Source of the DNA: Actinoallomurus purpureus
GTDB lineage: Bacteria > Actinomycetota > Actinomycetes > Streptosporangiales > Streptosporangiaceae
Direction: 5' to 3'
DNA length: 64,000 nucleotides
Assembly: GCF_024055795.1 (NCBI RefSeq)
Contig: NZ_JAMXMY010000001.1
Coordinates: forward strand, 372,001 to 436,000
Shown: positions 1-64,000 of the stretch, in pieces
Layout: each line of letters begins with the position of its first letter
Position numbering within the stretch: position 1 is the first letter of the stretch
Position numbers and translations under genes: made by a program
The notes under the pieces: generated by a model
Seen by the model: only the letters and a program-made list of their open reading frames with translations
Told to the model about the DNA's origin: nothing
The model's database searches: none

Positions 1-122
1 TCGGTCTTGAAGTACGCGCCGGCCGCGGCGTCCAGCTCGGCCGCCAGCGAGTGCTCGCCGCGCTCGGAGACCTCCGCGTGCGTGTGCATGTCGATCGCCG
101 TCACGGCGTCCAGGTCGATCAT
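1..122 (-). CDS. Amidohydrolase family protein, N-terminal fragment
   Basis: Only the first 40 codons are in the window; the gene runs off the left edge. The protein begins MIDLDAVTAIDMHTHAE. The HxH pair (HTH) near residue 13 is the first metal-binding motif of TIM-barrel amidohydrolases such as the aminocarboxymuconate-semialdehyde decarboxylase group. The start lies 17 bp downstream of the stop of the short-chain dehydrogenase gene on the same strand, so the two are probably co-transcribed and act in one catabolic pathway. The substrate cannot be told from this fragment. Confidence 0.75.
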   Translation of the reverse strand, partial: MIDLDAVTAIDMHTHAEVSERGEHSLAAELDAAAGAYFKT

Positions 123-139
123 CGTCGTCTCCCGTCCGG

Positions 140-1042
140 TCACAGCTTCGGCGCCGGGATGCCGTACGTCTCGGGGTCCTGTCCGACGGACACGGGCCAG
201 GCGGCCGCGACCGAGTCGCCGCTCCAGCCGCCGTCGCGGTAGGCGGCGGTGATCTCCTGCGGGTGGGACCACAGCGAGAGCTTGTCACCGCCGATGCCGA
301 TGCACTGCCCGGTGACGTCCGTGGACGCGTCCGAGGCGAGGTAGACGACCAGGCCCGCGCAGTCCTCGGGAGTGCCGAACGCGTACCCCTTGCGCAGTGT
401 GTCCGGCAGGGGAGTGCCGTCCTTCTCGTACGCCTCGACGTACGGCGCGAACGCCGGGATCGTCCGGGTCATGGCGGTGGCCGCGTTGGGGATCACCGCG
501 TTGGCGGTGATGCCGGCCCGGGCCAGCTCCATCGCCCACGTGCGCACCATCGCGGCGATGCCGGCCTTGGCGGCCGCGTAGTTGGTCTGGCCGAAGTTCC
601 CGCGCTGGCCGGCGGGGGAGCCGGCGACGATGATGCGCCCGCCCTCACCCTGCTCCCGCAGGCGTACGGCCGCGGCGCGGACGCACGTGAACGTGCCGCG
701 CAGGTGCACCCCGATCACGGTGTCGAAGTCCTCGTCCGACATCTTCCACAGCACCCGGTCGCGCAGCACGCCGGCGTTGGTGATCATCGCGTCCAGCCGG
801 CCGAACCCGTCCACGGCCCGCGCGACCAGCGCCTCGGCGGTCTCGATGCTGCCGACCGGGCGTACCTCGGCGACGGCCCGGCCGCCGGCCCCGGTGATCT
901 GCTTGACCGCCGTCTCGGCGGCGTCGGCGTCCACGTCGTTCACCACCACCGCCGCGCCGGCGGAGGCGAGGGCGGAGGCGTAGGCGAGGCCGAGGCCGCG
1001 GCCGGCGCCGGTGACGACGGCGACCTTGCCCGTGAGATCCAT
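140..1042 (-). CDS. Short-chain dehydrogenase/reductase (SDR)
   Basis: A 300-residue classical-type SDR, predicted to be a cytosolic NAD(P)-dependent oxidoreductase of a hydroxyl/keto substrate. The cofactor motif TGAGRGLG is at residues 11-18, the NAG motif at 89-91, and the catalytic residues are Ser142, Tyr155 and Lys159 (YAAAK). The tail of about 60 residues after the core resembles SDRs of acyl-CoA and steroid/fatty-acid catabolism (family knowledge, not proof). The ATG at 1042 is chosen because GAAGGGAA precedes it by about 8 nt and the Rossmann strand begins directly after; a longer reading frame upstream has no family support. It is the first gene of an operon with the amidohydrolase, divergent from a PaaX-type regulator. 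A promoter lies at 1095-1123. Confidence 0.88.
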   Translation of the reverse strand: MDLTGKVAVVTGAGRGLGLAYASALASAGAAVVVNDVDADAAETAVKQITGAGGRAVAEVRPVGSIETAEALVARAVDGFGRLDAMITNAGVLRDRVLWKMSDEDFDTVIGVHLRGTFTCVRAAAVRLREQGEGGRIIVAGSPAGQRGNFGQTNYAAAKAGIAAMVRTWAMELARAGITANAVIPNAATAMTRTIPAFAPYVEAYEKDGTPLPDTLRKGYAFGTPEDCAGLVVYLASDASTDVTGQCIGIGGDKLSLWSHPQEITAAYRDGGWSGDSVAAAWPVSVGQDPETYGIPAPKL

Positions 1043-1094
1043 CAGACGGGTTCCCTTCAGCGCGGAGCCGGGAGAGGAACCTCCGGCAACGACA

Positions 1095-1123
1095 AAATTA
1101 GGCAGATTCGATACTGTCGTCAA
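1095..1123 (-). promoter_or_regulatory. Predicted promoter of the SDR-amidohydrolase operon
   Basis: On the minus strand TTGACG (1123-1118) and TAATTT (1100-1095) are separated by exactly 17 nt, a near-consensus housekeeping promoter about 50 bp upstream of the SDR start. The -35 box lies inside the palindrome at 1110-1127, as expected of a repressed promoter. Confidence 0.6.
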
Positions 1124-1127
1124 TATC
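1110..1127. promoter_or_regulatory. Imperfect palindrome, candidate operator
   Basis: The 18-bp element starts GATAC and ends with GTATC-like TATC; 14 of 18 positions obey dyad symmetry around GTCG. It overlaps the -35 box of the SDR promoter and lies about 90 bp before the divergent PaaX-type gene. Binding by that regulator is inferred from position only. Confidence 0.45.
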
Positions 1128-1217
1128 TTGCCCAATGATTGCCCGTACGGTCGCGTGACCGGCGTGTCCAGCGCCTACGCTGTCCTGGTGACCCGAATCG
1201 ATCAGGTCGAGGCCGAC

Positions 1218-2060
1218 ATGTCGTCGGTCGCCGCCCCCGACGGGGGCGACGCGGTGGAGAGCGCACCGCGCCCCCAGTCGCTGATGCTCAGCTTCTTCGG
1301 CATCCACGTGCTGGGGCGCCAGGTCGCGCTGTCGTCCGCCAGCATCATCGACGTCCTGGCGCGCGCCGGGGTCGGAGAGGACGCCGTACGCTCGACGCTC
1401 ACCCGGATGGTCCGCCGGGACCTCCTGGAGCGCCACCGGCGCGGCCGCAAGATGTACTTCGGGCTCACGCCCCGCGCCGTCGAGGTGCTGCGGGACGGGC
1501 ACCGGCGCGTGTGGCAGACCGGTGCCGTCAACCGCGCGTGGGACGGCACCTGGACCATCGTGGGATTCTCCCTGCCCGACTCCTGGCGCCGGGAGCGGCA
1601 CGACCTGCGCTCCCGCCTGCTGTGGGGCGGGTTCGGGCCACTACAGAGCGGCATGTGGGCCGCGCCCGGCCGGGTCGACATCGCCGCGCTGGTCGACGGG
1701 CTCGGCCTGGAGGCACACCTCAAGGCGTTCCAGGGCGCGGCCGTCGAGCCCACCGACGCCGCGCGGTTGATCGACGCGGCCTTCGACGTCGCCGGCATCG
1801 CCCGGCGTTACCAGGCGTTCCTGGCCCGCTGGGACCGCCCGGAGCCCGTCGCCGAGACCGACGACCTCGCCCGCCAGCTGCTGCTGCACACCGACTGGCT
1901 CGACCTCGTACGCCGCGACCCCCACCTGCCCGCCGAGCACCTGCCCGGCGACTGGCCCGCGGTTCGCGCCGAGAAGGTCTTCCACTCCCTCGCCCACCGC
2001 TACGAGGAGCCGGCCCGCGCCGGAGCCGCCGCGATCCTCGACGGCATCGCCCTGGACTGA
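1218..2060 (+). CDS. PaaX family transcriptional regulator
   Basis: A 280-residue PaaX-like GntR-type repressor. Residues 15-85 form the winged helix (starting PRPQSLMLSFFGIHVLG, with the recognition stretch VRSTLTRMVRRDLLE), followed by the PaaX central domain (TWTIVGFSLPDSWRRERHDL, LWGGFGPLQSGMWAAPG) and the C-terminal PaaX-C domain. Known family members sense aryl-CoA or acyl-CoA thioesters and repress neighbouring catabolic genes. GAGG 5 nt upstream supports the ATG at 1218. An in-frame GTG at 1188, 7 nt after a TACGCT -10-like box, could give a leaderless transcript with 10 extra residues. It is divergent from the SDR operon, its likely target. Confidence 0.88.
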   Translation: MSSVAAPDGGDAVESAPRPQSLMLSFFGIHVLGRQVALSSASIIDVLARAGVGEDAVRSTLTRMVRRDLLERHRRGRKMYFGLTPRAVEVLRDGHRRVWQTGAVNRAWDGTWTIVGFSLPDSWRRERHDLRSRLLWGGFGPLQSGMWAAPGRVDIAALVDGLGLEAHLKAFQGAAVEPTDAARLIDAAFDVAGIARRYQAFLARWDRPEPVAETDDLARQLLLHTDWLDLVRRDPHLPAEHLPGDWPAVRAEKVFHSLAHRYEEPARAGAAAILDGIALD

Positions 2061-2062
2061 TC

Positions 2063-2094
2063 CGGACGCCGGGAGCGGGCGGACCAGGCGTCCG
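2063..2094. terminator. Hairpin between convergent genes
   Basis: CGGACGCC and its reverse complement GGCGTCCG are separated by 16 nt, directly after the PaaX-type stop and before the stop of the convergent dipeptidase gene. There is no U-tract, which is usual in high-GC actinomycetes. Confidence 0.4.
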
Positions 2095-2139
2095 ATCCGA
2101 GGCGGCGTCGCGGGAGAGCTCGGCGTCCGGTACGGGGCG

Positions 2140-3360
2140 TCAGCGCGCGGCGTCCTGGGACGGCTCGGCGTCCGTGATCCGCATGATCGAGGGCTTCTCG
2201 GTGGCGCGCAGCCCGTCGGCCACGGCTTCGGCGTCGCGCAGCACGCGCACCGCGTTCTTCCACGTCAGCTTGGCGAGATCGGCCTCGCTCCAGCCGCGGC
2301 CGAGCAGTTCGGCGATGAGGTTCGGATAGCCGGAGACGTCCTCCAGCCCGGCGGGCGTGAACGCGGTGCCGTCGTAGTCGCCGCCGATGCCGATGTGGTC
2401 GATCCCCGCCACCTCGCGCATGTGGTCCAGGTGGTCGGCGACGGTCGCGGGCGTCGCCACCGGCCGCGGGTGCGACGTCTCGTACTCCCGCTGCACCTTC
2501 ATCGCCTCCGGCGTGGTGTCCAGCGGATCCAGGCCGTGGGCGCGCATGTTCTCGTCGGCCGCCCGCGTCCACGCGATGGCGTCGGGAAGCACGAACTTCG
2601 GCACGAACGTGGCCATCGCGACTCCGCCGTTGGCGGACAGCCTCTCCAGTACGTCGTCGGGGATGTTGCGCGGATGGTCGCACACCGCCCGCGAGGAGGA
2701 GTGCGAGAAGACCACCGGCGCCCGGCTGACCCGCAACGCGTCCCGCATCGTGTCGGCGGACACGTGGGACAGGTCCACGAGCATGCCCAGCCGGTTCATC
2801 TCCCGCACGACCTCCTCGCCGAAGGCGGTGAGGCCCCGGGCGACCGGCTCGTCCGTGGCGGAGTCCGCCCACGGCACGTTGTCGTTGTGCGTGAGCGTCA
2901 TGTAGCGGACGCCCAGCGCGTACAGCGCGCGCAGAGTGGCGAGCGAGCACGCGATGGAGTGCCCGCCCTCCGCCCCCAGCAGTGAGGCGATCCGTCCTTC
3001 GGCACGGGCCGCCTCCACGTCGCCGGCGGTGAGGGCGAGCCGCAGCCGGTCCGGATAGCGCTCGACCAGCGCCCGTACGCAGTCGATCTGTTCCAGCGTG
3101 GCACTGACCGCCGCGTCGCCCGCAAGATCCGACGGCACGTACACCGACCAGAACTGCGCGCCCACCCCGCCGGCGCGCAGCCGGGGCAGGTCGGTGTGGA
3201 GGAAGGCCGACTGGTCGACCGCGACGTCACGGCGGTCCAGGTCGTAGCCGACCTGCTCACGCAGCGCCCACGGAAGATCGTTGTGGCCGTCCACCACCGG
3301 GTGTTCGGCCAGCAGCGCGCGGGCGCGCTCCAGCATGACCGGATCTGCGACATATGCCAT
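2140..3360 (-). CDS. Membrane dipeptidase, peptidase family M19
   Basis: A 406-residue renal-dipeptidase-type zinc enzyme that hydrolyses dipeptides (some members act on D-residue-containing or cyclic amide substrates). Zinc ligands are visible: HND (His26, Asp28) in VVDGHNDLP, Glu in LLGAEGGHS, His in VDLSHVS and His in [10 protein letters not shown], followed by the late IGIGGDYDG motif. No signal peptide is present, so it is probably cytosolic. The ATG at 3360 gives the usual family N-terminus; the upstream AGGTCGG is only a weak ribosome site. It is a single gene convergent with the PaaX-type regulator, with no obvious operon partner. Confidence 0.9.
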
Positions 3361-3538
3361 TGCCGACCTGCGTCCCCACTGTGCTCGGCTGATCGTTTCG
3401 GGTCGATCCCAGCCTAGGCGGGCGACCGGTCGGGAGGTAGAGGCCGGGGCCATCCGCCACCGGCCGGGACGACGGGAGGGCTCCGTCGCGCGCGAGGAGC
3501 CCAGACCGGGTCCTGGCCGGTCGCCCCACAACCGGACC

Positions 3539-3670
3539 TGCGACCCGGGCGGTGCCACCATCTGCGCCTGGCAGTTCCAGGTGAACAAGACCTATCCGAA
3601 GGGCACCGTCATCGCCGGCGGTGGCAAGTGGAACGGCAAGTGGCTCGGTATTCCCACGCTCATCCTGTGA
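3539..3670 (+). pseudogene. Possible C-terminal remnant of a secreted-type protein
   Basis: This stretch reads [19 protein letters not shown] and continues through GGGKWNGKWLG to a stop at 3668-3670. Its Lys/Asn/Gly/Trp-rich composition is unlike the Arg/Pro/Ala-rich shadow translations around it, and it resembles the end of a small extracellular protein. No start codon with a ribosome site can be attached, and the codons upstream in the frame look non-coding. I do not recognise the family. It could be coincidence. Confidence 0.25.
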
Positions 3671-3857
3671 ACCCTCCTTCGGCTCAGCGGGGCGGGCGCA
3701 TGACGGCCTCCAGTTCGCCGAGACTCCGGCCTCTGTGTTCGCGCCAGTCCTCCCGACTCGATCGCTCGGCGCCCGACGGCGTTCCCGGTCCAGCACGGTC
3801 CGGGCGGCCGTCGGGCGCCGAGCATGTGCGGGCGGGCCGTCGCGGAGGGGCGTCGCC

Positions 3858-3883
3858 GATATGAGGAAACGTTTCCTCATATC
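3858..3883. promoter_or_regulatory. Perfect 26-bp palindrome, LacI-type operator candidate
   Basis: The left arm GATATGAGGAAAC is followed immediately by its exact reverse complement, with no spacer. The core GGAAACGTTTCC, with a central CG, is typical of LacI/GalR-family operators. It lies 150 bp upstream of the VY-repeat gene. No LacI-family gene is in the window. Confidence 0.55.
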
Positions 3884-4035
3884 TCGCGCTAACGGGTACG
3901 TTTGCGCCGATATTACGGTCTCCTGGTATAGCGGGACGATTGCCGAGAGATACTGCTGCCATGACACCCTGAAGTCTCACGGTAAAGGGTGAAATTCGTC
4001 GAGCTTTTTCCTGTCTGCTCGAGAGGTGATCTGGC

Positions 4036-4398
4036 ATGCTGAGAAAAGCGATGGCGGCCTGTGGCCTGGTGGCGGCCGCGGCGACGGCTTCCCTGATCGG
4101 GACGTCACCCGCGCTCGCCGATGACGGCGACGGTGTGTACGGCAGCACGATCGTCTACACGCCATCGACGGTCTATTCACCGTCGACCGCATACGTACCT
4201 TCCACGGTGTACTCGCCTTCCACCGCCTACACGCCGTCTGTCGTGTATTCGCCGTCCACCGTGTACTCGCCCTCGACGGTCTACACGCCGTCCACCGTCT
4301 ATTCACCGTCGACCGTTTACACGCCTTCGACGGTTTATGCGCCATCAGGCGTGTACACGCGGACCGTTATCCAAACGCCGGTTCGGTACATCGATTGA
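4036..4398 (+). CDS. Secreted VYxPST hexapeptide-repeat protein
   Basis: A 120-residue protein of unknown function. Residues 1-28 form a Sec signal peptide (MLRKAMAACGLV, hydrophobic run, cleavage after SPALA). The mature part is almost wholly hexapeptide repeats: 13 hexads at residues 34-111, of which 11 (40-105) fit [VA]Y-x-P-S-x, most often VYSPST or VYTPST; a short non-repeat tail TRTVIQTPVRYID follows. Regular Tyr, Pro, Ser and Thr recall structural or cross-linkable wall proteins such as plant extensins, but no homology is claimed. GAGAGGTG 6 nt upstream fixes the start. The DNA is less GC-rich than its neighbours. It stands alone and converges with the membrane-protein gene. Confidence 0.8.
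   Translation: MLRKAMAACGLVAAAATASLIGTSPALADDGDGVYGSTIVYTPSTVYSPSTAYVPSTVYSPSTAYTPSVVYSPSTVYSPSTVYTPSTVYSPSTVYTPSTVYAPSGVYTRTVIQTPVRYID
4135..4368 (+). repeat. Tandem 18-bp coding repeats
   Basis: Thirteen 18-bp units, each encoding one hexapeptide. Units differ mainly at synonymous positions (tattcaccgtcgacc against tactcgccctcgacg), so the protein repeat is better conserved than the DNA, which suggests selection on the peptide. Confidence 0.85.
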
Positions 4399-4502
4399 TC
4401 TCGGGGGCGCCGCGCCTCTCGGAGTGGTCCGATCGGCGTTCGCGCGCGTGGGCGGCGAATCGCCCACCTCAGGCACGCTCCGCCCGCTGCCGTCCTGGAC
4501 GG

Positions 4503-4934
4503 TCAGCCGCCCGGGCAGTCACATCCGCCGCTGTAGCAGGGGCAGTAGCCCGACGGGAGCGGCGCGGGGCGGCGGAGCTCGTGCTGGTGGATGTCATGTG
4601 CGGCGCCCACGCCACAGATCGCGCCGTAGGCGATTCCCGGTAGCACCCCCACGACGATCAAGACGGCGGTCGCGACCCACCGTCGGGTGACCACGCAGAC
4701 GAACACGGCCGCCAGGGGCAGCACGAGTGCGCAGCCGACCGAGGTGATCAGGAGCCGGTCGGACCGAAGAGTCTGCCGTTCGGTGAGCTGACAGCCTTCG
4801 AAGCAGATCATGGGTTCGATCGCCTTGAAGAAGAACGCGAGCGTGCCACCGATCCAGCCGACGGTGAGGAGCAGCAGCGCCACGCCGGTGACGGTCCGCA
4901 CCGTCGTTCGCGGTGGGAGCCTCGTGTCGATCAT
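4503..4934 (-). CDS. Small membrane protein with Cys-rich C-terminus
   Basis: A 143-residue protein of unknown function. It has three hydrophobic spans at about residues 14-36, 61-85 and 88-112, a Cys pair in the first loop (MICFEGCQ), and a Cys/Gly-rich tail, GYCPCYSGGCDCPGG, that could bind metal or be lipid- or disulphide-modified. There is no clear ribosome site before the ATG at 4934; an ATG 12 nt upstream runs straight into a stop, so the message may be leaderless. It stands alone and converges with the VY-repeat gene, just downstream of an inverted repeat at 4971-4984. Confidence 0.6.
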   Translation of the reverse strand: MIDTRLPPRTTVRTVTGVALLLLTVGWIGGTLAFFFKAIEPMICFEGCQLTERQTLRSDRLLITSVGCALVLPLAAVFVCVVTRRWVATAVLIVVGVLPGIAYGAICGVGAAHDIHQHELRRPAPLPSGYCPCYSGGCDCPGG

Positions 4935-4970
4935 GTACGCAGCATGACAACGCCCACCGTGCGCCGACGA

Positions 4971-4984
4971 GAGTACAAGTACTC
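4971..4984. promoter_or_regulatory. Short inverted repeat upstream of the Cys-tail membrane protein
   Basis: GAGTAC-AA-GTACTC, 6-bp arms with a 2-bp spacer, about 40 bp upstream of the start at 4934. It is a plausible operator; no cognate regulator is identified. Confidence 0.3.
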
Positions 4985-5131
4985 AAACCACGCCCCCGGA
5001 CGAGCAAGTGTGCCGTCGCGCGCCCGGAATCGGCCATTGCGATCCGGGCCACGCAGCGTTCATGGGACGTCTATGCGCACTAAATGATCAAGAGGGCAGG
5101 CGTTGGTCCGCTCTCGCAAGGCTCCCGGGCC

Positions 5132-5629
5132 ATGAAGATCATCTTGCCGCGTACGCGTCTGGCGCTGACCGCCGGTCTCGCCGCCTCGTTCCTCACCATC
5201 TCCGGCTCGTTCACCTCGGCATCGGCCGCCACCTACTGGACCTTCAAGAGCCGACAGAACGGTAGGTGCCTCACCGGATCGACGAGCGGAAAGGCCTGGG
5301 TCGCCGGTTGCACCGGCGGCAGCACCCAGCAGTGGGACTGGGTCGGTAGCGGCAGCCGTTACAACCAGCTGAAGAACCGGGCCACCGGCACCTGCCTCAC
5401 GACGGATTTCAAGACGTACAACAACGCGCTCTGGCTGAGCACGTGCTCCTCGTCCCGCCCCCCGGGCCAGCTGTTCGGCTACGAGGACGGATACATCGGT
5501 GCCTGGGACTTCTCGGCGTACCGCCTGCGTACGTCCCCGTCCGGGAGCGACGCCGTCTACTCGTCCGACATCACGTACGCGGGCATCGCCGACGGCTACT
5601 ACCAGTGGGCCGTCGGCACCCTCACCTGA
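5132..5629 (+). CDS. Secreted ricin-type beta-trefoil-like protein
   Basis: 165 residues from the ATG at 5132. A Sec signal peptide (MKIILPRTRLALTAGLAASF, cleavage near SASA-ATYW) is followed by a carbohydrate-binding-like domain. Two subdomains are visible: GRCLTGSTSGKAWVAGC ending in QQWDW, and GTCLTTDFKTYNNALWLSTC. The first matches the Q-x-W ricin signature; the third subdomain (YRLRTSPSGSD) is poorly conserved. An earlier in-frame ATG at 5084 would put 16 polar residues before the signal peptide and is less likely. It probably binds glycans outside the cell; no catalytic domain is attached. Confidence 0.75.
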   Translation: MKIILPRTRLALTAGLAASFLTISGSFTSASAATYWTFKSRQNGRCLTGSTSGKAWVAGCTGGSTQQWDWVGSGSRYNQLKNRATGTCLTTDFKTYNNALWLSTCSSSRPPGQLFGYEDGYIGAWDFSAYRLRTSPSGSDAVYSSDITYAGIADGYYQWAVGTLT

Positions 5630-5736
5630 CGGTCCGCGTACCGCAGCGGCGAGCTGCCCTCCTCGTCCGGACGTGATGAGACCATCGGGCACCGGCGTGT
5701 CACACCGGCCGGGAACGCGATGAGGAAGGCGGCAGG

Positions 5737-6645
5737 ATGCGGATCGGACTTCTGGGGACGGGCCCGTGGGCGGAGCTCGCGTACGCCCCGGCCCTGCACG
5801 GCCACCCCGAGGTGGACTTCACCGGGATCTGGGGTCGGCGGCCCGAGGCGGCGAGCGCGCTCGCCGATCGCTTCGGCACACGCCCTTACGCGGACGTGGA
5901 CGCCCTGTTCGCCGATACCGACGCGATCGCGATCGCCCTCCCGCCGGCCGCCCAGGCGCCGCTGGCCGTACGCGCCGCGCGGGCCGGCCGCCACCTGCTG
6001 CTGGACAAACCGCTGGCGGTCGACGTGCCCGGCGCACGGGCGGTCGTGGACGCGGTGAAGGGAGCGGGTGTCGCCTCGGCGGTCTTCTTCACCTCCCGTT
6101 TCGCTGATGGGCCACGGGCCTGGATCGCCGAGCAGGCCCGGCGCGGCGGCTGGTTCACGGCGCACGCCGCGTGGATCGGCGCGATCGACGGCGGGCCGTT
6201 CGCGAACTCGCCGTGGCGGCATGAGAAGGGAGCGCTGTGGGACGTCGGCCCGCACGCCCTGTCCGTGCTGCTTCCCGTGCTCGGCGACGTACGCGAGGTG
6301 GCGTCCGCCACGCCCGGGCCGGGCGACACGGTGCACCTCGTCCTGCGGCACGACGCCGGCGCGTCGAGCACCGTGACGCTCACCCTCACCGCGCCGGGGT
6401 CGGCCGCGGGCTCGGCGGTCGAACTGCGCGGCGACCACGGCGTCACCGCCATGCCGCCGAGCGAGGACACCCCGGTCACCGCGCTGAACCGGATGATCGA
6501 CACTCTGGCCGACTCGGCACGCACCGGCCGCCCTCACGACTGCGACGCCGTCTTCGGCCTGCGTGTCGTGGAGATCCTGGACGAGGCCGCCCGGTCGCTT
6601 CCGCCCGGCAGGGCGCACGGGGACGATACGCAGAGATCTTCTTGA
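5737..6645 (+). CDS. Gfo/Idh/MocA family oxidoreductase
   Basis: A 302-residue NAD(P)-dependent dehydrogenase, probably acting on a sugar, inositol or related polyol in the cytosol. The N-terminal Rossmann motif GLLGTGPWAE is at residues 4-13, and the family's EKP motif appears as DKPLA near residue 89. The C-terminal alpha/beta domain (WRHEKGALWDVGPHALSV) carries the conserved G-x-x-x-D-x-G-x-H pattern. GGCAGG directly before the ATG is the ribosome site. The gene ends 31 bp before the secreted galactanase gene on the same strand; a link to galactan-derived sugar metabolism is only positional. Confidence 0.85.
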   Translation: MRIGLLGTGPWAELAYAPALHGHPEVDFTGIWGRRPEAASALADRFGTRPYADVDALFADTDAIAIALPPAAQAPLAVRAARAGRHLLLDKPLAVDVPGARAVVDAVKGAGVASAVFFTSRFADGPRAWIAEQARRGGWFTAHAAWIGAIDGGPFANSPWRHEKGALWDVGPHALSVLLPVLGDVREVASATPGPGDTVHLVLRHDAGASSTVTLTLTAPGSAAGSAVELRGDHGVTAMPPSEDTPVTALNRMIDTLADSARTGRPHDCDAVFGLRVVEILDEAARSLPPGRAHGDDTQRSS

Positions 6646-6676
6646 CAGTTCTGATCCATCGGTCAGTGTGGTGGCT

Positions 6677-8206
6677 GTGATCCGTCGCGCGATGACCGGG
6701 GTGCTGCTCGCCGCCGTCTCTGTCGTTCCGGCCACCGGAGCCCGGGCGGAGGCGTCCTGGGGTACACCGGTGGTGAACCTGGCCGTGGCGAGTTCGGTGA
6801 GCGCGGACACCGCCGCGGAGGGACACGGCGCGGCGTCGGCCGTCGACGGGAACGCGGCGACGGCATGGTGCCCGGCGGGCCCGTCAGGGACGATCACCGT
6901 CGATCTGAGGCGCGCCCGGGAGACCAGCGGGTTCGGGGTCACCCTGCTGGGCGGTGTTCCGGCGGACGTGTCGATCGCGACCGCGACGGCTCCGGGCCGA
7001 TTCCACGTCGTACGCGGCAGGACGTCGGTCGAGACGGGGACGCCGGTCTGGCTCCCCGGGGCCGGAAGGGCGAGATGGATCCGGCTGTCGGTGACCGGTG
7101 AGAGCGGGGGCACGCCCTGCGTGGGCGAGCTGCGGGCGCTGGGGCGCGGACCTTCGATGATCGTCGGAGACGACCTGTCGTTCGCCGTGCAGGAGGCGGA
7201 GGCCGGAGCCACCTACACCGACCGCGGCCGGGTCGCTCCGCCCGAGCGGATCCTCGCCGACCACGGCGCGAATTATGTGCGCCTGCGCCTGTGGGTGGAT
7301 CCACCCGCCGGATACAGCGATCTACGGTCCGTGCTGACGATGGCGCGGCGGGCCAAGGCGGCGGGCATGCGGCTGCTGCTCGACCCGCACTACAGCGACT
7401 TCTGGGCCGACCCGCAGAAACAGTCCACCCCGCACGCATGGGCGGACCAGGACCTGCCCGCCCTCGCCCGCACCGTGCGCGGCTACACCCGCGATGTCCT
7501 CGACCGGCTGCGCGCACAGGGGACACCGGCGGACATGCTGCAGCTCGGCAACGAGATCCGCAACGGGATGCTCTGGCCGACCGGTCAGGTCGACTGGACG
7601 ACGGGCACCGGCTGGGACGCCTTGGGCACCCTGTTGCGCGCGGCCGCCGCCGGCGCCCGCGACGCCCAGGGCCCCACTCCGAAGCTCGTGGTCCACTTCG
7701 ACCAGGGCGGCGACAACGCCTGGAGCCGCTCCTTCTTCGACCACATCGTGGCGCAGCGAGTGCCGTTCGACGTCATCGGGCTCTCCTACTACCCGTTCTG
7801 GCACGGCACGCTCTCCGACCTGCGCGCCAACCTGAACGACCTGGCCACGCGATACGACCGTGACGTGGCGGTCGTCGAGACCCAGTACGGCTGGACCCTG
7901 GCCAACGGCGATCGGCTCGGCAACTTCCTGTGGCAGGCATCCCAGCTTCTCCCCGGCTACCCGGCCACCCCCGACGGCCAGCTCTCCTTCCTCTCGGACC
8001 TGCTCTCGATCGTCGCGGCGGTCCCGGACCGCCACGGCGCCGGCATCTTCTACTGGCAGCCGGAATGGATCCCAGGCGTCGGCTGGGCCCCAGGGGAGGG
8101 CACTCCCAACGACAACCTCACCCTCTTCGACTTCCACGGCCACGCCCTGCCCTCGATCGATTTCCCCGATCCGCCGCGCGCGGCGGCTGTGCGGCCTCGT
8201 TCCTGA
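6677..8206 (+). CDS. Secreted arabinogalactan endo-beta-1,4-galactanase, GH53
   Basis: A 509-residue secreted glycoside hydrolase predicted to cleave beta-1,4-galactan of plant pectin. The GTG at 6677 gives a proper signal peptide (VIRRAMTGVLLAAVSVVPAT, cleavage near ARA). Residues 30-155 form an F5/8 type C-like (discoidin) domain (VDGNAATAWC...ITVDL). Residues 160-500 are the GH53 barrel, starting GDDLSFAVQEAEAGATY, with acid/base Glu293 in LQLGNEIRNGMLWP and nucleophile Glu401 in VVETQYGWT. A TTGACA box (6642-6647) overlaps the stop of the preceding gene, but the -10 at the right spacing is weak. Confidence 0.93.
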   Translation: MIRRAMTGVLLAAVSVVPATGARAEASWGTPVVNLAVASSVSADTAAEGHGAASAVDGNAATAWCPAGPSGTITVDLRRARETSGFGVTLLGGVPADVSIATATAPGRFHVVRGRTSVETGTPVWLPGAGRARWIRLSVTGESGGTPCVGELRALGRGPSMIVGDDLSFAVQEAEAGATYTDRGRVAPPERILADHGANYVRLRLWVDPPAGYSDLRSVLTMARRAKAAGMRLLLDPHYSDFWADPQKQSTPHAWADQDLPALARTVRGYTRDVLDRLRAQGTPADMLQLGNEIRNGMLWPTGQVDWTTGTGWDALGTLLRAAAAGARDAQGPTPKLVVHFDQGGDNAWSRSFFDHIVAQRVPFDVIGLSYYPFWHGTLSDLRANLNDLATRYDRDVAVVETQYGWTLANGDRLGNFLWQASQLLPGYPATPDGQLSFLSDLLSIVAAVPDRHGAGIFYWQPEWIPGVGWAPGEGTPNDNLTLFDFHGHALPSIDFPDPPRAAAVRPRS

Positions 8207-8561
8207 GGGGGCGTGTCGCGTCACCAAAGGCGTACGGCGTGAGCGCGACGCACGCCGATCACGCCGAACTTCTGGTGCTCATCGACGGGTATTTCGGGGC
8301 AATGGCCCGGAGTAAGGGCAGTTTGTTCTGATCGCGATCTGCCGCGTCGGCTTCACCGTCACTTTGGTGTTTCCTGTGCGGCCATGGCTGGCGAACCAAT
8401 GGACCGCGCGATAGCTTGCATTCTGCCTATCCGGATGAGTGATGCACGGCGGAATATTTTATCGCCATACCCGTCACTCTGTCCTGAAGGTGACTCATAT
8501 CCGGCTACATTCATTGCGAGACGGCATGGGAATCGCCGCGCGGTGGGAAATGGAGACGAGA
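8207..8561. other. 355-bp leader region of the lectin gene
   Basis: No convincing gene. The stretch 8420-8510 is AT-richer than its surroundings (ggaatattttatcgcc) and probably holds the promoter of the downstream lectin. I found no hairpin or operator of note. Confidence 0.4.
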
Positions 8562-9212
8562 ATGAAGATCCGTGTTGCCGTAGGTGTGGTGGCCCTGTTG
8601 TGCTGCGGGACGATCGGGTTCGCGCGAGGTGGCGACGCGGCGACGGCGGACGGGAACGACAACCCGTCGACCGCCGTCGCGCCGCCGGACGCCCAGCGTT
8701 CGGACAGGCCCGTCCGTCCGGCCGAAGCCCTGCGGGCGCCGGCCACGAGCTCGGAGCTCGCCCAGCAGCCGACCTATCTAGGCCGGTTCCGGATTCACAG
8801 TTCCTACAACAACAGGTGTCTCGACGCGGATTTGGGCACAATCAACGGAAACGGCACGAGGGTGCAGTTGTGGGACTGCATCGCCGCCAACAGGAACCAG
8901 TGGTGGTACGCCTACGGCTACGGAAGCTACATCCGGTTCCAGAATGTCTTCAGCGGACGCTATCTGGACGCGGACCTGGGGACGATCAACGGGAACGGCA
9001 CCAGGGTGCAGCTGTGGGACTTCATCAGCGGTAACAGGAACCAGTGGTGGCCGGTCGTCAACTACGGTTCCTACTCGCGGATCTTCAATTCATACAGCGG
9101 CCGGTACCTCGACGCGGACCTGGGCACGATCAACGCGAACGGCACCAGGGTGCAGCTGTGGGACTTCATCAGCGGTAACAGGAACCAGTGGTGGTATTTC
9201 GAGAGGGTCTAA
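8562..9212 (+). CDS. Secreted ricin-type lectin of three 48-residue repeats
   Basis: 216 residues. The ATG at 8562 is preceded by GGAGACGAGA and starts a signal peptide (MKIRVAVGVVALLCCGTIGF) followed by a linker of about 50 Ser/Pro/Ala residues. Three consecutive 48-residue units follow, each with [CY]LDADLGTINxNGTRVQLWD and ending NRNQWW, the QxW signature of beta-trefoil lectins. Such domains bind galactose-type or other sugars; it lies next to a galactan hydrolase, but co-function is inferred. Asp, Asn and aromatic residues are kept in all three sites, so three equivalent binding sites are expected. No enzyme domain is attached. Confidence 0.85.
   Translation: MKIRVAVGVVALLCCGTIGFARGGDAATADGNDNPSTAVAPPDAQRSDRPVRPAEALRAPATSSELAQQPTYLGRFRIHSSYNNRCLDADLGTINGNGTRVQLWDCIAANRNQWWYAYGYGSYIRFQNVFSGRYLDADLGTINGNGTRVQLWDFISGNRNQWWPVVNYGSYSRIFNSYSGRYLDADLGTINANGTRVQLWDFISGNRNQWWYFERV
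8775..9206 (+). repeat. Three tandem 144-bp coding repeats
   Basis: Units at 8775-8918, 8919-9062 and 9063-9206 have exactly equal length. Units 2 and 3 are nearly identical over the stretch encoding LDADLGTI to NRNQWW, differing at only a few bases, which points to recent duplication or gene conversion. Confidence 0.85.
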
Positions 9213-9247
9213 TCGCCCTCGGAGGGCGGCGCGCCGCCTGACGATAC

Positions 9248-9280
9248 GACCGCGCGGGCTCACCGTCCACCCGCGCGGTC
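9248..9280. terminator. Bidirectional terminator hairpin
   Basis: GACCGCGCGGG and its exact complement CCCGCGCGGTC flank an 11-nt loop, between the convergent lectin and IclR genes. A smaller GC palindrome (GGCGGCGCGCCGCC) precedes it at about 9225. Confidence 0.6.
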
Positions 9281-9289
9281 TTCCGGCCG

Positions 9290-10039
9290 TCACCCGAGGC
9301 GGCGAGTGGTGATCTCGGTGGCCGTCTCCGCGACGAGACGGCCCAGTTCGGGCAGCCGATCCGGTTCGTAGCGCGAGTCGGGCATCGAGACGGCGAGGGC
9401 GGCGAGCGGGGTGTCGTCGGCGTCGAGGATGGGGGCCGCGATCGCGGCGACGTCAGGGCGGTACTGATTGCGGTTGAGCGCGTATCCCTCCCGCCGGACG
9501 CGCTGAAGCTCGGCGCGCAGCTCCGCCGGGTCGGTGATGGTCGCCTCGCCGTAGCTCTCCAGGCCGGCGGCGATGAACTCCTCCACCTCCGCGGTCGTCA
9601 GGTGGGCGAGCACGACCTGTCCGGTCGCGGTGGCGTGGAGCGGTGACGTGTCACCGATCTGGTGGAAGGTGCGAACCGTTCGATCGCAGTCGACGCGATC
9701 GACGACGACCATGCAGTCGAGTCCGTCCGGGACGGACAGGTGGATCGTCTCGTTGAGCGCGTCCCGGAGCCGGACCATGGGTTCGCGTGCGGCGGCGAAC
9801 AGGCTGGCTCCCTGCAGCGCGGCCGGCCGTACGGTGAGCACCCGGGCGCCGATCTCCCAGCGGGTGGTGTCGCCCCGGCTCGCTCGCAGCCACCCCGCCT
9901 CGTGCAGCGTTACGAGGGTGCGCTGGACCGTCGACTTGGGGATGTCGTAGAGCTTGGCGAGCTCTCCCACGGTCACCGGCTGGTGCTGAGCGACCGCTTC
10001 CAAGATCCGCAGACTGCGGATCACGCTCTTCATTTCCAT
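9290..10039 (-). CDS. IclR family transcriptional regulator
   Basis: 249 residues. The N-terminal winged helix (MEMKSVIRSLRILEAVAQH, with IPKSTVQRTLVTLHEAGWL as recognition region) occupies residues 1-70; the C-terminal IclR effector domain (TSPLHATATGQVVLAHL, NRNQYRPDVAAIAAPI) fills the rest. Family members bind small carboxylates or aromatics and usually control the divergent catabolic operon. GGGGAAAC 5 nt upstream supports the ATG at 10039 over the second ATG two codons later. It is divergent from the 12-gene operon beginning at 10280, with operator-like repeats between them. Confidence 0.92.
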   Translation of the reverse strand: MEMKSVIRSLRILEAVAQHQPVTVGELAKLYDIPKSTVQRTLVTLHEAGWLRASRGDTTRWEIGARVLTVRPAALQGASLFAAAREPMVRLRDALNETIHLSVPDGLDCMVVVDRVDCDRTVRTFHQIGDTSPLHATATGQVVLAHLTTAEVEEFIAAGLESYGEATITDPAELRAELQRVRREGYALNRNQYRPDVAAIAAPILDADDTPLAALAVSMPDSRYEPDRLPELGRLVAETATEITTRRLG

Positions 10040-10112
10040 GAGGTTTCCCCAGTTAAATCCCGGTCTCCACCGGGGAGACCCCTTGACTTCATCTCTGGCA
10101 ACCCTCAAGCTT

Positions 10113-10149
10113 GTGCCAAATAATAGCACGCCATTCCACAATGTGGCAC
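10113..10149. promoter_or_regulatory. Operator region between IclR gene and catabolic operon
   Basis: GTGCCA (10113-10118) and TGGCAC (10144-10149) form an inverted repeat around an AT-rich centre, and a tighter palindrome CCACA-A-TGTGG sits at 10136-10146. Both overlap the IclR promoter, which fits autoregulation plus control of the divergent operon. Confidence 0.5.
10120..10148 (-). promoter_or_regulatory. Predicted IclR-gene promoter
   Basis: On the minus strand TGCCAC (10148-10143) and TATTAT (10125-10120) are 17 nt apart. The -10 is good and the -35 weak; it lies about 80 bp upstream of the IclR start. Confidence 0.5.
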
Positions 10150-10279
10150 GGAGTTCGTGACAGACCCCGATCCCGGGCTCCCTCCTCGCGGTCACCCCGC
10201 GTGAATCCCTTCTGAATACGCCATCCCCTCTCCTCTTGGGCAGAGCCCTTCCACCTACTGAGACGACGAGGAGCCTTTC

Positions 10280-11413
10280 GTGGTAGCCAGAAAGCGCGTC
10301 GCCGTGGTCGGCGTCGGGACGATGGGCAGCCAGGCCGCCTGGCGGCTGGCCGCCCGCGGGGCCGAGGTCGTCGGCTTCGACCGCTTCGCCCCCGGCCACG
10401 ACCGCAGCGCCGCCGGCGGCGAGACGAGGATCTTCCGCAGCGCCCATTTCGAGGACTCGCGGTACGTCCCCCTGCTGAAGCACGCCGACGCGCTGTGGCG
10501 CCGGCTGCAGCGGGAGACCGGCCGTGAGCTGCGGCGCCTCAGCGGCTGCCTGCTGATGGGGCCCGCCGGGCACCATCAGATGCGCACCGTGCTGGAGTCG
10601 ATCGCCGAGCACGGGCTCGACCACGAGATCCTGGACGCCGAGGCACTCGCCGCACGGTTTCCCCAGTTCCGCATCGAGGACGGCGACGTCGCCGTCCTCG
10701 ACCGCAACGCCGGGTACATCCGTCCCGAGCTCACCGTGCTCACCGCCGCCCGCGAGGCGGAGCGGCTCGGCGCGCGCATCCACCGCTACAGCCCGGTCCG
10801 CGAGATCACGCCCGCGGGCAACGGTGTCGCCATCCGTACGGACGCGGGCACCGAGCACGTCGACGCCGCGGTGGTCACCGTCGGCCCGTGGGTCAACGAA
10901 CTGCTCCCCGGCCTGCCGTGGGAGGTGGACGTCCGCCGGTTGATCAACGCCTGGTACGTGCCGGCCTCCGACGCCTGGTTCGGCGCCGAGCGACCGGCCT
11001 TCATCCGGACCGCACCGACCCATTGCTACGGGCTGCCCTCACCCGACGGGGTGTCGGTGAAGCTCGGCCTGTCCCGGGCGCTGCACCGTCCGGTGGACGA
11101 CCCGAACCAGGTGGACCGGACGGTGCGTCCGGAGGAGCTGGAGGTGTTCACCGAACTGCTCCGCCGCCACCTGCCCGACCTGAACCCCGATCCGATCCGG
11201 CTGTCGGTCTTCATGGAGGGATACACCGAGAGCAGCCGGCCGCTGGTGGGCCCGCTGCCCGGCGCCCCGAACGTCGTGCTGCTGGCCGGTTTCTCCGGCC
11301 ACGGGTTCAAGCTGTCGCCCGCGATGGGCGACATCGCCGCGGACCTCGCGCTCGACGGGACCACGGCCCGGCCGATCGACTTCCTGTCCACCGTCGACCG
11401 CGCGGCCGCCTGA
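10280..11413 (+). CDS. FAD-dependent amine oxidase, MSOX/SolA-like
   Basis: 377 residues, a DAO-type flavoprotein close to monomeric sarcosine oxidase and N-methyltryptophan oxidase. The FAD motif VAVVGVGTMGSQAAWRLA is at residues 7-24, and GGETRIFRSAH corresponds to the family's flavin-adjacent loop. Enzymes of this family oxidise secondary or primary amines to imines with release of H2O2. The cysteine that covalently holds FAD in MSOX/SolA (C-M-Y-T) is Glu313 here (E-G-Y-T), so FAD should be non-covalent. It is the first gene of the operon; GTG start with GAGGAG 7 nt upstream; 32 bp before the first deacylase. Confidence 0.87.
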   Translation: MVARKRVAVVGVGTMGSQAAWRLAARGAEVVGFDRFAPGHDRSAAGGETRIFRSAHFEDSRYVPLLKHADALWRRLQRETGRELRRLSGCLLMGPAGHHQMRTVLESIAEHGLDHEILDAEALAARFPQFRIEDGDVAVLDRNAGYIRPELTVLTAAREAERLGARIHRYSPVREITPAGNGVAIRTDAGTEHVDAAVVTVGPWVNELLPGLPWEVDVRRLINAWYVPASDAWFGAERPAFIRTAPTHCYGLPSPDGVSVKLGLSRALHRPVDDPNQVDRTVRPEELEVFTELLRRHLPDLNPDPIRLSVFMEGYTESSRPLVGPLPGAPNVVLLAGFSGHGFKLSPAMGDIAADLALDGTTARPIDFLSTVDRAAA

Positions 11414-11445
11414 CCGGCCCGCCGCGAAAGCCAACGAGGAGCGAG

Positions 11446-12447
11446 ATGACGACGTCAGCACACGCCGGCGGCGACCCGGACATGATTCTCGGGCCGCTGC
11501 GCGCCGGGCCCGGGACGAAGCTTCGGGGGAGCGTACGGGTCGACCTCGGCACCACGGCCGTGCACGTCCCGGTCACCCTGGTGAACGGAGCACATCCCGG
11601 CCCGACCGTGGTCGTCACCGCCGGTGTGCACGGCGGCGAGTTCACGGGCGTGGACGCCGCCACCCGGCTCGGAGCCCTGCTGGAGCCCGACGAGGTCCAC
11701 GGCCGGCTGGTGGTGTGCCCGGTGGTCAACCCCCCGGCGGTCTACCAGGGACGCCTCGGCGTGTCCCCGCTCGACGGCATCAACATCAACCGGGTCTTCC
11801 CCGGGAATCCGGACGGAACACCGACCGAGCGGCTGGCCGCCTGGATCTTCGAGACGCTGATCGCCGAGGCCGACGCCTACGTCGACCTGCACAGCGGAGG
11901 CATCGACGAGACGCTGCGCGACTTCGTCGGCTACCGGCTCACCGGTCGCGCCGACGTCGACGGCCGGGCCCAGGGCATGGCACGCGCGCTCGGCATCGAG
12001 GACGTCATCCTGGGCCTGAACGCCGAGGGGGGCAACAGCCACGCGGCCGCCGCCCGTCAGGGTGTGCCCGCCGTCCTCGTCGAGACCGGGCAGCTCGGCG
12101 AGCGCGATCCGGCCGCGGCGCGATCCCTGATCGAGTCTCTCCACCGGCTGCTGCACCACCTGGGCGTGCTGCGGCGGAACGCCGGACCGGAGACGCCCCA
12201 GGTCCGCGAATGGGTGTGGGCCGGAGCCGTGACCGCCGAGGTCACCGGGCTGTGGTACCCGGAGTTCGGCACGGGAGACGACGTGACCGCCGGCCAGATC
12301 ATCGGCCGCGTCATCGACCCCGCCGACGGTCGCGAGCACAAGGTCACCGCGACGGCGACCGGCCGGATCTTCTACGGCATGCGCGGTCTGACCGTCGCAC
12401 CCGGTGCCGAGCTCGCGGCGATCGCCGCGCCGTACGAGGGCGCGTGA
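11446..12447 (+). CDS. Succinylglutamate desuccinylase/aspartoacylase-like deacylase 1
   Basis: 333 residues, a zinc carboxypeptidase-fold (M14-like) amide hydrolase of the AspA/AstE family, which removes acyl groups from N-acyl amino acids or diamines (the family includes the ectoine-pathway deacetylase DoeB). Zinc ligands: His and Glu in AGVHGGEF and His in VDLHSGG. NRVFPGNPDG and VETGQLGE are typical family motifs, and the C-terminal beta domain ends in a biotin-like fold (GRIFYGMRGLTVAPG). AGGAG 5 nt upstream of the ATG. The operon also carries a second, diverged copy at 18025, suggesting two deacylation steps or substrates. Confidence 0.87.
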   Translation: MTTSAHAGGDPDMILGPLRAGPGTKLRGSVRVDLGTTAVHVPVTLVNGAHPGPTVVVTAGVHGGEFTGVDAATRLGALLEPDEVHGRLVVCPVVNPPAVYQGRLGVSPLDGININRVFPGNPDGTPTERLAAWIFETLIAEADAYVDLHSGGIDETLRDFVGYRLTGRADVDGRAQGMARALGIEDVILGLNAEGGNSHAAAARQGVPAVLVETGQLGERDPAAARSLIESLHRLLHHLGVLRRNAGPETPQVREWVWAGAVTAEVTGLWYPEFGTGDDVTAGQIIGRVIDPADGREHKVTATATGRIFYGMRGLTVAPGAELAAIAAPYEGA

Positions 12448-12589
12448 TGGCGGGCGCTCGCCGCTCGGCGGACGGTCCGTGGTCGCCTCCCGGCTTATTA
12501 CTCCATTCGCACGTCGCAGCTCATCACGGCAGGGACCACGTCAGGACCGGATCGAGACAGACGCTCGGCATGACCAGGAGGTATCGGCG

Positions 12590-13699
12590 ATGAAGGAACC
12601 CCGGATCGACCGGAGAATTTTCCTGCGCGGAGTCGGCGGAGTCGCGGCGGGCATCACCGCGACATCGTTGACGGGATGCGGAACCGGAACGAGCCGTTCG
12701 GCCGGCGCCGCCGCCGGCGGCGGTGGCGGTAAGAAGACGATCGTCGTCCGCAACAGCGGCGGCACCTACGGGGATGCCAACCTCAAGGCGATCTACGAGC
12801 CGTTCACCAAGGAGACCGGCATCACGGTCAAGGTGGTGAACATCGAGTACGCGCAGATGCTCGCCCAGATCAAGCAGGGCAGGCCGCAGTTCGACGTCAT
12901 CGACGACTCGATGGCCGACTTCGTGCTCTTCGGCAAGGAGAACGCCCTTCAGAAGCTCGATCAGGATCGGCTGAAGAACTTCAAGGGCGCCGGCATCGCG
13001 AACAACCTCGTCACCCCGTACGCCATCGGCAAGAACTACTGGGCCAGCGTGATGGCCTACCGTACGGACGCCTTCGGCGGAAAGACGCCGCAGTCCTGGG
13101 CGGACTTCTGGGACACCAAGACCTTTTCCGGCAACCGGTCGCTGCAGAGCCAGGACGCCGACCTGCCCGAGCTGGAGTTCGCGCTGCTCGCCGACGGTGT
13201 ACCGATGGACAAGCTGTACCCCATCGACGTGGACCGCGCCTTCAAGTCGCTCGATCGGATCAAGGGGTCGGTCAAGAAGTACTGGGACACCGGAGCGCTC
13301 CCCGGAGTACTGCTGGGCCGCAAGGAGGTCGTCGCGTCGAGCGTCTGGCACGGCCGGCTCGACGCTCTGATCAAGCAGGGCCAGCCGCTCGCGTACCAGT
13401 GGAACGGCGCACGGCGGCAGAGCAACGGGTGGGGGATCCCGAACGGGGCCGCCAACACCGACGCCGCCTACCAGCTCATCGACTTCTCGCTGCGCCCCAG
13501 CGTGCAGGCGCACTTCGCCACGCTCTACCCGATGGGGCCGGTCGTCCCGGCGGCGTACAAGCAGCTGCCCGCCTCCGTGAGCGCCAACCTCGCCAGTTCC
13601 CCGGAGCACCTGAAGAGCGGATTCGACCTGGACGTCGACTGGTGGATCAAGAACCAGGACGCGGTCATCAAGCGCTGGCGGGGGTGGGCACGTGGCTGA
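12590..13699 (+). CDS. ABC transporter substrate-binding lipoprotein, polyamine type
   Basis: 369 residues, a periplasmic-binding-protein-fold protein of the PotD/spermidine-putrescine (PBP type 2) class, anchored outside the membrane. The N-terminus combines a twin-arginine motif (RRIFLRG) with a lipobox (SLTGC), so it is a Tat-exported lipoprotein. Mature motifs include VVRNSGGTYGDANLKAIYEPF and FDVIDDSMADFVLF. It starts at ATG 12590 with CAGGAGG 9 nt upstream, after a 142-bp gap that may hold a second promoter, and overlaps the ATPase gene by 8 nt. It defines the imported ligand of the pathway, which cannot be predicted finely from sequence. Confidence 0.92.
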   Translation: MKEPRIDRRIFLRGVGGVAAGITATSLTGCGTGTSRSAGAAAGGGGGKKTIVVRNSGGTYGDANLKAIYEPFTKETGITVKVVNIEYAQMLAQIKQGRPQFDVIDDSMADFVLFGKENALQKLDQDRLKNFKGAGIANNLVTPYAIGKNYWASVMAYRTDAFGGKTPQSWADFWDTKTFSGNRSLQSQDADLPELEFALLADGVPMDKLYPIDVDRAFKSLDRIKGSVKKYWDTGALPGVLLGRKEVVASSVWHGRLDALIKQGQPLAYQWNGARRQSNGWGIPNGAANTDAAYQLIDFSLRPSVQAHFATLYPMGPVVPAAYKQLPASVSANLASSPEHLKSGFDLDVDWWIKNQDAVIKRWRGWARG

Positions 13700-14825
13700 G
13701 ACCCGAGTGAGGTCCCAGCGCGGGTCCGGCCCCGGCGCCGGCGCGCTGGCGGGGAGCGGCAAGTCGCTGTCCGTAAGCGGGCTGCGCAAGACGTACGCGG
13801 GCGTCGTCGCGGTCGACGAGGTGTCGATGGAGATCGAGGCGGGGGAGTTCGTCACCTTCCTCGGCTCCTCCGGCTCGGGCAAGACCACCACCCTGATGAT
13901 GATCGCCGGGTTCGTCGAGCCGGACTCCGGTGTGATCAAGGTGGGCCGCCGCGACGTCACCCGGCTGGCGCCGCAGAAGCGGGGCCTCGGCTTCGTCTTC
14001 CAGCAGTACCTGCTGTTCCCGCACATGACCGTCGCGGAGAACATCGCCTTCCCGCTGCAACTGCGCGGCCTTTCGAAGGCGGAGGTCCGCCGCCAGGTCG
14101 GCCAGGTCCTCGAGATGGCCGGGCTCGAAGGGTACGGCCGCCGGCGCCCGCGCGAACTGTCCGGTGGGCAGCAGCAGCGCGTGGCCCTGTGCCGGGCGCT
14201 GGTGTACCGGCCGCCGGTCATCCTCATGGACGAACCGCTCGGCGCCCTCGACAAGAAGCTGCGCGACCAGCTCCAGACCGAGATCAAGAAGATCCAGCGC
14301 GAACTCGGCCTGACCGTCATCTACGTGACCCACGACCAGGAGGAGGCCCTGGTGCTCTCCGACCGGATCGCGGTGATGCGCGACGGCCTCATCGACCAGT
14401 TCGACACCCCCCGCGAGCTGTTCGAGCGGCCACGGACCGCGTTCGTCGCGGACTTCCTCGGCGCGGCCAACTTCCTGCCCGGCAGGCTGGAGAACCACAC
14501 CGACGAGCACTCCCTGGTCCGCCTCGACCACGGCGCGCTCGTACGGGCACGGCCGCATCCGCTCGCGCCCGGGCACCGCGTCCGGGCCGCGGTCCAACCC
14601 GGCCGGCTGGGCCTGTGCGCGCCGGCCGATGGGTTCTGTACGGGAACGGTCGAGACGGTCACCTACGTGGGCACCCTGGTCCGGGTCGGCGTCCGGCCCG
14701 CCGGCGCCGAGAGTCCGATCCGGCTGGAGCTTCCGGCGGGCCGCGCCCCGGTCACCGGCGAGCAGGTCGGCCTGACGGCCGACCCGGGTGACGTGACGCT
14801 CTTCGGCGACGAAGAGGGCAGGTGA
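13692..14825 (+). CDS. ABC transporter ATP-binding protein, PotA-like
   Basis: 377 residues, the ATPase of the importer. Walker A is GSSGSGKTT (about residues 58-66), Q-loop VFQQYLLFP, signature LSGGQQQRVALCRAL, Walker B VILMDEPLGALD, switch VTHDQEEAL. A C-terminal TOBE-like regulatory domain follows (residues 250-370). GTG start inside the end of the lipoprotein gene, so translation is coupled. Together with the two permeases it forms a standard PotABCD-type importer. Confidence 0.95.
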   Translation: MAETRVRSQRGSGPGAGALAGSGKSLSVSGLRKTYAGVVAVDEVSMEIEAGEFVTFLGSSGSGKTTTLMMIAGFVEPDSGVIKVGRRDVTRLAPQKRGLGFVFQQYLLFPHMTVAENIAFPLQLRGLSKAEVRRQVGQVLEMAGLEGYGRRRPRELSGGQQQRVALCRALVYRPPVILMDEPLGALDKKLRDQLQTEIKKIQRELGLTVIYVTHDQEEALVLSDRIAVMRDGLIDQFDTPRELFERPRTAFVADFLGAANFLPGRLENHTDEHSLVRLDHGALVRARPHPLAPGHRVRAAVQPGRLGLCAPADGFCTGTVETVTYVGTLVRVGVRPAGAESPIRLELPAGRAPVTGEQVGLTADPGDVTLFGDEEGR

Positions 14826-14828
14826 GCA

Positions 14829-15749
14829 GTGGCCGGATCCGTCCTCGCCCCCGTGCCCGCCTCCACCGCACCCGCCGCCAAGAGCCGCGTGCGGCGCTCC
14901 CTGCGCAGCCGCCGCACCCGTTCGGGTCTGCTCAACGGCGCGCCCATCGTCGTCTACATGCTGGTCCTGTTCGTCTATCCGATCCTCAGCACGCTGTTCC
15001 TGAGCGTCAAGGGCGTGCACGGCGGCCTCACCCTGCACTGGTACGCCGACGCCCTCAGCGGCGCGAACCTGGCCGTCCTGCTCACCACGCTGCGGATCTC
15101 CGCCGAGACCTCGCTGATCAGCGTGGTCATCGGCTTCCTGCTCGCCTACGCGGTGTCCCGGCTCCGCCCCCTCTGGGCCGGCCTGGTGATGCTGATCATC
15201 GTCGTGCCGCACTTCATCAGCGCGCTCGTGCGCACGTACGGCTGGATCATCCTGCTCGGTGACCACGGGGTGGTGAACAGTGTGCTCGTCGACCTGCACG
15301 TCCCCGGCGCGCCGTTCCAGCTGCTCTACAACGAGATCGGTGTGATCATCGGCACGACCTCCGTCATGCTGCCGTACACGGTGCTGCTGCTCTACGCCGT
15401 GATGCGCGGCGTGGACCGGCGGCTGCTCGCCGCGGCGGCCAGCATGGGCGCCGGCCGGCTGGTGATGTTCCGCCGCGTCTACCTGCCGCTGGTCGCGCCC
15501 GGCCTGGTCAACGCGACCGTCCTCAGCTTCATCCTCTGTCTGGGCTACTACCTGACCCCCGCGCTGATGGGCGGTGCCCGGCAGACCGTCGTCGCCGCCC
15601 TCATCGACGACGAGGTCATGAAGCAGAACCAGTGGAACGGCGCGGCGGCGCTCGGCGTCATCCTGCTGGTCCTCACCTTCGCCGGGCTGTCGCTGCTCCG
15701 GCTGGCCCGGGCGATCGGCGCGAGCGCCAGGCAGCGAGGTGCGGCGTGA
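14829..15749 (+). CDS. ABC transporter permease, PotB-like
   Basis: 306 residues with about six membrane spans after a cytosolic, Arg-rich N-terminus of 35 residues. The EAA-type coupling loop AAAASMGAGRLVMFRRVYLPL (shared by the family) lies near residue 200. GTG start at 14829, 3 bp after the ATPase stop; the end overlaps the next permease by GTGA. It forms the channel heterodimer with the product of the next gene. Confidence 0.93.
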   Translation: MAGSVLAPVPASTAPAAKSRVRRSLRSRRTRSGLLNGAPIVVYMLVLFVYPILSTLFLSVKGVHGGLTLHWYADALSGANLAVLLTTLRISAETSLISVVIGFLLAYAVSRLRPLWAGLVMLIIVVPHFISALVRTYGWIILLGDHGVVNSVLVDLHVPGAPFQLLYNEIGVIIGTTSVMLPYTVLLLYAVMRGVDRRLLAAAASMGAGRLVMFRRVYLPLVAPGLVNATVLSFILCLGYYLTPALMGGARQTVVAALIDDEVMKQNQWNGAAALGVILLVLTFAGLSLLRLARAIGASARQRGAA

Positions 15750-16606
15750 TCGGCCTGCGCAGCACCTGGGCCGGGCGGATCTGCCTCGCCGTCGCCTCCA
15801 CCGTCATCCTGCTGTTCCTGGTGATGCCGATCGTGGTGATCGTCGTCACCTCCTTCGGCAAGGACGCGCTGGGCTCCTTCCCCCCGCACTCCTGGACGCT
15901 CGGCTGGTACCACCAGCTGTTCGCCCCCGGCAGCAAGTGGCCCGGTGCGCTGTCCCTCAGCGTGCTGGTCGCCGCGCTCACCACGGTGTTCTCGCTGCTG
16001 CTGGGCGTCACCGCCGCGACCGCGCTGGTCCGCAGGGACCTGCCGCTGCGCTCGGCGGTCTACGGGCTCGTGCTGGCGCCGATGGTCATTCCCCAGGTCG
16101 TCATCGCGCTCGGGCTGTTCCTGTTGTTCGATCCGGCGGCGATGCTGGGCAGCCCCATCGCGATCGCCCTCGGGCACACCGTGCTGGCGGCGCCGATCGC
16201 GGTGCTCATCCTGATGGCGACGCTGCGCGGCATCGACGAGCGGCTGGAGGACGCGGCGGCCAGCATGGGCGCCGGGCGGCTCACGATCTTCCGGCGCATC
16301 ACCTTCCCGCTCGCCGCACCCGGGATGGTGGCGGCCGCGGTGTTCTCCTTCATCACCAGCTTCGACGAGTTCTTCATCTCCCAGTTCCTGTCCTCGGTCG
16401 ACACCACGACCCTGCCGGTGCAGGTGTTCAACGTGCTGCAGTACGACGTGGATCCGACGGTCACCGCGATCAGCGCGGTGCTCATCGCCGTCGCCGTCCT
16501 CGCCCTCGCGCTGGTCGGCGTCGTTCGCAGGCTCGGCTCCGGCCGGGAGAGCGGCCTGCTGCCCGTCGACTCGACCGCGGCCCTCCCCGGAAACGAGGTT
16601 CCATGA
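15746..16606 (+). CDS. ABC transporter permease, PotC-like
   Basis: 286 residues, six spans, with the coupling loop DAAASMGAGRLTIFRR near residue 175 and FITSFDEFFISQFL typical of PotC-type permeases. The GTG start overlaps the previous stop (GTGA), and the stop overlaps the aminotransferase start (ATGA). This tight coupling ties transport directly to catabolism. Confidence 0.93.
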   Translation: MIGLRSTWAGRICLAVASTVILLFLVMPIVVIVVTSFGKDALGSFPPHSWTLGWYHQLFAPGSKWPGALSLSVLVAALTTVFSLLLGVTAATALVRRDLPLRSAVYGLVLAPMVIPQVVIALGLFLLFDPAAMLGSPIAIALGHTVLAAPIAVLILMATLRGIDERLEDAAASMGAGRLTIFRRITFPLAAPGMVAAAVFSFITSFDEFFISQFLSSVDTTTLPVQVFNVLQYDVDPTVTAISAVLIAVAVLALALVGVVRRLGSGRESGLLPVDSTAALPGNEVP

Positions 16607-18003
16607 CCGGCACCACCACCGAATGGCCGGCCCTGGCCGCCAGGCACCTCTTGCTGAACATGACGCCGAACGGCTCGCTCGGTCCCGGCGGCACGGAGGT
16701 GTTCGTCCTGCGCCGCGGCGAGGGGGCCCACGTCGAGGACGCCGACGGCAGGCGCTACATCGACGGACTGTCCGGGCTCTACTGCTGCCAGGTCGGTTAC
16801 TCCTACGCCGACGAGTTCGCCGACGCGGCGAGCCGGCAGCTCCGCGAGCTGTGCTACAGCCCGCTGTGGTCCGCCTCGGCGCATCCGGCCGCCATCGAGC
16901 TGGCGGAACGGCTCGCCTCCCTGGCCCCCGACGGCATCGACCACGTCTTCTTCAGCGGCGGCGGCGCGGAGGCGGTGGAGACCGCCTGGAAGATGGCGCG
17001 CAGATACCACGCGCTGCGCGGCGAGCCGGGCCGTACGAAGGCGATCGCCCGGCGCGGCGCCTACCACGGGCTGACGCTCGGCGCGCTCGCCCTGACCGAC
17101 GATCCGGGGCTGCGCGAGCCGTACGGCGCCCCGGCGATCGAGACCCGGTTCGTGGCCAACACGAACCGCCACGGGCTGACCGACCTGGCCGACGACGCGG
17201 CCTTCACCGCGTACCTGCTCGCCGACGCCGAGGCCGCGATCCTGGCGGAGGGCCCGGAGACGATCGCGATGCTGATCGCCGAGCCCGTCCAGAACCGCGG
17301 TGGGTGCATCACCCCGCCCGACGGCTACTGGCAGGGGCTACGGCGCCTGGCCGACCGGTACGGCTTCCTGCTGGTCGCGGACGAGGTGATCACCGCGTTC
17401 GGCCGGCTCGGCGAGTGGTTCGGCGGCGACCGGTACGGCGCCCGGCCCGACATCGTCACCGTCGCCAAGGGGCTCACCGCCGGGTACGCCCCCATGGGCG
17501 CCACCCTCGTCGGGGGCCGGGTCGTGGAGGTCCTCAACCGCCCCGGCGCGGTGTTCAACCACGGCTACACCTTCGGCGGTCATCCCCTGAGCGCGGCGAT
17601 CGCGCTGCGGGCGATCGAGATCATGACGCGCGAGCGGGTCCTGGAGAACGTCCGGGACCTGCAGGGCCACCTGGCCGAGCGGATGACGGCCCTGGGCGCG
17701 CTGCCGATCGTCGCCGACGTGCGCGGCGCCGGTTTCTTCTACGCCGTCGAGCTGGCCGGCGACCGGGAGGACGGCGGCTTCAGCGACGCCTCCCGCGCCG
17801 AGCTGGTCGGCGACCTGATCCCGCGCGCCCTCCGCGAGTCCGGGCTGCTGGCCCGCGTCTACAACCGCGCCGCGCCGCTGGTGCAGATCGCCCCGCCGCT
17901 GGTCGCCGACCGTGACCTGCTCGACCGGATCGTCGACGTCATCGCGGACGCCCTGGAGCGGGCGTCCGCGCGGCTGGCGACCCCGGCCATCCCCATCCAC
18001 TGA
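16603..18003 (+). CDS. Class-III (omega) PLP aminotransferase
   Basis: 466 residues, a PLP-dependent aminotransferase that moves a terminal (omega) amino group to a keto acid, giving an aldehyde. Motifs: FFSGGGAEAVETAWKMARRY (phosphate-binding region), RRGAYHGLTLGAL, LLVADEVITAFGR (PLP Asp) and VAKGLTAGYAPMG with the Schiff-base lysine. Family members act on amines, diamines, taurine or beta-alanine with pyruvate or 2-oxoglutarate. It starts at ATG 16603 overlapping the permease stop. In this operon it offers a transaminase route parallel to the FAD oxidases, feeding the aldehyde dehydrogenase at 18999. Confidence 0.9.
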   Translation: MTGTTTEWPALAARHLLLNMTPNGSLGPGGTEVFVLRRGEGAHVEDADGRRYIDGLSGLYCCQVGYSYADEFADAASRQLRELCYSPLWSASAHPAAIELAERLASLAPDGIDHVFFSGGGAEAVETAWKMARRYHALRGEPGRTKAIARRGAYHGLTLGALALTDDPGLREPYGAPAIETRFVANTNRHGLTDLADDAAFTAYLLADAEAAILAEGPETIAMLIAEPVQNRGGCITPPDGYWQGLRRLADRYGFLLVADEVITAFGRLGEWFGGDRYGARPDIVTVAKGLTAGYAPMGATLVGGRVVEVLNRPGAVFNHGYTFGGHPLSAAIALRAIEIMTRERVLENVRDLQGHLAERMTALGALPIVADVRGAGFFYAVELAGDREDGGFSDASRAELVGDLIPRALRESGLLARVYNRAAPLVQIAPPLVADRDLLDRIVDVIADALERASARLATPAIPIH

Positions 18004-18024
18004 CACGAGATCGAGGAACGGAAC

Positions 18025-19002
18025 ATGACGGTGGCAGACACCACGACCGCCTACACCATCGGCCCGCTGACCTGCGCGCCGGGAGAGCGCGCCGAGGGAC
18101 TGATCCCGGTCGGCGTGAGCTCGTACGGCGTCGAGCTCGGCCTGCCGGTCATCGTGGTCAACGGCACGGCGCCCGGGCCGGTGCTGTGCGTGGACGGCGG
18201 TGTGCACGGCGACGAGTACGACGGGATGGAGGCGGTCCGCCGCGTCCTCGCCGAGACCGACCCGGCCACCCTGCGCGGCACCCTGGTCGGCATCCCCTGC
18301 GTGAACACGCCCGCCTTCGAGGCGGCCGCCCGGACGAGCGGCCTGGACCACGCCAACCTGAACCGGATCTTTCCCGGCGACTCCGACGGGTCCTTCTCGC
18401 TCCGGCTCGCCGCGACCTTCGTCGAGCAGGTGATCCCGGCGATCGACGCGCTGGTCGACCTGCACACCGGCGGAACCTTCGGGGAGATCGCCCCGCTCAC
18501 GATCGTGCAGGGCGGATTCGAGGACCTGGCGGGGCCGATCGGCCTCGCCGCCGGCCACGAGCTGGTCTGGAAGGGCGGATCCTGGGGCGGCACGGCGCGC
18601 CTGTCGACGCTGCAGGCGGGCAAACCGGCTATCACGATCGAGGCCGGCGGCGGCACCTACCGGGAGGAGACAGTCGACCTGCACGTCGGCAGCGTCCGCA
18701 ACATCATGCGCCGGCTCGGCATGGTCGACGGACAGGTCGAACTGCGGGACCGCTACACCGAGGTCACCGGGACGTTCGCCCGCTCGTCGGCCGGGGGCTT
18801 CTTCCTCGGGCACGCCGGGCCGGGCGACGAGTGCAAGGCCGGTGACCTGCTCGGCCGCATCGTCGACCACTACGGGCGCGTCCTGGAGGAGGTCCGGGCT
18901 CCCGAGGACGGCATCGTGCTCTGGCAGCGCCGGATCCGCACCGTACGCCCCGGCGACGAAGTGATCATCTTCGGCGCGGTGCGCGGGGAGATCCGGCCGT
19001 GA
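18025..19002 (+). CDS. Succinylglutamate desuccinylase/aspartoacylase-like deacylase 2
   Basis: 325 residues, the second AspA/AstE-type zinc amide hydrolase of the operon. Zinc ligands His and Glu lie in GGVHGDEYDG and His in VDLHTGG; NLNRIFPGDSDG matches the first copy's NINRVFPGNPDG, while the rest is strongly diverged. The C-terminal domain carries GFFLGHAGPGDECKAGD and a biotin-like turn. GAGGAACGG precedes the ATG; the stop overlaps the GTG of the aldehyde dehydrogenase. Two paralogues in one operon suggest removal of two acyl groups, or of one group at two stages. Confidence 0.86.
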   Translation: MTVADTTTAYTIGPLTCAPGERAEGLIPVGVSSYGVELGLPVIVVNGTAPGPVLCVDGGVHGDEYDGMEAVRRVLAETDPATLRGTLVGIPCVNTPAFEAAARTSGLDHANLNRIFPGDSDGSFSLRLAATFVEQVIPAIDALVDLHTGGTFGEIAPLTIVQGGFEDLAGPIGLAAGHELVWKGGSWGGTARLSTLQAGKPAITIEAGGGTYREETVDLHVGSVRNIMRRLGMVDGQVELRDRYTEVTGTFARSSAGGFFLGHAGPGDECKAGDLLGRIVDHYGRVLEEVRAPEDGIVLWQRRIRTVRPGDEVIIFGAVRGEIRP

Positions 19003-20519
19003 CCGGCGGCACGGCGGCCCGGGTGCCGGACCTCGCCCACGACCCGGCGCCCGCACCTCGGGACGCGGCCGACGTGCGGGGCCTGCTCATCGGCGGAGAG
19101 CGCGTCCCGGCCGCGGACGGCCGCACGTTCACGGTCGTCGATCCCTCCCGCGGCGTCCCGATCGCGGAGGTCGCCCGGGCCGCCCCCGCCGACGTGGACC
19201 GTGCGGTGGCCGCCGCACGGGCCGCGCTCGTCTCCCCGGAGTGGGCCCGGATGCGCGCCGCCGACCGGGGCCGCCTGCTGGCCCGCATCGCGGGCGAGAT
19301 CCGCGCCCAGGGAGAAGCGCTGGCCCGGCTGGAGAGCCTGGACGTCGGCAAGCCGCTGCGCGAGGCACGGGCCGACGTCGAGGCCGCGGCCCGCTACTTC
19401 GAGTTCTACGCGGGCGCCGCCGACAAGCCCGCCGGCACCACCATCCCGCTCGGCCCCGGCCTGCTGGACTACACCGTCCGCGAGCCGATCGGCGTCTCCG
19501 GGCAGATCATCCCGTTCAACTATCCACTGCAGAACACCGCGCGCGGAGCGGCTCCCGCGCTCGCCGCCGGATGCACCGTCGTCATCAAGCCGTCGCCGGA
19601 GGCGCCGCTGAGCCCGCTCGAGATCGGCCGGATCGCGGTCGAGTGCGGGCTGCCGTGGGGCGTGCTCAACGTGCTCCCCGGCTACGGCGAGGACGCGGGC
19701 GCGGCCCTGGCCGGCCACCCCGGCGTCGACCAGATCACCTTCACCGGCTCGGTGGCCACGGGCGTCAAGGTCGCCCAGGCGGCCGCGGCGAACGTCGTGC
19801 CCTCGGTGGTCGAACTCGGGGGCAAGTCCCCGGTCGTCGTCTTCGCCGACGCGGACTTCGACCGGGCCCTCACGGCGGTCGCGGGCTCGGCGTTCGGCAA
19901 CGCCGGGCAGACCTGCTCGGCGGGCACCCGGCTGCTGCTGCAGCGCGGCGCCGAGGAGTTCCTGGACCGGCTGGTCGAGCACGCCGCGTCGATGCGCCTC
20001 GGCCCCGGCCCGGCGGACCCCGACATGGGCCCGCTCGTGTCCGCGCGGCAGCGCGACCGGGTCGAGGAGTACCTCGCCCTGGCCCGCGCGGAGGGCGCGG
20101 TGACGCGGACCGGCGGCGGCCGGCCCGCGGACGCGGCCCTGGCGGACGGGTACTTCATCGAACCGACGGTGCTGACCGGGCTCACCAACGACGCGCGCGT
20201 CGCCCGCGAGGAGATCTTCGGCCCCGTCATCACCGTGATCGAGTTCGACGACGCCGACGAGGCCCTCGCCATCGCCAACGACACCCCGTTCGGCCTGTCG
20301 TCGTACGTGTGGACCCGTGACGTCGACCGGGCGATGCGCCTGGCCGGCGGGATACGGGCCGGGCAGGTGTACGTCAACGCGACCGGCGTCGGCACCGGCG
20401 TCGAGCTGCCGTTCGGCGGCTACAAGCACAGCGGCTGGGGCCGGGAGAAGGGCGTGGAGGCGCTGGCGAGCTACACGCAGGTCAAGAACGTCTGCGTGGG
20501 CTTCGGGGAGCGGGGGTGA
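18999..20519 (+). CDS. Aldehyde dehydrogenase
   Basis: 506 residues, NAD(P)-dependent, of the betaine/aminoaldehyde dehydrogenase-like branch. Motifs: GQIIPFNYPLQNTARGAAPA, FTGSVATG (cofactor loop), catalytic Glu in VVELGGKSP and catalytic Cys in FGNAGQTCSAGTR. It would oxidise the aldehyde made by the amine oxidases or the aminotransferase to the acid. The GTG start overlaps the preceding stop. The N-terminus of about 25 residues is Pro/Ala-rich and not family-conserved, so a later start is possible. Confidence 0.92.
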   Translation: MTGGTAARVPDLAHDPAPAPRDAADVRGLLIGGERVPAADGRTFTVVDPSRGVPIAEVARAAPADVDRAVAAARAALVSPEWARMRAADRGRLLARIAGEIRAQGEALARLESLDVGKPLREARADVEAAARYFEFYAGAADKPAGTTIPLGPGLLDYTVREPIGVSGQIIPFNYPLQNTARGAAPALAAGCTVVIKPSPEAPLSPLEIGRIAVECGLPWGVLNVLPGYGEDAGAALAGHPGVDQITFTGSVATGVKVAQAAAANVVPSVVELGGKSPVVVFADADFDRALTAVAGSAFGNAGQTCSAGTRLLLQRGAEEFLDRLVEHAASMRLGPGPADPDMGPLVSARQRDRVEEYLALARAEGAVTRTGGGRPADAALADGYFIEPTVLTGLTNDARVAREEIFGPVITVIEFDDADEALAIANDTPFGLSSYVWTRDVDRAMRLAGGIRAGQVYVNATGVGTGVELPFGGYKHSGWGREKGVEALASYTQVKNVCVGFGERG

Positions 20520-20521
20520 CC

Positions 20522-21487
20522 ATGCGCTACCGGCGGCTCGGAGGCGACGGCCCGGTCGTCTCGGTGGTCGCCCTGGGCGGCAACAACTTCGGCTCCCGGC
20601 TCGACGAGGACGGCACGCGGGCCGTCGTGCACGCCGCGCACGACGCCGGGATCACCCTGTTCGACACCGCCGACATCTACGGCGCGTACGGCGGGGCGGC
20701 GGCCGGCGACGGCGAACGCCTGCTCGGCGCCGCGCTGAAGGGCCACCGCGACGAGGTCGTGCTCGCCACGAAGTTCGGCATGAGCATGGGGGAGGAGGCC
20801 GACCGGCACGGCCCGCGCGGCGCGCCGCGGTACGTGCGGTACGCCGTGGAGCAGTCGCTGCGCCGGCTGGGCACCGACCGCATCGACCTGTACCAGTACC
20901 ACGAGCCGGACGGCGTCACCCCGATCGAGGAGACGCTCGGCGTCCTAGGAGAGCTGGTGGCCGAGGGCAAGGTCCGGCACATCGGCTGCTCCAACGTGCC
21001 CGCCTGGATGCTGGCCGACGCGGCCTGGCACGCCCGCACGGCCGGGCTGCCGTCGTTCGCCGGCGCCCAGGCCCGGTACCACCTGCTGGACCGTAGCGCC
21101 GAGACGGAGCTGGTGCCGGCCTGCCGGCGGTTCGGCGTGGGCCTGCTCCCGTACTACCCACTGGCCAACGGCCTGCTCAGCGGCAAGTACCGGCGGGGCG
21201 AGGCGCCGCCGCCCGGCAGCAGGCTGTCCTGGCGGGAGGGCTGGCTGACCGACGCGGCGCTCGACCGGGTCGAGGCGCTGCGGGACTTCGGCACCGAACG
21301 CGGCCTGACGTTGCTGCAGGTCGCCGTGGGCGGCCTCGCCGCCCTGCCCGCCGTCGGCTCGGTGATCTGCGGCGCCATGACCCCCGAGCAGGTCACCGCC
21401 AACGCGGCGGCGGCCGACTGGACACCCGACGCGGCCGACCTGACCGCACTCGACGACATCGTGACCCCCGGCGAGCGGGTGGTCTGA
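20522..21487 (+). CDS. Aldo/keto reductase
   Basis: 321 residues, a TIM-barrel NADPH-dependent reductase. Catalytic-tetrad region: FDTADIYG (Asp, Tyr), LATKFGMSMG (Lys), YQYHEPD (His). It could reduce an aldehyde or keto intermediate of the pathway or guard against toxic aldehyde build-up. The ATG at 20522 is favoured over the coupled GTG at 20516 because GGGG precedes it by 5 nt; either start is possible. Confidence 0.87.
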   Translation: MRYRRLGGDGPVVSVVALGGNNFGSRLDEDGTRAVVHAAHDAGITLFDTADIYGAYGGAAAGDGERLLGAALKGHRDEVVLATKFGMSMGEEADRHGPRGAPRYVRYAVEQSLRRLGTDRIDLYQYHEPDGVTPIEETLGVLGELVAEGKVRHIGCSNVPAWMLADAAWHARTAGLPSFAGAQARYHLLDRSAETELVPACRRFGVGLLPYYPLANGLLSGKYRRGEAPPPGSRLSWREGWLTDAALDRVEALRDFGTERGLTLLQVAVGGLAALPAVGSVICGAMTPEQVTANAAAADWTPDAADLTALDDIVTPGERVV

Positions 21488-21506
21488 AACCATGAGGTTG
21501 GAGAAC

Positions 21507-22172
21507 ATGCGACAGATCGTCACCTTCGACGCCTACGGCACCCTGATCGACTTCCAGCTCGGCCCGACCACCCTGAAGGTCCTCGCCGACCGGCTCGACC
21601 TGGACGGCCTCAACGTCGAGGAGTTCCTCGACGACTTCCGCGTCATGCGGTTCCAGGCCGTCCTGGAGGACTACCGTCCCTACGACGAGGTGCTGCACTC
21701 CAGCATGGAGAAGGCGATGCGCCTGCACGGCCTGGAGTACCACCCCTCCGACGGCGAGGCCCTCGTCGAGGCCGTCCCGACGTTCGGGCCGTTCCCCGAG
21801 GTGCCGGACGCGCTGCGGGCGCTGAAGACGCGATACGAGATCGCGATCATCTCGAACACCGACGACGACCTGATCAAGCACAACGTCGCCAACATCGGCG
21901 TCGAGTTCGACCACGTCATCACCGCGCAGCAGGCCAAGGCCTACAAGCCCTCGCGCGAAACGTTCGAGCACGCCTACCAGGCCATGGGCGTCGAGCCGTC
22001 CTCGGTCATCCACGTCGCCCAGGGCTGGGAGTACGACCTGATCCCCACCCGCGACCTCGGGCTGAGCCGCAGGGTGTGGATCAACCGCTACGGGCGCCGG
22101 GGCAGCACCGACTACCGGCCCTACGACGAACTTCCCGACCTGTCCGGCGTGCCGGCCCTGCTCGGCTGCTGA
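21507..22172 (+). CDS. HAD hydrolase, haloacid dehalogenase type II-like
   Basis: 221 residues. HAD motif I is TFDAYGTL (nucleophile Asp in the first 12 residues), motif II ISNTDDD, motif III Lys in AKAYKPSRETF, with a helical cap between motifs I and II. It is similar in layout to L-2-haloacid dehalogenases, but members in amine operons are of unknown role, possibly phosphatase or dehalogenase. TTGGAGAAC before the ATG at 21507 fixes the start; an ATG five codons earlier lacks a ribosome site. Confidence 0.82.
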   Translation: MRQIVTFDAYGTLIDFQLGPTTLKVLADRLDLDGLNVEEFLDDFRVMRFQAVLEDYRPYDEVLHSSMEKAMRLHGLEYHPSDGEALVEAVPTFGPFPEVPDALRALKTRYEIAIISNTDDDLIKHNVANIGVEFDHVITAQQAKAYKPSRETFEHAYQAMGVEPSSVIHVAQGWEYDLIPTRDLGLSRRVWINRYGRRGSTDYRPYDELPDLSGVPALLGC

Positions 22173-22187
22173 CCCGGAGGACCCCGC

Positions 22188-23471
22188 ATGAAGCAGATCC
22201 CGTACTGGCTCGACACCGCCCCGCCGTTCCCCGACCGGTCCGGCCGGGACCTGCCCGACGACGCGGACGTCGTGGTGATCGGCGGCGGCCTCACCGGCCT
22301 GTCCACCGCGCTGCACACCGCCCGCAAGGGCGCCGACGTCGTGCTCGTCGAGAAGGACAAGATCGGATCGGGTGCCTCCGGGCGCAACGGCAGCATGTGC
22401 ACCCAGGGCATCACCATCGGCGTCGGCGAGGCCCGCAAACGCTACGGGCAGGAGCGTGCCCGCGAGCTGTACGACGCCTTCCGCGAGGCGGTCGACGTCG
22501 TCGAGAAGCTGACGGTCGACGAGGGCATCGACTGCGACTTCAAACGCTCCGGCCGGCTCGGCGTCGCGTTCAAGCCCGAGCACTTCGCGGCGATGGAGGC
22601 GCAGCAGCGCGTCCTCGCCGACGACTTCGACCACGAGACCGTCCTGCTCGACAAGGCGGCCCTGCGGTCGGAGCTGGGCTCGGACTACTACCACGGTGCC
22701 CTGCTCGACCCGCTCAGCGCCGGGCTGCACGTCGGCAAGTACGTCCACGGCATGGCCGAGGCCGCCGAACGTGCCGGAGCCCTGATCTGCGAACGCAACG
22801 CGGCCACCGCCGTGACCCGCGACGCGGACGGCCGATTCCTCGTGGAGACCCTGCACGGCACCATCCGGGCCCGGCAGGTCATGGCCGCCACCGATGCTTA
22901 CACCGACCGCTCCATGCCGTGGTTCCGGCAGCGGCTGATCTGCGTGGGCAGCTTCATCATCGTGACCCAGCCGCTGGGCGATGATCTCGCCCGCGAGATC
23001 ATTCCCCGGGCGCGCCTGGTCGTCGATTCCAAGAACATCGGGCACTACATCCGGCTGACCCCGGACAACCGCCTGGCGTTCGGCGGGCGCGCACGCTTCG
23101 CCCCGTCCGACCCGGCCTCCGACCGCAAGAGCGGTCAGGTGCTCAAGCGGGAGATGACCGAGATCTTCCCCCAGTTGGCGAACGCGCGGATCGACTATGT
23201 CTGGGGCGGCAGCGTCGGGTTCAGCTACGACCGGATCCCGCACGCGGGTGAGGCCGACGGCGTGTACTACTCGATGGGCTACTGCGGCCACGGCGTCCAG
23301 ATGGCGACGTACATGGGCCGGGCGATGGCCGAGGTCATGGACGGCCACCCGGAGGCCAACCCGCTGCGCGATCTCGGCTTCCCGAAGGTCCCCGTGCCCT
23401 TCTACAACGGCACCGCCTGGTTCCTGCCCTTCGCCGGCGCCTACTACCGCCTCAAGGACCGGATCCGCTGA
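22188..23471 (+). CDS. FAD-dependent oxidoreductase, PuuB/OrdL-like
   Basis: 427 residues, a DAO-family flavoprotein of the gamma-glutamylputrescine oxidase/OrdL group. It starts MKQIPYWLDTAPPFPDRSG, a typical family opening; the FAD motif DVVVIGGGLTGLSTALHTA is at about residues 25-43; SGASGRNGSMC is the flavin loop and MGYCGHGVQMATYMGR the C-terminal FAD motif. Known members oxidise N-acyl (gamma-glutamyl) diamines to aldehydes. CGGAGGA precedes the ATG. It is the last gene of the operon, followed at once by a terminator hairpin. No PuuA (ligase) or PuuD (hydrolase) accompanies it; the two AspA-type deacylases may stand in for PuuD. Confidence 0.88.
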   Translation: MKQIPYWLDTAPPFPDRSGRDLPDDADVVVIGGGLTGLSTALHTARKGADVVLVEKDKIGSGASGRNGSMCTQGITIGVGEARKRYGQERARELYDAFREAVDVVEKLTVDEGIDCDFKRSGRLGVAFKPEHFAAMEAQQRVLADDFDHETVLLDKAALRSELGSDYYHGALLDPLSAGLHVGKYVHGMAEAAERAGALICERNAATAVTRDADGRFLVETLHGTIRARQVMAATDAYTDRSMPWFRQRLICVGSFIIVTQPLGDDLAREIIPRARLVVDSKNIGHYIRLTPDNRLAFGGRARFAPSDPASDRKSGQVLKREMTEIFPQLANARIDYVWGGSVGFSYDRIPHAGEADGVYYSMGYCGHGVQMATYMGRAMAEVMDGHPEANPLRDLGFPKVPVPFYNGTAWFLPFAGAYYRLKDRIR

Positions 23472-23481
23472 GCGTCCGAGC

Positions 23482-23510
23482 GGCCGGCCGCCCCGCCAGG
23501 GCGGCCGGCC
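23482..23510. terminator. Terminator of the 12-gene operon
   Basis: GGCCGGCCGCCC, loop CGCCA, GGGCGGCCGGCC: a 12-bp perfect stem starting 10 bp after the last stop of the plus-strand operon. Confidence 0.7.
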
Positions 23511-23570
23511 CGCCACGGTGCCGTCGACCGACCCGACGTCGCACGGCCTGCCGGGACACCGTGAACGCGC

Positions 23571-23645
23571 CGGTGATCACGGCCTGGGAAGTGATCACCG
23601 TGGCCGCCTGCGGTCCCGGCGGTCTGCTCGCGCGGGCAGACCGCC
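23571..23645. terminator. Two further hairpins between convergent operons
   Basis: CGGTGATCAC (23571-23580) pairs with GTGATCACCG (23591-23600), and GGCGGTCTGC (23618-23627) pairs with GCAGACCGCC (23636-23645). The second lies 28 bp from the stop of the minus-strand operon and is likely its terminator. The first is symmetric like an operator, but no promoter is near. Confidence 0.5.
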
Positions 23646-23673
23646 GCGTCGCGGCCGTGGGCCGGCCGGAGTC

Positions 23674-24672
23674 TCAGGCGACCGGCGTCCCGGCGCCCGG
23701 GGTGCCACTGACGTAGCCGCTGTGCTTGTCGACGACGTTGAGCAGCGGGCCGCCGTCGAGTCTGCGGCGCAGGTTGTCCAGGAACAGCGCGGCCACCTCG
23801 TCCTGCCACCCGTGCACGTCGCCCGCGATGTGCGGGGAGACGATGACGCCGGGAAGGTCCCACAGGGGAGAGGCGGCGGGCAGCGGCTCCACGGCGAAGA
23901 CGTCGAGCGCGGCCCCGGCCAGGCGCCCGTCGGTGAGCGCGCCGATCAGCGCGTCCTCGTCGACGAGCGGTCCCCGGCCCACGTTGACCAGCCGCGACCC
24001 AGGCTTCATCGCCGCGAGTACCGAGGCGTCGACCATGCCCCGGGTCGCCGGGACGAGCGGCGCGGCGAGCACCACGTAGTCCGCGCCGCCGAGCGCGGCG
24101 GTGAGGGTGGCCGGGCCGTGCACGGTGCCGAAGTCCGGATCGCCGGTACGGCCCGTCCGCCCGGCTCCGGAGACCTCCATCCCGGTCGCGCGCAGCAACC
24201 GGGCGATGGCCCGGCCGATCGGCCCAGTGCCCCAGACCAGGGCCGTACCGCCGCCGATCCGCTCGCCGTCGCGTGGCCGCCACTCGCGTCGCCGCTGGTG
24301 TTCGACCATCCCGGGCAGGTCCTTGGCCATCGCCAGGATGAGGCCGAGGACGTACTCGGCGATCGGCTGGTCGTAGACGCCACGGGAGTTGGTGAGCACC
24401 ACGTCCGGGTCGTTCACCAGGGCGGGGAACAGCAGGTTGTCCACGCCCGTCGCGCCGACGTGCACCCAGCGCGGCGCGGCGCGCCGGTCGGCGGGCCAGG
24501 CGCCCGCGACCGTCGTGGACAGCGTTCGCCAGGTGAACAGCGCGTCGGCGCCGGGCAGCGCGCGGGCGAGGTCGTCCCCGGTGACGTAGACCGTGTCGGC
24601 GAGCCGCTCGATCCGCTCCGCGTTGGGAGGCGGGGCGTTCTCGTACAGCACGACGAGGCGCTTGACCGTCAT
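23674..24672 (-). CDS. D-isomer-specific 2-hydroxyacid dehydrogenase
   Basis: 332 residues, NAD(P)-dependent reductase/dehydrogenase of 2-keto/D-2-hydroxy acids. Rossmann motif GTGPIGRAIARLL is at about residues 145-157; catalytic residues are Arg in NVGRGPLVDEDAL, Glu in FAVEPLP and His in VSPHIAG. It is the last gene of the minus-strand operon; the ATG overlaps the stop of the aldehyde dehydrogenase gene (ATGA). In this context it may reduce a keto acid made by transamination, the hydroxy acid being re-oxidised by the FAD/FeS enzyme two genes upstream. Confidence 0.9.
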   Translation of the reverse strand: MTVKRLVVLYENAPPPNAERIERLADTVYVTGDDLARALPGADALFTWRTLSTTVAGAWPADRRAAPRWVHVGATGVDNLLFPALVNDPDVVLTNSRGVYDQPIAEYVLGLILAMAKDLPGMVEHQRRREWRPRDGERIGGGTALVWGTGPIGRAIARLLRATGMEVSGAGRTGRTGDPDFGTVHGPATLTAALGGADYVVLAAPLVPATRGMVDASVLAAMKPGSRLVNVGRGPLVDEDALIGALTDGRLAGAALDVFAVEPLPAASPLWDLPGVIVSPHIAGDVHGWQDEVAALFLDNLRRRLDGGPLLNVVDKHSGYVSGTPGAGTPVA

Positions 24673-26147
24673 GTCCGGTTCCGCACGGGGATCGCGACGT
24701 ACTTGTATTCGAGGAACTCCTCGATGCCGACACGCCCGCCCTCGCGTCCCAGGCCGGACTGCTTGACCCCGCCGAACGGGGCCGCCGGGTTGGACACCAG
24801 CCCGGTGTTGAGCCCGACCATGCCGACCTCGAGCCGCTCGCTGATCCGGAGGGCCCGGTCCACGTCGCGGGTGAACAGGTAGCCGACGAGGCCCCACTCG
24901 GTGTCGTTCGCGGCACGGACCACCTCGTCTTCGTCCTCGAAGGTGGTGATGGCGGCGACCGGTCCGAAGATCTCCGTCCGCATCAGCGCGGCGTCGCGGG
25001 AGACGTCCGTCAGGACGGTCGGCGGGTAGAAGTAGCCGGGGCCGTCCGGCGCGGTGCCGCCGGTCACGACCTTCGCGTCGCGCCGCAGCGCGTCCTCGAC
25101 CAGCTCCTCGACCTTGCCGCGCCCGGCGGCGTCGATCAGCGGGCCGACGTCGCTGCCGGGATCGGTCCCCGGGCCGACCGTGAGCGCGGCCATCCGCTCG
25201 GCGAAGCGGGCGGCGAACGCGTCGGCGACGGTACGGTGCACGAACATCCGGTTGGCGGCGGTGCACGCCTCGCCCATGTTCCGCATCTTCGCGGTCATCG
25301 CGCCGTCGACCGCGACGTCCAGGTCGGCGTCGTCGAAGACGATGAAGGGGGCGTTGCCGCCCAGCTCCATCGAGGTGCGCACCACCGTGTCGGCGCACTG
25401 GGCGAGCAGGATCCGGCCGACCTGGGTGGAGCCGGTGAACGACAGCTTGCGCACCTCGCCGCCGCGTAGCAGCGGCTCGACGACGGCGCCCGCGTCGGTG
25501 GTGGTCACGACGTTGAGCACGCCCGGCGGCAGGCCCGCCTCGGTAAGGATCCCGGCGAGCGCGAGCGTGGACAGCGGCGTCTGGGGTGCGGGCTTGAGCA
25601 CCATGGTGCAACCGGCCGCCACGGCCGGGCCGATCTTGCGGGTGCCCATGGCGAGGGGGAAGTTCCACGGGGTGATCAGCAAGCAGGGGCCGACCGGCCG
25701 GCGCATGACGAGGATGCGGTTCGCGCCGTCCGGCGTCGTGCTGAAGCCGCCGTCGATGCGCACGGCCTCCTCGGAGAACCAGCGGAAGAACTCGGCCGCG
25801 TAGGCGACCTCGCCGCGCGCCTCCTTCAGCGGCTTGCCCATCTCCAGGGTCATCAGCAGCGCCAGCTCGTCGGTGCGGGCGAGAATGATCTCGTACGCCC
25901 GGCGCAGGATCTCGCTGCGGGCCCGGGGCGCCGTCGCGGCCCATTCCTCCTGGACGGCGACCGCCGCTTTCAGGGCCCGCCGCCCGTCGGCAGGGGCGGC
26001 GTCGGCGATCTCGCACAGCACGTCGCCGGTGGCCGGGTCGTCCACGGCGAACGTCCGGCCGCCGGTCGCGTCGGTCCACGCGCCGCCGATGAACAGCTGC
26101 TTGGGCACGTCGGTCACGACGTCGGGCCGGGTGACGTCCACGGTCAT
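24669..26147 (-). CDS. Aldehyde dehydrogenase, succinate-semialdehyde type
   Basis: 492 residues. Order and motifs match GabD-type NAD(P) succinate-semialdehyde dehydrogenases: QLFIGGAWTDATGGRTF at the N-terminus, ITPWNFPLAMGTRKIGPA, FTGSTQVGR, Glu in MELGGNAPFIVF, Cys in NMGEACTAANRMFV, and APFGGVKQSGLGREGG near the end. It would oxidise the semialdehyde formed by the aminotransferase at 29107 to succinate. CCAGGAGGAAG gives an ideal ribosome site; the start overlaps the previous gene's stop (ATGA). Confidence 0.92.
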   Translation of the reverse strand: MTVDVTRPDVVTDVPKQLFIGGAWTDATGGRTFAVDDPATGDVLCEIADAAPADGRRALKAAVAVQEEWAATAPRARSEILRRAYEIILARTDELALLMTLEMGKPLKEARGEVAYAAEFFRWFSEEAVRIDGGFSTTPDGANRILVMRRPVGPCLLITPWNFPLAMGTRKIGPAVAAGCTMVLKPAPQTPLSTLALAGILTEAGLPPGVLNVVTTTDAGAVVEPLLRGGEVRKLSFTGSTQVGRILLAQCADTVVRTSMELGGNAPFIVFDDADLDVAVDGAMTAKMRNMGEACTAANRMFVHRTVADAFAARFAERMAALTVGPGTDPGSDVGPLIDAAGRGKVEELVEDALRRDAKVVTGGTAPDGPGYFYPPTVLTDVSRDAALMRTEIFGPVAAITTFEDEDEVVRAANDTEWGLVGYLFTRDVDRALRISERLEVGMVGLNTGLVSNPAAPFGGVKQSGLGREGGRVGIEEFLEYKYVAIPVRNRT

Positions 26148-29110
26148 GAGCTTCCTCCTGGCGGATTCGGGTCGAGGAGTTCGGCGAGGTGCCGGGCCCG
26201 GGGGCCGGCGACGCCGGTGAGGTGGTCGATCTGGGTGCGGCAGCTGAAGCCGTCGGCGAGCACGGCCCCGGCCTCGTCCGCGCGGCGGAGCTTCGGCGCG
26301 AGCGACAGTTCGGCGACGGCCATCGAGGTGTCGTAATGGTCGGCCTCGAAACCGAAGTTGCCGGCCAGGCCGCAGCAGACCGCCGACTCGTCGATCGTCT
26401 CGACGCCGAGGCGCCGGAGCAGCGCCGACTGCGTCGCGGCGCCGAACACCGCCCGCTCGTGGCAGTGCGGCTGCAGCGTCACCTGGCGGGGAACGTTCGG
26501 AGGCCGCCAGTCCGCGTCCGCGAGCTCGCTCAGGGCACCGGCGAACGTCCGGATCCGCGCGGCGACGCGGCGGGCGGCCTCGGTGCCGAGCAACGCGGGC
26601 GCGTCGTGCCGGAGCGCGGCGGCGCAGCTGGGCTCGGGCAGCACGATCGGCAGGTCGGCGTCCGGGCCCTCGTCGAGGGCGCGGACCGTGCGGGCCATCA
26701 CCCGGCGGGCGATGCCGAGCTGTCCGGTGCTCACCCACGTCAGCCCGCAGCACAGTCCGCTGCGTACGGCGGCGGGCGCGCCGGCGTCGGCGAGCACCCG
26801 CGCCGCCGCACCGGCGACCTCGGGCCGGAACGCGCGGGTGAAGGAGTCGACCATGAGCAGCGCGGCGGGCCGGTCGTCCCGTGCGCCGGTCACCGGCCGC
26901 CCGTCCGGGCGTCCAGTGGCGGGCCCCCGCAGAGCCTCGCGCAGCGCCCGGCGGGGCGCGAAGCGCGGCAGGGACCGCTCCGGCGTCACCCCGCCCAGAC
27001 GCGCCACCAGCCGCCCGGCGGGGCTCGTCAGGACGGCGTTGACCGGGGCCGCGGCGAACCCGGCGGCAGCAGCCCACCACGGCAGCCAGCCCAGCGTGTA
27101 GTGGCTGCGCGGGCGCAGCCGCCTCCGGTAGTGGTGGTGCAGGAACTCGGCCTTGTAGGTGGCCATGTCGACGCCGACCGGGCAGTCGGACGCGCAGGCC
27201 TTGCAGGACAGGCACAGGTCCAGCGCGTCGTGCGCGTCGGCGGACCGCCAGCCGTCGGTGAGCGTGCCGTCGGGGCCGCCGCGCAGCATCTCCTGCAGCA
27301 CGCGGGCGCGCCCGCGGGTCGAGTCGCGTTCGTCGCGGGTGACCTGGTAGCTGGGGCACATGGCGCTGCCGTCGCTCCGGCACCGGCCGACGCCGATGCA
27401 GCGCCGGGCGGCTCCGGCCCGCCCGTCGGGGTCGTCCGGGAACGTGAACCCGGTGCGCGAGGGCGCGGGCCGCGCCGACGCCACGTCGTGCAGCGCCAGA
27501 TCGGCGTCGATCGCCGCGGGATCCACGACCACGCCGGGGTTGAGCAGGCCGTCCGGGTCGAAGATCCGTTTGTACGCGGCGAACGCGGCGAGCATCCGGG
27601 GGCCGTACATGGTGGCGAGCAGTTCGCTGCGGGCCCGGCCGTCGCCGTGCTCGCCGGACAGCGTGCCCCCGTGCCGGACGACGAGGGCGGCGGCGTCCCG
27701 CAGGAACGCCCGCATCACCGCGATGCCCGCCGACGTGGTCATGTCGAAGTCGATGCGCACGTGGACGCACCCGGCGCCGAAGTGTCCGTACAGCACACCG
27801 GTCAGGGAGTGTTCGGCCAGCAGGGCGCGGAAGTCGTTCAGATAGCCGGCGAGGTCCTCCGGGGCGACGGCGGCGTCCTCCCATCCGGGCCAGGACTCAC
27901 CGCCGCCGACGAGCCGCGCGGCCAGGCCCGCGCCGTCCTCCCGGACGCGCCACAGGGAGCGGCGCTCGGCGAGGTCGTCGCCGACCTGGCCGGCGGTCAT
28001 CCGGCCGGTGGAGCGCAGTTCGGCGAGCAGGGCGGCCGCGCGGCGACCCGCCGCTCCGACGTCGTCGCCGTCCAACTCCACGTAGAGCCATGCCTTGCCC
28101 TCCGGGAGGCCGGTCACCGCGTCCGGGCCGCGCCGGTGGCGCATCGTGGCGACGATCGCCTCGTCCATGCCCTCGACCGCCGTCGGCCGGTGCCGGAGGA
28201 TCGCCGGGACGTCGGCCGCCGCGTCGACGACGTCGGCATAGCCGATCGCCAGCAGCGTCGTCGCCACGGGCCTCGGCTGCAGGCGAACGGTGGCGCGCAC
28301 GACGATCGCGCAGCCGCCCTCGGTCCCGACCAGTGCACGGGCGGCGTGCCGGCCCCGCTCCGGCAGCAGGTGGTGCAGCTGGTAACCGGAGACCTGACGA
28401 GGGATGCGGCCCAGTTCGGTGCGGATCGCGGCGAGGTTGCCGTCGACGAGGCGGCCGACGGCGGTGTCGATGCCGGTGACGCGCCGTACGGCCTCCGCGT
28501 CGGACGGATCGGCGGGCCGCAGCCCGCCGGCCTCGGCGATCGCGTGGACGCCGTCGGCCGTCACGATCTCGAGCGCCTCGACGTGCTCGACCGTACGGCC
28601 GTAGCGCACCGAGTGGTTGCCGCAGGCGTCGTTGCCGATCATCCCGCCGAGGGTGCAGCGGCTGTGCGAGGACGGATCCGGGCCGAAGAACAGGCCGTGC
28701 GGCGCGGCGGCGCGCTGCAGCTCGTCGAGGACGACGCCGGGCTCGACCACCGCCGTGCGGGTCTCCGGATCGACGTGCAGGACCCGGTTCATGTGCCGGG
28801 AGAGGTCGAGCACGAGTCCCGGCCCGACCGCGTTGCCCGCCATGCTGGTGCCCCCGCCCCGGGCGACGATCGGCACGCCCAGAGAACCGCAGATCCGCAC
28901 GACGGCGGCCACCTGCGCCGCGTCCGCCGGGAAGGCCACCGCCAGCGGCGGCACCCGGTAGTTGGAGGCGTCGTAGGCGTACTGGGCGCGCCGCCCGGCT
29001 CCCGCGTCGACCTCCAGCCCGGGGACGCCGTCGCGGAGCGCGGCCACGAGCTCCTCCTCCGGGCCGCGCGGGGAGGGGAGGCGTGCGGGAAGGCGGTCCC
29101 GCGGGCTCAC
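26144..29110 (-). CDS. FAD/4Fe-4S dehydrogenase, YdiJ/D-lactate dehydrogenase-like
   Basis: 988 residues, a fusion of GlcD-like and GlcF-like modules. Residues 1-520: FAD-binding PCMH domain (VPIVARGGGTSMAGNAVGPG) and FAD-oxidase C-terminal domain (LYGHFGAGCVHVRIDFD, LSGEHGDGRARSELL). Residues 560-690: iron-sulphur part, with an incomplete first cluster (CIGVGRCRSDGSAMCPSY) and a full CxxCxxCxxxCP (CLSCKACASDCPVG). Residues 800-970: two CCG-type motifs (GLCCGLTW; CCGLAGNFGFE). YdiJ-type enzymes oxidise D-2-hydroxyglutarate or D-lactate and pass electrons to the membrane chain. The GTG start overlaps the aminotransferase stop. Confidence 0.9.
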   Translation of the reverse strand: MSPRDRLPARLPSPRGPEEELVAALRDGVPGLEVDAGAGRRAQYAYDASNYRVPPLAVAFPADAAQVAAVVRICGSLGVPIVARGGGTSMAGNAVGPGLVLDLSRHMNRVLHVDPETRTAVVEPGVVLDELQRAAAPHGLFFGPDPSSHSRCTLGGMIGNDACGNHSVRYGRTVEHVEALEIVTADGVHAIAEAGGLRPADPSDAEAVRRVTGIDTAVGRLVDGNLAAIRTELGRIPRQVSGYQLHHLLPERGRHAARALVGTEGGCAIVVRATVRLQPRPVATTLLAIGYADVVDAAADVPAILRHRPTAVEGMDEAIVATMRHRRGPDAVTGLPEGKAWLYVELDGDDVGAAGRRAAALLAELRSTGRMTAGQVGDDLAERRSLWRVREDGAGLAARLVGGGESWPGWEDAAVAPEDLAGYLNDFRALLAEHSLTGVLYGHFGAGCVHVRIDFDMTTSAGIAVMRAFLRDAAALVVRHGGTLSGEHGDGRARSELLATMYGPRMLAAFAAYKRIFDPDGLLNPGVVVDPAAIDADLALHDVASARPAPSRTGFTFPDDPDGRAGAARRCIGVGRCRSDGSAMCPSYQVTRDERDSTRGRARVLQEMLRGGPDGTLTDGWRSADAHDALDLCLSCKACASDCPVGVDMATYKAEFLHHHYRRRLRPRSHYTLGWLPWWAAAAGFAAAPVNAVLTSPAGRLVARLGGVTPERSLPRFAPRRALREALRGPATGRPDGRPVTGARDDRPAALLMVDSFTRAFRPEVAGAAARVLADAGAPAAVRSGLCCGLTWVSTGQLGIARRVMARTVRALDEGPDADLPIVLPEPSCAAALRHDAPALLGTEAARRVAARIRTFAGALSELADADWRPPNVPRQVTLQPHCHERAVFGAATQSALLRRLGVETIDESAVCCGLAGNFGFEADHYDTSMAVAELSLAPKLRRADEAGAVLADGFSCRTQIDHLTGVAGPRARHLAELLDPNPPGGSS

Positions 29111-30360
29111 GACGTGCCGGCGCGGACGGCCGCCGCCCAGGCGCGCAGTGCCGCGTCGATCTGGTCCTGGTCGACGACCAGCGCGGGGATCATCCGGACC
29201 ACGTTGTTCCAGGGCCCGCAGGTCAGCAGCAGGAGACCCTCGTCGACGGCGGCCCGGTGCACGCGGGAGGCCGTCTCCGGGTCGGGTTCGCCGTCGGCGG
29301 TGACGAACTCGCCGGCGAGCATCAGCCCGAGTCCCCGTACGTCGCCGATCCCCAGGTGCTCCGCCGCGACCTTCTCCAGACCGGCGCGCAGCCGCGCGCC
29401 CATCGCGGCCGCGTTGGCGACCAGGCCCTCCTCGCGTACCACCTCGAGGGTGGCGAGGGCCGCCGCGCAGGCCACGGCGTTCCCGCCGTAGGTGCCGCCC
29501 TGGGAGCCGGGCCGGGCCCTGCGCATCAGCTCTTCGGAGGCGGCGATGCCGGACAGCGGGAAGCCGCTGGCCAGGCCCTTGGCGGTGATGAGGATGTCGG
29601 GCCGGACCCCGAAGTGGTCGTGTCCCCAGAAGCGGCCGGTACGCCCGACGCCGGTCTGGATCTCGTCGAGGATCAGCAGGATGCCGTGCCGGTCGGCGCG
29701 TTCGCGCAGGCCCTTGAGGAAGCCCTCGGTGGCCGGGACGTAGCCGCCCTCGCCGAGCACCGGCTCGACGATGATCGCGGCCGTGTCCTCCGGGTCGGAC
29801 ACCGTCTGCAGGAGGTAGTCGAACTCCCGCAGCGCGAAGCGGGTCGCGGTCTCCTCGTCCCAGCCGTAGTGGAAGGCGTTCGGGAACGGAGTGATGACGA
29901 CGCCGCCCATCAGCGGGCCGAACCCCGTCCGCACCTTGGTGTTGGAGGTGGTCATCGAGGCCGCGGCGACCGTACGGCCGTGGAACCCGCCGTGACAGAC
30001 GACGATGTTCGGGCGCTTCGTCGCCTGACGGGCGAGCCGCATCGCGGCCTCCACCGCCTCACTGCCGGAGTTGACGAAGAACAGGCTGTCCAGGCCCTCC
30101 GGAAGGACCTCACCGAGCTCGCGCGTCAGCCGGCCGAGCGGCTCGTGCAGCACGGTCGTGTACTGCCCGTGGATCAGCTTCGCCGTCTGTTCCTGCGCGG
30201 CGGCCACCACCCGCGGGTGGCAGTGCCCGGTGCTCGTGACGCCGATGCCCGCCGTGAAATCGAGGTAACGACGGCCGTCCGTGCCGTACAGGTAGACGCC
30301 CTCGCCGCGTTCGGCGACGACCGGAGTGGCCTGGCGCAGGTGCGGGGACAGGTCGGTCAT
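29107..30360 (-). CDS. 4-Aminobutyrate-type class-III aminotransferase
   Basis: 417 residues, a PLP aminotransferase of the GABA/acetylornithine group. Motifs: SLFFVNSGSEAVEAAMRLAR, CHGGFHGRTVAAASMT, LILDEIQTGVGRTG (PLP Asp) and ITAKGLASGFPLSG with the Schiff-base lysine. Predicted to convert GABA (or a homologous omega-amino acid) plus 2-oxoglutarate to semialdehyde plus glutamate. CAGGAGAT before the ATG at 30360 defines the start. It is the first gene of the operon with the FAD/FeS enzyme, the succinate-semialdehyde-type dehydrogenase and the hydroxyacid dehydrogenase; divergent from the PucR-type regulator. Confidence 0.9.
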   Translation of the reverse strand: MTDLSPHLRQATPVVAERGEGVYLYGTDGRRYLDFTAGIGVTSTGHCHPRVVAAAQEQTAKLIHGQYTTVLHEPLGRLTRELGEVLPEGLDSLFFVNSGSEAVEAAMRLARQATKRPNIVVCHGGFHGRTVAAASMTTSNTKVRTGFGPLMGGVVITPFPNAFHYGWDEETATRFALREFDYLLQTVSDPEDTAAIIVEPVLGEGGYVPATEGFLKGLRERADRHGILLILDEIQTGVGRTGRFWGHDHFGVRPDILITAKGLASGFPLSGIAASEELMRRARPGSQGGTYGGNAVACAAALATLEVVREEGLVANAAAMGARLRAGLEKVAAEHLGIGDVRGLGLMLAGEFVTADGEPDPETASRVHRAAVDEGLLLLTCGPWNNVVRMIPALVVDQDQIDAALRAWAAAVRAGTS

Positions 30361-30419
30361 GATGCGATCTCCTGTGAGGTGCGAACCGGTGCGTACTGCC
30401 TGGTGACCGGGGTACACGG

Positions 30420-30437
30420 CCACCCTGTCCACCCTGT
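30420..30437. promoter_or_regulatory. Direct repeat in the PucR-aminotransferase intergenic region
   Basis: CCACCCTGT occurs twice in direct succession, about 60 bp from the aminotransferase start, upstream of a CATACTGT -10-like box at about 30455. Direct half-sites fit the asymmetric binding of PucR-type activators; this is positional inference. Confidence 0.35.
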
Positions 30438-30604
30438 GGTGAGGCGTCAACGGGCATACTGTGCGGTCGTCGGCCATGATGTGGACGGTCTGTCCATCGC
30501 CCGGGGGCGCCCCGGTGCCGGCCGCCGGAGGAACGCGGCTGACCAGCCGTTACGGCGCTTGCGGCCGTGGCGGCCGGTTTGCCAGAGTGGCAGGGATGCG
30601 GCAC

Positions 30605-32260
30605 ATGTCAGAACCAGGGGAGACGTCACCGGGATCGGCCTCCACCAGGTTCATCACGATTGCCGATGTGCTGCGGTTGCCGGTCCTCGTCGCGGGACTC
30701 CCGGAGGTCGTGGCCGGGGAAAGCCACCTGTCGCGCCCGGTGCGCTGGGTGCACGTCACCGAACTCCTCGACCCGGCGTCGTTCCTCGAGGGCGGTGAAC
30801 TGATCCTCACCACCGGGATGCCGCACCCGGAGGATCCGACGCTGCTGCGCGCCTACGTCGACCAGCTCGCCGACATCGGCGCCGCCGGGCTCGTCATCGA
30901 ACTCGGCCGTCGCTACCACCAGGTGCCGGCCGACCTCGTGCACGCCTGCCGGAGCCGGGACCTCCCGCTCATCGTCCTGCACCGCGAGGTCCGGTTCATC
31001 GACGTCACCCAGACCGTGCACGCGCTGCTCCTCGACGCCCAGGGCGAACTACTCCGCCGGGCGCAGCGCATCCAGGACACCTTCCGGACGCTGACGCTCC
31101 GCGGCGCCGAACCCGGAGAGATCGTCACGTCGGCGGCCGAGATCACCGACTGCCCCGTCGTCCTGGAGAACCTCGTCCATCACGCCGTGCACTGCGCACC
31201 GGCCGGCCGGCCGGTCGGGCAGGTGCTCTCGGCGTGGCCACGGCGTTCGTACGGGACGCCGACGCCCGACCGGACCGCGCTGAGCGGACCGGAGGAATGG
31301 CTGGTCACGCCGCTGGAACACCGAGGGAGCCGCTGGGGGCGGCTGGTGCTGCTGCCCGACGAGAACGATCCGGCGATCGGTCCGGAGCATGTCATGGTGC
31401 TGGACCACGCCGCGACCGCGCTGACCCTCGCGCGGTTGTCCGGGCACGCGCGCTGGGACCGGGCGGCCCACGAGACGGCGCTCCGCGACCTGATCGAGCG
31501 GCGTCACCGGACGGCGACCGAGGCGCGTACGCGGGCCGAGTCCCTCGGCCTGCCGGTCACCGGGCACCGGCTCATCGCGGTGCTGGTCCGGGTGGGGCGG
31601 CGGGAGGGCTTCGGCGACGACCTGGCGGCCCGGCTCGCCGGCGCCGGCGTCCGTGCCCTGGTCGGCGGGCTGCGTCCCGGCGTGGTCGGCGCGCTGATCG
31701 CGATGGCCCGGGCGAGCGCGTGGCAGCCGATCGCCGAACGCATCGGCCGATTCGCCCGGGAGGAACTGGGCGAGGACACGGTCGTCGCGGTCGGGCCCGG
31801 TGTCGCCGACCTCGACCAGATCGCTCGCTCGTTCGCGGAGGCGGAGCAGGTGCTGGAGGCGATCCCGCCCGGCTCCTCCGACCGGCCGTTCCACGTGACG
31901 TCCGACATCGGGCTCGCGGAGCTGCTGTACGCGCTGCGTGACGACGTCCGTGTCCAGCGGTACGTCACCCACCGGCTCGGCCGGCTGATCGAGCACGACG
32001 AACGGCACGACGGCGATCTCGTGGCCACGCTCCAGCAGTACCTCGCCGAGGCGGGCAACAAGTCGGCGGCCGCCAAGCGCGGCGGCCTGTCGCGCCAGGC
32101 GTTCTACCACCGGCTGCGGACGATCGAACGCCTGCTGGGCCGCGATCTGGAATCAGGCGTGCAGCGTACGGAGCTCCACGTGGCCATCACGGCGCTGGAC
32201 GTCCTGGGCGGTCTCCCGCCGGCCGGCCGCGTCACCGACCCCCCGGGCCGGAACGACTAG
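30605..32260 (+). CDS. PucR family transcriptional regulator
   Basis: 551 residues. The N-terminal PucR sensory domain (ITIADVLRLPVLVAGLPEVVAG, residues 17-140), a central GGDEF-like region, and a C-terminal HTH_30 helix-turn-helix (NKSAAAKRGGLSRQAFYHRL) are in the family order. PucR proteins activate purine, GABA, proline or other nitrogen catabolism genes in the presence of the substrate. The ATG at 30605 has GCAGGGA 9 nt upstream; an ATG three codons earlier is too close to that site. It is divergent from the GABA-type operon. Its 3' end overlaps the convergent TetR gene by 29 bp. Confidence 0.9.
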   Translation: MSEPGETSPGSASTRFITIADVLRLPVLVAGLPEVVAGESHLSRPVRWVHVTELLDPASFLEGGELILTTGMPHPEDPTLLRAYVDQLADIGAAGLVIELGRRYHQVPADLVHACRSRDLPLIVLHREVRFIDVTQTVHALLLDAQGELLRRAQRIQDTFRTLTLRGAEPGEIVTSAAEITDCPVVLENLVHHAVHCAPAGRPVGQVLSAWPRRSYGTPTPDRTALSGPEEWLVTPLEHRGSRWGRLVLLPDENDPAIGPEHVMVLDHAATALTLARLSGHARWDRAAHETALRDLIERRHRTATEARTRAESLGLPVTGHRLIAVLVRVGRREGFGDDLAARLAGAGVRALVGGLRPGVVGALIAMARASAWQPIAERIGRFAREELGEDTVVAVGPGVADLDQIARSFAEAEQVLEAIPPGSSDRPFHVTSDIGLAELLYALRDDVRVQRYVTHRLGRLIEHDERHDGDLVATLQQYLAEAGNKSAAAKRGGLSRQAFYHRLRTIERLLGRDLESGVQRTELHVAITALDVLGGLPPAGRVTDPPGRND

Positions 32261-32870
32261 CGGGCGCACCGGCGAAGGCGGCCTCGGTGAGGGTCGTCGC
32301 CGTCCGTACCGCGCTCGTGATCGCCTCGTCGACGGAGAGACCGCACAGGTCGGTCAGCGTGAACAGCGCCTCGGCGCTGACGACGATCGCGAGGTCCTGC
32401 TTCAGACGGACCATCGCCTCGGCGCCGAGGGACGCCGGTCCGTCGGCGTCCTGGAAGGGTGCCAGGGCGTGGTCGATCAGGCCGAAGCGATAGCCCGGGC
32501 GGAACGGTGAGCTCGCGGGCGCCGTGATCGTGTGGGAGATCATCGCGCGCACTGAGCCCTGGTAGGCGTGCACGCCGCGCAGCAGGAACTCGCACGCGAA
32601 CGCGACGCGCTCGACCGGGTCGGTCGATCCGGCGACCGGCGCGAGAGCCTCCGCGGGGTCCGGCCAGAGACCCACCAGAGATTCCTGGAGGAGCGAGGCG
32701 AGGTCGGGGAAGTAGCGGTACGCGGTGGCCTCGGAGACCAGGGCCGCCCGCGCGACCCGCGGCATCGTGATCTCGGCGCCCGAGCGGGTGAGCTCGCGGC
32801 AGGCGTCGATGATCGCCTTGCGGGTCCGCGCCTTCTGATTCGTGCGTCCCCTGGTGCCGGTGTCGGCCAC
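32232..32870 (-). CDS. TetR family transcriptional regulator
   Basis: 212 residues. The N-terminal helix-turn-helix is ITMPRVARAALVSEATAYRYF (residues about 33-53); the C-terminal ligand domain is unassigned. The GTG at 32870 is chosen because GAGAGGGAGC lies 6 nt upstream; an ATG at 32909 would add 13 His/Gln/Glu-rich residues without a ribosome site. It is divergent from a cupin and an alpha/beta hydrolase gene and probably represses them through the inverted repeats at 32908-32967. Confidence 0.88.
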   Translation of the reverse strand: MADTGTRGRTNQKARTRKAIIDACRELTRSGAEITMPRVARAALVSEATAYRYFPDLASLLQESLVGLWPDPAEALAPVAGSTDPVERVAFACEFLLRGVHAYQGSVRAMISHTITAPASSPFRPGYRFGLIDHALAPFQDADGPASLGAEAMVRLKQDLAIVVSAEALFTLTDLCGLSVDEAITSAVRTATTLTEAAFAGAPASRSGPGGR

Positions 32871-32907
32871 GGCCTGCTCCCTCTCATCCTGATGGTGATG
32901 GCTCTTC

Positions 32908-32967
32908 ATGAGAGTACGCTTGCATGAGCAGTGCGAGTTGTCTATCGTCATGATAGTTAGCTCTCAT
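32908..32967. promoter_or_regulatory. Operator region of the TetR-cupin pair
   Basis: A tight inverted repeat CTATC-GTCAT-GATAG (32942-32956) overlaps the cupin -10 box, and an outer pair ATGAGAG (32908-32914) / CTCTCAT (32961-32967) frames the whole promoter region. This is a typical place and size for TetR operators. Confidence 0.5.
32920..32948 (+). promoter_or_regulatory. Predicted promoter of the cupin-hydrolase unit
   Basis: TTGCAT (32920-32925) and TATCGT (32943-32948) with a 17-nt spacer, 38 bp before the cupin start; the -10 lies inside the inverted repeat. Confidence 0.5.
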
Positions 32968-32986
32968 AAAGGCAAAGGGGACTCCA

Positions 32987-33448
32987 ATGATCAAGGCCGC
33001 GTTCGTCGACCCCGCAGGAGGAGAGGTCGTGCCTCTGGGGCCCATCACCCTGCGGATCCTGGAGGACGGCAGCACCACCGGCCACCGCCTTGGAATCGGC
33101 GAGATCACCATCCCCCCGCACACCGAGGGGCCGCCGCAGCACCGGCACGCCCGGCACGACGAGGGCTTCTATGTCGTCTCGGGCACCGCCCGGTTCACGG
33201 TCGGCACCACGACGTACGACGCGCCGGCCGGCAGCCTCGCGATGATCCCGCCGGGCGCCCCGCACACCTTCGCCAATCCCTTCGACGAGCCGCTGGTACT
33301 GCTGAACACCTTCACGCCCGACCTGTACGTGCAGTACTTCCGCGACCTCCGAGAGATGATCGCGCGGGGCGAGAACCTGACCCCCGAGGTCACCGAGCAG
33401 GTCATGAGCCGATACGCCACGCAGGCGGCCACCGACTACGCCGACTGA
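32987..33448 (+). CDS. Cupin domain protein
   Basis: A 153-residue single-domain cupin. Metal-binding motif 1 is QHRHARHDEGFYVVSG (His, His, Glu) and motif 2 PPGAPHTFAN (His). Such small cupins act as dioxygenases, isomerases or metabolite binders; the substrate is unknown. AAAGGGGA precedes the ATG. It is probably co-transcribed with the alpha/beta hydrolase 63 bp downstream and controlled by the divergent TetR gene. Confidence 0.88.
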   Translation: MIKAAFVDPAGGEVVPLGPITLRILEDGSTTGHRLGIGEITIPPHTEGPPQHRHARHDEGFYVVSGTARFTVGTTTYDAPAGSLAMIPPGAPHTFANPFDEPLVLLNTFTPDLYVQYFRDLREMIARGENLTPEVTEQVMSRYATQAATDYAD

Positions 33449-33511
33449 CCCGCGGAACCGGCACCGGCGAGCCCGATCACCCTTCGCTCTTCAACCCCTT
33501 CAGGAGATCCT

Positions 33512-34309
33512 GTGTCCACGACGTACACGCTCCCCACCTCCTTCGGCGACACACCCGTCACCGTCCTCGAACGCGGGCAGGGCCGGCCCGTCCTGCTGCT
33601 CCACGGCGGCGCCGGGCCCGACTCGGTCACCGGGTTCGCCGACCTCATGGCCTCGCGATCCCCGTTCCGGGTGCTGACCCCGATCCACCCGGGCTTCGGC
33701 GGTACGCCGCGCCCCGACCGGCTCGATTCGATCCGCGCACTCGCCGAGGTCTACCACCGCCTGCTCGATCACCTCGATCTGACCGACGTGACCGTCGTGG
33801 GCAGTTCGATCGGAGGCTGGATCGCGGCGGAACTCGCGGTCCGCGCGGGCGAGCGCGTCGCCAGGGTCGTCCTCATCGACGCCGTCGGCCTGGAGAGCGC
33901 CGAGCACCCGGTCGCGGACTTCTTCTCGCTGACACTCGATCAGGTCGTCGACATCAGCTACGCGGATCCCGACGCGCACCGGATCGACATGTCCACCTTC
34001 ACCGACGCGCAGAAGGCCATCGCCGCGGGCAACCGGGCGGCCCTGCAGACGTACGGCGGCCGGTCGATGGCCGACCCGGGCCTGGCCCCGCGCCTGACCG
34101 GCATCACCGCGCCCACGCTCGTGGTCTGGGGCGAGGCGGACGGAATGGTGACGCCGGCCTACGGCAAGGAGTACGCCGCGGCCATCCCCGGCGCCACCTT
34201 CTGCCTCCTGCCGGACGCCGGGCACCTCCCGCAGTTGGAGACCCCTGACGCGCTGCTGACCCTGATCGGCCGGCTCGTCGACGATCCGCAGGCGGATCGC
34301 GAGGGCTGA
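33512..34309 (+). CDS. Alpha/beta hydrolase
   Basis: 265 residues, a cytosolic serine hydrolase. Oxyanion region LLLHGGAGPDS, nucleophile elbow VGSSIGG, acid Asp in VVWGEADGMV and His in PDAGHLPQ. It resembles hydrolases of ring-cleavage (meta-cleavage) or lactone pathways, but specificity is not clear. GTG start with CAGGAGAT 5 nt upstream. With the cupin it forms a small detoxification or degradation pair. Confidence 0.88.
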   Translation: MSTTYTLPTSFGDTPVTVLERGQGRPVLLLHGGAGPDSVTGFADLMASRSPFRVLTPIHPGFGGTPRPDRLDSIRALAEVYHRLLDHLDLTDVTVVGSSIGGWIAAELAVRAGERVARVVLIDAVGLESAEHPVADFFSLTLDQVVDISYADPDAHRIDMSTFTDAQKAIAAGNRAALQTYGGRSMADPGLAPRLTGITAPTLVVWGEADGMVTPAYGKEYAAAIPGATFCLLPDAGHLPQLETPDALLTLIGRLVDDPQADREG

Positions 34310-34371
34310 CCCTGGATTCGGCGAGGCGAGGTGGCGGTGACGCGGAGGACAGGGCGATGTATCGCGGCACT

Positions 34372-34387
34372 GAACGATCTATCGTTC
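34372..34387. promoter_or_regulatory. Inverted repeat upstream of the DAO-type oxidase
   Basis: GAACGAT-CT-ATCGTTC, 7-bp arms with a 2-bp spacer, 170 bp upstream of the oxidase start and 60 bp after the hydrolase. A likely operator; the cognate protein is not identified. Confidence 0.4.
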
Positions 34388-34559
34388 TCGCGGATGGCGG
34401 ACGTAGTGTGTGCCACGTCACTGTCGCCGATCCGGGAAGCCGAGCGTCCCTGCCGCGATGGCACGACGGGTCGTCCGCAGGGCGGCCTCCGGCGTCGACG
34501 TCCCAAGCACGGGTGTTCAGCCGCCCGTCCGACCGCTCTCGAAACGGAGTGTGACCGGC

Positions 34560-35669
34560 ATGGTCGAGCATGCGGTCGTCATCGGTGCCGGTGTCTACGG
34601 CGCGGCGGTGGCCGCCTCGCTGGCCCGACGGGGAGCCCGCGTCACGGTCGTGGACGCCGGTGCGCCGGCCGGCGGCACCTCGTATGCGACGTTCTCGTGG
34701 ATCAACTCTTGCGGCAAGGAGCCACGCTCCTACCACGACCTCAGCGTCGCGAGCATGGACGCCCACCGGAGACTGGCGGCCGAAGCATCACGCAACGACT
34801 GGTTCCACGAGGGCGGCAATCTGGAGTGGGCCGAGGACGACGTCCAACGCGACGCGCTGCGCGACAAGGTCGCCCGCGTCCTCGACTACGGATACGAGGC
34901 GCGTTGGCTCGACCGAGCGGAGACGCTGCGCTTGGAACCGGGCATCGACCCCGCCCGGTTGCCGGCGGACGAGATCGCCTACTTCCCACGCGAGGGCTGG
35001 ATCGAGCCCGCACGCCTGATCGACCACCTGCTGTCGAGCGCGGTCTCCCGCGGCGCCGAACTGGTGCCCGACGATGCGGTCACCGGCCTGGACGTGACCG
35101 GGGGCGTGGTGCGCGCTGTCCGGCTCGCCTCGGGACGGTCACTTCCCGCGGACGCGGTCGTCAACTGTGCCGGGCCGCAGGCCGCCAGGATCGCCCGGTT
35201 CGCCGGGCTGATCCTGCCGATGCGCAACACCTACGGCGTACTCATCCACACCGCGCCGGTCGCGGTCCCGGTGTCGCGGGTCGTCCACGCCCCGCACGTC
35301 CACCTGCGCCCGAACGGTGCCGGACGGCTGTTGCTGCACTCCCCAGAGATCGACGGTGCGGTCCAGGTGTCTGACACCGGTGAGATGAGCATTGGGCCGT
35401 CGGCGGTCGACACAGTGCTGAAGGCGGCCCATACGCTCTATCCGGGTACCCGGGCCGCGACCGTCGAAAGCGTACGGGTCGGTGAACGCCCCATCCCCGG
35501 CGACGGCCTCCCGGTCCTGGGCCGGGTGGCCGAGTTGCCCAACTTCCACTTCGCCGTGTCGCACAGCGGCGCGACCCTGAGCGTGCACGCCGGCGACCTG
35601 GTCGCGGCAGAGGTCCTCGGTGAAGATCAAGGCGACACCCTGGCCGCGTTCCGGTTCGAGCGGCTGTGA
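34560..35669 (+). CDS. FAD-dependent DAO-family oxidase
   Basis: 369 residues, a D-amino-acid oxidase/glycine oxidase-like flavoprotein. FAD motif AVVIGAGVYGAAVAASLA is at residues 5-22; the flavin loop GGTSYATFSWINS and the C-terminal FHFAVSHSGATLSVHAGDLVA complete the family pattern. It should oxidise an amine or amino acid. The ATG at 34560 has GGAG 10 nt upstream. It is the third DAO-type gene in the window but stands alone, with a 16-bp inverted repeat upstream, so it is probably regulated on its own. Confidence 0.85.
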   Translation: MVEHAVVIGAGVYGAAVAASLARRGARVTVVDAGAPAGGTSYATFSWINSCGKEPRSYHDLSVASMDAHRRLAAEASRNDWFHEGGNLEWAEDDVQRDALRDKVARVLDYGYEARWLDRAETLRLEPGIDPARLPADEIAYFPREGWIEPARLIDHLLSSAVSRGAELVPDDAVTGLDVTGGVVRAVRLASGRSLPADAVVNCAGPQAARIARFAGLILPMRNTYGVLIHTAPVAVPVSRVVHAPHVHLRPNGAGRLLLHSPEIDGAVQVSDTGEMSIGPSAVDTVLKAAHTLYPGTRAATVESVRVGERPIPGDGLPVLGRVAELPNFHFAVSHSGATLSVHAGDLVAAEVLGEDQGDTLAAFRFERL

Positions 35670-35850
35670 CCGGTTGCCCGGCGCAGATTCGCAGTGGGGC
35701 GAACGCGCAATCGAAGCGCTACCGGTCCAGCGTTGGGGGCTGTCGCCACCCTCGTGCAGCCCGGTAGGTGGGGCTGGCCTGGGAGTTCGTGCGGATGGGA
35801 TGGGCGAAAGCGTGGCCATGGCCCGCGAACATGGCGCATACTGGTAGGTA

Positions 35851-36075
35851 ATGAAAAGCTCTCGCGCTGTCACCCGGCGTCACCTGCCCACCAGTCCCTT
35901 CAAACCTCCGGTCGCTGCGCCCGTCGAGCACTTCGCCTTGCAGGACAAGGTGAGCCACGACAGGTACGGCCTCGGCGTGGTCACCGATGTCGAGGAAGGC
36001 ATCGCCGTGATCGTGGATTTCGGTTCCCAGACGGAACGAATCCCGGCGCCCTACGCCAAGCTCGTCAAGCTGTGA
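35851..36075 (+). CDS. Small conserved KOW/CarD-like protein
   Basis: 74 residues, of unknown function. The core FALQDKVSHDRYGLGVV and IAVIVDFGSQTERIPAPYAKLVKL reads as a small five-strand barrel like the N-terminal RNA-polymerase-interacting module of CarD-type proteins (H-x-x-Y-G-x-G-x-V). The Arg-rich N-terminus is probably disordered. GGTAGGT before the ATG and a CATACT box 10 nt upstream suggest a very short leader. It is monocistronic and followed by two strong hairpins. Confidence 0.75.
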   Translation: MKSSRAVTRRHLPTSPFKPPVAAPVEHFALQDKVSHDRYGLGVVTDVEEGIAVIVDFGSQTERIPAPYAKLVKL

Positions 36076-36081
36076 GACGGC

Positions 36082-36146
36082 CGGCGCTACGAGCCGTAGC
36101 GCCGCGCTGACGCTCCTGCTGCCGCCGCGGGCATGCCCGCGGCGGC
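36082..36146. terminator. Double hairpin after the small KOW-like gene
   Basis: CGGCGCTACG/CGTAGCGCCG (36082-36104, 3-nt loop) is followed by a perfect 26-bp palindrome at 36121-36146 whose left arm is GCCGCCGCGGGC. It sits between convergent genes and should stop transcription from both sides. Confidence 0.65.
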
Positions 36147-36184
36147 GTCGTTCTCACGCCTACCGGCTGGTTCTCGGGCCGCGA

Positions 36185-36916
36185 TCATTGTCGCGGCGTT
36201 CCGGTTCTGCGGCTGTAGGCGGTCATCGTGCTGTGGGTGTGCCGCCACGTGATGTGGTGGCTGCTGGAACCGATCGGCGTCCATGCTCGGGCGAGAAGCC
36301 GAAAGAAGTCGTCGTCGGCACAGAGGCCGCCCGCACCTTGCCCAATGTAGATCAGTAGGTCGCCCGTGTAGGCGTGGAGGGCCTTGCTCGCCCACGGGTC
36401 GTCATGAGATGGCCAGCACAGCAACAGCGCCCGGTCGGGATGGTGCCGGGCGGCGGTTGGGCCGCCTCGCCGGATGGCGGAATATTCGGTGCCGTCGGTG
36501 TAGGTGTTGGCGGAGGAACTGACGGGCTCGTAGGCGATGGCGTCGATGCCGGCTTGGGCCGCCTGCCACGCCCAGTAGCCCGAGCCTGCGCCGATCTCGA
36601 CCAGGCCGCGCCCGTGGAGGATCCGGGTGAGCCAGGCGATGTCACCGGGTGAGGGGATCGCCCAGGAGTAGCGCTTGGTCAGCAGGTGATGCCCGACGGG
36701 AAGTCCGCGGACGAAACCATCGGGACAGACGCCCTGCCCGGCTTCGCGCACCGACGGTAGCTGCCGAACGATCTTCCAGTATGGGTTGTCGACACCGGCG
36801 GGGGTGACCTGGTCGTAGGCGCTGCCCGCGATCCGGAAGGCCGTCGCATCACCCGTGAGGCCGGATCGCTGCGCCCACCACTGGTGGATCTCGGCGAGCT
36901 CCGCTGACACGGTCAC
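36185..36916 (-). CDS. SAM methyltransferase-like protein
   Basis: 243 residues. A glycine-rich SAM motif LVEIGAGSGYWAWQAAQAG lies near residues 105-123, and a later motif ALLLCWPSHDDPWASKAL plus GDLLIYIGQG replaces the usual catalytic loops. This arrangement occurs in actinobacterial hypothetical proteins; the methyl acceptor is unknown and activity is not assured. GTG start at 36916 with AGGAGG 5 nt upstream. It stands alone, between a hairpin region and 427 bp of apparent non-coding DNA. Confidence 0.7.
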   Translation of the reverse strand: MTVSAELAEIHQWWAQRSGLTGDATAFRIAGSAYDQVTPAGVDNPYWKIVRQLPSVREAGQGVCPDGFVRGLPVGHHLLTKRYSWAIPSPGDIAWLTRILHGRGLVEIGAGSGYWAWQAAQAGIDAIAYEPVSSSANTYTDGTEYSAIRRGGPTAARHHPDRALLLCWPSHDDPWASKALHAYTGDLLIYIGQGAGGLCADDDFFRLLARAWTPIGSSSHHITWRHTHSTMTAYSRRTGTPRQ

Positions 36917-37343
36917 CCTGGCCTCCTAGGCAGACTTCTCGGACGATATCCGCCCGACTGCGAACGAAGGAACGGGGATGCCCCGTCAGGGTGCCCCGGA
37001 TACAGCCGCCAGGGTGTCGGTGACACGCAAAACGGCACCCCTCTCGGCCCGGTGCAACCGCAGGCCCACTCAGTGGAGGTACCAAGCAGAGTGGGCGGCC
37101 GACTCTCGGCGTTTTAGGGTGACGCCATGGTGAAGGCATGATCGTATAGCCGCCTTCCGGGTCAGGCGACACATGACGCAGACTGCAATAGCCCGAGAGG
37201 CGCATATTTCCGTCAGTTTGAAGACCGCTGGGAAGCAGTGAGGCGTGGCAACCAGTTTCGGGTTTCCCTGCGGCTGGGCCCGTGATGAGAGGTAACAGCG
37301 TGCGAGCCTGATCAAGGCCGACGGCCTCGTGAATATGTGTCCG
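36917..37343. other. 427-bp region without a gene
   Basis: No frame looks coding. GCCCACTC (37064-37071) and GAGTGGGC (37089-37096) form a hairpin. Base composition is lower in GC than in flanking genes towards 37300. No tRNA-like fold was seen. Confidence 0.4.
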
Positions 37344-38309
37344 TCAACTCTCTCTCGATGGTGATCGCCGGAGCCGACGAAGACGCAGGAGGGTGTTCAG
37401 CGCGATCACCGTGGCCAGGATGGACAGCGTGAACTGAGCGGCGATCCCGGCCGGGACCGGCAGCGGTCCAATGTGGCTCACTCCGGTGCTGTGCAGTGCC
37501 TGGACGAACAATTTGCCGCCGAGGAACGTAAGGATCATGGCGGCGCCCCTCCCAAGGATCAGCGCCTGAAGCAGCGAGGCATGGCCTACGACGAGGAAGT
37601 AGACCTGCCGAAGGATCAACAGGGCGAACACGTTCGCCATGAAGACCAGGTACGGCGTACCGGAGTCGGGGACGAACAGCACGTCGGTGACGGCGACGGT
37701 CGCGATGACGGCCGCCATCGGGGTCAGCATGCGCCGCCCGTCCATGCGGACGCTGAGCCGCGATCCGTGGTACTCGCTGACCAGGAGTCGGCGGAACCGG
37801 CTCGGCAGGTGCTCCTCGTCATTCTCGTGCTCATCCGCGTGGGGGGATTCGCGGAGCACGATGATCGCCCTCCAGACGAACATCGCGCCGCCGAGGTAGA
37901 GGAGCCAGCTGTAGCGGTTGGCGGCGGACACACCAATGGCTATAAATCCACCGCGGATCACGATCGCGGCTCCGACTCCGGTGATCAGAACCCGAGCCTG
38001 GTAGGTCCGCGGCACGGCAAACCGGCTCATGGCCAGCGCGAACAGGAGCACCAGGTCCACACTCAGGCTGTACTCGGTGAGGTATTCGGTAACGAACTCC
38101 ACACTGCGCCGGCCGCCGCCCACGGCACCGAGGCCGGCACCAAAGGCGACCGCGATCACCACATAGCCGATCAGCCAGGCGATATCGTGCGCACCCCGCC
38201 CTCCGCGGCGCTCTTGGCGGGCGGCGATCGCGACTTCGACCAGCACCGCGACCACGATGCCCGCCCCAGTGATGCCCCACACGTACAGCGGCACCCGCAC
38301 GTCTCTCAC
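37344..38309 (-). CDS. Diverged TerC family integral membrane protein
   Basis: 321 residues with about nine membrane spans. The family hallmark EYLTEYSLSVD, RFAVPRTYQARVLITGVG and DVLFVPDSGTPYLVFMANVF identify TerC (linked to tellurite resistance and to metal export during protein secretion). Two differences stand out: the conserved Asn after SVD is lost (SVDLVLLF instead of SVDNLFVF), and about a dozen residues between DS and PYLVF are missing. Metal-site function may be altered. The GTG at 38309 gives the family-like N-terminus VRDVRVPLYVWGITGAG; there is no clear ribosome site. Confidence 0.82.
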   Translation of the reverse strand: MRDVRVPLYVWGITGAGIVVAVLVEVAIAARQERRGGRGAHDIAWLIGYVVIAVAFGAGLGAVGGGRRSVEFVTEYLTEYSLSVDLVLLFALAMSRFAVPRTYQARVLITGVGAAIVIRGGFIAIGVSAANRYSWLLYLGGAMFVWRAIIVLRESPHADEHENDEEHLPSRFRRLLVSEYHGSRLSVRMDGRRMLTPMAAVIATVAVTDVLFVPDSGTPYLVFMANVFALLILRQVYFLVVGHASLLQALILGRGAAMILTFLGGKLFVQALHSTGVSHIGPLPVPAGIAAQFTLSILATVIALNTLLRLRRLRRSPSRES

Positions 38310-38428
38310 CCACTGTCGCCAGAAGAGCCGAGTTCCTGTTGAGACGATGGAGCATTCAGAACTGGTTCCGGGTCTGTCTGGCTTCCGACCGATGGTGCTG
38401 CGTCGGATCCCGCCGCGCAAGTACACCG

Positions 38429-38566
38429 TCACGCTCGGCTCGACGTCCTCTTGACGCGGACGATCAGGAGGGCCAGCCCCAGGATCGGCATTACGTTGGC
38501 CAGGATCGAGCCGGCGATCACCTCGTAGGGCCTGCTCGTCAGATTGCCCAGCGCGCTCTTCACCAT
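38429..38566 (-). CDS. Small hydrophobic protein, 45 residues
   Basis: The frame MVKSALGNLTSRPYEVIAG continues with one strong membrane span (SILANVMPILGLALLIV) and a basic tail RVKRTSSRA. Composition fits a real small membrane protein, but the ribosome site is poor (GGGCC-ACTGGG). It overlaps the end of the next small frame and lies 120 bp upstream of the TerC-like gene on the same strand. Alternatively the two small frames are pieces of one frameshifted gene. Confidence 0.4.
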   Translation of the reverse strand: MVKSALGNLTSRPYEVIAGSILANVMPILGLALLIVRVKRTSSRA

Positions 38567-38730
38567 CCCAGTGGCCCGGGGGTACACGGCCGGTCACCGA
38601 GCCCATCCGTGCTCCGCCCGACCAGGCGGGCCGGCAGCGCCAGAGCCTGGGCGGAGCGGACGAGCGGCGGGACGGTGCCGGCGATGCCTGCGCAAAACAG
38701 TAGCCGCAAGTCGGGTCGGGTGAAGATCAT
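38560..38730 (-). CDS. Small ORF, 56 residues, doubtful
   Basis: It reads MIFTRPDLRLLFCAGIAGTV, then a Ser/Ala/Leu-rich stretch and a Gly/Pro-rich end, with a weak GGGG ribosome site. Its stop overlaps the start of the 45-residue frame (ATGGTGA), as in coupled genes or a frameshifted gene. No family is recognised. Confidence 0.25.
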   Translation of the reverse strand: MIFTRPDLRLLFCAGIAGTVPPLVRSAQALALPARLVGRSTDGLGDRPCTPGPLGW

Positions 38731-38821
38731 GCGGTAGCCCCGGCTGCACGTGCGATTTACTCGATGATTAATTGAGAATTCGCTGCGGCGGACGGAAGCA
38801 CGGGTGCTCGGCCGGTCGAGC

Positions 38822-39166
38822 TCAGGTGGTGGGGGTGGTTGCGCCGGTGTCGGCGTCGAGTTCGCTGTCGGTCGGCTCGGCGTCGCCGCTGTGCGCGACG
38901 ACGAAGTCCTCGCCCAGCACGTCCTTGGCCACCCGCAGGTGATCCAGCTCGACCTCTCCATGCTCGGCGACATGGCCATCGAGGGCCTTCATGATGCGCT
39001 CCACCGTGTCGTGGTCGTTGCCCAAGCGCTGCTCGGCGTAGACAGCCACACCCAGTTTGAGCAGCAGCCTCTGCGCGTGCCGGTGCTCGTTCCACTCCTC
39101 GACGGCCTCGACGCTGGAATCGAAGCCCTTTTCGGTGATCTCAAATGCCTTGGTTATGAAGCTCAT
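38822..39166 (-). CDS. Hypothetical helical protein
   Basis: 114 residues, of unknown function. It is acidic and predicted mostly helical (MSFITKAFEITEKGFDSSV, EEWNEHRHAQRLLLKLGVAV), with a Thr/Asp-rich disordered C-terminus. There is no signal peptide, membrane span or Cys. GAGAAGGTG 5 nt upstream gives a good start. It stands alone on the minus strand between the small-ORF region and the quinone-oxidoreductase-like gene. Confidence 0.65.
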   Translation of the reverse strand: MSFITKAFEITEKGFDSSVEAVEEWNEHRHAQRLLLKLGVAVYAEQRLGNDHDTVERIMKALDGHVAEHGEVELDHLRVAKDVLGEDFVVAHSGDAEPTDSELDADTGATTPTT

Positions 39167-39498
39167 GTCGCACCTTCTCTGCGCTCGAGGTCTGTACCGC
39201 CGGACAGATGATCAGATATACGCAGGTGAGATCATAGAGCTCCCGAGCCATCGTTCGATGCTTGACGGGTAACGCGATTTCCTCGACTCCGCGCCGTACC
39301 GGGGTCGGCCCGCGTCTGCCACGTCCGCTCATGCCGCTGACGGATCGATCGCGTCATGGCCAGATCGCGCAGAGCACCCACGTCGTCACAGGCGCCATCG
39401 GCAGCGCTTCTCCAATCGGTCGACGGGCAGGGCGCGATGCCGGTGCCCGGCCGCTATCGCTCGGGGTGAACGCCAGGCGACGCGGACACGGCAGGCGA
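39167..39498. other. 332-bp region without a gene
   Basis: The left part (39180-39240) is AT-richer and probably holds the promoter of the minus-strand hypothetical gene. I see no coding frame, strong repeat or hairpin. Confidence 0.4.
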
Positions 39499-40479
39499 TC
39501 AGAGAGTGATGGCGACTTTGCCTCGGGCGTGGCCGCGCTCGATGTAGCGCAGCGCCTCGGGGATCTCGGCGAAGGGGTAGGTCCGGTCGATGACGGGTGC
39601 GATCTGTTCCTTCTCCATGAGCTCCGCCAGGAACCGCAGGTCCGTGGAGTTGGGCTTCCAGCTGACGGTGACGATGCGCTGGCTGACGAAGGGGGAGACC
39701 AGGGCCCCGCGGAGCACCTGCGCTGCCGGGCCGAGCAACCCGCCGCGGGCCGAGGCGATGCCGCCCACGATCACGAGCGTCCCACGGGAGGTCAGGGGGC
39801 GCCGCAGTTCCGCTAGCGACCGGTCGCCCACGATGTCCATGAGCAGGTCGTATCTCCCCTCCCGTTCGGTGAAATCCTCGCGGGTGTAGTCCACGACGTC
39901 GTCCGCGCCCAGGGAACGGACCAGTTCGACGTTGCGGGTGCTGCACACGCCGGTGACCTCGGCTCCGAACGTCTTGGCGAGCTGGACGGCGAACGTGCCA
40001 ATGCCGCCGGAGGCCCCGTTGACGAGGACCCGCTGCCCGGCAGAGATCCGCCCTGCGTCCCGCAGCCCTTGCAGCGCGGTGTGCGCGGCCATCGATACCG
40101 ACGCCGCCTGTTCGAAGGTGAGGCGGGCGGGCTTGACGGCCAGCCTGTTCTGCGGGATGGCGACGGTCTCGGCGAACGAGCCCAGCCGGACCTCCCCGAA
40201 GACTTCGTCGCCGGGATGGAGTCCGGTCACCTCGTCGCCTACCCGCTCGACCACGCCGGCGAGGTCGGCGCCGAGGATCAGGCCCGGTTTCGGCCGTCGC
40301 AGGCCGATGCCCAGCCGTACCAGCTTCGGGTCGGCCCGCACGTGGCGCCAGTCGTAGGGGTTGACGGACGCCGCCCGCACCCCCACGAGCACTTCGTCCC
40401 GGGCGATGTCGGGTTCGTCGACGTCCTTGAGAGTCAGCACGTCGGGCGGGCCGTAGCGGTCCCAGCTCCAGGCTTTCAT
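39499..40479 (-). CDS. Zinc-free alcohol dehydrogenase / quinone oxidoreductase (QOR type)
   Basis: 326 residues, MDR superfamily. The GroES-like N-domain (GLILGADLAGVVERVGDEVT, GDEVFGEV) and Rossmann motif VLVNGASGGIGTFAVQLAK near residue 150 are clear; the structural zinc cysteines of classical ADHs are missing, as in NADPH quinone reductases. It probably reduces quinones or enones. AAAGGAAGACGCC before the ATG. Its promoter region carries a three-site repeat array, and a TetR gene follows upstream on the same strand. Confidence 0.88.
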   Translation of the reverse strand: MKAWSWDRYGPPDVLTLKDVDEPDIARDEVLVGVRAASVNPYDWRHVRADPKLVRLGIGLRRPKPGLILGADLAGVVERVGDEVTGLHPGDEVFGEVRLGSFAETVAIPQNRLAVKPARLTFEQAASVSMAAHTALQGLRDAGRISAGQRVLVNGASGGIGTFAVQLAKTFGAEVTGVCSTRNVELVRSLGADDVVDYTREDFTEREGRYDLLMDIVGDRSLAELRRPLTSRGTLVIVGGIASARGGLLGPAAQVLRGALVSPFVSQRIVTVSWKPNSTDLRFLAELMEKEQIAPVIDRTYPFAEIPEALRYIERGHARGKVAITL

Positions 40480-40637
40480 GGCGTCTTCCTTTCGGTGGGT
40501 GTTCACACCCGGGGTGAGAGAGGGTCGGGACAACCTGAACGGACTCAGGATCCAGTTCCGGTTCTTACGGGCGCTCGCTGGCCCCGGGCCCGGTGTGACC
40601 GGTGTCCGCATACCACTCCCATTCGGCCCCACCGTCG

Positions 40638-40685
40638 TACGGCGTAAGGTCGTCATACGTCGTAAGGTTATCGTACGACGTAAGG
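40638..40685. promoter_or_regulatory. Array of three 12-bp operator repeats
   Basis: TACGGCGTAAGG (40638), TACGTCGTAAGG (40656) and TACGACGTAAGG (40674) are exactly 18 bp apart. They lie about 160-205 bp upstream of the QOR-type gene. A TTGACT -35-like box on the minus strand directly precedes the array (about 40686-40694). Confidence 0.65.
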
Positions 40686-40770
40686 GAGTCAAGGGTTGCA
40701 GCGGAAAGGGGCTCAGTCGGTAACCAAAGGTGACGGGACGTCCGGCGCGCTCAGTCGCATTCGGAAGGAG

Positions 40771-41487
40771 TCACGAGCCGGAGGCGCGGCGCCGTTCCAG
40801 CCCTTCGAGGATCAGGTCGAGCGCGAATTCGAACTCGAACTGGTCGTCGCAGAAGCCCAGGGTGCCGTCCGGATCGTCGTGGATGGCGTCCGCCAGCATC
40901 CCGACGATGTTCGGGAACCGGTCGGCCATCTGCCCCATCATCGCGGCGGCCTGGGCGTTCGCGGTCTGGGCGCCGTCGGGCTGGAACAACTCTTGAGCAA
41001 ACCCGAGGGCGCGGCTGCCCAGGACGTGCAGCGCACGGTGGGCCAGATCGAAGGAGAACCCGCCCGCCCGGAGGATGGCGACGACGTGGTCGTAGTAAGC
41101 GATGACGACCGGGCTCGTGGTGGTGCGGGTTTCGAGTACCTGCGGGGCCCAGCGGTGGCGCAGGAAGACCTCCCGGGCGGCGAGGATCCGCGCGCGCAGC
41201 GCCGCCTGCCAGTCCTCTTCCGGAGACGGAGCCTCGACCTTGTCCACCGCCGCCATGATCTCCTCGAGGATCACCTCGACGACGCCGTCGAAGACGGCCT
41301 CCTTGTTGGCGACGTGGTGGTACAGCGACATCGCCTCGACCCCGACCTCCTGTGCGAGCCGGCGCATGGTGAGCGAGTCGAGGCCGTCACGGTCGGCGAG
41401 CCCCACGGCCGCACGCAGCACCCGCCTCCGGCTCAGCGGAATACGGGGCTGCTCGGTCAACTCGTCGGCGTCGGTCCGTGGGGTCAT
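40771..41487 (-). CDS. TetR family transcriptional regulator
   Basis: 238 residues. HTH: LTMRRLAQEVGVEAMSLYHHV (residues about 40-60), followed by a TetR-C type ligand domain (MLADAIHDDPDGTLGFCDDQF). The YHHVANKEAV motif is typical of the TetR/TetR_C_1 branch that senses drugs or hydrophobic compounds. GGGAGGAAGATCC before the ATG is a strong ribosome site. A site like the array upstream of the QOR gene lies before its own start (41515-41526), suggesting autoregulation and control of the QOR gene. Confidence 0.9.
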   Translation of the reverse strand: MTPRTDADELTEQPRIPLSRRRVLRAAVGLADRDGLDSLTMRRLAQEVGVEAMSLYHHVANKEAVFDGVVEVILEEIMAAVDKVEAPSPEEDWQAALRARILAAREVFLRHRWAPQVLETRTTTSPVVIAYYDHVVAILRAGGFSFDLAHRALHVLGSRALGFAQELFQPDGAQTANAQAAAMMGQMADRFPNIVGMLADAIHDDPDGTLGFCDDQFEFEFALDLILEGLERRRASGS

Positions 41488-41701
41488 GGATCTTCCTCCC
41501 GACGCACTCTACCCGTACACGGTAAGTCTGCCGGCGTCGGCCATCAGCACGAGGCTCTATCCACCCGCCGAAGCCCCACCGACGAGCCTTACCTGCGCCA
41601 ACACCGGACTTCCCCCGTTCGAGCTTGACGTTTCTTCCGCCCGGATGGTCGAAGAGACGGACGCCGTCGCCGAGGGTCGCCGAGTAGAGCGTCGTGCCCA
41701 T
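41387..41701 (-). pseudogene. Truncated frame with strong ribosome site
   Basis: The ATG at 41701 is preceded by ACGGAGGTGCCTC, an excellent ribosome site, and the first 22 residues (MGTTLYSATLGDGVRLFDHP) look protein-like. After about 35 residues the frame turns Arg-rich and runs 100 bp into the TetR gene in another phase. It is probably the surviving 5' end of a broken gene. The family is not recognised. Confidence 0.3.
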
Positions 41702-41848
41702 GAGGCACCTCCGTGCGGATCGATGTGGTCGCCTCTGATGGACCGCACAGCGCGCGGAAAGTCATCGGATCCCGCTTCGCCGAGCGTACGTACGCCGACC
41801 CCTGGGGATGGCCGTGCCACTTCCGGCGGGAACCGCCAGAGGAGCGGG
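41488..41848. other. 361-bp intergenic region
   Basis: Between TetR and the membrane glycosyltransferase gene. It contains the TetR autoregulatory site (41515-41526), the truncated frame starting at 41701, and a 12-bp palindrome GCGTACGTACGC at 41784-41795 that may be chance. Confidence 0.45.
41515..41526. promoter_or_regulatory. Fourth TetR-type operator site
   Basis: GTACACGGTAAG shares GTAC-nnn-GTAAG with the three array sites (e.g. GTACGACGTAAG). It lies 28 bp upstream of the TetR start, over its TAGAGT -10-like box. Confidence 0.5.
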
Positions 41849-43453
41849 TCAGGTGGCCTGCCAGACGTGGAGCAGGCCGTCGTGGCTGGTCAGGACCGCG
41901 TGCCAGGTGGACGGGATACCGGGGAGCGCCGCCTTCGCGGCGTCGCCGCAGCGGGGGCAGGCGTCACTGCCGACGCTGTAGGCGACGACGTAGTCGCCCG
42001 CTGCCGGGCGCGCGGCGTCGACCAGCGGCCGGAGGTGGCCGCGCCACACCCTGCGGCCCGTGGGGCTCACGAAGTAGATCGGGAGGATGCGGAACAGCTT
42101 CGCGTCCGCCCAGACGGTACGGGCGCCGGAGCGGGCCAGCCAGGAGCGGAACTCCGGGAGCGCGTCCGACGACACGCGGGGCGAGCCGGCCCATCCGGGC
42201 CTGCCCGGGCGGCCGAGCACGGCCAGTCCGGTCACGGCCAGCGCGACGCAGCACACGATCACCGTGGGGACGGCCGAGCGCACGCGTGCCGGCAGCCGTA
42301 CCACGCGGGCGAGCAGCCACAGCACCGCGACGCCGCCCAGAACGAAGGCGGGGAACACCGGGTACCAGTACCGCAGGAGCTGCAGGCGTAGCTTGGGATG
42401 CGCAGGGTCGAGCACGCCGCCGAGCAGGGTCAGCGGCACCCACAGCAGCAGGATCCACAGCGCGAACACCCCGGCCCGCCGCACGTACGGCCCCTCGTCC
42501 CCCGTTCCCTCGTCGGACGATCCGTCATCCCCCCTCCACGCCCGTACGAGCCGGACGGCGCAGAGCGCGCCGGCGCCGAGCGTCACGGCGAGGAGGAACA
42601 GCAGGCCGGGACCCTCGGGGAGGGCGGCGAGCTGCTGCGGCAGCCGCCACAGGTACACCCACAACGGCAGGTCGTGGAAGGTCCTGGCGACCTCCGGGCG
42701 GGACGGCAGGTTCCCCAGGCCCGAACCGGCGTGCAGACGGGCCAGCGGATCGCCGTACAGCCACGCGTTGAACGCCGTCTCGCCCACGCCCGTCAGCGCG
42801 ACCGGGACCAACGCCCACAACGCGTCCCAGCGCCCGATCCGCCGCCACAGCAGTACGGGGACGAGCGGCCAGACGAACACGATGAACTCGCGGACGAGGT
42901 AGCTCCAGCCCAGCAGCACGCCGATCATGGCGAGCCAGATCCGGCGGTGCGCGAGCAGTCCCCGGCGGAGCGCGACGGTCAGGGCGACGGCGGCGGTGAA
43001 CAGGGCGGTGGCGGGCAGGTCCGGCAGCAGCTCGGTGCCCGCGACGACCACGAGCCCGACGCAGCCGAGGACCACCGCCGACACCGCGCCGACGAGACGG
43101 CCGAACATCATGCGGCCGATCGCGTACACGGACCCGAACAGCAGCAGCGCCGCCGCGACCGGGAACGCGTGGTAGGCCACCTCCGAGTACCCGAACATCT
43201 TCATCGCCAGCGCGGTCGGCGCGGTCAGGCCGATCCGCAGGTACTGGTGATCGAAGATGGGGTCCGGCGGCCGGGACGGGAACGACCGGGCGGCGTCCAT
43301 GTAGCGGCTGTGGTCTACCGGCTGCGGCACCGACAGGTTCCACAGCAGCAGCACGGCGTACGCCACCAGCAGCGCGGCGGGCAGCAGCAGCTCGCCGCGG
43401 CGCGGCCGGGGGGCCGCCGCCGCGACGGCCGGCTCGGAGGCGGTGTCGAGCAT
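41849..43453 (-). CDS. ArnT/PMT-like membrane glycosyltransferase
   Basis: 534 residues with about ten membrane spans. The first extracytoplasmic loop carries DHSRYMDAARSFPSRPPDP and FDHQYLRIGLTAPTALAMKMFGY, a GT39/GT83-like arrangement with acidic catalytic residues after span 1, and a soluble C-terminal domain (SPRVSSDALPEFRSWLARSG, with CPRCG). It probably transfers a sugar from a polyprenyl-phosphate donor outside the membrane. The ATG overlaps the stop of the upstream fusion glycosyltransferase (ATGA), so the two work together. Confidence 0.82.
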   Translation of the reverse strand: MLDTASEPAVAAAAPRPRRGELLLPAALLVAYAVLLLWNLSVPQPVDHSRYMDAARSFPSRPPDPIFDHQYLRIGLTAPTALAMKMFGYSEVAYHAFPVAAALLLFGSVYAIGRMMFGRLVGAVSAVVLGCVGLVVVAGTELLPDLPATALFTAAVALTVALRRGLLAHRRIWLAMIGVLLGWSYLVREFIVFVWPLVPVLLWRRIGRWDALWALVPVALTGVGETAFNAWLYGDPLARLHAGSGLGNLPSRPEVARTFHDLPLWVYLWRLPQQLAALPEGPGLLFLLAVTLGAGALCAVRLVRAWRGDDGSSDEGTGDEGPYVRRAGVFALWILLLWVPLTLLGGVLDPAHPKLRLQLLRYWYPVFPAFVLGGVAVLWLLARVVRLPARVRSAVPTVIVCCVALAVTGLAVLGRPGRPGWAGSPRVSSDALPEFRSWLARSGARTVWADAKLFRILPIYFVSPTGRRVWRGHLRPLVDAARPAAGDYVVAYSVGSDACPRCGDAAKAALPGIPSTWHAVLTSHDGLLHVWQAT

Positions 43454-46113
43454 CAGAAGACGACGTGCTCCTCGGCGGGACCGTGGAACGCGACCCGGCC
43501 GTGCCGCATCAGCTCCTCGTCGCTGACCTTCCATGTGTGCGCCTCGCGGTCGCCGCGTACGGAGACGAAGTTGAAGCGGTCGGCGGAGTAGATCCCGACG
43601 CCCTCGGCCTGGGCGCGGCGCAGCAGGTCGCTGTCGACGGCGCGGGGCAGGTCGGAGAAGCGCAACCTGCGCATGACGTCGCCGTCGGCGAGGATCGTGC
43701 CGCCCTGGACGAGCTCCGCCTCGGTGTGCTCCAGGTGCGGGAAGCGCAGCAGGGTGACCCCGTGCGTGCGCATCTCGCAGTAGTGCGCGCCCTTCCCGAC
43801 GAGGCCGGCCGTCGTGTGGTCGAAGGAGTACGCCAGGTCGCTCAGGTAGTGCGGGCCGTACAGGTTGTCGTCGTCCATCTTGGCGAGGTACGCGCCGTCG
43901 GCCGCGTCGATGCCGAGGTTGAGCACGGCGCCGAGCGTCAGACCCGCGTCGGCCGACAGCACCACGACGTTCTCCAGCCCGGCGGCCCGCGCCTTGGCCT
44001 CGGCCCGGTCGGAGGAGAAGCCGTGCGTGACGAGCACGAGCTGCAGCGGCCGGTGGACCTGCCGTGCGACCTGCTCGATGGCGTGGTCGATCTGCTCGGG
44101 CCGGTTGGTCGGCAGGATCACCGAGATCGAGCGTTCCCGGCGGGGCGCGGACACGCCCGCCGCCGACAGGATCGCGTCCGCGCGGTGCCCGTACAGGTGC
44201 TTGGCGAACACCTCCCGCATGGCCAGATGCCCGGTCCGGTCGCGCAGGTCCGCGCTCTTCATCAGCTCGACGAGCGCCTCGGTGGTCTGCTCCGGGGTGG
44301 TCGACAGCCGTACGAGGTCGCCGAAGACCTCCTCCAGCGCCCGGGAGTGCCCGGAGACGACCGGTGTGCCGCACGCCGACAGCTCGAACACGCGGCGCGC
44401 GCACATCGTCGGCGACTTCGTCACCGAGTTGACGTTGAGGAAGATCTTGTACGCCTTGTAGGCGGCCAGCATCCGCTCGTACGGCAGGGAACCGACGATG
44501 AAGTCGGTGTACTCCGGCGGGAACGCGAAGTCCGGGTCGTCGGAGATGCGGCTGTAGATGTGCAGGTCGAACTCGCGGGCCGGGGCGAGGATCGTGTCCA
44601 TCTGCGCGGCCCGCTCCGGGTACTTCTTGGAGTGGTACGTGCCGGCGAACGCCACCTCGTACTTGCGGCCGCCCGGCACGGCGACCGGGTTGTGGATGCG
44701 CGGCTGCGCGCCGAAGGGCAGCAGCGCGACCCGGTCGTGGCCCAGCGCCTCGACGTAGCGCGGGATGCAGTCGGCGTCGACGGTGAAGACCCGGTCGAAC
44801 AGCTTGGCGGTCTCGATGAACCGGTCGAAGTTCGGCGGGTCCTCCTTGTTCCAGAAGACCGTCGGGATGCCCTGGGCGCGGCACCACGCGACGAGGTCGC
44901 GCACGGGCTGCTTCGGCGCGCCGGCCGCGCTCATCATCGTCGCCCAGCGCCCGTCGTTGCCGTGCCAGGCCGACTCGACGAACAGCAGCGCGGGCCGCTC
45001 GCGTTCGAGGACCTCGCGCCAGTCGTCGGGGCCGAACTTGACCTGCTGCCACTCGTACCGGAACGCGGTCGAGGAGAACACGTCGAGGATGACCGCGACC
45101 TTCAGGTCGCGCGCGACCGGGCCGTCCGGGACGACGACCTCGGGGATGGTGACCGCGGAGTAGTGCCCGGTCTGGTCGGGCGAGCCCGTCGTCGTGTCCG
45201 GCTTCGGCTCAGTCAGGCGCGGCGGCGTCTTCAGGGCGCTCGCCAGGTTCTTGGGCAGCTTGAGCGCTTCGGTGGGGCGCTTGGCGCTCCACAGCGCCTC
45301 GCCCAGCCGCCACCACTTGCGGTTCTTGGCCGACTTCAGCTGCCAGGTGACGTACTCGGTGCGGTACGCCTGGTGGGCCAGGCGCGCCTCGAGGCTCTTC
45401 ATCCGGGCGTTGACCTGCTCATAGCGGGCGATCGCGATGTCGTAGCGCCGCATCCGCTCCTTCTCGTCCTGCGCCGACCCCTGGAGCGCCACGAGGGCCC
45501 GCTCCATCATCGGCTGGGAGTAGAGGACGAGCCGGTCCGGGTCGGCCATCGCGCCGGGGCGCGCCCGCACCCGCAGGTACTTGTCGACGATCTCGAGGCT
45601 CTCGATCGAGACGTACGGGGCGAGCAGCCGCACCAGGGAGTCCACGTAGAAGGTGGCGTGGTGGTCGTGGTGCCGGCTCAGGCCGAACGGTGTCGTCAGG
45701 GCCAGGAGCCCCTCCGGGCGCAGCACCCGCGCGGCCTCCTTCAGCAGCGGGGAGGCGTCCTCGGAGTGCTCGACGATCTCGCCCATGATGACGGTGTCGA
45801 ACGAGCCGTCGGGCAGGTCCAGGGCGCTCGCGTCCGCGACCCGGAAGTCGAGGCGCGCACGCACGTCCTCCGGCTCGCCTTCGCTCTCCTTCTTCGCGTA
45901 CTCGATACGGTCGGCCTGGATGTCCACACCGAGCACGGTCAGCCCGCGCCGCGCGCACAGGATCGAGGCGATGCCCTGCGAGCACCCGATGTCCAGCACC
46001 TCTCCGGTGGCTTGGGCGACGAGCCAGTGGATACGATCACGAGCGACCCGCTGCGTGCTTTCGGCCCAGATCTCGCCCTTGTAGACCTCGGAGATGCGAT
46101 CGGAGTTAGCCAT
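43453..46113 (-). CDS. Tripartite methyltransferase-glycosyltransferase-glycosyltransferase
   Basis: 886 residues with three domains. Residues 30-200: class I SAM methyltransferase (VLDIGCSQGIASILCARRG; VIMGEIVEHSED). Residues 205-290: helical, charged linker. Residues 335-650: CgeB-like GT-B glycosyltransferase (FLNVNSVTKSPTMCARRVFE, LSACGTPVVSG). Residues 660-880: GT2 family GT-A domain (ISVILPTNRPEQIDHAIEQV, metal-binding DDD at 747-749). It probably builds and methylates a short glycan on a lipid or surface protein. AAGAGGCTCA before the ATG. It is the first gene of a two-gene operon with the membrane glycosyltransferase, divergent from an APH-like kinase. Confidence 0.88.
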   Translation of the reverse strand: MANSDRISEVYKGEIWAESTQRVARDRIHWLVAQATGEVLDIGCSQGIASILCARRGLTVLGVDIQADRIEYAKKESEGEPEDVRARLDFRVADASALDLPDGSFDTVIMGEIVEHSEDASPLLKEAARVLRPEGLLALTTPFGLSRHHDHHATFYVDSLVRLLAPYVSIESLEIVDKYLRVRARPGAMADPDRLVLYSQPMMERALVALQGSAQDEKERMRRYDIAIARYEQVNARMKSLEARLAHQAYRTEYVTWQLKSAKNRKWWRLGEALWSAKRPTEALKLPKNLASALKTPPRLTEPKPDTTTGSPDQTGHYSAVTIPEVVVPDGPVARDLKVAVILDVFSSTAFRYEWQQVKFGPDDWREVLERERPALLFVESAWHGNDGRWATMMSAAGAPKQPVRDLVAWCRAQGIPTVFWNKEDPPNFDRFIETAKLFDRVFTVDADCIPRYVEALGHDRVALLPFGAQPRIHNPVAVPGGRKYEVAFAGTYHSKKYPERAAQMDTILAPAREFDLHIYSRISDDPDFAFPPEYTDFIVGSLPYERMLAAYKAYKIFLNVNSVTKSPTMCARRVFELSACGTPVVSGHSRALEEVFGDLVRLSTTPEQTTEALVELMKSADLRDRTGHLAMREVFAKHLYGHRADAILSAAGVSAPRRERSISVILPTNRPEQIDHAIEQVARQVHRPLQLVLVTHGFSSDRAEAKARAAGLENVVVLSADAGLTLGAVLNLGIDAADGAYLAKMDDDNLYGPHYLSDLAYSFDHTTAGLVGKGAHYCEMRTHGVTLLRFPHLEHTEAELVQGGTILADGDVMRRLRFSDLPRAVDSDLLRRAQAEGVGIYSADRFNFVSVRGDREAHTWKVSDEELMRHGRVAFHGPAEEHVVF

Positions 46114-46249
46114 TGAGCCTCTTGTCGTCGGGAGCGGCGCAGCGACGCTAGCCGCGTCCGGCGAACGGACGGTGTCGGGCAGGCGACGCCGGGGTAATCG
46201 ACGGAGAATTAAGGTGGTCACCGTGGCTGAGATCGGTTCCACCCGGTAG

Positions 46250-47137
46250 ATGGCATCTCCGCATCCGCCGGAGACGGTCCTGGCGTGGGTCCGTGACGTC
46301 GTTGGCGGCCGGCTCACCTCGATCCGCTCGATGGGCGTCGGCTCGACCACCCTGCACGCCATCGACGCCGGGACCGATCCCGTACGCCGTCTGATGGTCC
46401 GCCGGTTCCACGACACCGCGCGGCTGCGCACCGATCCCTGGTACGTCCCGGCCAACGAGGCGGCCGTCCTGGAGCTCCTCGACGACACCGAGGTGCCCGC
46501 TCCGCGCCTGCTCGCCGCCGATCCGTACGGCCGCATCTGTGACGTCCCCGCGCTCCTCGTGACGCGGGTGCCCGGCCGGCCCGCGGCCCCGCCCTGGGAC
46601 ATGGACGCCTATCTCACCCACCTGGTCCAGGCCCTCGTGCGCGTCCACGAGGTGACGCCGGAGGCGGACCTGCGGGCCTACGCGCCGTACCACGACCCCG
46701 CCGTCTACGGCGAGCGGTGCCCGCCCGCCTGGTCGGGCAGTCCCGAACTGTGGCAACGCGCCTTCGAGGTGATCGCCGGCCCCGCTCCGGAGACGCCCAC
46801 CGGGTTCATCCACCGCGACTTCCATCCGGGGCAGACCCTGTGGACCGGCGAGCGGTTGACCGGGATCGTCGACTGGACCACCGGGTGCCGGGGCCCGTAC
46901 GGCGTCGACCTTGCCCGGATGCGGATCAACCTGGCCATCGAGTTCGGCGTCGAGGTCGCCGAGCGCTTCCTGGCCATCTACCAGGGAACGGCCCGGGACG
47001 ACCGCCGCCACCCCTACTGGGACCTGCTGGACGCCGCCGACATGATCCTGGACATGCCCGTGCCGGAGACCCAGGCCGCCGCCGACGGATACTCCCGCTT
47101 CGAGCACTGGACCGCGATCGCCCTGGCGAGCCTGTGA
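46250..47137 (+). CDS. Aminoglycoside phosphotransferase-like kinase
   Basis: 295 residues, APH/choline-kinase fold. The catalytic loop FIHRDFHPGQTLW and metal motif GIVDWTTG are intact; the N-lobe Lys is likely in MVRRFHDTARL, which is unusual. Members phosphorylate antibiotics or small alcohols; the substrate is unknown. The ATG at 46250 is the only start in frame with the family N-terminus; there is no clear ribosome site, so the message may be leaderless. It is divergent from the glycosyltransferase operon over 136 bp. Confidence 0.82.
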   Translation: MASPHPPETVLAWVRDVVGGRLTSIRSMGVGSTTLHAIDAGTDPVRRLMVRRFHDTARLRTDPWYVPANEAAVLELLDDTEVPAPRLLAADPYGRICDVPALLVTRVPGRPAAPPWDMDAYLTHLVQALVRVHEVTPEADLRAYAPYHDPAVYGERCPPAWSGSPELWQRAFEVIAGPAPETPTGFIHRDFHPGQTLWTGERLTGIVDWTTGCRGPYGVDLARMRINLAIEFGVEVAERFLAIYQGTARDDRRHPYWDLLDAADMILDMPVPETQAAADGYSRFEHWTAIALASL

Positions 47138-47163
47138 CGCGGTCGGGTACGCTCTCCACTCAG

Positions 47164-47184
47164 TAAGGAACCTTAATTAATTAA
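47164..47184. promoter_or_regulatory. AT-rich palindromic element before the GH20 gene
   Basis: TAAGG-AA-CCTTA (47164-47175) overlaps TTAATTAATTAA (47173-47184), 88 bp before the GH20 start. In DNA of this GC content such a run is notable and looks like an operator, for instance of a ROK- or MarR-type sugar regulator. No such regulator is adjacent. Confidence 0.45.
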
Positions 47185-47271
47185 TGCTCGTCGGGGTCCC
47201 CGGCCGCCGCGCCGGGAGCGGGCGTGACCGGCCGCGGCCCGCCCGGCCGCCGATCTCACCGGAGGCCGACC

Positions 47272-48912
47272 TTGATATCGCTGCCGACCCCGCCGTCGCG
47301 TGCCCCCCGTCGGCACCGGCCCTCCACGGTGCAGCGGGCCCTGACGACCTCCGCGGCGGCCGCCGCCCTGGCCGCCGTGCCGGGCGCGCCCGCCGTCGCC
47401 GGCCTACCGCTCCACGCTGCGGCCCCCGCCGTCGCCACGCCGCGCGTGGTCCCGGCGCCGGCGTCCCTTCGCGCGCTCTCCGGTGTTTCGTTCACGCTCA
47501 CCCGGCGCACGCGCATCGTCGTACGGCCCGGTGCGGACCGGGCGGGGACGTACCTCGCCGCGATCCTGCGCCGCTCCACGGGCTACCCCCTGCCGATCTC
47601 GCGCACGGGTGGGACCGCCGGCGCCATCGCCCTGTCCCTCACCGGCGGGGGAGGGGGCGAGGCCTACCGGCTGAGCGTGCGGCGCGACGCGGTGCGGCTG
47701 TCCTCCGGGACGCCGACCGGGCTCTTCCGGGGCCTGCAGACCCTCCGCCAGCTGCTGCCGCCCGCGGTCGAGTCCGCCACCGTACGGCCGGGGCCGTGGA
47801 GCGTGCCCGGGGTCGAGGTCGACGACGCCCCGCGCTTCGCCTGGCGCGGCACCATGCTCGACGTGGCCCGCCACTTCTTCACGGTGGCCCAGGTGAAGCG
47901 CTACATCGACACCGCCGCGCTGTACAAGATCAACGTGCTCCACCTGCATCTCAGCGACGACCAGGGCTGGCGGATCGCGATCCCCGGCTGGCCGCGCCTC
48001 GCCTCGTACGGCGGCAGCACCGCCGTCGGAGGCGGCCCCGGAGGCCACTACACCGAACGCGACTTCGCCGAGATCGTCCGGTACGCCGCCCAGCACTACA
48101 TGACGGTCGTGCCGGAGATCGACGGCCCCGGCCACACCAACGCGGCGCTCGCCTCGTACGCGAAGCTGAACTGCGACGGTCACGCCCCGCCGCTCTACAC
48201 CGGCACCGACGTCGGGTTCAGCTCTCTGTGCATCGGCAAGCCGGTGACGTACGAGTTCCTCGACGCCGTCCTCGGCCGGCTCGCCAAGCTCACCCCCGGC
48301 CCGTACCTCCACATCGGCGGCGACGAGGCGATGAGCACCAAGCCGGCGGACTACGCCGAGTACCTGCGGCGCGTGGCGGCGATCGTGCGGCGGCACGGCA
48401 AGACGCTGAGCGGCTGGGCCGACATCGGGGCGGCCACCGTCCCCCGCGGATCGATCGCGCAGTACTGGCAGCCGGCCAAGGGCTCGGAGAAGGGCACCGA
48501 GACCGCGCGCGCCGCGGTGCGCAAGGGCGCCCGGCTCGTCATGTCGCCCGCCGACCACGCCTACCTCGACATGAAGTACACCGCGAGCACGCCGCTCGGC
48601 CAGGACTGGGCCGGCCTCGTCGAGGTCCGCGACGCCTACGCGTGGGATCCGGGGACGCTCCTCGACGGCGTGACGGACAAGGACGTCGCCGGGGTCGAGG
48701 CACCGCTGTGGACCGAGACCATCGTCACCGACCGGAACATCGACTACATGACGCTGCCGCGCCTGCCCGCCGTCGCCGAGATCGGCTGGACGCCGCAAAC
48801 CGGGCGGTCGTGGAACGACTTCCGCGTGCGGCTGGCCGCGCAGGGGCCCCGGTGGACGGCGTTGGGCCGGGCGTTCTACCGGTCGCCTCAGGTTCCGTGG
48901 CCCGCGCGGTGA
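47272..48912 (+). CDS. Secreted beta-N-acetylhexosaminidase, GH20
   Basis: 546 residues from TTG 47272. It removes terminal GlcNAc/GalNAc from chitin oligomers or glycans outside the cell. A long, Arg-rich Tat/Sec-like signal region (residues 1-45, AAAAALAAVPGAPAVAG) precedes the GH20b N-domain (residues 57-185) and the catalytic barrel (APRFAWRGTMLDVARHFF; HLHLSDDQGWRI). The catalytic pair Asp351-Glu352 is in HIGGDEA. The TTG is chosen because CCGGAGG lies 6-7 nt upstream; a GTG at 47224 in frame has no ribosome site. Confidence 0.93.
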   Translation: MISLPTPPSRAPRRHRPSTVQRALTTSAAAAALAAVPGAPAVAGLPLHAAAPAVATPRVVPAPASLRALSGVSFTLTRRTRIVVRPGADRAGTYLAAILRRSTGYPLPISRTGGTAGAIALSLTGGGGGEAYRLSVRRDAVRLSSGTPTGLFRGLQTLRQLLPPAVESATVRPGPWSVPGVEVDDAPRFAWRGTMLDVARHFFTVAQVKRYIDTAALYKINVLHLHLSDDQGWRIAIPGWPRLASYGGSTAVGGGPGGHYTERDFAEIVRYAAQHYMTVVPEIDGPGHTNAALASYAKLNCDGHAPPLYTGTDVGFSSLCIGKPVTYEFLDAVLGRLAKLTPGPYLHIGGDEAMSTKPADYAEYLRRVAAIVRRHGKTLSGWADIGAATVPRGSIAQYWQPAKGSEKGTETARAAVRKGARLVMSPADHAYLDMKYTASTPLGQDWAGLVEVRDAYAWDPGTLLDGVTDKDVAGVEAPLWTETIVTDRNIDYMTLPRLPAVAEIGWTPQTGRSWNDFRVRLAAQGPRWTALGRAFYRSPQVPWPAR

Positions 48913-48919
48913 GCGATCG

Positions 48920-48961
48920 CCGGCCGGTGCCGCGCGGACCGCGGCCGGGTTTTCGGTCCGC
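48920..48961 (+). terminator. Terminator of the GH20 gene
   Basis: CCGGCCG (48920-48926) pairs with CGGCCGG (48942-48948) and is followed by GTTTT. An alternative stem, GCGGACCG (48934-48941) with CGGTCCGC (48954-48961), excludes the first. Confidence 0.6.
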
Positions 48962-49229
48962 TTCCCGTAGTCGGCTCTTCACGACCGAAATCAGACAGAC
49001 GTTGTGATTTTCCGTAAAGTAAAGAATTCTTCCCTGTGCTCACCTGCGGGGATACGTTCGGAATGTTCCGGTAGTAGGCGGGTGTGCCGATCCTGAGTGG
49101 ATCTTCCCAAATGAATCGCACCGCCCAGCCCGCCGTACCGGAACCTGAGATGGAGAGGCGCGTCGATCCGCCCCAGTAGATCCAGCCTCTCCACAGCCCG
49201 GCCTCTCGCGCATCCGGGGCCGGTGATAC

Positions 49230-49274
49230 GGGCGCTGGACGCCGTGGGTGACGAGACACCGGCGTCCAGCGCCC
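49230..49274. promoter_or_regulatory. 15-bp perfect stem upstream of the aldo/keto reductase
   Basis: GGGCGCTGGACGCCG and CGGCGTCCAGCGCCC flank a 15-nt loop. The right arm ends 15 bp before the -10 box of the reductase gene, so it may be an operator or a block against read-through. Confidence 0.5.
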
Positions 49275-49288
49275 CATCACGTCACGGC

Positions 49289-49294
49289 GATAAT
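49289..49294 (+). promoter_or_regulatory. -10 box for a leaderless aldo/keto reductase mRNA
   Basis: GATAAT lies 8 nt before the ATG at 49303, so transcription should start at or next to the A of the start codon. There is no ribosome site in between. Confidence 0.5.
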
Positions 49295-49302
49295 GGCCTG
49301 TC

Positions 49303-50280
49303 ATGGAGGAACGTCTCATCGACAGGATCGACCGGAGCGTGTCGGTCATCGGGCTCGGCACCTGGCAGTTGGGGGCCGACTGGGGGCAGGTGGAGGAGAA
49401 GGACGCCGTCGCCGTCCTCGAGGCGGCGGTCGAGTCCGGGGTCACGTTCCTCGACACGGCCGACGTGTACGGCGACGGGCGGAGCGAGCAGATCATCGGC
49501 CGCTTCCTGCGCGGCCATCCCGGATTGTTCGTCGCGACGAAGATGGGGCGCCGCGCCCCGCTCGACCCCGCCGAGTACACCCTGGACAACTTCCGCGCCT
49601 GGACCGACCGGTCGCGGGCCAACCTCGGGGTCGACACGCTCGACCTGGTCCAGCTGCACTGCCCGCCGACGCCCGTCTACTCGCGCGACGAGGTGTTCGA
49701 CGCCCTGGACACCCTCGTCGACGAGGGACGCGTCGCCGCGTACGGCGTCAGCGTCGAGACGTGCGACGAGGCGCTGACCGCGATCGCGCGGCCCGGCACG
49801 GCCGGCGTCCAGATCATTCTCAACGCCTTCCGGCAGAAGCCCCTGGAGCGGGTCCTGCCCGCCGCCGCCGAGGCCGGCGTGGGGATCATCGCCCGCGTGC
49901 CGCTGGCGTCCGGTCTGCTGTCCGGCCGCTACCGCCACGACACCGAGTTCGGCCCCGCCGACCACCGGACGTTCAACCGGCGCGGGGAGGCGTTCGACGT
50001 CGGCGAGACGTTCTCCGGCGTGGACTACGACACCGGCGTCGAGGCGGCGGGGGAGTTCTCGGCGCTGGCCGCGCCGGGGGCCACGCCGGCCCAGACCGCG
50101 CTGCGGTGGATCATCCAGCAGCCCGGCGTCACGACGGTCATCCCGGGTGCCCGTAACGCCGACCAGGTCCGCGCCAACTCCGCCGCCGGCCGGCTGCCCC
50201 CGCTGCCGGAGGCGACGCTCGACGCCGTCCGCGATCTGTACGACCGCCGGATCCGCCCGCAGGTCCACGATCGCTGGTGA
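49303..50280 (+). CDS. Aldo/keto reductase
   Basis: 325 residues, an NADPH-dependent AKR with [14 protein letters not shown] (Asp, Tyr), VATKMGRRA (Lys) and LVQLHCPP (His), and the C-terminal cofactor region [17 protein letters not shown]. The substrate is unknown; related enzymes reduce aldehydes and sugar ketones. It is monocistronic, probably translated from a leaderless message, and followed 24 bp later by a perfect 15-bp hairpin. Confidence 0.9.
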
Positions 50281-50304
50281 CGCCGGCGCCGGACCGGCCC
50301 CGCG

Positions 50305-50339
50305 TATCCCGGCATGTGCAGAATGCACATGCCGGGATA
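50305..50339. terminator. 15-bp perfect hairpin after the aldo/keto reductase
   Basis: TATCCCGGCATGTGC, loop AGAAT, GCACATGCCGGGATA. It follows the reductase stop by 24 bp, and its right edge overlaps TATGAT (50338-50343), a possible -10 box for the DUF397 gene, so it may serve as terminator and operator at once. Confidence 0.6.
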
Positions 50340-50449
50340 TGATGCCGATCACATCGGGTGCCGGCCGCGTCCCCGGCGCGGATCGGCGCGTTGATCCGTG
50401 GGCCCCTCGAGGGACGGATCCGCGCGGGCGGTGCCCTGGAGGGGGTCAC

Positions 50450-50596
50450 ATGCGGCGAACAGACCCGGGCGTCCCATCTTCGGGGTGGCGCAAGAGCCGG
50501 TACAGCAATCCCAGCGGCTGCTGCGTGGAGCTCGCGTGGGCCTCGCCGCCCACGTCCGCCGGCACGGACGAGCAGACCCCGGAGCCGCCGGAATAA
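50450..50596 (+). CDS. Short orphan DUF397 protein
   Basis: 48 residues. GWRKSRYSNPSGCCVELAWA matches the N-terminal half of DUF397 (W-R-K-S-x-Y-S-x...C-V-E). The second half of the family (VRDSKDP and the ...EWxAF motif) is missing, replaced by a Thr/Glu/Pro-rich tail and a TAA stop. GGAGGGGGTCAC before the ATG is a strong ribosome site. DUF397 genes normally lie beside an XRE-type regulator and modulate it; none is here. Either a truncated remnant or a trimmed functional variant. Confidence 0.65.
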   Translation: MRRTDPGVPSSGWRKSRYSNPSGCCVELAWASPPTSAGTDEQTPEPPE

Positions 50597-50723
50597 CACG
50601 CCGCCCGGGTCGCGGCCACCCCTCGCCCCGCCGATGGCCGGACCCGGACGAGCCGGTCCCCGCGCGCCCTTCCGTCCACCCGTCCGCGAATCCGCCGATC
50701 AACGCGCCCGGCCTGCGCGGCCC

Positions 50724-50749
50724 GTCCACGGCGTGGCCGCGCCGTGGAC
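50724..50749. terminator. Hairpin upstream of the phosphatidyltransferase gene
   Basis: GTCCACGGCG, loop TGGCCG, CGCCGTGGAC: a 10-bp perfect stem, about 75 bp before the start at 50824 and 130 bp after the DUF397 stop. It probably insulates the core operon from read-through. Confidence 0.5.
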
Positions 50750-50823
50750 ACGGACCGGCCACGCCGGGCGGCGGTACCGACAGGTAAGGTCATGACCAGC
50801 GTGGGGGAGCGGGAGGTGGGGCG

Positions 50824-51417
50824 TTGAACGACCGTCTGTGGACGTGGCCGAACGCGTTGAGTCTGGCACGTCTGATCGGCGTTCCCGTCTTCTTGTGGCT
50901 GATCCTCATCCACCAGGACTGGTGGGCCTTCGGCATCCTGGTGTTCGCAGGGCTGTCCGACTGGCTCGACGGCAAGCTGGCGCGGATGCTCGACCAGATG
51001 AGCGAGCTCGGCACGATGCTCGACCCGGCGGCCGACCGGCTGTACATCTTCGCGACGCTCATCGGGCTCGTCGTCCGCGACGTCGTCCCCCTCTGGGTGG
51101 CGCTCGTCCTCGTCGGCCGTGAGGTGTACATGGCCCTGCCCCTCACCGTTCTGCGGCGGCACGACTACGCCGCGCTCCCGGTGCACTTCGTGGGCAAGAC
51201 GGCGACGCTCTGTCTGCTCTACGCCTTCCCCCTGCTCTTCCTCGGGGCGCACTCGGGGACCTATGCCACCTTTGCGAAGGTCTTCGGCTGGTCGTTCACG
51301 ATCTGGGGAACGGGTCTGTACTGGTGGGCCGCCGTTCTCTACACCGTCCAGGTCCGCCGGCTGGTGCTGGCCGACCGCAGCTCCGGCGAGCTGAAGGGAG
51401 CGGAACCCCGACCATGA
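50824..51417 (+). CDS. CDP-alcohol phosphatidyltransferase (PgsA2-like)
   Basis: 197 residues, membrane enzyme of phospholipid synthesis joining a CDP-lipid to an alcohol such as glycerol-3-phosphate. The full signature D-x2-D-G-x2-A-R-x8-G-x3-D-x3-D is present in SDWLDGKLARMLDQMSELGT through DPAADR (residues about 40-66), with about five spans. TTG start with GGGAGGTGGGGCG upstream. It opens the conserved core block; the same position is held by pgsA2 (Rv1822) in M. tuberculosis. Confidence 0.9.
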   Translation: MNDRLWTWPNALSLARLIGVPVFLWLILIHQDWWAFGILVFAGLSDWLDGKLARMLDQMSELGTMLDPAADRLYIFATLIGLVVRDVVPLWVALVLVGREVYMALPLTVLRRHDYAALPVHFVGKTATLCLLYAFPLLFLGAHSGTYATFAKVFGWSFTIWGTGLYWWAAVLYTVQVRRLVLADRSSGELKGAEPRP

Positions 51418-51445
51418 TCGGCGTACCCGTGAAGGAGTGGCTCCA

Positions 51446-53944
51446 GTGAAGGCCGTGGTGATGGCGGGCGGCGAAGGCACCCGCCTGCGCCCGATGACCG
51501 CCAACCAGCCCAAGCCGCTTCTGCCGGTGGTCAACAAGCCGATCATGGAACACGTTCTGCGCCTGCTCAAACGGCACGGCTTCGCCGAGACGGTCGTCAC
51601 CGTCCAGTTCCTCGCCGCGCTCGTCCGCAACTACTTCGGCGACGGTGAAGAGATCGGCATGGCGCTGAGCTACGCGACCGAGGAGATGCCCCTCGGCACC
51701 GCCGGCAGCGTCAAGAACGCCCAGGACGCCCTGCGCGACGACCGCTTCCTGGTCATCTCCGGCGACGCGCTCACCGACATCGACCTGACCGACATGGTGC
51801 GCTCCCACCGGGAGAACGGCGCCCTTGTCACCATCGGCCTCAAGCGCGTGCCCAACCCGCTGGAGTTCGGCATCATCATCGCCGATGACGACGGCCGCAT
51901 CCAGCGGTTCCTGGAGAAGCCGACGTGGGGGCAGGTGTTCTCCGACACCGTCAACACCGGCATCTACGTCATGGAGCCCGAGGTGCTCGACCACGTCGCG
52001 GCGGGCGAGTCCGTCGACTGGTCCGGCGACGTCTTCCCCAAGCTGCTGGCCGAGGGCGCCCCGCTGTACGGCTACGTCGCCGACGGCTACTGGGAGGACG
52101 TCGGCACCCACGAGAGCTACCTCAAGGCGCAGGCCGACATGCTGTCCGGCAAGATCCAGGTCGAGCTGAACGGGTTCGAGATGTCACCGGGCGTCTGGGT
52201 CGGCGAGGGCGCGGAGGTCGACCCCGAGGCGATCCTCAAGGGCCCGCTCTACATCGGCGACTACGCCAAGGTCGAGGCGGGCGCGGAGCTGCGGGAGTTC
52301 ACCGTGCTCGGCAGCAACGTCGTCGTCAAGGAGGGCGCGTTCCTGCACCGCGCCATCGTCCACGACAACGTCTTCGTCGGCCCCCTGACCAACCTGCGCG
52401 GCTGCGTCGTGGGCAAGAACACGGACATCATGGCCGCCGCCCGGATCGAGGAGGGCGCGATCGTCGGCGACGAGTGCGTGATCGAGGCCGAGGCGTACAT
52501 CTCCAGCGACGTCAAGGTCTACCCGTTCAAGACGATCGAGGCCGGCGCGGTCGTCAACACCAGCGTCATCTGGGAGTCCCGCGGCCAGCGCACCCTGTTC
52601 GGGCCCCGCGGCGTGTCCGGGCTGGTCAACGTCGAGATCACCCCCGAGCTCGCGGTGCGCCTGGCCAGCGCGTACGCCACCACGTTGAAAAAGGGGGCGG
52701 GCGTCACGGCCTCCCGCGACGCCTCCCGCGCCGCCCGCACGCTCAAGCGCGCCGTACAGAGCGCGCTCACCGCCAGCGCGATCAACGTCCAGGACCTCGA
52801 GGCCTGCCCGATCCCCGTCGCCCGTTACGAGACCGCACGGGAGGACTGCTCCGGCGGCATCGTCATCCGTACGACGCCGGGCGACCCGCAGGGCGTCGAC
52901 ATCCTCTTCCTCGACGAGAACGGCGCGGACCTTTCCCAGGCGGCGCAGCGCAAGCTGGAGCGCGTGTTCAGCCGGCAGGAGTACCGGCGGGCGTTCCCCG
53001 GTGAGATCGCCGAGCTGACCTACCCCGCCCGTGTCTTCGAGAGCTACGCCCGCGACATTCAGCGCTGCATCGACACGCGCGGGGTCCGCGAGGCCGAGCT
53101 GAAGATCGTGATCGACTGTGCGGGAGGCACCGCCTCCCTCGTGCTGCCGCAGCTGCTCGGCCGCATCGGGGTCGAGGTCCTCACGATCAACAACCGTCTC
53201 GACGAGGTGTCGCCGACCGAGACCCTCGCCGAGCGCATGCGCGATCTGCAGCGGCTGGGCGACCTCGTGTCCTCCTCGCGGGCCGCGTTCGGCGTGCGCT
53301 TCGACACCGTCGCCGAGCGCATCACCCTCGTCAACGAGAACGGCGAGCTGATCAGCGACGACCGCGGGCTCCTCGTGGTCCTGGACCTCGTCGCCGCCGA
53401 GCGGCGCGGCGGCCGGGTCGCGCTGCCGGTCACGACCACGCGGGTGGCCGAGCAGGTGTGCCGCTTCCACGGCGTGCAGGTCGAGTGGACCTCCACCTCC
53501 CAGGACGTGCTGACCAAGGCCACGACCGCGGACGACATCATCTTCGCCGGCGACGGCAGGGGCGGGTTCGTGATCCCGGAGTTCAGCCCCACGGTGGACG
53601 GCATCGCCGCGTTCATGCGACTGCTCGGCCTGGTGGCGCGCACGCGCCTGACCCTGTCCCAGATCGACCAGCGGATCCCCGAGGCGCACCTGCTCAAGCG
53701 GTCGGTGCCCACCCCCTGGGCGGCCAAGGGCAGCGTCATGCGGCACGTCGTCGAGGCGGCGGGCGACCGCCCCATCGACACGACCGACGGCGTCCGCGTC
53801 ATCGAGGACGATGCCGGCTGGGTCCTCGTCCTGCCCGACCCGGCCGAGGCGGTCACCCACCTGTGGGCCGAGGGCGCCGACCCCGACTCCGCGCAGGCGC
53901 TCCTGGAGAACTGGGCCGGCGTCGTGGAGGCGGCCGGCTCGTGA
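51446..53944 (+). CDS. Sugar-1-phosphate nucleotidyltransferase fused to a PMM-like domain
   Basis: 832 residues. Residues 1-235: NTP transferase (VVMAGGEGTRLRPMTANQPK; GDALTDIDL; FLEKPTWGQVFSDTVNTGIY), probably making GDP-mannose or a related sugar nucleotide. Residues 245-360: left-handed beta-helix hexapeptide repeats. Residues 375-830: phosphomannomutase-like. The PMM active-site serine motif (xASHNP) is replaced by IRTTPGDPQG near residue 472, so the mutase is probably inactive and regulatory. GTG start at 51446 with AAGGAG 8 nt upstream. It lies 28 bp after the phosphatidyltransferase gene and overlaps the next gene by GTGA. Confidence 0.9.
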   Translation: MKAVVMAGGEGTRLRPMTANQPKPLLPVVNKPIMEHVLRLLKRHGFAETVVTVQFLAALVRNYFGDGEEIGMALSYATEEMPLGTAGSVKNAQDALRDDRFLVISGDALTDIDLTDMVRSHRENGALVTIGLKRVPNPLEFGIIIADDDGRIQRFLEKPTWGQVFSDTVNTGIYVMEPEVLDHVAAGESVDWSGDVFPKLLAEGAPLYGYVADGYWEDVGTHESYLKAQADMLSGKIQVELNGFEMSPGVWVGEGAEVDPEAILKGPLYIGDYAKVEAGAELREFTVLGSNVVVKEGAFLHRAIVHDNVFVGPLTNLRGCVVGKNTDIMAAARIEEGAIVGDECVIEAEAYISSDVKVYPFKTIEAGAVVNTSVIWESRGQRTLFGPRGVSGLVNVEITPELAVRLASAYATTLKKGAGVTASRDASRAARTLKRAVQSALTASAINVQDLEACPIPVARYETAREDCSGGIVIRTTPGDPQGVDILFLDENGADLSQAAQRKLERVFSRQEYRRAFPGEIAELTYPARVFESYARDIQRCIDTRGVREAELKIVIDCAGGTASLVLPQLLGRIGVEVLTINNRLDEVSPTETLAERMRDLQRLGDLVSSSRAAFGVRFDTVAERITLVNENGELISDDRGLLVVLDLVAAERRGGRVALPVTTTRVAEQVCRFHGVQVEWTSTSQDVLTKATTADDIIFAGDGRGGFVIPEFSPTVDGIAAFMRLLGLVARTRLTLSQIDQRIPEAHLLKRSVPTPWAAKGSVMRHVVEAAGDRPIDTTDGVRVIEDDAGWVLVLPDPAEAVTHLWAEGADPDSAQALLENWAGVVEAAGS

Positions 53945-55038
53945 TCGACCAGAACGACGGCGGGGCCCCGGGCGGGCCGCGCCCCACCGATGAACGGGAC
54001 GCGGCCCGTGCCACCGCCGAGCAGGATCCGGCCGGCGCGGCGGAGAAGGGGGAGGGAACGGCCGAACGCGCCCGCGCGGACCGGCCGAGGCGCCCGTGGT
54101 GGCGGAGGTGGGCACGGCGGCTGGGCCTGACCGCCCTCGTCCTCGCCGTCGCCGTGACGCTCTCGTCCGTCGTCTACAACGCGGCCACCGCCGGCCGTTC
54201 CCGCGTGCCCGCCGGACTCACCTATGTACGGACCGGCGACCTCATGACCCGGTACCGCGCGTGGGGCGGTGGCGGCTCGCCGATCGTCCTCGTGCACGGG
54301 GCCGCCGAGTCGGCCGACACCTGGGAAGCGGTCGCCGGCATCCTCGCCCGCGACCATCGCGTGTACGCCCTGGACCTCAACGGCGCCGGGTACACCTCCC
54401 GGCGCGCCCCGTACGACCTGGACCACCAGGCACGGCAGCTGCTGGCCTTCCTCGACGCCCTGCACCTGCGGCGGCCCGTACTGGTCGGGCACTCGTCCGG
54501 CGCGGCGGCCGTCGCGGAGGCCGCGCTGCGCGCCCCGGACCGCGCCGGCGGGCTGATGTTCCTCGACGGCGACGCCCTCAGCGGCGGCGCCGGACCGCCC
54601 TCCGCCGTCCGCCACCTCATCATCCCGCCCTATCGGACCTCCGTCCTGCGCCTGGTCGTGCGCTCCGACTGGCTCATCCGCACGATCTACTCCACCCAGT
54701 GCGGCCCGAGCTGTCCCCGGCTCGACGCGGCCGGGCTGGACCGGTGGCGCAGGCCCTACGAGGTGGCCGGCGCGGAGTCGGGGGTCTGGGGCATGCTGCG
54801 GTACGGCGTCCTCGGCCTGACCGAGGACCGGCTGGGGCTCCTCCGGTCGGTCGGCGTGCCCAAGGCGGTCGTGTACGGCGCCGAGGACCACGTGTTCGCC
54901 AAGGACTCCGCGGCCGAGACCGCCCGCCGGATCGGCGCGCCGAACCCGACGCTGATCGCCGGCGCCCGGCATCTGACGCTGATCTCCGCGCCGTCGCGCG
55001 TCGCCCGCGCCGTCGAGGACCTAGGGGCTGTTTCATGA
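53941..55038 (+). CDS. Membrane-anchored alpha/beta hydrolase
   Basis: 365 residues. A 60-residue disordered, charged N-terminus is followed by RRPWWRRWARRLGLTALVLA, a membrane span at about 65-85, and an extracytoplasmic alpha/beta hydrolase domain (IVLVHGAAESADTWE; nucleophile in VGHSSG near residue 185; Asp in VYGAEDHVF; His in GARHLTL). It may act on lipid or wall substrates; specificity is unknown. The GTG start overlaps the previous stop, so it belongs to the core operon here. Confidence 0.85.
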   Translation: MIDQNDGGAPGGPRPTDERDAARATAEQDPAGAAEKGEGTAERARADRPRRPWWRRWARRLGLTALVLAVAVTLSSVVYNAATAGRSRVPAGLTYVRTGDLMTRYRAWGGGGSPIVLVHGAAESADTWEAVAGILARDHRVYALDLNGAGYTSRRAPYDLDHQARQLLAFLDALHLRRPVLVGHSSGAAAVAEAALRAPDRAGGLMFLDGDALSGGAGPPSAVRHLIIPPYRTSVLRLVVRSDWLIRTIYSTQCGPSCPRLDAAGLDRWRRPYEVAGAESGVWGMLRYGVLGLTEDRLGLLRSVGVPKAVVYGAEDHVFAKDSAAETARRIGAPNPTLIAGARHLTLISAPSRVARAVEDLGAVS

Positions 55039-55140
55039 GCCCGCTGTCCGGCTGCGCGGCGCCCAGACGACGCCTCGCCGCGTTGTCGTCGGTCGCCGGC
55101 GGCCTGGAGAACGGCGGAGCCGCGTGCCCTGACGCTCGCG

Positions 55141-55554
55141 TCAGCGGCCGCGTGAACGGCGGAGGCGCCCGGAGACGAGCGCCGGTCCGGCGTGCACGGT
55201 GACGCCGGCGAAGTCCCCGGCGACCTCCGCAACCCAGTAGGTCCGTTCGATGATCACAGCGGGGACGCGGCTGATGACGGGGGTGCGGCCCGATCCGGTG
55301 AACTCCGTGGTCACCGCCGAAACCCCGGCGGGCAGCTGACCCCAGGCCAGCGCCCACCCGGCCCCTCCCCGGGGATTGCGCCAGGCGCCGCGGAGGACCG
55401 ACACCGAGACCGGCGTGGCGACGCAGACATCGGCCAGGCGGAGGCCCTCGTACACCTCCAGAGCAGCGCGGTCGGCGGCGGCCCGGCCGATCCGGACCGT
55501 CCAGCCGCTGATCGGCAGCCGCATGAGCGGTACCGCGCCGGCCTGTTCCCCCAT
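55141..55554 (-). CDS. Hypothetical protein
   Basis: 137 residues, of unknown function, soluble (MGEQAGAVPLMRLPISGWTV, then beta-rich segments such as PAVIIERTYWVAEVAGDFAG). No known motif is visible. The ATG at 55554 is chosen because GGGGGAAC lies 5 nt upstream; a longer start at 55581 has no ribosome site. TTAGGA and CAGAAT 17 nt apart on the minus strand (about 55630-55602) may be its promoter. It is inserted against the direction of the surrounding core block. Confidence 0.55.
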   Translation of the reverse strand: MGEQAGAVPLMRLPISGWTVRIGRAAADRAALEVYEGLRLADVCVATPVSVSVLRGAWRNPRGGAGWALAWGQLPAGVSAVTTEFTGSGRTPVISRVPAVIIERTYWVAEVAGDFAGVTVHAGPALVSGRLRRSRGR

Positions 55555-55706
55555 CGTTCCCCCATGTGCCCTGCTGCGCATGGAGACAAGTTCACCGTGC
55601 CATTCTGCGAAGGCCGTGACCGTTTCCTAAGAGTTCGCTGTGAAACGCCGCTGATCCGGCCTGGCACCGGGTCCGGCCGGTGCCGCGCTCTTGGGAGAAT
55701 GTCCGG

Positions 55707-56555
55707 ATGAGCGAACGGGGAGAGGGAGCGCGCTGGAACCGGCCCGACGCGTCGATGTCGCTGCTCGCCGACCTGCTCGCCGGGAAGGGACTCGACCCGG
55801 GCTACGAAGAGGCCGCCGCCCGCCGGGCCGCCACGGGCGACCGGCGGGGCCGTTCGCGCCGGTCGGCGAGCCTGCTCGCCGGCACCCTCGTCCTCGGCCT
55901 CCTCGGATCCGTCGCGGTCGTCCAGGTACGCCGGGGCGAGCCAGTCGCGCAGCGGCAGCGCAGGGCCCTGCTGAGCCAGATCGGGCAGCGGACGGACGAG
56001 AGCGACGGGCTGCAGCGGCAGGCCGACCGGCTGCGCGGGCAGACCGACCGCCTGCGGCGGACCGTCCTGGCCCGCAGCGACGCGGGCCGGGCCGCGCGCC
56101 GGGAGCTGGACCGGCTGGCCGCCGCGGCGGCGGCCGGTCCCGTTCGCGGAGCGGGGCTGACCGTCCTCCTGGACGACTCGCACACCCGGGGGGATCCCCA
56201 GGGCGGCCGCGTCTCCGACCGGGACATGCAGCGGCTCGTCAACGGGCTGTGGGCCGCCGGAGCGACCGCGATCGCCGTGAACGGGCAGCGGATGACCGCC
56301 ACCACCGCGATCCGCTTCGCCGGCGACGCCATCCTCGTCGACTACCGGCCGCTGTCCCGGCCGTACACCGTGACCGCCGTCGGCGATCCGCGCGGCATGG
56401 ACGGGTCGTTCGCCGCTTCCTCGGCCGCCCGATCGTTCCGTACTCTCAAAGCCGCATTCGGCATCCGCTTCGACATCCGCCAGGAGGACAGCGTGCGACT
56501 CCCCGCCGCACCGGCCCCCAGTCTCCGCTACGCGGGGGAGGTGCCGTCGAAGTGA
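55707..56555 (+). CDS. DUF881 family membrane protein
   Basis: 282 residues. A cytosolic N-terminus (about 50 residues, MSLLADLLAGKGLDPGYEEA), one membrane span (LLAGTLVLGLLGSVAVVQV), a predicted coiled coil (residues 90-145, Gln/Arg/Asp-rich) and a DUF881 globular domain (GAGLTVLLDDSHTR; VNGLWAAGATAIAVNGQRM). DUF881 proteins occur in pairs around DUF1290 in Actinobacteria and Firmicutes; their role is thought to concern envelope or division, without proof. GGGAG 10 nt upstream of ATG. The stop overlaps the DUF1290 start (GTGA). Confidence 0.9.
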   Translation: MSERGEGARWNRPDASMSLLADLLAGKGLDPGYEEAAARRAATGDRRGRSRRSASLLAGTLVLGLLGSVAVVQVRRGEPVAQRQRRALLSQIGQRTDESDGLQRQADRLRGQTDRLRRTVLARSDAGRAARRELDRLAAAAAAGPVRGAGLTVLLDDSHTRGDPQGGRVSDRDMQRLVNGLWAAGATAIAVNGQRMTATTAIRFAGDAILVDYRPLSRPYTVTAVGDPRGMDGSFAASSAARSFRTLKAAFGIRFDIRQEDSVRLPAAPAPSLRYAGEVPSK

Positions 56556-56884
56556 TCGCTCTGGCCGGCCTGGTGGCCGGGGTGGTCCTGGGCCTGTTCT
56601 TCCACCCCGCGGTGCCGTTGTGGCTGCAGCCGTACCTGCCCATCGCGATCGTGGCGGCGCTCGACGCCATGTTCGGCGGCCTGCGCGCCCGTCTCGACGG
56701 CGTCTTCGACGAGAAGGTGTTCGTCGTCTCCTTCCTCAGCAACACGATCATCGCCGTGCTGATCGTGTTCTTCGGCGACCAGCTCGGCGTGGGATCGCAG
56801 CTGTCCACCGGCGTGGTGGTCGTCCTCGGGATCCGGATCTTCTCCAACGTCGCCGCCATCCGCCGCAAGCTCTTCCAGGCATGA
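56552..56884 (+). CDS. Small basic family membrane protein, DUF1290
   Basis: 110 residues with three to four spans (IALAGLVAGVVLGLFFHP; YLPIAIVAALDAMFGGLRA; FLSNTIIAVLIVFFGDQL; STGVVVVLGIRIFSNVAAIR). The ALDAxFGGxRA motif is the family hallmark. Function unknown; always linked to DUF881 genes, as in M. tuberculosis Rv1823-Rv1825. GTG start and ATGA-type overlaps on both sides show a strictly coupled three-gene unit. Confidence 0.92.
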   Translation: MIALAGLVAGVVLGLFFHPAVPLWLQPYLPIAIVAALDAMFGGLRARLDGVFDEKVFVVSFLSNTIIAVLIVFFGDQLGVGSQLSTGVVVVLGIRIFSNVAAIRRKLFQA

Positions 56885-57561
56885 CCGCCCGCGAACCGCG
56901 CTCGCGCAGCGAGCGCAAGCAAGCGTGGGGGCGGGTGCTCATCGGCGTACTGTGCGCGGTCCTGGGGTTCGCCGTCACGGCCGAGGTACGGTCCAACGAC
57001 CGGAGCACCAAGTTCGCGACCGCGCGGCAGGACGAGCTGGTGGGCATCCTGGGCGACCTGTCCCAGCGTTCGGAGCGGTTGCGCGGCGACATCCGGGACC
57101 TGGAGAACACCAAGGCCGGGCTCGAGCGCGACACCCAGGGCGAGACCGCGGTCGAGGACGCCCGGCGGCGCGCCGCGACGTACGGCATGCTGGCCGGGAC
57201 CCTTCCCGCGGCCGGTCCCGGCATCCGGTTCACCGTCGACGACCCCCGCGGCCGCCTGCGGGCCGAGGACCTCCTCGACGCGCTGGAGGAGTTGCGTGAC
57301 GCGGGCGCCGAGGTCATTCAGGTCGACGACGTGCGTGTCGGCGTCAGCACCTACTTCGCCGACGCGGCGTCCGGCGGCGTCGTCGCCGACGGGCGGCTCC
57401 TGACACGGCCCTACCTTTTCCTCGTGATCGGCGATCCGCACACGCTCGCCACCGCGCTCGGCATTCCGGGCGGGGTCCTGCAGACGCTGCGCAACGACGG
57501 CGCGCAGGCGAGCGTGGCCCAGGAGCAGAGGATCATCGTCCGTGCGATACGGTCGCCGTAG
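56881..57561 (+). CDS. DUF881 family membrane protein, second copy
   Basis: 226 residues: a short basic N-terminus, one span (VLIGVLCAVLGFAVTAEV), a coiled coil at residues 45-90 and a DUF881 domain (GPGIRFTVDDPRGRLRAEDL; LRDAGAEVIQVDDVRVGVST). It lacks the long cytosolic extension of the first copy. The ATG overlaps the DUF1290 stop. It is the last gene of the coupled trio; 322 bp follow before the FHA gene. Confidence 0.9.
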   Translation: MTAREPRSRSERKQAWGRVLIGVLCAVLGFAVTAEVRSNDRSTKFATARQDELVGILGDLSQRSERLRGDIRDLENTKAGLERDTQGETAVEDARRRAATYGMLAGTLPAAGPGIRFTVDDPRGRLRAEDLLDALEELRDAGAEVIQVDDVRVGVSTYFADAASGGVVADGRLLTRPYLFLVIGDPHTLATALGIPGGVLQTLRNDGAQASVAQEQRIIVRAIRSP

Positions 57562-57670
57562 ACCGTGGACGGCGCCGTGGCGGGCCGCGCGCCGGGGCTT
57601 CACCCGCGCGGCGGCGTGGACCGACGATCACTGTCGAAGGTAGCTTGAGGGGTCAGGACTCTTGTCATGG

Positions 57671-57699
57671 TTGACCCCTCGGCCATTGCCGCGTAAGTT
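57671..57699 (+). promoter_or_regulatory. Predicted promoter of the FHA (garA) gene
   Basis: TTGACC (57671-57676) and TAAGTT (57694-57699) with exactly 17 nt between. The -35 lies within the right arm of an inverted repeat, and the -10 within TTGCCGC-GTAAGTT-GCGGCAA (57686-57706). Confidence 0.65.
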
Positions 57700-57705
57700 G
57701 CGGCA

Positions 57706-57752
57706 ACCGTCGTGATGGCGGACGAGGGAATGACAGCGCCATTACCGACGGT
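57706..57752 (+). promoter_or_regulatory. Stem-loop at the 5' end of the garA leader
   Basis: ACCGTCG pairs with CGACGGT and, inside, ATGGCG with CGCCAT, separated by small internal loops (TG/TAC) and a 16-nt apical loop. It begins at the expected transcription start, so it would be the first structure of the message. Confidence 0.5.
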
Positions 57753-57883
57753 GCTTGGAGGGGGGATCGTGTGCTGGGGGCCGACCGGAGGTACGGTGCC
57801 GATGGTGCCATCCCTGCCCGACGTCCGTGCCGTACGGTGCCAGAGGCACACCCGAGGCCATAGGTAGGAGGCCGAGCCGATAT

Positions 57884-58444
57884 ATGCCGAGCGTCTACTG
57901 CACGCAGTGTGGTCACGCCAACCCGGAGGATGCACGTTTCTGCTCGCAGTGCGGAACTCCGGTCACCCGTAGTGCCGCGCCGCCGCCGGTTCCGGGCGAG
58001 CCGGGCGAGTCGACGTCGACGATCTCGCTCGGTGCGATTCCCGACGTGGAGCCGGGCGACGAACTGTCTCCCGACCAGATGGCGGTCGAAGCGCTGCCGC
58101 CGGACACGGCTCTGCTCGTCGTGAAGCGGGGGCCGAACGCCGGGAGCAGGTTCCTGCTCGACAGCGACCGGACCACGGCGGGCCGCCACCCTGAGAGCGA
58201 CATCTTCCTCGACGACGTCACCGTGTCCCGCCGCCATGCCGAGTTCTACCGCAGGGGCGCGCAGTTCTCCGTGCGCGACGTCGGGAGCCTGAACGGCACC
58301 TACGTCAACCGGGAGCGGATCGACGAGGCCGGGTTGTCCGGCGGCGACGAGGTCCAGATCGGCAAGTTCCGGTTGGTGTTCCTCACCAACCCGCAGTTCG
58401 CCGCCGATGGAAGGGGCGATGGCCGGCCTGCTGGAGGGCCGTGA
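57884..58444 (+). CDS. garA: Zinc-ribbon FHA domain protein (GarA-like)
   Basis: 186 residues. An N-terminal zinc ribbon (CTQCGHANPEDARFCSQCG, residues 6-24), a linker with a Ser/Thr cluster (ESTSTISLGAIPD, about 45-57) and an FHA domain (residues 80-165) with RHPESDIFLDDVTVSRRHAE and SLNGTYVNR. In mycobacteria and corynebacteria GarA/OdhI inhibits 2-oxoglutarate dehydrogenase unless phosphorylated by PknB/PknG on an N-terminal ETTS motif. Here the Ser/Thr cluster could play that part, and the zinc ribbon is extra. It is followed by ftsR, as in M. tuberculosis (Rv1827-Rv1828). Confidence 0.88.
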   Translation: MPSVYCTQCGHANPEDARFCSQCGTPVTRSAAPPPVPGEPGESTSTISLGAIPDVEPGDELSPDQMAVEALPPDTALLVVKRGPNAGSRFLLDSDRTTAGRHPESDIFLDDVTVSRRHAEFYRRGAQFSVRDVGSLNGTYVNRERIDEAGLSGGDEVQIGKFRLVFLTNPQFAADGRGDGRPAGGP

Positions 58445-58590
58445 CGAAGCCGGAGGCGCGGTGTGGTCGACGCTGAGGGGGCGCGCGCTGGCCGTGTGCC
58501 CGGGGACGCCGTGAGCGACGGGCGCCACGCGGGCGCGTGGACGCCGGATGACGGCGCGCGGGTCCGCGCGCCGTCGGACCGGGGGTGGGG

Positions 58591-59301
58591 ATGAGCGCAT
58601 CCGCGGCCCGTGCGTACATGACGATCGGGGAGGTGCTCGGCCTCCTGTCCGCCGAGTTCCCGGACATCACGATCTCCAAGATCCGGTTCCTGGAGGCGGA
58701 GGGGCTGATCGAGCCGGAGCGCAGCCCGTCCGGATATCGCAAGTTCGCTCCGTCGGACGCCGAGCGGCTGAAGTTCATCCTGGTCGCTCAGCGTGACCAC
58801 TACCTCCCGCTGCGGGTCATCAAGGAGCATCTGGACGCCGTCGATCGGGGGCTGGACCCGCCCCCGCTCGCCGGGCGCCGCCGGGCGCCGCGGGGCCTCG
58901 TCGCGACCGACAGCACGGCCGACGAGAACGCCGAGGTCCGGCTGACACGCCGGCAGCTCGCCGACGCGGCCGGGATCGACGCCGACGCGCTCGCCGAGCT
59001 GGAGGAGTTCGGGCTGGTGCGCCGCACCGGCGGCCACTACGACCGCGACGCGCTCACGATCGCCCGCGCGGCGGCGGCGTTGCGGTCCTTCGGATTCGAG
59101 GCGCGTCACCTGCGGGCGGTGAAGGCCGCGGCGGAGCGGGAGATCGGCCTGATCGAGGCGGCCGTCGCACCGGCCATGCGGCGGCGCAACCCGGGTGCGC
59201 GCGCCCGTGCCACCGAGACCGCGCGCGAGATCGCGGCGCTGTCGCTGAAGCTCCACGCCGCTCTGGTCTCGACCGGGTTGCGGGAAGGCCTCGATCCTTG
59301 A
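58591..59301 (+). CDS. ftsR: MerR family regulator FtsR
   Basis: 236 residues. The N-terminal MerR helix-turn-helix (YMTIGEVLGLLSAEFPDITI, ISKIRFLEAEGLIEPERSPS) and a second winged-helix-like C-terminal part (LTRRQLADAAGIDADAL) match FtsR (Rv1828/Cg1631), which activates ftsZ in corynebacteria and is essential for normal division. The ATG at 58591 gives the family N-terminus; a GTG at 58585 would add two residues. It is in the conserved order garA-ftsR-DUF151-merR. Confidence 0.92.
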   Translation: MSASAARAYMTIGEVLGLLSAEFPDITISKIRFLEAEGLIEPERSPSGYRKFAPSDAERLKFILVAQRDHYLPLRVIKEHLDAVDRGLDPPPLAGRRRAPRGLVATDSTADENAEVRLTRRQLADAAGIDADALAELEEFGLVRRTGGHYDRDALTIARAAAALRSFGFEARHLRAVKAAAEREIGLIEAAVAPAMRRRNPGARARATETAREIAALSLKLHAALVSTGLREGLDP

Positions 59302-59402
59302 GAGATCACGGTTCGGACCCGTCCTCCGCTCCCCGGCTCAGCGCGCCTCGGGTGTACGTTGGCTACAAGGGTTTCGGGTAGCCGTCTCAGCAGGGAGCCG
59401 CT

Positions 59403-59873
59403 GTGAAGCAGATGGAGGTCGTCGGCGTCCGGGTCGAGATGCCCTCCAACCAGCCCATCGTCCTGCTGAAGGAGACCGACGGCGATCGGTATCTGCCGAT
59501 CTGGATCGGCGCGGTCGAGGCGACCGCGATCGCCTTCGCCCAGCAGGGCGTGCTGCCGGCGCGCCCGCTCACTCATGATCTGTTCCGGGACGTGCTCGAG
59601 GCCTTCGACGTCCAGTTGCGGACGGTGAACATCACCGCCCTGCGGGAGGGCATCTTCTTCGCCGATCTGGTGTTCTCCAACGGCGCCGAGGTGAGCGCCC
59701 GTCCCTCGGACTCCATCGCCCTGGCCCTGCGCACCGGCGCGTCGATCTTCGCGAGTGAGGACGTGCTCGAAGAGGCGGGCGTGGCGATCCCCGACGAGCA
59801 GGAGGACGAGGTCGAGAAGTTCCGCGAGTTCCTGGACACGATCTCGCCGGAGGACTTCGGCCGCGCCACCTGA
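59403..59873 (+). CDS. Bifunctional nuclease family protein, DUF151
   Basis: 156 residues. Conserved motifs MPSNQPIVLLKET, YLPIWIGAVEATAIAFA and ARPSDSIALALRTG define the DUF151/BFN family; plant homologues show DNase and RNase activity, bacterial ones are uncharacterised (Rv1829). The C-terminus is acidic (DEQEDEVEKFREFL). GTG start with GGGAG 6 nt upstream; it ends with a terminator-like hairpin 50 bp downstream. Confidence 0.92.
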   Translation: MKQMEVVGVRVEMPSNQPIVLLKETDGDRYLPIWIGAVEATAIAFAQQGVLPARPLTHDLFRDVLEAFDVQLRTVNITALREGIFFADLVFSNGAEVSARPSDSIALALRTGASIFASEDVLEEAGVAIPDEQEDEVEKFREFLDTISPEDFGRAT

Positions 59874-59923
59874 GCACCCTCCCGGAAGACTCCGCTGAGT
59901 AGCAGGATCGTAATCCCGGGGGA

Positions 59924-59952
59924 AAAGTTCCTCCCGGCTTCGCGGGAACTTT
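59924..59952 (+). terminator. Terminator after the DUF151 gene
   Basis: AAAGTTCC and GGAACTTT enclose a GC-rich part in which CCCG can pair with CGGG (loop GCTTCG). It lies 50 bp after the DUF151 stop and well before the promoter of the next MerR gene. Confidence 0.55.
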
Positions 59953-60064
59953 CAGGGCGCGAAGAGCGTCACCTACATGGGCAGGTGCCGTCGATAGCGC
60001 CGATTATGGGGTTTAGGAGATGTCGTAACGGTTTGTGTTGGCTGCGACGCGCCGACGGCGAACG

Positions 60065-60093
60065 TTGACCCTGCAGAGGCCGCGACCTACCGT
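60065..60093 (+). promoter_or_regulatory. Predicted promoter of the second MerR gene
   Basis: TTGACC (60065-60070) and TACCGT (60088-60093), 17-nt spacer, giving a leader of about 70 nt. Confidence 0.55.
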
Positions 60094-60170
60094 GCTGCTT
60101 GAACACCCGCGGCGTAATTCCGTCAAACCCCCTTGGTGGATCGCTGCGGATGATAGAGCCGGAGGTCCGC

Positions 60171-60764
60171 GTGGCGGCAAGCAGCGGCGAGGGCAAGGCG
60201 ACCCGCGAAAGGCATGATGCGTCTCAACGCGCCGGGGAGCAGGGGCTCCTGTTCGGCGGGAGCGTGTCGCCCCTGCCCGACGACGTCGGGTTCCGCGGCC
60301 CAACGGCATGCGCCGCGGCGGGCATCAGCTACCGCCAGCTTGACTACTGGGCGCGCACGGAGCTGGTGGTGCCCAGCGTGCGTTCCGCCCAGGGGTCGGG
60401 ATCACAACGCCTGTACAGCTTCCGCGACATCCTCGTGCTGAAGGTCGTCAAGCGCCTGCTCGACACGGGGGTGTCCCTGCAGCAGATACGCATCGCCGTC
60501 GAGCACCTGCGAGACCGCGGGGTCCACGATCTCGCACGGATCACCTTGATGAGCGACGGCGTGAGCGTCTACGAGTGCACGTCCCCTGACGAGGTCGTCG
60601 ATCTCCTCCAGGGCGGCCAGGGGGTGTTCGGCATCGCGCTGGGGCGGGTCTGGCAGGAGGTCGAGGGCAGCCTCGCCGAGATGCCCGCCGAACGCGTGGA
60701 CACGGGCGGGGACAGCCCGCACGACGAGTTGGCCAGTCGCCGCCGGGTGCGCAAGACCGGTTGA
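60171..60764 (+). CDS. MerR family regulator (Rv1830-like)
   Basis: 197 residues. MerR helix-turn-helix GPTACAAAGISYRQLDYWAR and LYSFRDILVLKVVKRLLDTG, with helix VSLQQIRIAVEHLRDRG, then a ligand-free C-terminal domain (LMSDGVSVYECTSPDEVVDL) typical of Rv1830-type regulators. The GTG at 60171 is favoured by GGAGGTCCGC directly upstream; a longer start (ATG 60099) has no ribosome site. It completes the conserved block; its own promoter lies at 60065. Confidence 0.9.
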   Translation: MAASSGEGKATRERHDASQRAGEQGLLFGGSVSPLPDDVGFRGPTACAAAGISYRQLDYWARTELVVPSVRSAQGSGSQRLYSFRDILVLKVVKRLLDTGVSLQQIRIAVEHLRDRGVHDLARITLMSDGVSVYECTSPDEVVDLLQGGQGVFGIALGRVWQEVEGSLAEMPAERVDTGGDSPHDELASRRRVRKTG

Positions 60765-60787
60765 CCCGCAGATCTTCTCGAGAGCGG

Positions 60788-61792
60788 ATGGAATTGAGCG
60801 TCACGCAGCAGGGCGACAAGGAGTTCACTCGGTCGCCGAGCCACTTCACCGACCGCATCACCGCCGACGGCTCCTCGCCCTGGCCGGTCGAGGCCGGCCG
60901 GTACCGCCTGGTGGTCAGCCGCGCCTGCCCGTGGGCGAGCCGGGTCGTGATCGTACGGCGGCTGCTCGGCCTGGAGAAGGCGATCTCGATGGCGATCGTC
61001 GACCCGATCCAGGACGAGCGCAGCTGGCGGTTCACGCTCGACCCGGACGGCCGTGACCCCGTCCTGGGCATCCGCTACCTCTCCGAGGCGTACCAGGCGG
61101 CCGAGCCGGGCTACGACGGCGGCGTGAGCGTCCCGGCGATCGTGGACGTGCCCAGCGGGCGGCTGGTGACCAACGACTACCCGCAGATCACCCTGGACCT
61201 GTCCACCGAGTGGACGGCCCATCGCCGGCCGGGCGCGCCGGACCTGTACCCGGAGCGGCTGCGCGACGAGATCGACGCCGTCAATGAGGACGTCTTCCGC
61301 GACGTGAACAACGGTGTGTACATGTGCGGCTTCACCCGGGACCAGGCGGCGTACGAGCGGCGCTTCCGCCGCCTGTTCGAGCGGCTCGACGTCCTGTCCG
61401 AACGGCTGGAGCGCCGCCGCTACCTCGTCGGCGACTCGATCACCGAGGCCGACATCCGGCTGTTCGTCACCCTGGTCCGCTTCGACGCCGTCTACCACGG
61501 CCACTTTAAGTGCAACCGCAGCAAGATCGCCGAGATGCCTGTCTTGTGGGCCTACGTCCGTGACCTATTTCAGACGCCGGGTTTCGGGGACACGGTCGAC
61601 TTCGACCACGTTAAGCGGCACTACTACTACGTCCACCACGAGATCAACCCGACCAGGATCGTCCCGCTCGGCCCAGACCTGAGCGGCTGGACCATCCCGC
61701 ACGGCCGCGAGGAGCTGGGCGGCCGGCCCTTCGGCGACGGCACTCCGCCCGGCCCCGTCTCCGCGGCGGAACGCGTGCCCGACCTGCCCTGA
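60788..61792 (+). CDS. ECM4-type glutathionyl-hydroquinone reductase family protein
   Basis: 334 residues, omega-class GST (Xi/ECM4) fold. The active-site motif SRACPWASRVVIVRRLLGLE contains the nucleophilic Cys; the GST C-domain shows GDSITEADIRLFVTLVRFD. Family enzymes reduce glutathionyl-hydroquinones. Actinobacteria of this type use mycothiol rather than glutathione, so a mycothionyl-hydroquinone substrate is more likely. The ATG at 60788 follows GAGAGCGG; a TTG at 60761 overlaps the MerR stop but lacks family support. Confidence 0.9.
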   Translation: MELSVTQQGDKEFTRSPSHFTDRITADGSSPWPVEAGRYRLVVSRACPWASRVVIVRRLLGLEKAISMAIVDPIQDERSWRFTLDPDGRDPVLGIRYLSEAYQAAEPGYDGGVSVPAIVDVPSGRLVTNDYPQITLDLSTEWTAHRRPGAPDLYPERLRDEIDAVNEDVFRDVNNGVYMCGFTRDQAAYERRFRRLFERLDVLSERLERRRYLVGDSITEADIRLFVTLVRFDAVYHGHFKCNRSKIAEMPVLWAYVRDLFQTPGFGDTVDFDHVKRHYYYVHHEINPTRIVPLGPDLSGWTIPHGREELGGRPFGDGTPPGPVSAAERVPDLP

Positions 61793-61830
61793 TCACCGGC
61801 GATCCGTGACGCGTCGGGCGCCGGGGACGG

Positions 61831-64000
61831 TCAGATCGCGCCTTTGCGCTGGAGGTAGGACAGGGACGCCCAGCCGGGCAGGACGGGCAGCCAGAACGTG
61901 TGCAGCCGGAACAGCAGCACCGCCGACGTCGCCGTCCCCGCTGGCAGTCCGGCGAGGGTCAGCCCCAGTGACAGGGCGCCCTCCACGGCGCCGAGCCCGC
62001 CCGGCGTCGGAGCGGCCGAGCCCAGGGCGTTACCGGTGAGGAACACCACCGCGACCGTCGTCAGGCTCAGCGAGCCCCCGAACGCGCGGATCGACGCGTC
62101 CAGGCAGACCACGAAGGCGATCGTGAGCAGGATCGTGCCGCCCAGGCCCGTCGCGAGCTTCTTGGGCGACTGCAGCACGTCCAGCAGGCGGGGGAGCACC
62201 CCGGAGAACATCGACCGCATCCGCGAGGCGACGAGCCGCCGCAACGGCCCGATCGACAGGACGAGGATCGCCAGCACGGCCGCCGCGAGCAGCGAGACGA
62301 TGATGATCCGCGACGGCGGCAGCGACGGCCCGCTGTTGCTGCCGGTGATGTAGCCGAACAACGCCAGCATGAGGATGTGGAAGACCATCCCCGTCAGCTG
62401 TGACGCGCCGACGCTCGCGGCCGCCTGGCCGGCCGGCACGCCGGCCCGCTGGAGGTAGCGCGTGTTCACCGCGATGCCTCCGACGGCGGCGGGCGCCACG
62501 AGCTTGACGAAGGACGCGACGAGCTGCACCAGGATCGTACGGCCGAGCGGCAGCCGCTCCGGCACGAACCCGATCAGCATGAGGGCCGCCGCCAGGTAGC
62601 TGATCGCCGAGGCCAGCCCGCCGACGGCGAACCAGCGCCAATCGGCGTGGGCCACCAGATCGGGCAGGTTGACGTTGCCGAGCTGGGACAGGAGCAGGTA
62701 CGCCCCGACGGTCCCGGCGATCACGCTCAGCAGCGTGCGCGGCCGGAAACGGTCGAGCCGCAGCGGCTCGGAGGCCGTCACGAGCTCCGGCCGCAGGACG
62801 CGGATCTGTTCCCGGATCCGGCTGAGCAGCTTCCTGTCCCTGCGCAGCGCGTTCCTCGTCGATCGGGCGAGCACGACGTTCTGCAGCAGCGGCACGGCGC
62901 CGCCGAGGGCGTCGGCGCCGAGCACATCGGCGGCCGTGCGCACCGCCCGCTCGGCGCCGACGCGCAGGGCCAGCTCGGTCAGGAGCTGCGCCAGATCGAT
63001 CCGGAGGACGAGGTCGCCGGCCGCGGTCTCACCGGCGCGCAGGTCCACGAGGTACGGCCGCCCGGCCTCGTCGACGAGGATGCTCTCGCCGCCCAGGCGG
63101 CGGTGCGCGAGACGCCGGTCCTGCAGGTGCTTCAGCTGGGTCCAGACCGCGGCGAGCAGTTCGTCGGTCAGCTCCTCGTCGGGAAGGTCGGCGAGGCGCC
63201 TGCCGGGAACGCGCTCGTAGGCGAGCAGCGCGGCCTCGCTGCCCACCTCCGACGTCGCCAGCAACCGCGGGGTGGAGGCGCCCGCCGCCGCGACGGCGTA
63301 GGCCATCAGCGACTCCTGCTCCAGCGAGTGCCGCAGCGACCGGATCGTACGGGGCGGCATCCCGCCGCGCAGCCGCGCCCGCCGCCACAGGCGGTAGAGC
63401 AGCCCCGCCGTCTGCTGGTCGCGGTCGAGCACGGCGACGTCGACGGTCCGGCCATCAGTGAGCGCGGCCGTATAGCGACGGGTGTCCTCGGGACCGTCGC
63501 CCGCGCGCGCGGCGCGGACCGGGACCAGGCCGACGCGACGGAGAGCGGCCATCACCGCGCCACCGGGCGGGCGGATGTTGGGGGAGCCGACCGCGTAGAG
63601 GGTGCCGTAGCCGACGGCGCGGCCGATGAGGTACGTGGTCAGCACCGCCAGCGGCGTGATGGCGCCGGTCGCCAGCGACGCGACGGCGTCCAGGCCGATC
63701 ACGCCCCAGGTGACGAGCTGCCAGCGGGTGCGCCCGCCCAGCCCCACGGCGGTGACGTAGGCGATGACGGGCGTGATGTCGATGTGCGCGGGCCCGGGGA
63801 ACCACCCGCCGTGCCGCTTCCACGTCAGATACCAGGCGAGGTCGCGCATGCCCGCCGCGGTGATCCACGAGTCGAGGGCGAGGGAGACGCCGAGCGCGAC
63901 CACGGCGGCCAGCACACCGATGGCCACCCGCAGGCCGTTGCGGCGGATCACGCGGTCCACGCCGAAGGCGACCGGGACGGCCAGAACGCCGATTCCGGAG
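61831..64000 (-). CDS. Kinase-like/LPG-synthase-type membrane protein, 5' end outside window
   Basis: At least 723 residues; the frame stays open to the window end (SGIGVLAVPVAFGVDRVIRR), so the start lies beyond. N-terminal spans precede a protein-kinase-like module (about 260 residues, LEQESLMAYAVAAAGASTP; the HRD and DFG motifs read HRR and DLR, so probably inactive), followed by an eight-span LPG_synthase_TM/flippase domain (LVQLVASFVKLVAPAAVGGI; GNALGSAAPTPGGLGAVEGA). Such proteins handle lipids or polyprenyl-linked glycans in the membrane. Converges with the ECM4-type gene over 38 bp. Confidence 0.85.
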   Translation of the reverse strand, partial: SGIGVLAVPVAFGVDRVIRRNGLRVAIGVLAAVVALGVSLALDSWITAAGMRDLAWYLTWKRHGGWFPGPAHIDITPVIAYVTAVGLGGRTRWQLVTWGVIGLDAVASLATGAITPLAVLTTYLIGRAVGYGTLYAVGSPNIRPPGGAVMAALRRVGLVPVRAARAGDGPEDTRRYTAALTDGRTVDVAVLDRDQQTAGLLYRLWRRARLRGGMPPRTIRSLRHSLEQESLMAYAVAAAGASTPRLLATSEVGSEAALLAYERVPGRRLADLPDEELTDELLAAVWTQLKHLQDRRLAHRRLGGESILVDEAGRPYLVDLRAGETAAGDLVLRIDLAQLLTELALRVGAERAVRTAADVLGADALGGAVPLLQNVVLARSTRNALRRDRKLLSRIREQIRVLRPELVTASEPLRLDRFRPRTLLSVIAGTVGAYLLLSQLGNVNLPDLVAHADWRWFAVGGLASAISYLAAALMLIGFVPERLPLGRTILVQLVASFVKLVAPAAVGGIAVNTRYLQRAGVPAGQAAASVGASQLTGMVFHILMLALFGYITGSNSGPSLPPSRIIIVSLLAAAVLAILVLSIGPLRRLVASRMRSMFSGVLPRLLDVLQSPKKLATGLGGTILLTIAFVVCLDASIRAFGGSLSLTTVAVVFLTGNALGSAAPTPGGLGAVEGALSLGLTLAGLPAGTATSAVLLFRLHTFWLPVLPGWASLSYLQRKGAI

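Follow-up and report, generated by a model that had tools for sequence, protein, structure and literature searches.

Two convergent operons at positions 9290 to 32260 of the window, by which we mean the whole stretch of 64,000 nucleotides of Actinoallomurus purpureus DNA that was analysed, very probably form one pathway. We propose, tentatively and somewhat short of calling it probable, that this pathway is catabolic and acts on an amino-carboxylate of C4 units built around azetidine-2-carboxylate, with nicotianamine or a relative of the mugineic acids as the likeliest candidate. Nicotianamine and the mugineic acids consist of an azetidine and two C4 amino-acid units, and a substrate of this type is suggested because the predicted products of the pathway, C4 acids, fit such a structure. 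All of the genes listed in the earlier note are present, on the strands it gave and in frames with typical GC3; Pfam and NCBIfam confirm its two DAO-fold oxidases, two AstE/AspA zinc deacylases, two class-III aminotransferases, two aldehyde dehydrogenases, aldo/keto reductase, HAD hydrolase, D-2-hydroxyacid dehydrogenase and YdiJ-like FAD/4Fe-4S enzyme. The features are:

9290..10039, minus strand, IclR-family regulator (IclR_C 4e-41, HTH_IclR; 67-89% in related loci)
10280..11413, plus strand, MTOX, FAD amine oxidase like monomeric sarcosine and N-methyltryptophan oxidases
11446..12447, plus strand, DEAC1, AstE/AspA zinc deacylase, DoeB-like (PF24827 3e-26)
12590..13699, plus strand, SBP, solute-binding lipoprotein of an ABC importer
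13692..14825, plus strand, importer ATPase (PotA/PhnT-like, below cut-offs)
14829..15749, plus strand, importer permease 1 (PotB-like, below cut-off)
15746..16606, plus strand, importer permease 2 (PotC-like, below cut-off)
16603..18003, plus strand, AT1, class-III aminotransferase (NF005102 526.8 bits, cut-off 574)
18025..19002, plus strand, DEAC2, second AstE/AspA zinc deacylase (PF24827 9e-26)
18999..20519, plus strand, ALDH1, betaine-aldehyde-dehydrogenase-like (PF00171 6e-163; TIGR01804 494.9 bits, below cut-off)
20516..21487, plus strand, aldo/keto reductase (PF00248 6e-63)
21492..22172, plus strand, HAD type II hydrolase, relative of L-azetidine-2-carboxylate hydrolase (TIGR01428 138.6, above the cut-off of 125.4)
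22188..23471, plus strand, DAO2, FAD amine oxidase (AmaA/Phn_aa_oxid-like; PF01266 4e-68)
23472..23673, convergent intergenic region with strong hairpins
23674..24672, minus strand, HADH, NAD-dependent D-2-hydroxyacid dehydrogenase (PF02826 1e-48)
24669..26147, minus strand, ALDH2, succinate-semialdehyde-dehydrogenase-like
26144..29110, minus strand, YdiJ-like FAD/4Fe-4S D-2-hydroxyacid dehydrogenase (NF049975 478 bits, cut-off 1350)
29107..30477, minus strand, AT2, GABA-aminotransferase-like class-III aminotransferase (PF00202 2e-125)
30605..32260, plus strand, PucR-family regulator (PF07905 5e-40; 52-68% in fetched neighbourhoods)

Operon 1 (10280-23471, plus strand, 12 genes) has intergenic gaps of -8 to 142 bp, and operon 2 (23674-30477, minus strand, 4 genes) a gap of -4 bp at all three junctions. 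The 202 bp between them, described earlier as strong terminators, do fold into strong hairpins (MFE -129.5 kcal/mol, z -2.9); their identity as terminators is plausible only, given that they have no T-run and that a canonical scan found no terminator between the operons. The canonical promoter and terminator scan returned nothing.

When the gene order was searched for in related genomes, 50 loci had both flanks complete; all 13 genes from IclR to DAO2 were found in 41 of them, and 40 of these 50 keep the operon 1 order on the same strand, so that the arrangement exceeds chance (a gene was counted as present if its best tblastn piece reached at least 48%, and only fully flanked loci were counted). 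An orthologue of the YdiJ-like enzyme (at least 65%) occurs in 34 of 40 genomes with operon 1, within 20 kb in 22 of them, and is absent from all 60 control genomes taken from elsewhere in the window's family, the control being run at an E-limit of 1e-200, stricter than the 1e-50 used for the operon-1 genomes; at 1e-200 the orthologue is found in 32 of the 40, G218 and G229 carrying it in pieces. In a sample of the genus of G205, with G205 itself left out, the YdiJ orthologue is present in 4 of 5 DEAC2-positive and in 2 of 55 DEAC2-negative genomes (Fisher p 1.5e-4). Furthermore, in G100 the block from IclR through operon 1 is inverted, yet the two operons are still adjacent.

A single plasmid cluster of Sinorhizobium (S. 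medicae) also holds homologues from both operons, namely of DAO2, ALDH1, AT1, ALDH2 and HADH: its SSADH matches ALDH2 with 453.6 bits, its GhrA matches HADH with 110 bits, its aminotransferase has AT1 as best window match (226 bits), and its ALDH1 homologue scores 285 bits against 269 for ALDH2, a near tie. A cluster on plasmid 1 of P. denitrificans has the same annotations. It is the synteny through the inversion, the co-occurrence of YdiJ and the joint S. medicae cluster that make a single pathway very probable, and the earlier view that the two operons belong together is thus upheld on linkage, co-occurrence and shared clustering. Two unrelated neighbours, with operon 1 serving an N-methyl or N-acyl amino acid and operon 2 GABA-like amino acids, and with a HAD that could be a 2-haloacid dehalogenase or some other hydrolase, would agree with the separate regulators, with G250 and G264, which have the YdiJ orthologue but no DEAC2, and with the 6 of 40 operon-1 genomes that have DEAC2 and no YdiJ; however, against the persistence of the linkage, the co-occurrence and the shared plasmid clusters, we consider this improbable.

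Among known routes, the Puu pathway, ectoine degradation by DoeABCD and a plain GABA shunt were rejected because the matches stay below curated cut-offs, in agreement with the earlier conclusion that the cluster is neither Puu nor known ectoine degradation. The best DoeA match in the whole genome reaches 68.6 bits (cut-off 613), and DEAC1 (TIGR02994) and DEAC2 reach 96.7 and 115.1 bits on the DoeB equivalog, far below its cut-off of 402.7; the window shares with DoeABCD/EutABCDE the AstE-type deacylases, a class-III aminotransferase, an aldehyde dehydrogenase and aspartate as likely product, but adds oxidases, a HAD and operon 2. A Puu-type degradation of polyamines or gamma-amino acids, with accessory genes, would account for the Pot-like importer parts, the class-III aminotransferases, the aldehyde dehydrogenases with their SSADH-like member, the GABA-AT-like enzyme and the DAO-type oxidase. 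Nevertheless it has little probability: PuuA and PuuD have no match among the genes of 9290-32260, the PotA, PotB and PotC models stay below cut-off, as do PuuC (389.4 bits, cut-off 850), SSADH (ALDH2, TIGR01780, 584.2 against 646.35) and GABA-AT (AT2, TIGR00700, 353.5 against 506.65; NF005993, 482.8, is likewise under its cut-off), and the SBP matches GABA and opine binders far better than PotD. By its families, operon 2 appears GABA-transaminase-like, SSADH-like and D-2-hydroxyacid-oxidising.

The azetidine proposal centres on the HAD. Its best PDB match is 3smv/8ywo/9v14 (E 2.2e-27), followed by 8yvw (1.1e-26) and 8hp5 (1.8e-21); the first carries two names from its depositors, (S)-2-haloacid dehalogenase and L-azetidine-2-carboxylate hydrolase, the latter being, at 33% identity, its nearest solved relative. 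An ordinary phosphatase was rejected, as the protein scores above the threshold for HAD type II and the solved structure that it matches best is that of a ring hydrolase; it may still be a true 2-haloacid dehalogenase. In a tree of 28 HADs, for which the tool warned of long branches, it falls outside the clade of the characterised hydrolase and groups more closely with HADs that have no DAO2 nearby (L129 and L130, 42-43%); the plasmid HADs adjoining DAO2 (33-38%) are more distant from it. The L-azetidine-2-carboxylate assimilation known from the Pseudomonas sp. A2C hydrolase and Aspergillus nidulans AzhA likewise comprises, in the passages of PMC8016842 that describe it, a HAD-family ring opening followed by a GABA-type route with transamination, and a GABA-transporter homologue. 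It differs from the window in that the window HAD is off-clade at 33% and is joined by two amine oxidases, a second aldehyde dehydrogenase, deacylases and D-2-hydroxyacid enzymes.

In 18 plasmid loci with a DAO2 homologue, picked for diversity and not at random, what recurs is the HAD, the DAO oxidase, aldehyde dehydrogenases, a class-III aminotransferase and enzymes that act on C4 (hydroxy)acids: 14 have a HAD, adjoining the DAO2 homologue in 11, and SSADH is found in 8, a class-III aminotransferase in 9 and an annotated tartrate dehydrogenase in 7 (the two copies tested, L057 and L163, are above cut-off). The R. opacus HAD also has azetidine-2-carboxylate hydrolase as best PDB match, and 5 of the 18 loci carry a second HAD inside the azetidine-hydrolase clade (E 2e-41 for the one searched); the cluster of Paracoccus denitrificans has a HAD of this clade. 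Against the azetidine reading, 4 of the 5 plasmid HAD matches viewed lie in unrelated surroundings. Three of the operon-2 loci viewed have a HAD of their own; L139 combines operon-2 genes with a HAD, as does L178, which comes from a genome without DEAC2, and in L158/L159 the HAD is an additional gene. The clusters of S. medicae pSymA and P. denitrificans plasmid 1, for which the literature search found no characterisation, contain a HAD, a DAO2 homologue, SSADH, a class-III aminotransferase, GhrA and an ABC importer; they differ from the window in a two-permease importer of peptide type by layout, in GNATs, in a tartrate dehydrogenase in place of YdiJ and in having no annotated AstE-type deacylase. 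One GNAT of the plasmid clusters was tested as an Mpr1-type azetidine acetyltransferase and the idea was dropped, the PDB search giving no match of that name.

The co-conserved set fits C4 acids and includes the azetidine-hydrolase relative, and from the observed genes, families, synteny and co-occurrence we infer reactions, stereochemistry and substrate as follows. The substrate would be imported by the ABC system, and MTOX and DAO2 would oxidise its amine N-CH2 bonds to yield aspartate semialdehyde (or malate semialdehyde), which ALDH1 would convert to aspartate; in many relatives an operon-linked aspartase would then form fumarate. The azetidine ring would be opened by the HAD, after release or while still N-substituted, to a 4-amino-2-hydroxybutyrate unit, which AT2 (or AT1) and the SSADH-like ALDH2 could carry to D-malate. 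The latter would be oxidised by the YdiJ-like enzyme and HADH into central metabolism, a role that GhrA and a tartrate/D-malate dehydrogenase might play in other lineages. The deacylases may act on some N-acylated form or intermediate. Of 80 related loci, 43 contain an aspartase orthologue (at least 60%), which lies 9-347 bp behind DAO2 in the 41 loci with both genes, and the L093 copy is above its cut-off; the window genome has no aspartase above cut-off, and just 1 of the 18 plasmid loci has one annotated. MTOX passes NF008425 (314 bits, cut-off 257; PDB 7exs 3e-62), and this model, N-methyl-L-tryptophan oxidase, counts against nicotianamine.

Nicotianamine contains no amide, and so the two conserved zinc deacylases are left unexplained by it. 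A lactam-opening or metal-handling role was also considered for them, and the evidence spoke neither for nor against it. The H and E of HxxE, the DLH and a later E show no variation across 56 DEAC1 and 81 DEAC2 sequences, those of the window among them, and L078 and L088 keep MTOX-DEAC1-DEAC2 without HAD or DAO2, both genomes having operon 1 elsewhere (L103, L059). The earlier note had suggested an amine that arrives already N-acylated. In such a pathway DEAC1/DEAC2 would deacylate an amine or diamino acid, AT1 give aspartate semialdehyde, ALDH1 aspartate and aspartase fumarate, a DoeB-DoeD-DoeC-like sequence with N-acyl-2,4-diaminobutyrate or a related compound as substrate. The intact deacylases, the nearest solved relative of DEAC2 (DoeB, PDB 6twm, 3.5e-28), the downstream aspartase of many related loci and M20/ArgE deacylases in 5 of the 18 plasmid loci speak for this route, and arrival in acylated form is possible. 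Yet the claim is not supported as stated, in that 13 of the 18 plasmid loci, R. opacus included, show no deacylase annotation in gene tables that are incomplete (R. opacus and Bosea have an amidohydrolase at the edge of the viewed stretch). We regard it as unlikely, since besides the DoeA and DoeB scores, AT1 is missing from L077, L080, L087, L101 and L104, and the HAD, MTOX, DAO2 and operon 2 would have no role. The plasmid relatives found with DEAC2 as query (575 records) all fall below 60% identity, and the two such loci viewed are peptide-uptake clusters with AstE paralogues.

The importer had been called polyamine-type, and its ATPase and permeases are Pot-like, all below cut-offs, but the nearest solved chains of the SBP are 4i1d, 3rpw, 4eq7 (titled 'Polyamine'), the GABA sensor 6dgv and the agropine binder 6hly, with the GABA sensor and the agropine and mannopine binders far ahead of PotD. 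This closeness to opine binders, like the aspartase of the relatives and the metal genes of some related clusters, would suit a different chelator of the amino-carboxylate type, or an opine (aspergillomarasmine, EDDS, mannopine-like or Amadori compounds) broken by the flavin oxidases into aspartate and aldehydes; such a substrate, however, would need neither an azetidine-hydrolase-type HAD nor the GABA-AT/SSADH/D-malate set found alongside HADs in several lineages, and we rate it as decidedly unlikely.

Returning to nicotianamine and its relatives, we suggest, with a little more reserve than for the substrate itself, that the superclusters of actinomycetes and, in a different form, plasmid clusters of rhizobia and other Proteobacteria encode a dedicated, widespread bacterial pathway that draws carbon, nitrogen and metal from plant metallophores (nicotianamine, deoxymugineic and mugineic acid). 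If true, these clusters would supply the genes, missing until now, behind the breakdown of phytosiderophores in soil. No bacterial breakdown genes for nicotianamine or related plant metal chelators seem to have been described, and our search of the open-access full-text literature found no comparable gene set. Mugineic acids, secreted by grasses for iron, are readily degraded by soil microbes according to a statement in PMC7946895, and passages of PMC7786132 report that P. fluorescens SBW25 lowered their amounts, that 'no genetic information was available' on the only degrading isolates known before it, and that the candidate genes proposed for SBW25 still need validation. P. putida strains have been reported that do not degrade mugineic acids. 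A defined gene set would make the genetic basis of mugineic acid degradation testable, be relevant to the design of iron fertilisers and to competition for iron in the rhizosphere, and hint at the role of the many rhizobial plasmids with a DAO2-type oxidase.

The window cluster has no metal or siderophore genes. Metal or siderophore-receptor genes accompany 5 of the 18 viewed plasmid loci (the other 13 are without), in the form of CDF with ArsR, P-type ATPases with CueR, CopBCD/TonB, CopCD with a TonB siderophore receptor, and a TonB siderophore receptor; two of the five, L132 and L138, show no HAD. A metal P-type ATPase lies beside three Streptomyces operon-1 loci, and a similar-looking one beside operon 2 in L179.

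The window is G000:C11:372001-436000 of a 9.25-Mb genome and has 71% G+C, and the 18 genes that the earlier note had listed at 9290-32260 were borne out by frame statistics and family searches. The cluster and its surroundings are organized as follows:

5084-9212, upstream of the cluster: ricin-type lectin domains, a GFO/IDH/MocA oxidoreductase, a GH53 glycosidase
9290-10039 (-): IclR regulator, divergent from operon 1
10280-23471 (+): operon 1, in the order MTOX (FAD amine oxidase), DEAC1 (AstE/AspA zinc deacylase), SBP (solute-binding lipoprotein), ABC, PERM1, PERM2, AT1 (class-III aminotransferase), DEAC2 (AstE/AspA zinc deacylase), ALDH1 (aldehyde dehydrogenase), AKR (aldo/keto reductase), HAD (HAD type II hydrolase), DAO2 (FAD amine oxidase)
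23674-30477 (-): operon 2, in the order AT2 (class-III aminotransferase), YdiJ-like (FAD/4Fe-4S D-2-hydroxyacid dehydrogenase), ALDH2 (aldehyde dehydrogenase), HADH (D-2-hydroxyacid dehydrogenase)
30605-32260 (+): PucR regulator, divergent from operon 2
32232-35669, beside PucR: TetR (-), then a cupin, an alpha/beta hydrolase and another oxidase of the DAO type, the third (+), perhaps a further small catabolic operon
37344-38606 (-): TerC-family membrane protein, after the preceding genes

The 202 bp between the convergent operons contain strong hairpins and no T-run.

The DEAC2 orthologue is rare in the family of the window: among 200 genomes, including that of the window, there is one other carrier (G100, 80%), and all other matches are paralogues of 29-40%. 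A scan of named genomes gave 85 loci, the best 80 of which are 71-84% identical, in Streptomyces, Nonomuraea, Saccharothrix, Lentzea, Kribbella, Micromonospora and two unplaced actinobacteria. Fifty loci have complete flanks on either side; 41 of them carry the full set of 13 genes from IclR to DAO2, with the same order and strand in 40. Among the remaining nine, three Lentzea loci (L087, L101, L104) lack the importer and AT1 and show another importer, of the amino-acid type (parts typed on the copies of L093); L078 and L088 retain only MTOX, DEAC1 and DEAC2, operon 1 being located elsewhere in both genomes. A heavy-metal P-type ATPase occurs near operon 1 in L051 (15963-17942), L054 and L060, the L051 copy, the one tested, being over the family cut-off; a protein resembling it lies beside operon 2 in another locus (L179:4713-6692).

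The two operons very probably make up one pathway. In G100 they are adjacent, but the IclR-operon 1 block is flipped, which places operon 2 at its opposite end. A genome search for 40 of the 80 operon-1 loci found a YdiJ orthologue (≥65% identity) in 34, in pieces in G218, G229 and G234, and none in the other six; it lies <20 kb from DEAC2 in 22, 120 kb off on the same contig in one and on another contig in 11. At a limit of E 1e-200 it is found in 32/40; a control set of 60 further genomes from the family of the window gave a best match of 57% at this limit. Since relatedness is unequal between these two sets, we added 61 genomes from the genus of G205 (L047, titled Streptomyces): five have both DEAC2 and the YdiJ orthologue, one DEAC2 alone, two the YdiJ orthologue alone and 53 neither (Fisher p 1.5e-4 with the centre G205 excluded, two of the five remaining DEAC2 carriers, G202 and G238, being already known from the named-genome scan). 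In 16 fetched operon-2 neighbourhoods beside operon 1 (L142-L157), PucR, the YdiJ-like gene and ALDH2 are always present and AT2 was found in 15. Furthermore, a single cluster on Sinorhizobium medicae pSymA joins homologues of DAO2, ALDH1 (a near tie, 285 vs 269 bits) and AT1 with those of ALDH2 and HADH. Operon 2 may have a substitute in two Kribbella loci whose genomes gave no YdiJ orthologue in the search: there, operon 1 is followed by genes for an aminotransferase, a relative of ALDH2, an alanine dehydrogenase and a dehydrogenase of the tartrate/D-malate type.

Eighteen plasmid loci that are annotated and encode a homologue of DAO2 (47-52%; 17 from Proteobacteria and one from R. opacus) were viewed. 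They were picked for diversity from 314 records with E ≤1e-90; two further loci are unannotated. Because the gene tables of the collection are incomplete, the counts are lower bounds. ABC importer genes occur in all 18 (in R. gilardii just a binding protein that is cut off at the locus boundary) and HAD type II in at least 14, adjoining DAO2 in 11. By annotation, at least 13 have GNAT, nine a class-III aminotransferase, eight SSADH, seven tartrate dehydrogenase, seven GhrA, five an M20/ArgE deacylase, one aspartase and five metal or siderophore-receptor genes, two of the latter without an annotated HAD. Relatives of ornithine cyclodeaminase and Thr/Ser dehydratase occur in the clusters of Rhizobium SRDI969 (L173:2054-17256), together with PdxA and a four-carbon acid kinase, and B. 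cepacia (L161:13768-17144); these added enzymes would suit hydroxylated C4 units like those of mugineic acid.

The HAD of the window scores above the cut-off for HAD type II. Its top match among solved enzymes, which is also that of the R. opacus HAD, is deposited as L-azetidine-2-carboxylate hydrolase and as (S)-2-haloacid dehalogenase. In a tree of 28 HADs, which carries a long-branch warning, it falls outside the azetidine-hydrolase clade and nearer to plasmid HADs without DAO2 (L129, L130) than to DAO2-adjacent ones. A second HAD inside that clade accompanies the DAO2-adjacent one in 5/18 plasmid clusters (L163, L166-L169), that of S. medicae matching the azetidine hydrolase at E 2e-41. 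HADs also occur with operon-2 functions in Rhodococcus sp. JS3073 (L139), the only one of five loci found by HAD alone with related content; with MTOX, importer and HADH in G007; and as an extra gene inside operon 2 in L158 and L159. G250, without DEAC2, has operon 2 with its own HAD, transporter and DAO oxidase (L178:1219-13473), a possible stand-alone azetidine-2-carboxylate module. Opened azetidine-2-carboxylate is reported to be 2-hydroxy-4-aminobutyrate in Pseudomonas, and GABA transaminase to be required for its assimilation in A. nidulans (PMC8016842).

The set of enzymes that recurs is consistent with four-carbon acids, namely aspartate, its semialdehyde, 4-amino-2-hydroxybutyrate and D-malate. 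Aspartase (≥60% identity) is found in 43 of the best 80 of the 85 loci, 9-347 bp after DAO2 in all 41 having both, and the L093 copy is over the curated cut-off; no aspartase of the window genome exceeds that cut-off. From the behaviour of their families, MTOX- and DAO-type flavin oxidases would be expected to cut N-CH2 bonds of nicotianamine and mugineic acids. A substrate of this kind is our first-ranked, still tentative, reading: nicotianamine is described as an azetidine ring with two aminobutyrate units (PMC10341464), and mugineic acids as derived from it (PMC7786132). Uptake as a metal complex would account for the presence of metal exporters, metalloregulators and siderophore receptors in some related clusters. 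The individual steps are known chemistry, and the assembled pathway did not come up in searches of an open-access library, which does not prove its absence. Mugineic acids are reported to be degraded in soil (PMC7946895) and to be reduced by SBW25 in plant culture, in a study that states the genes of earlier degrading isolates to be unknown (PMC7786132).

The two zinc deacylases, DEAC1 and DEAC2, are the weak point of the nicotianamine reading: both are intact and conserved, and there is no amide in nicotianamine. Their target may be an acylated form or an intermediate protected by an acyl group; alternatively, the true substrate may itself be acylated, as the earlier note had proposed. Several AstE/M14 deacylase paralogues, interspersed with peptide importers, are also observed on a Cytobacillus plasmid (L121:17995-33968).
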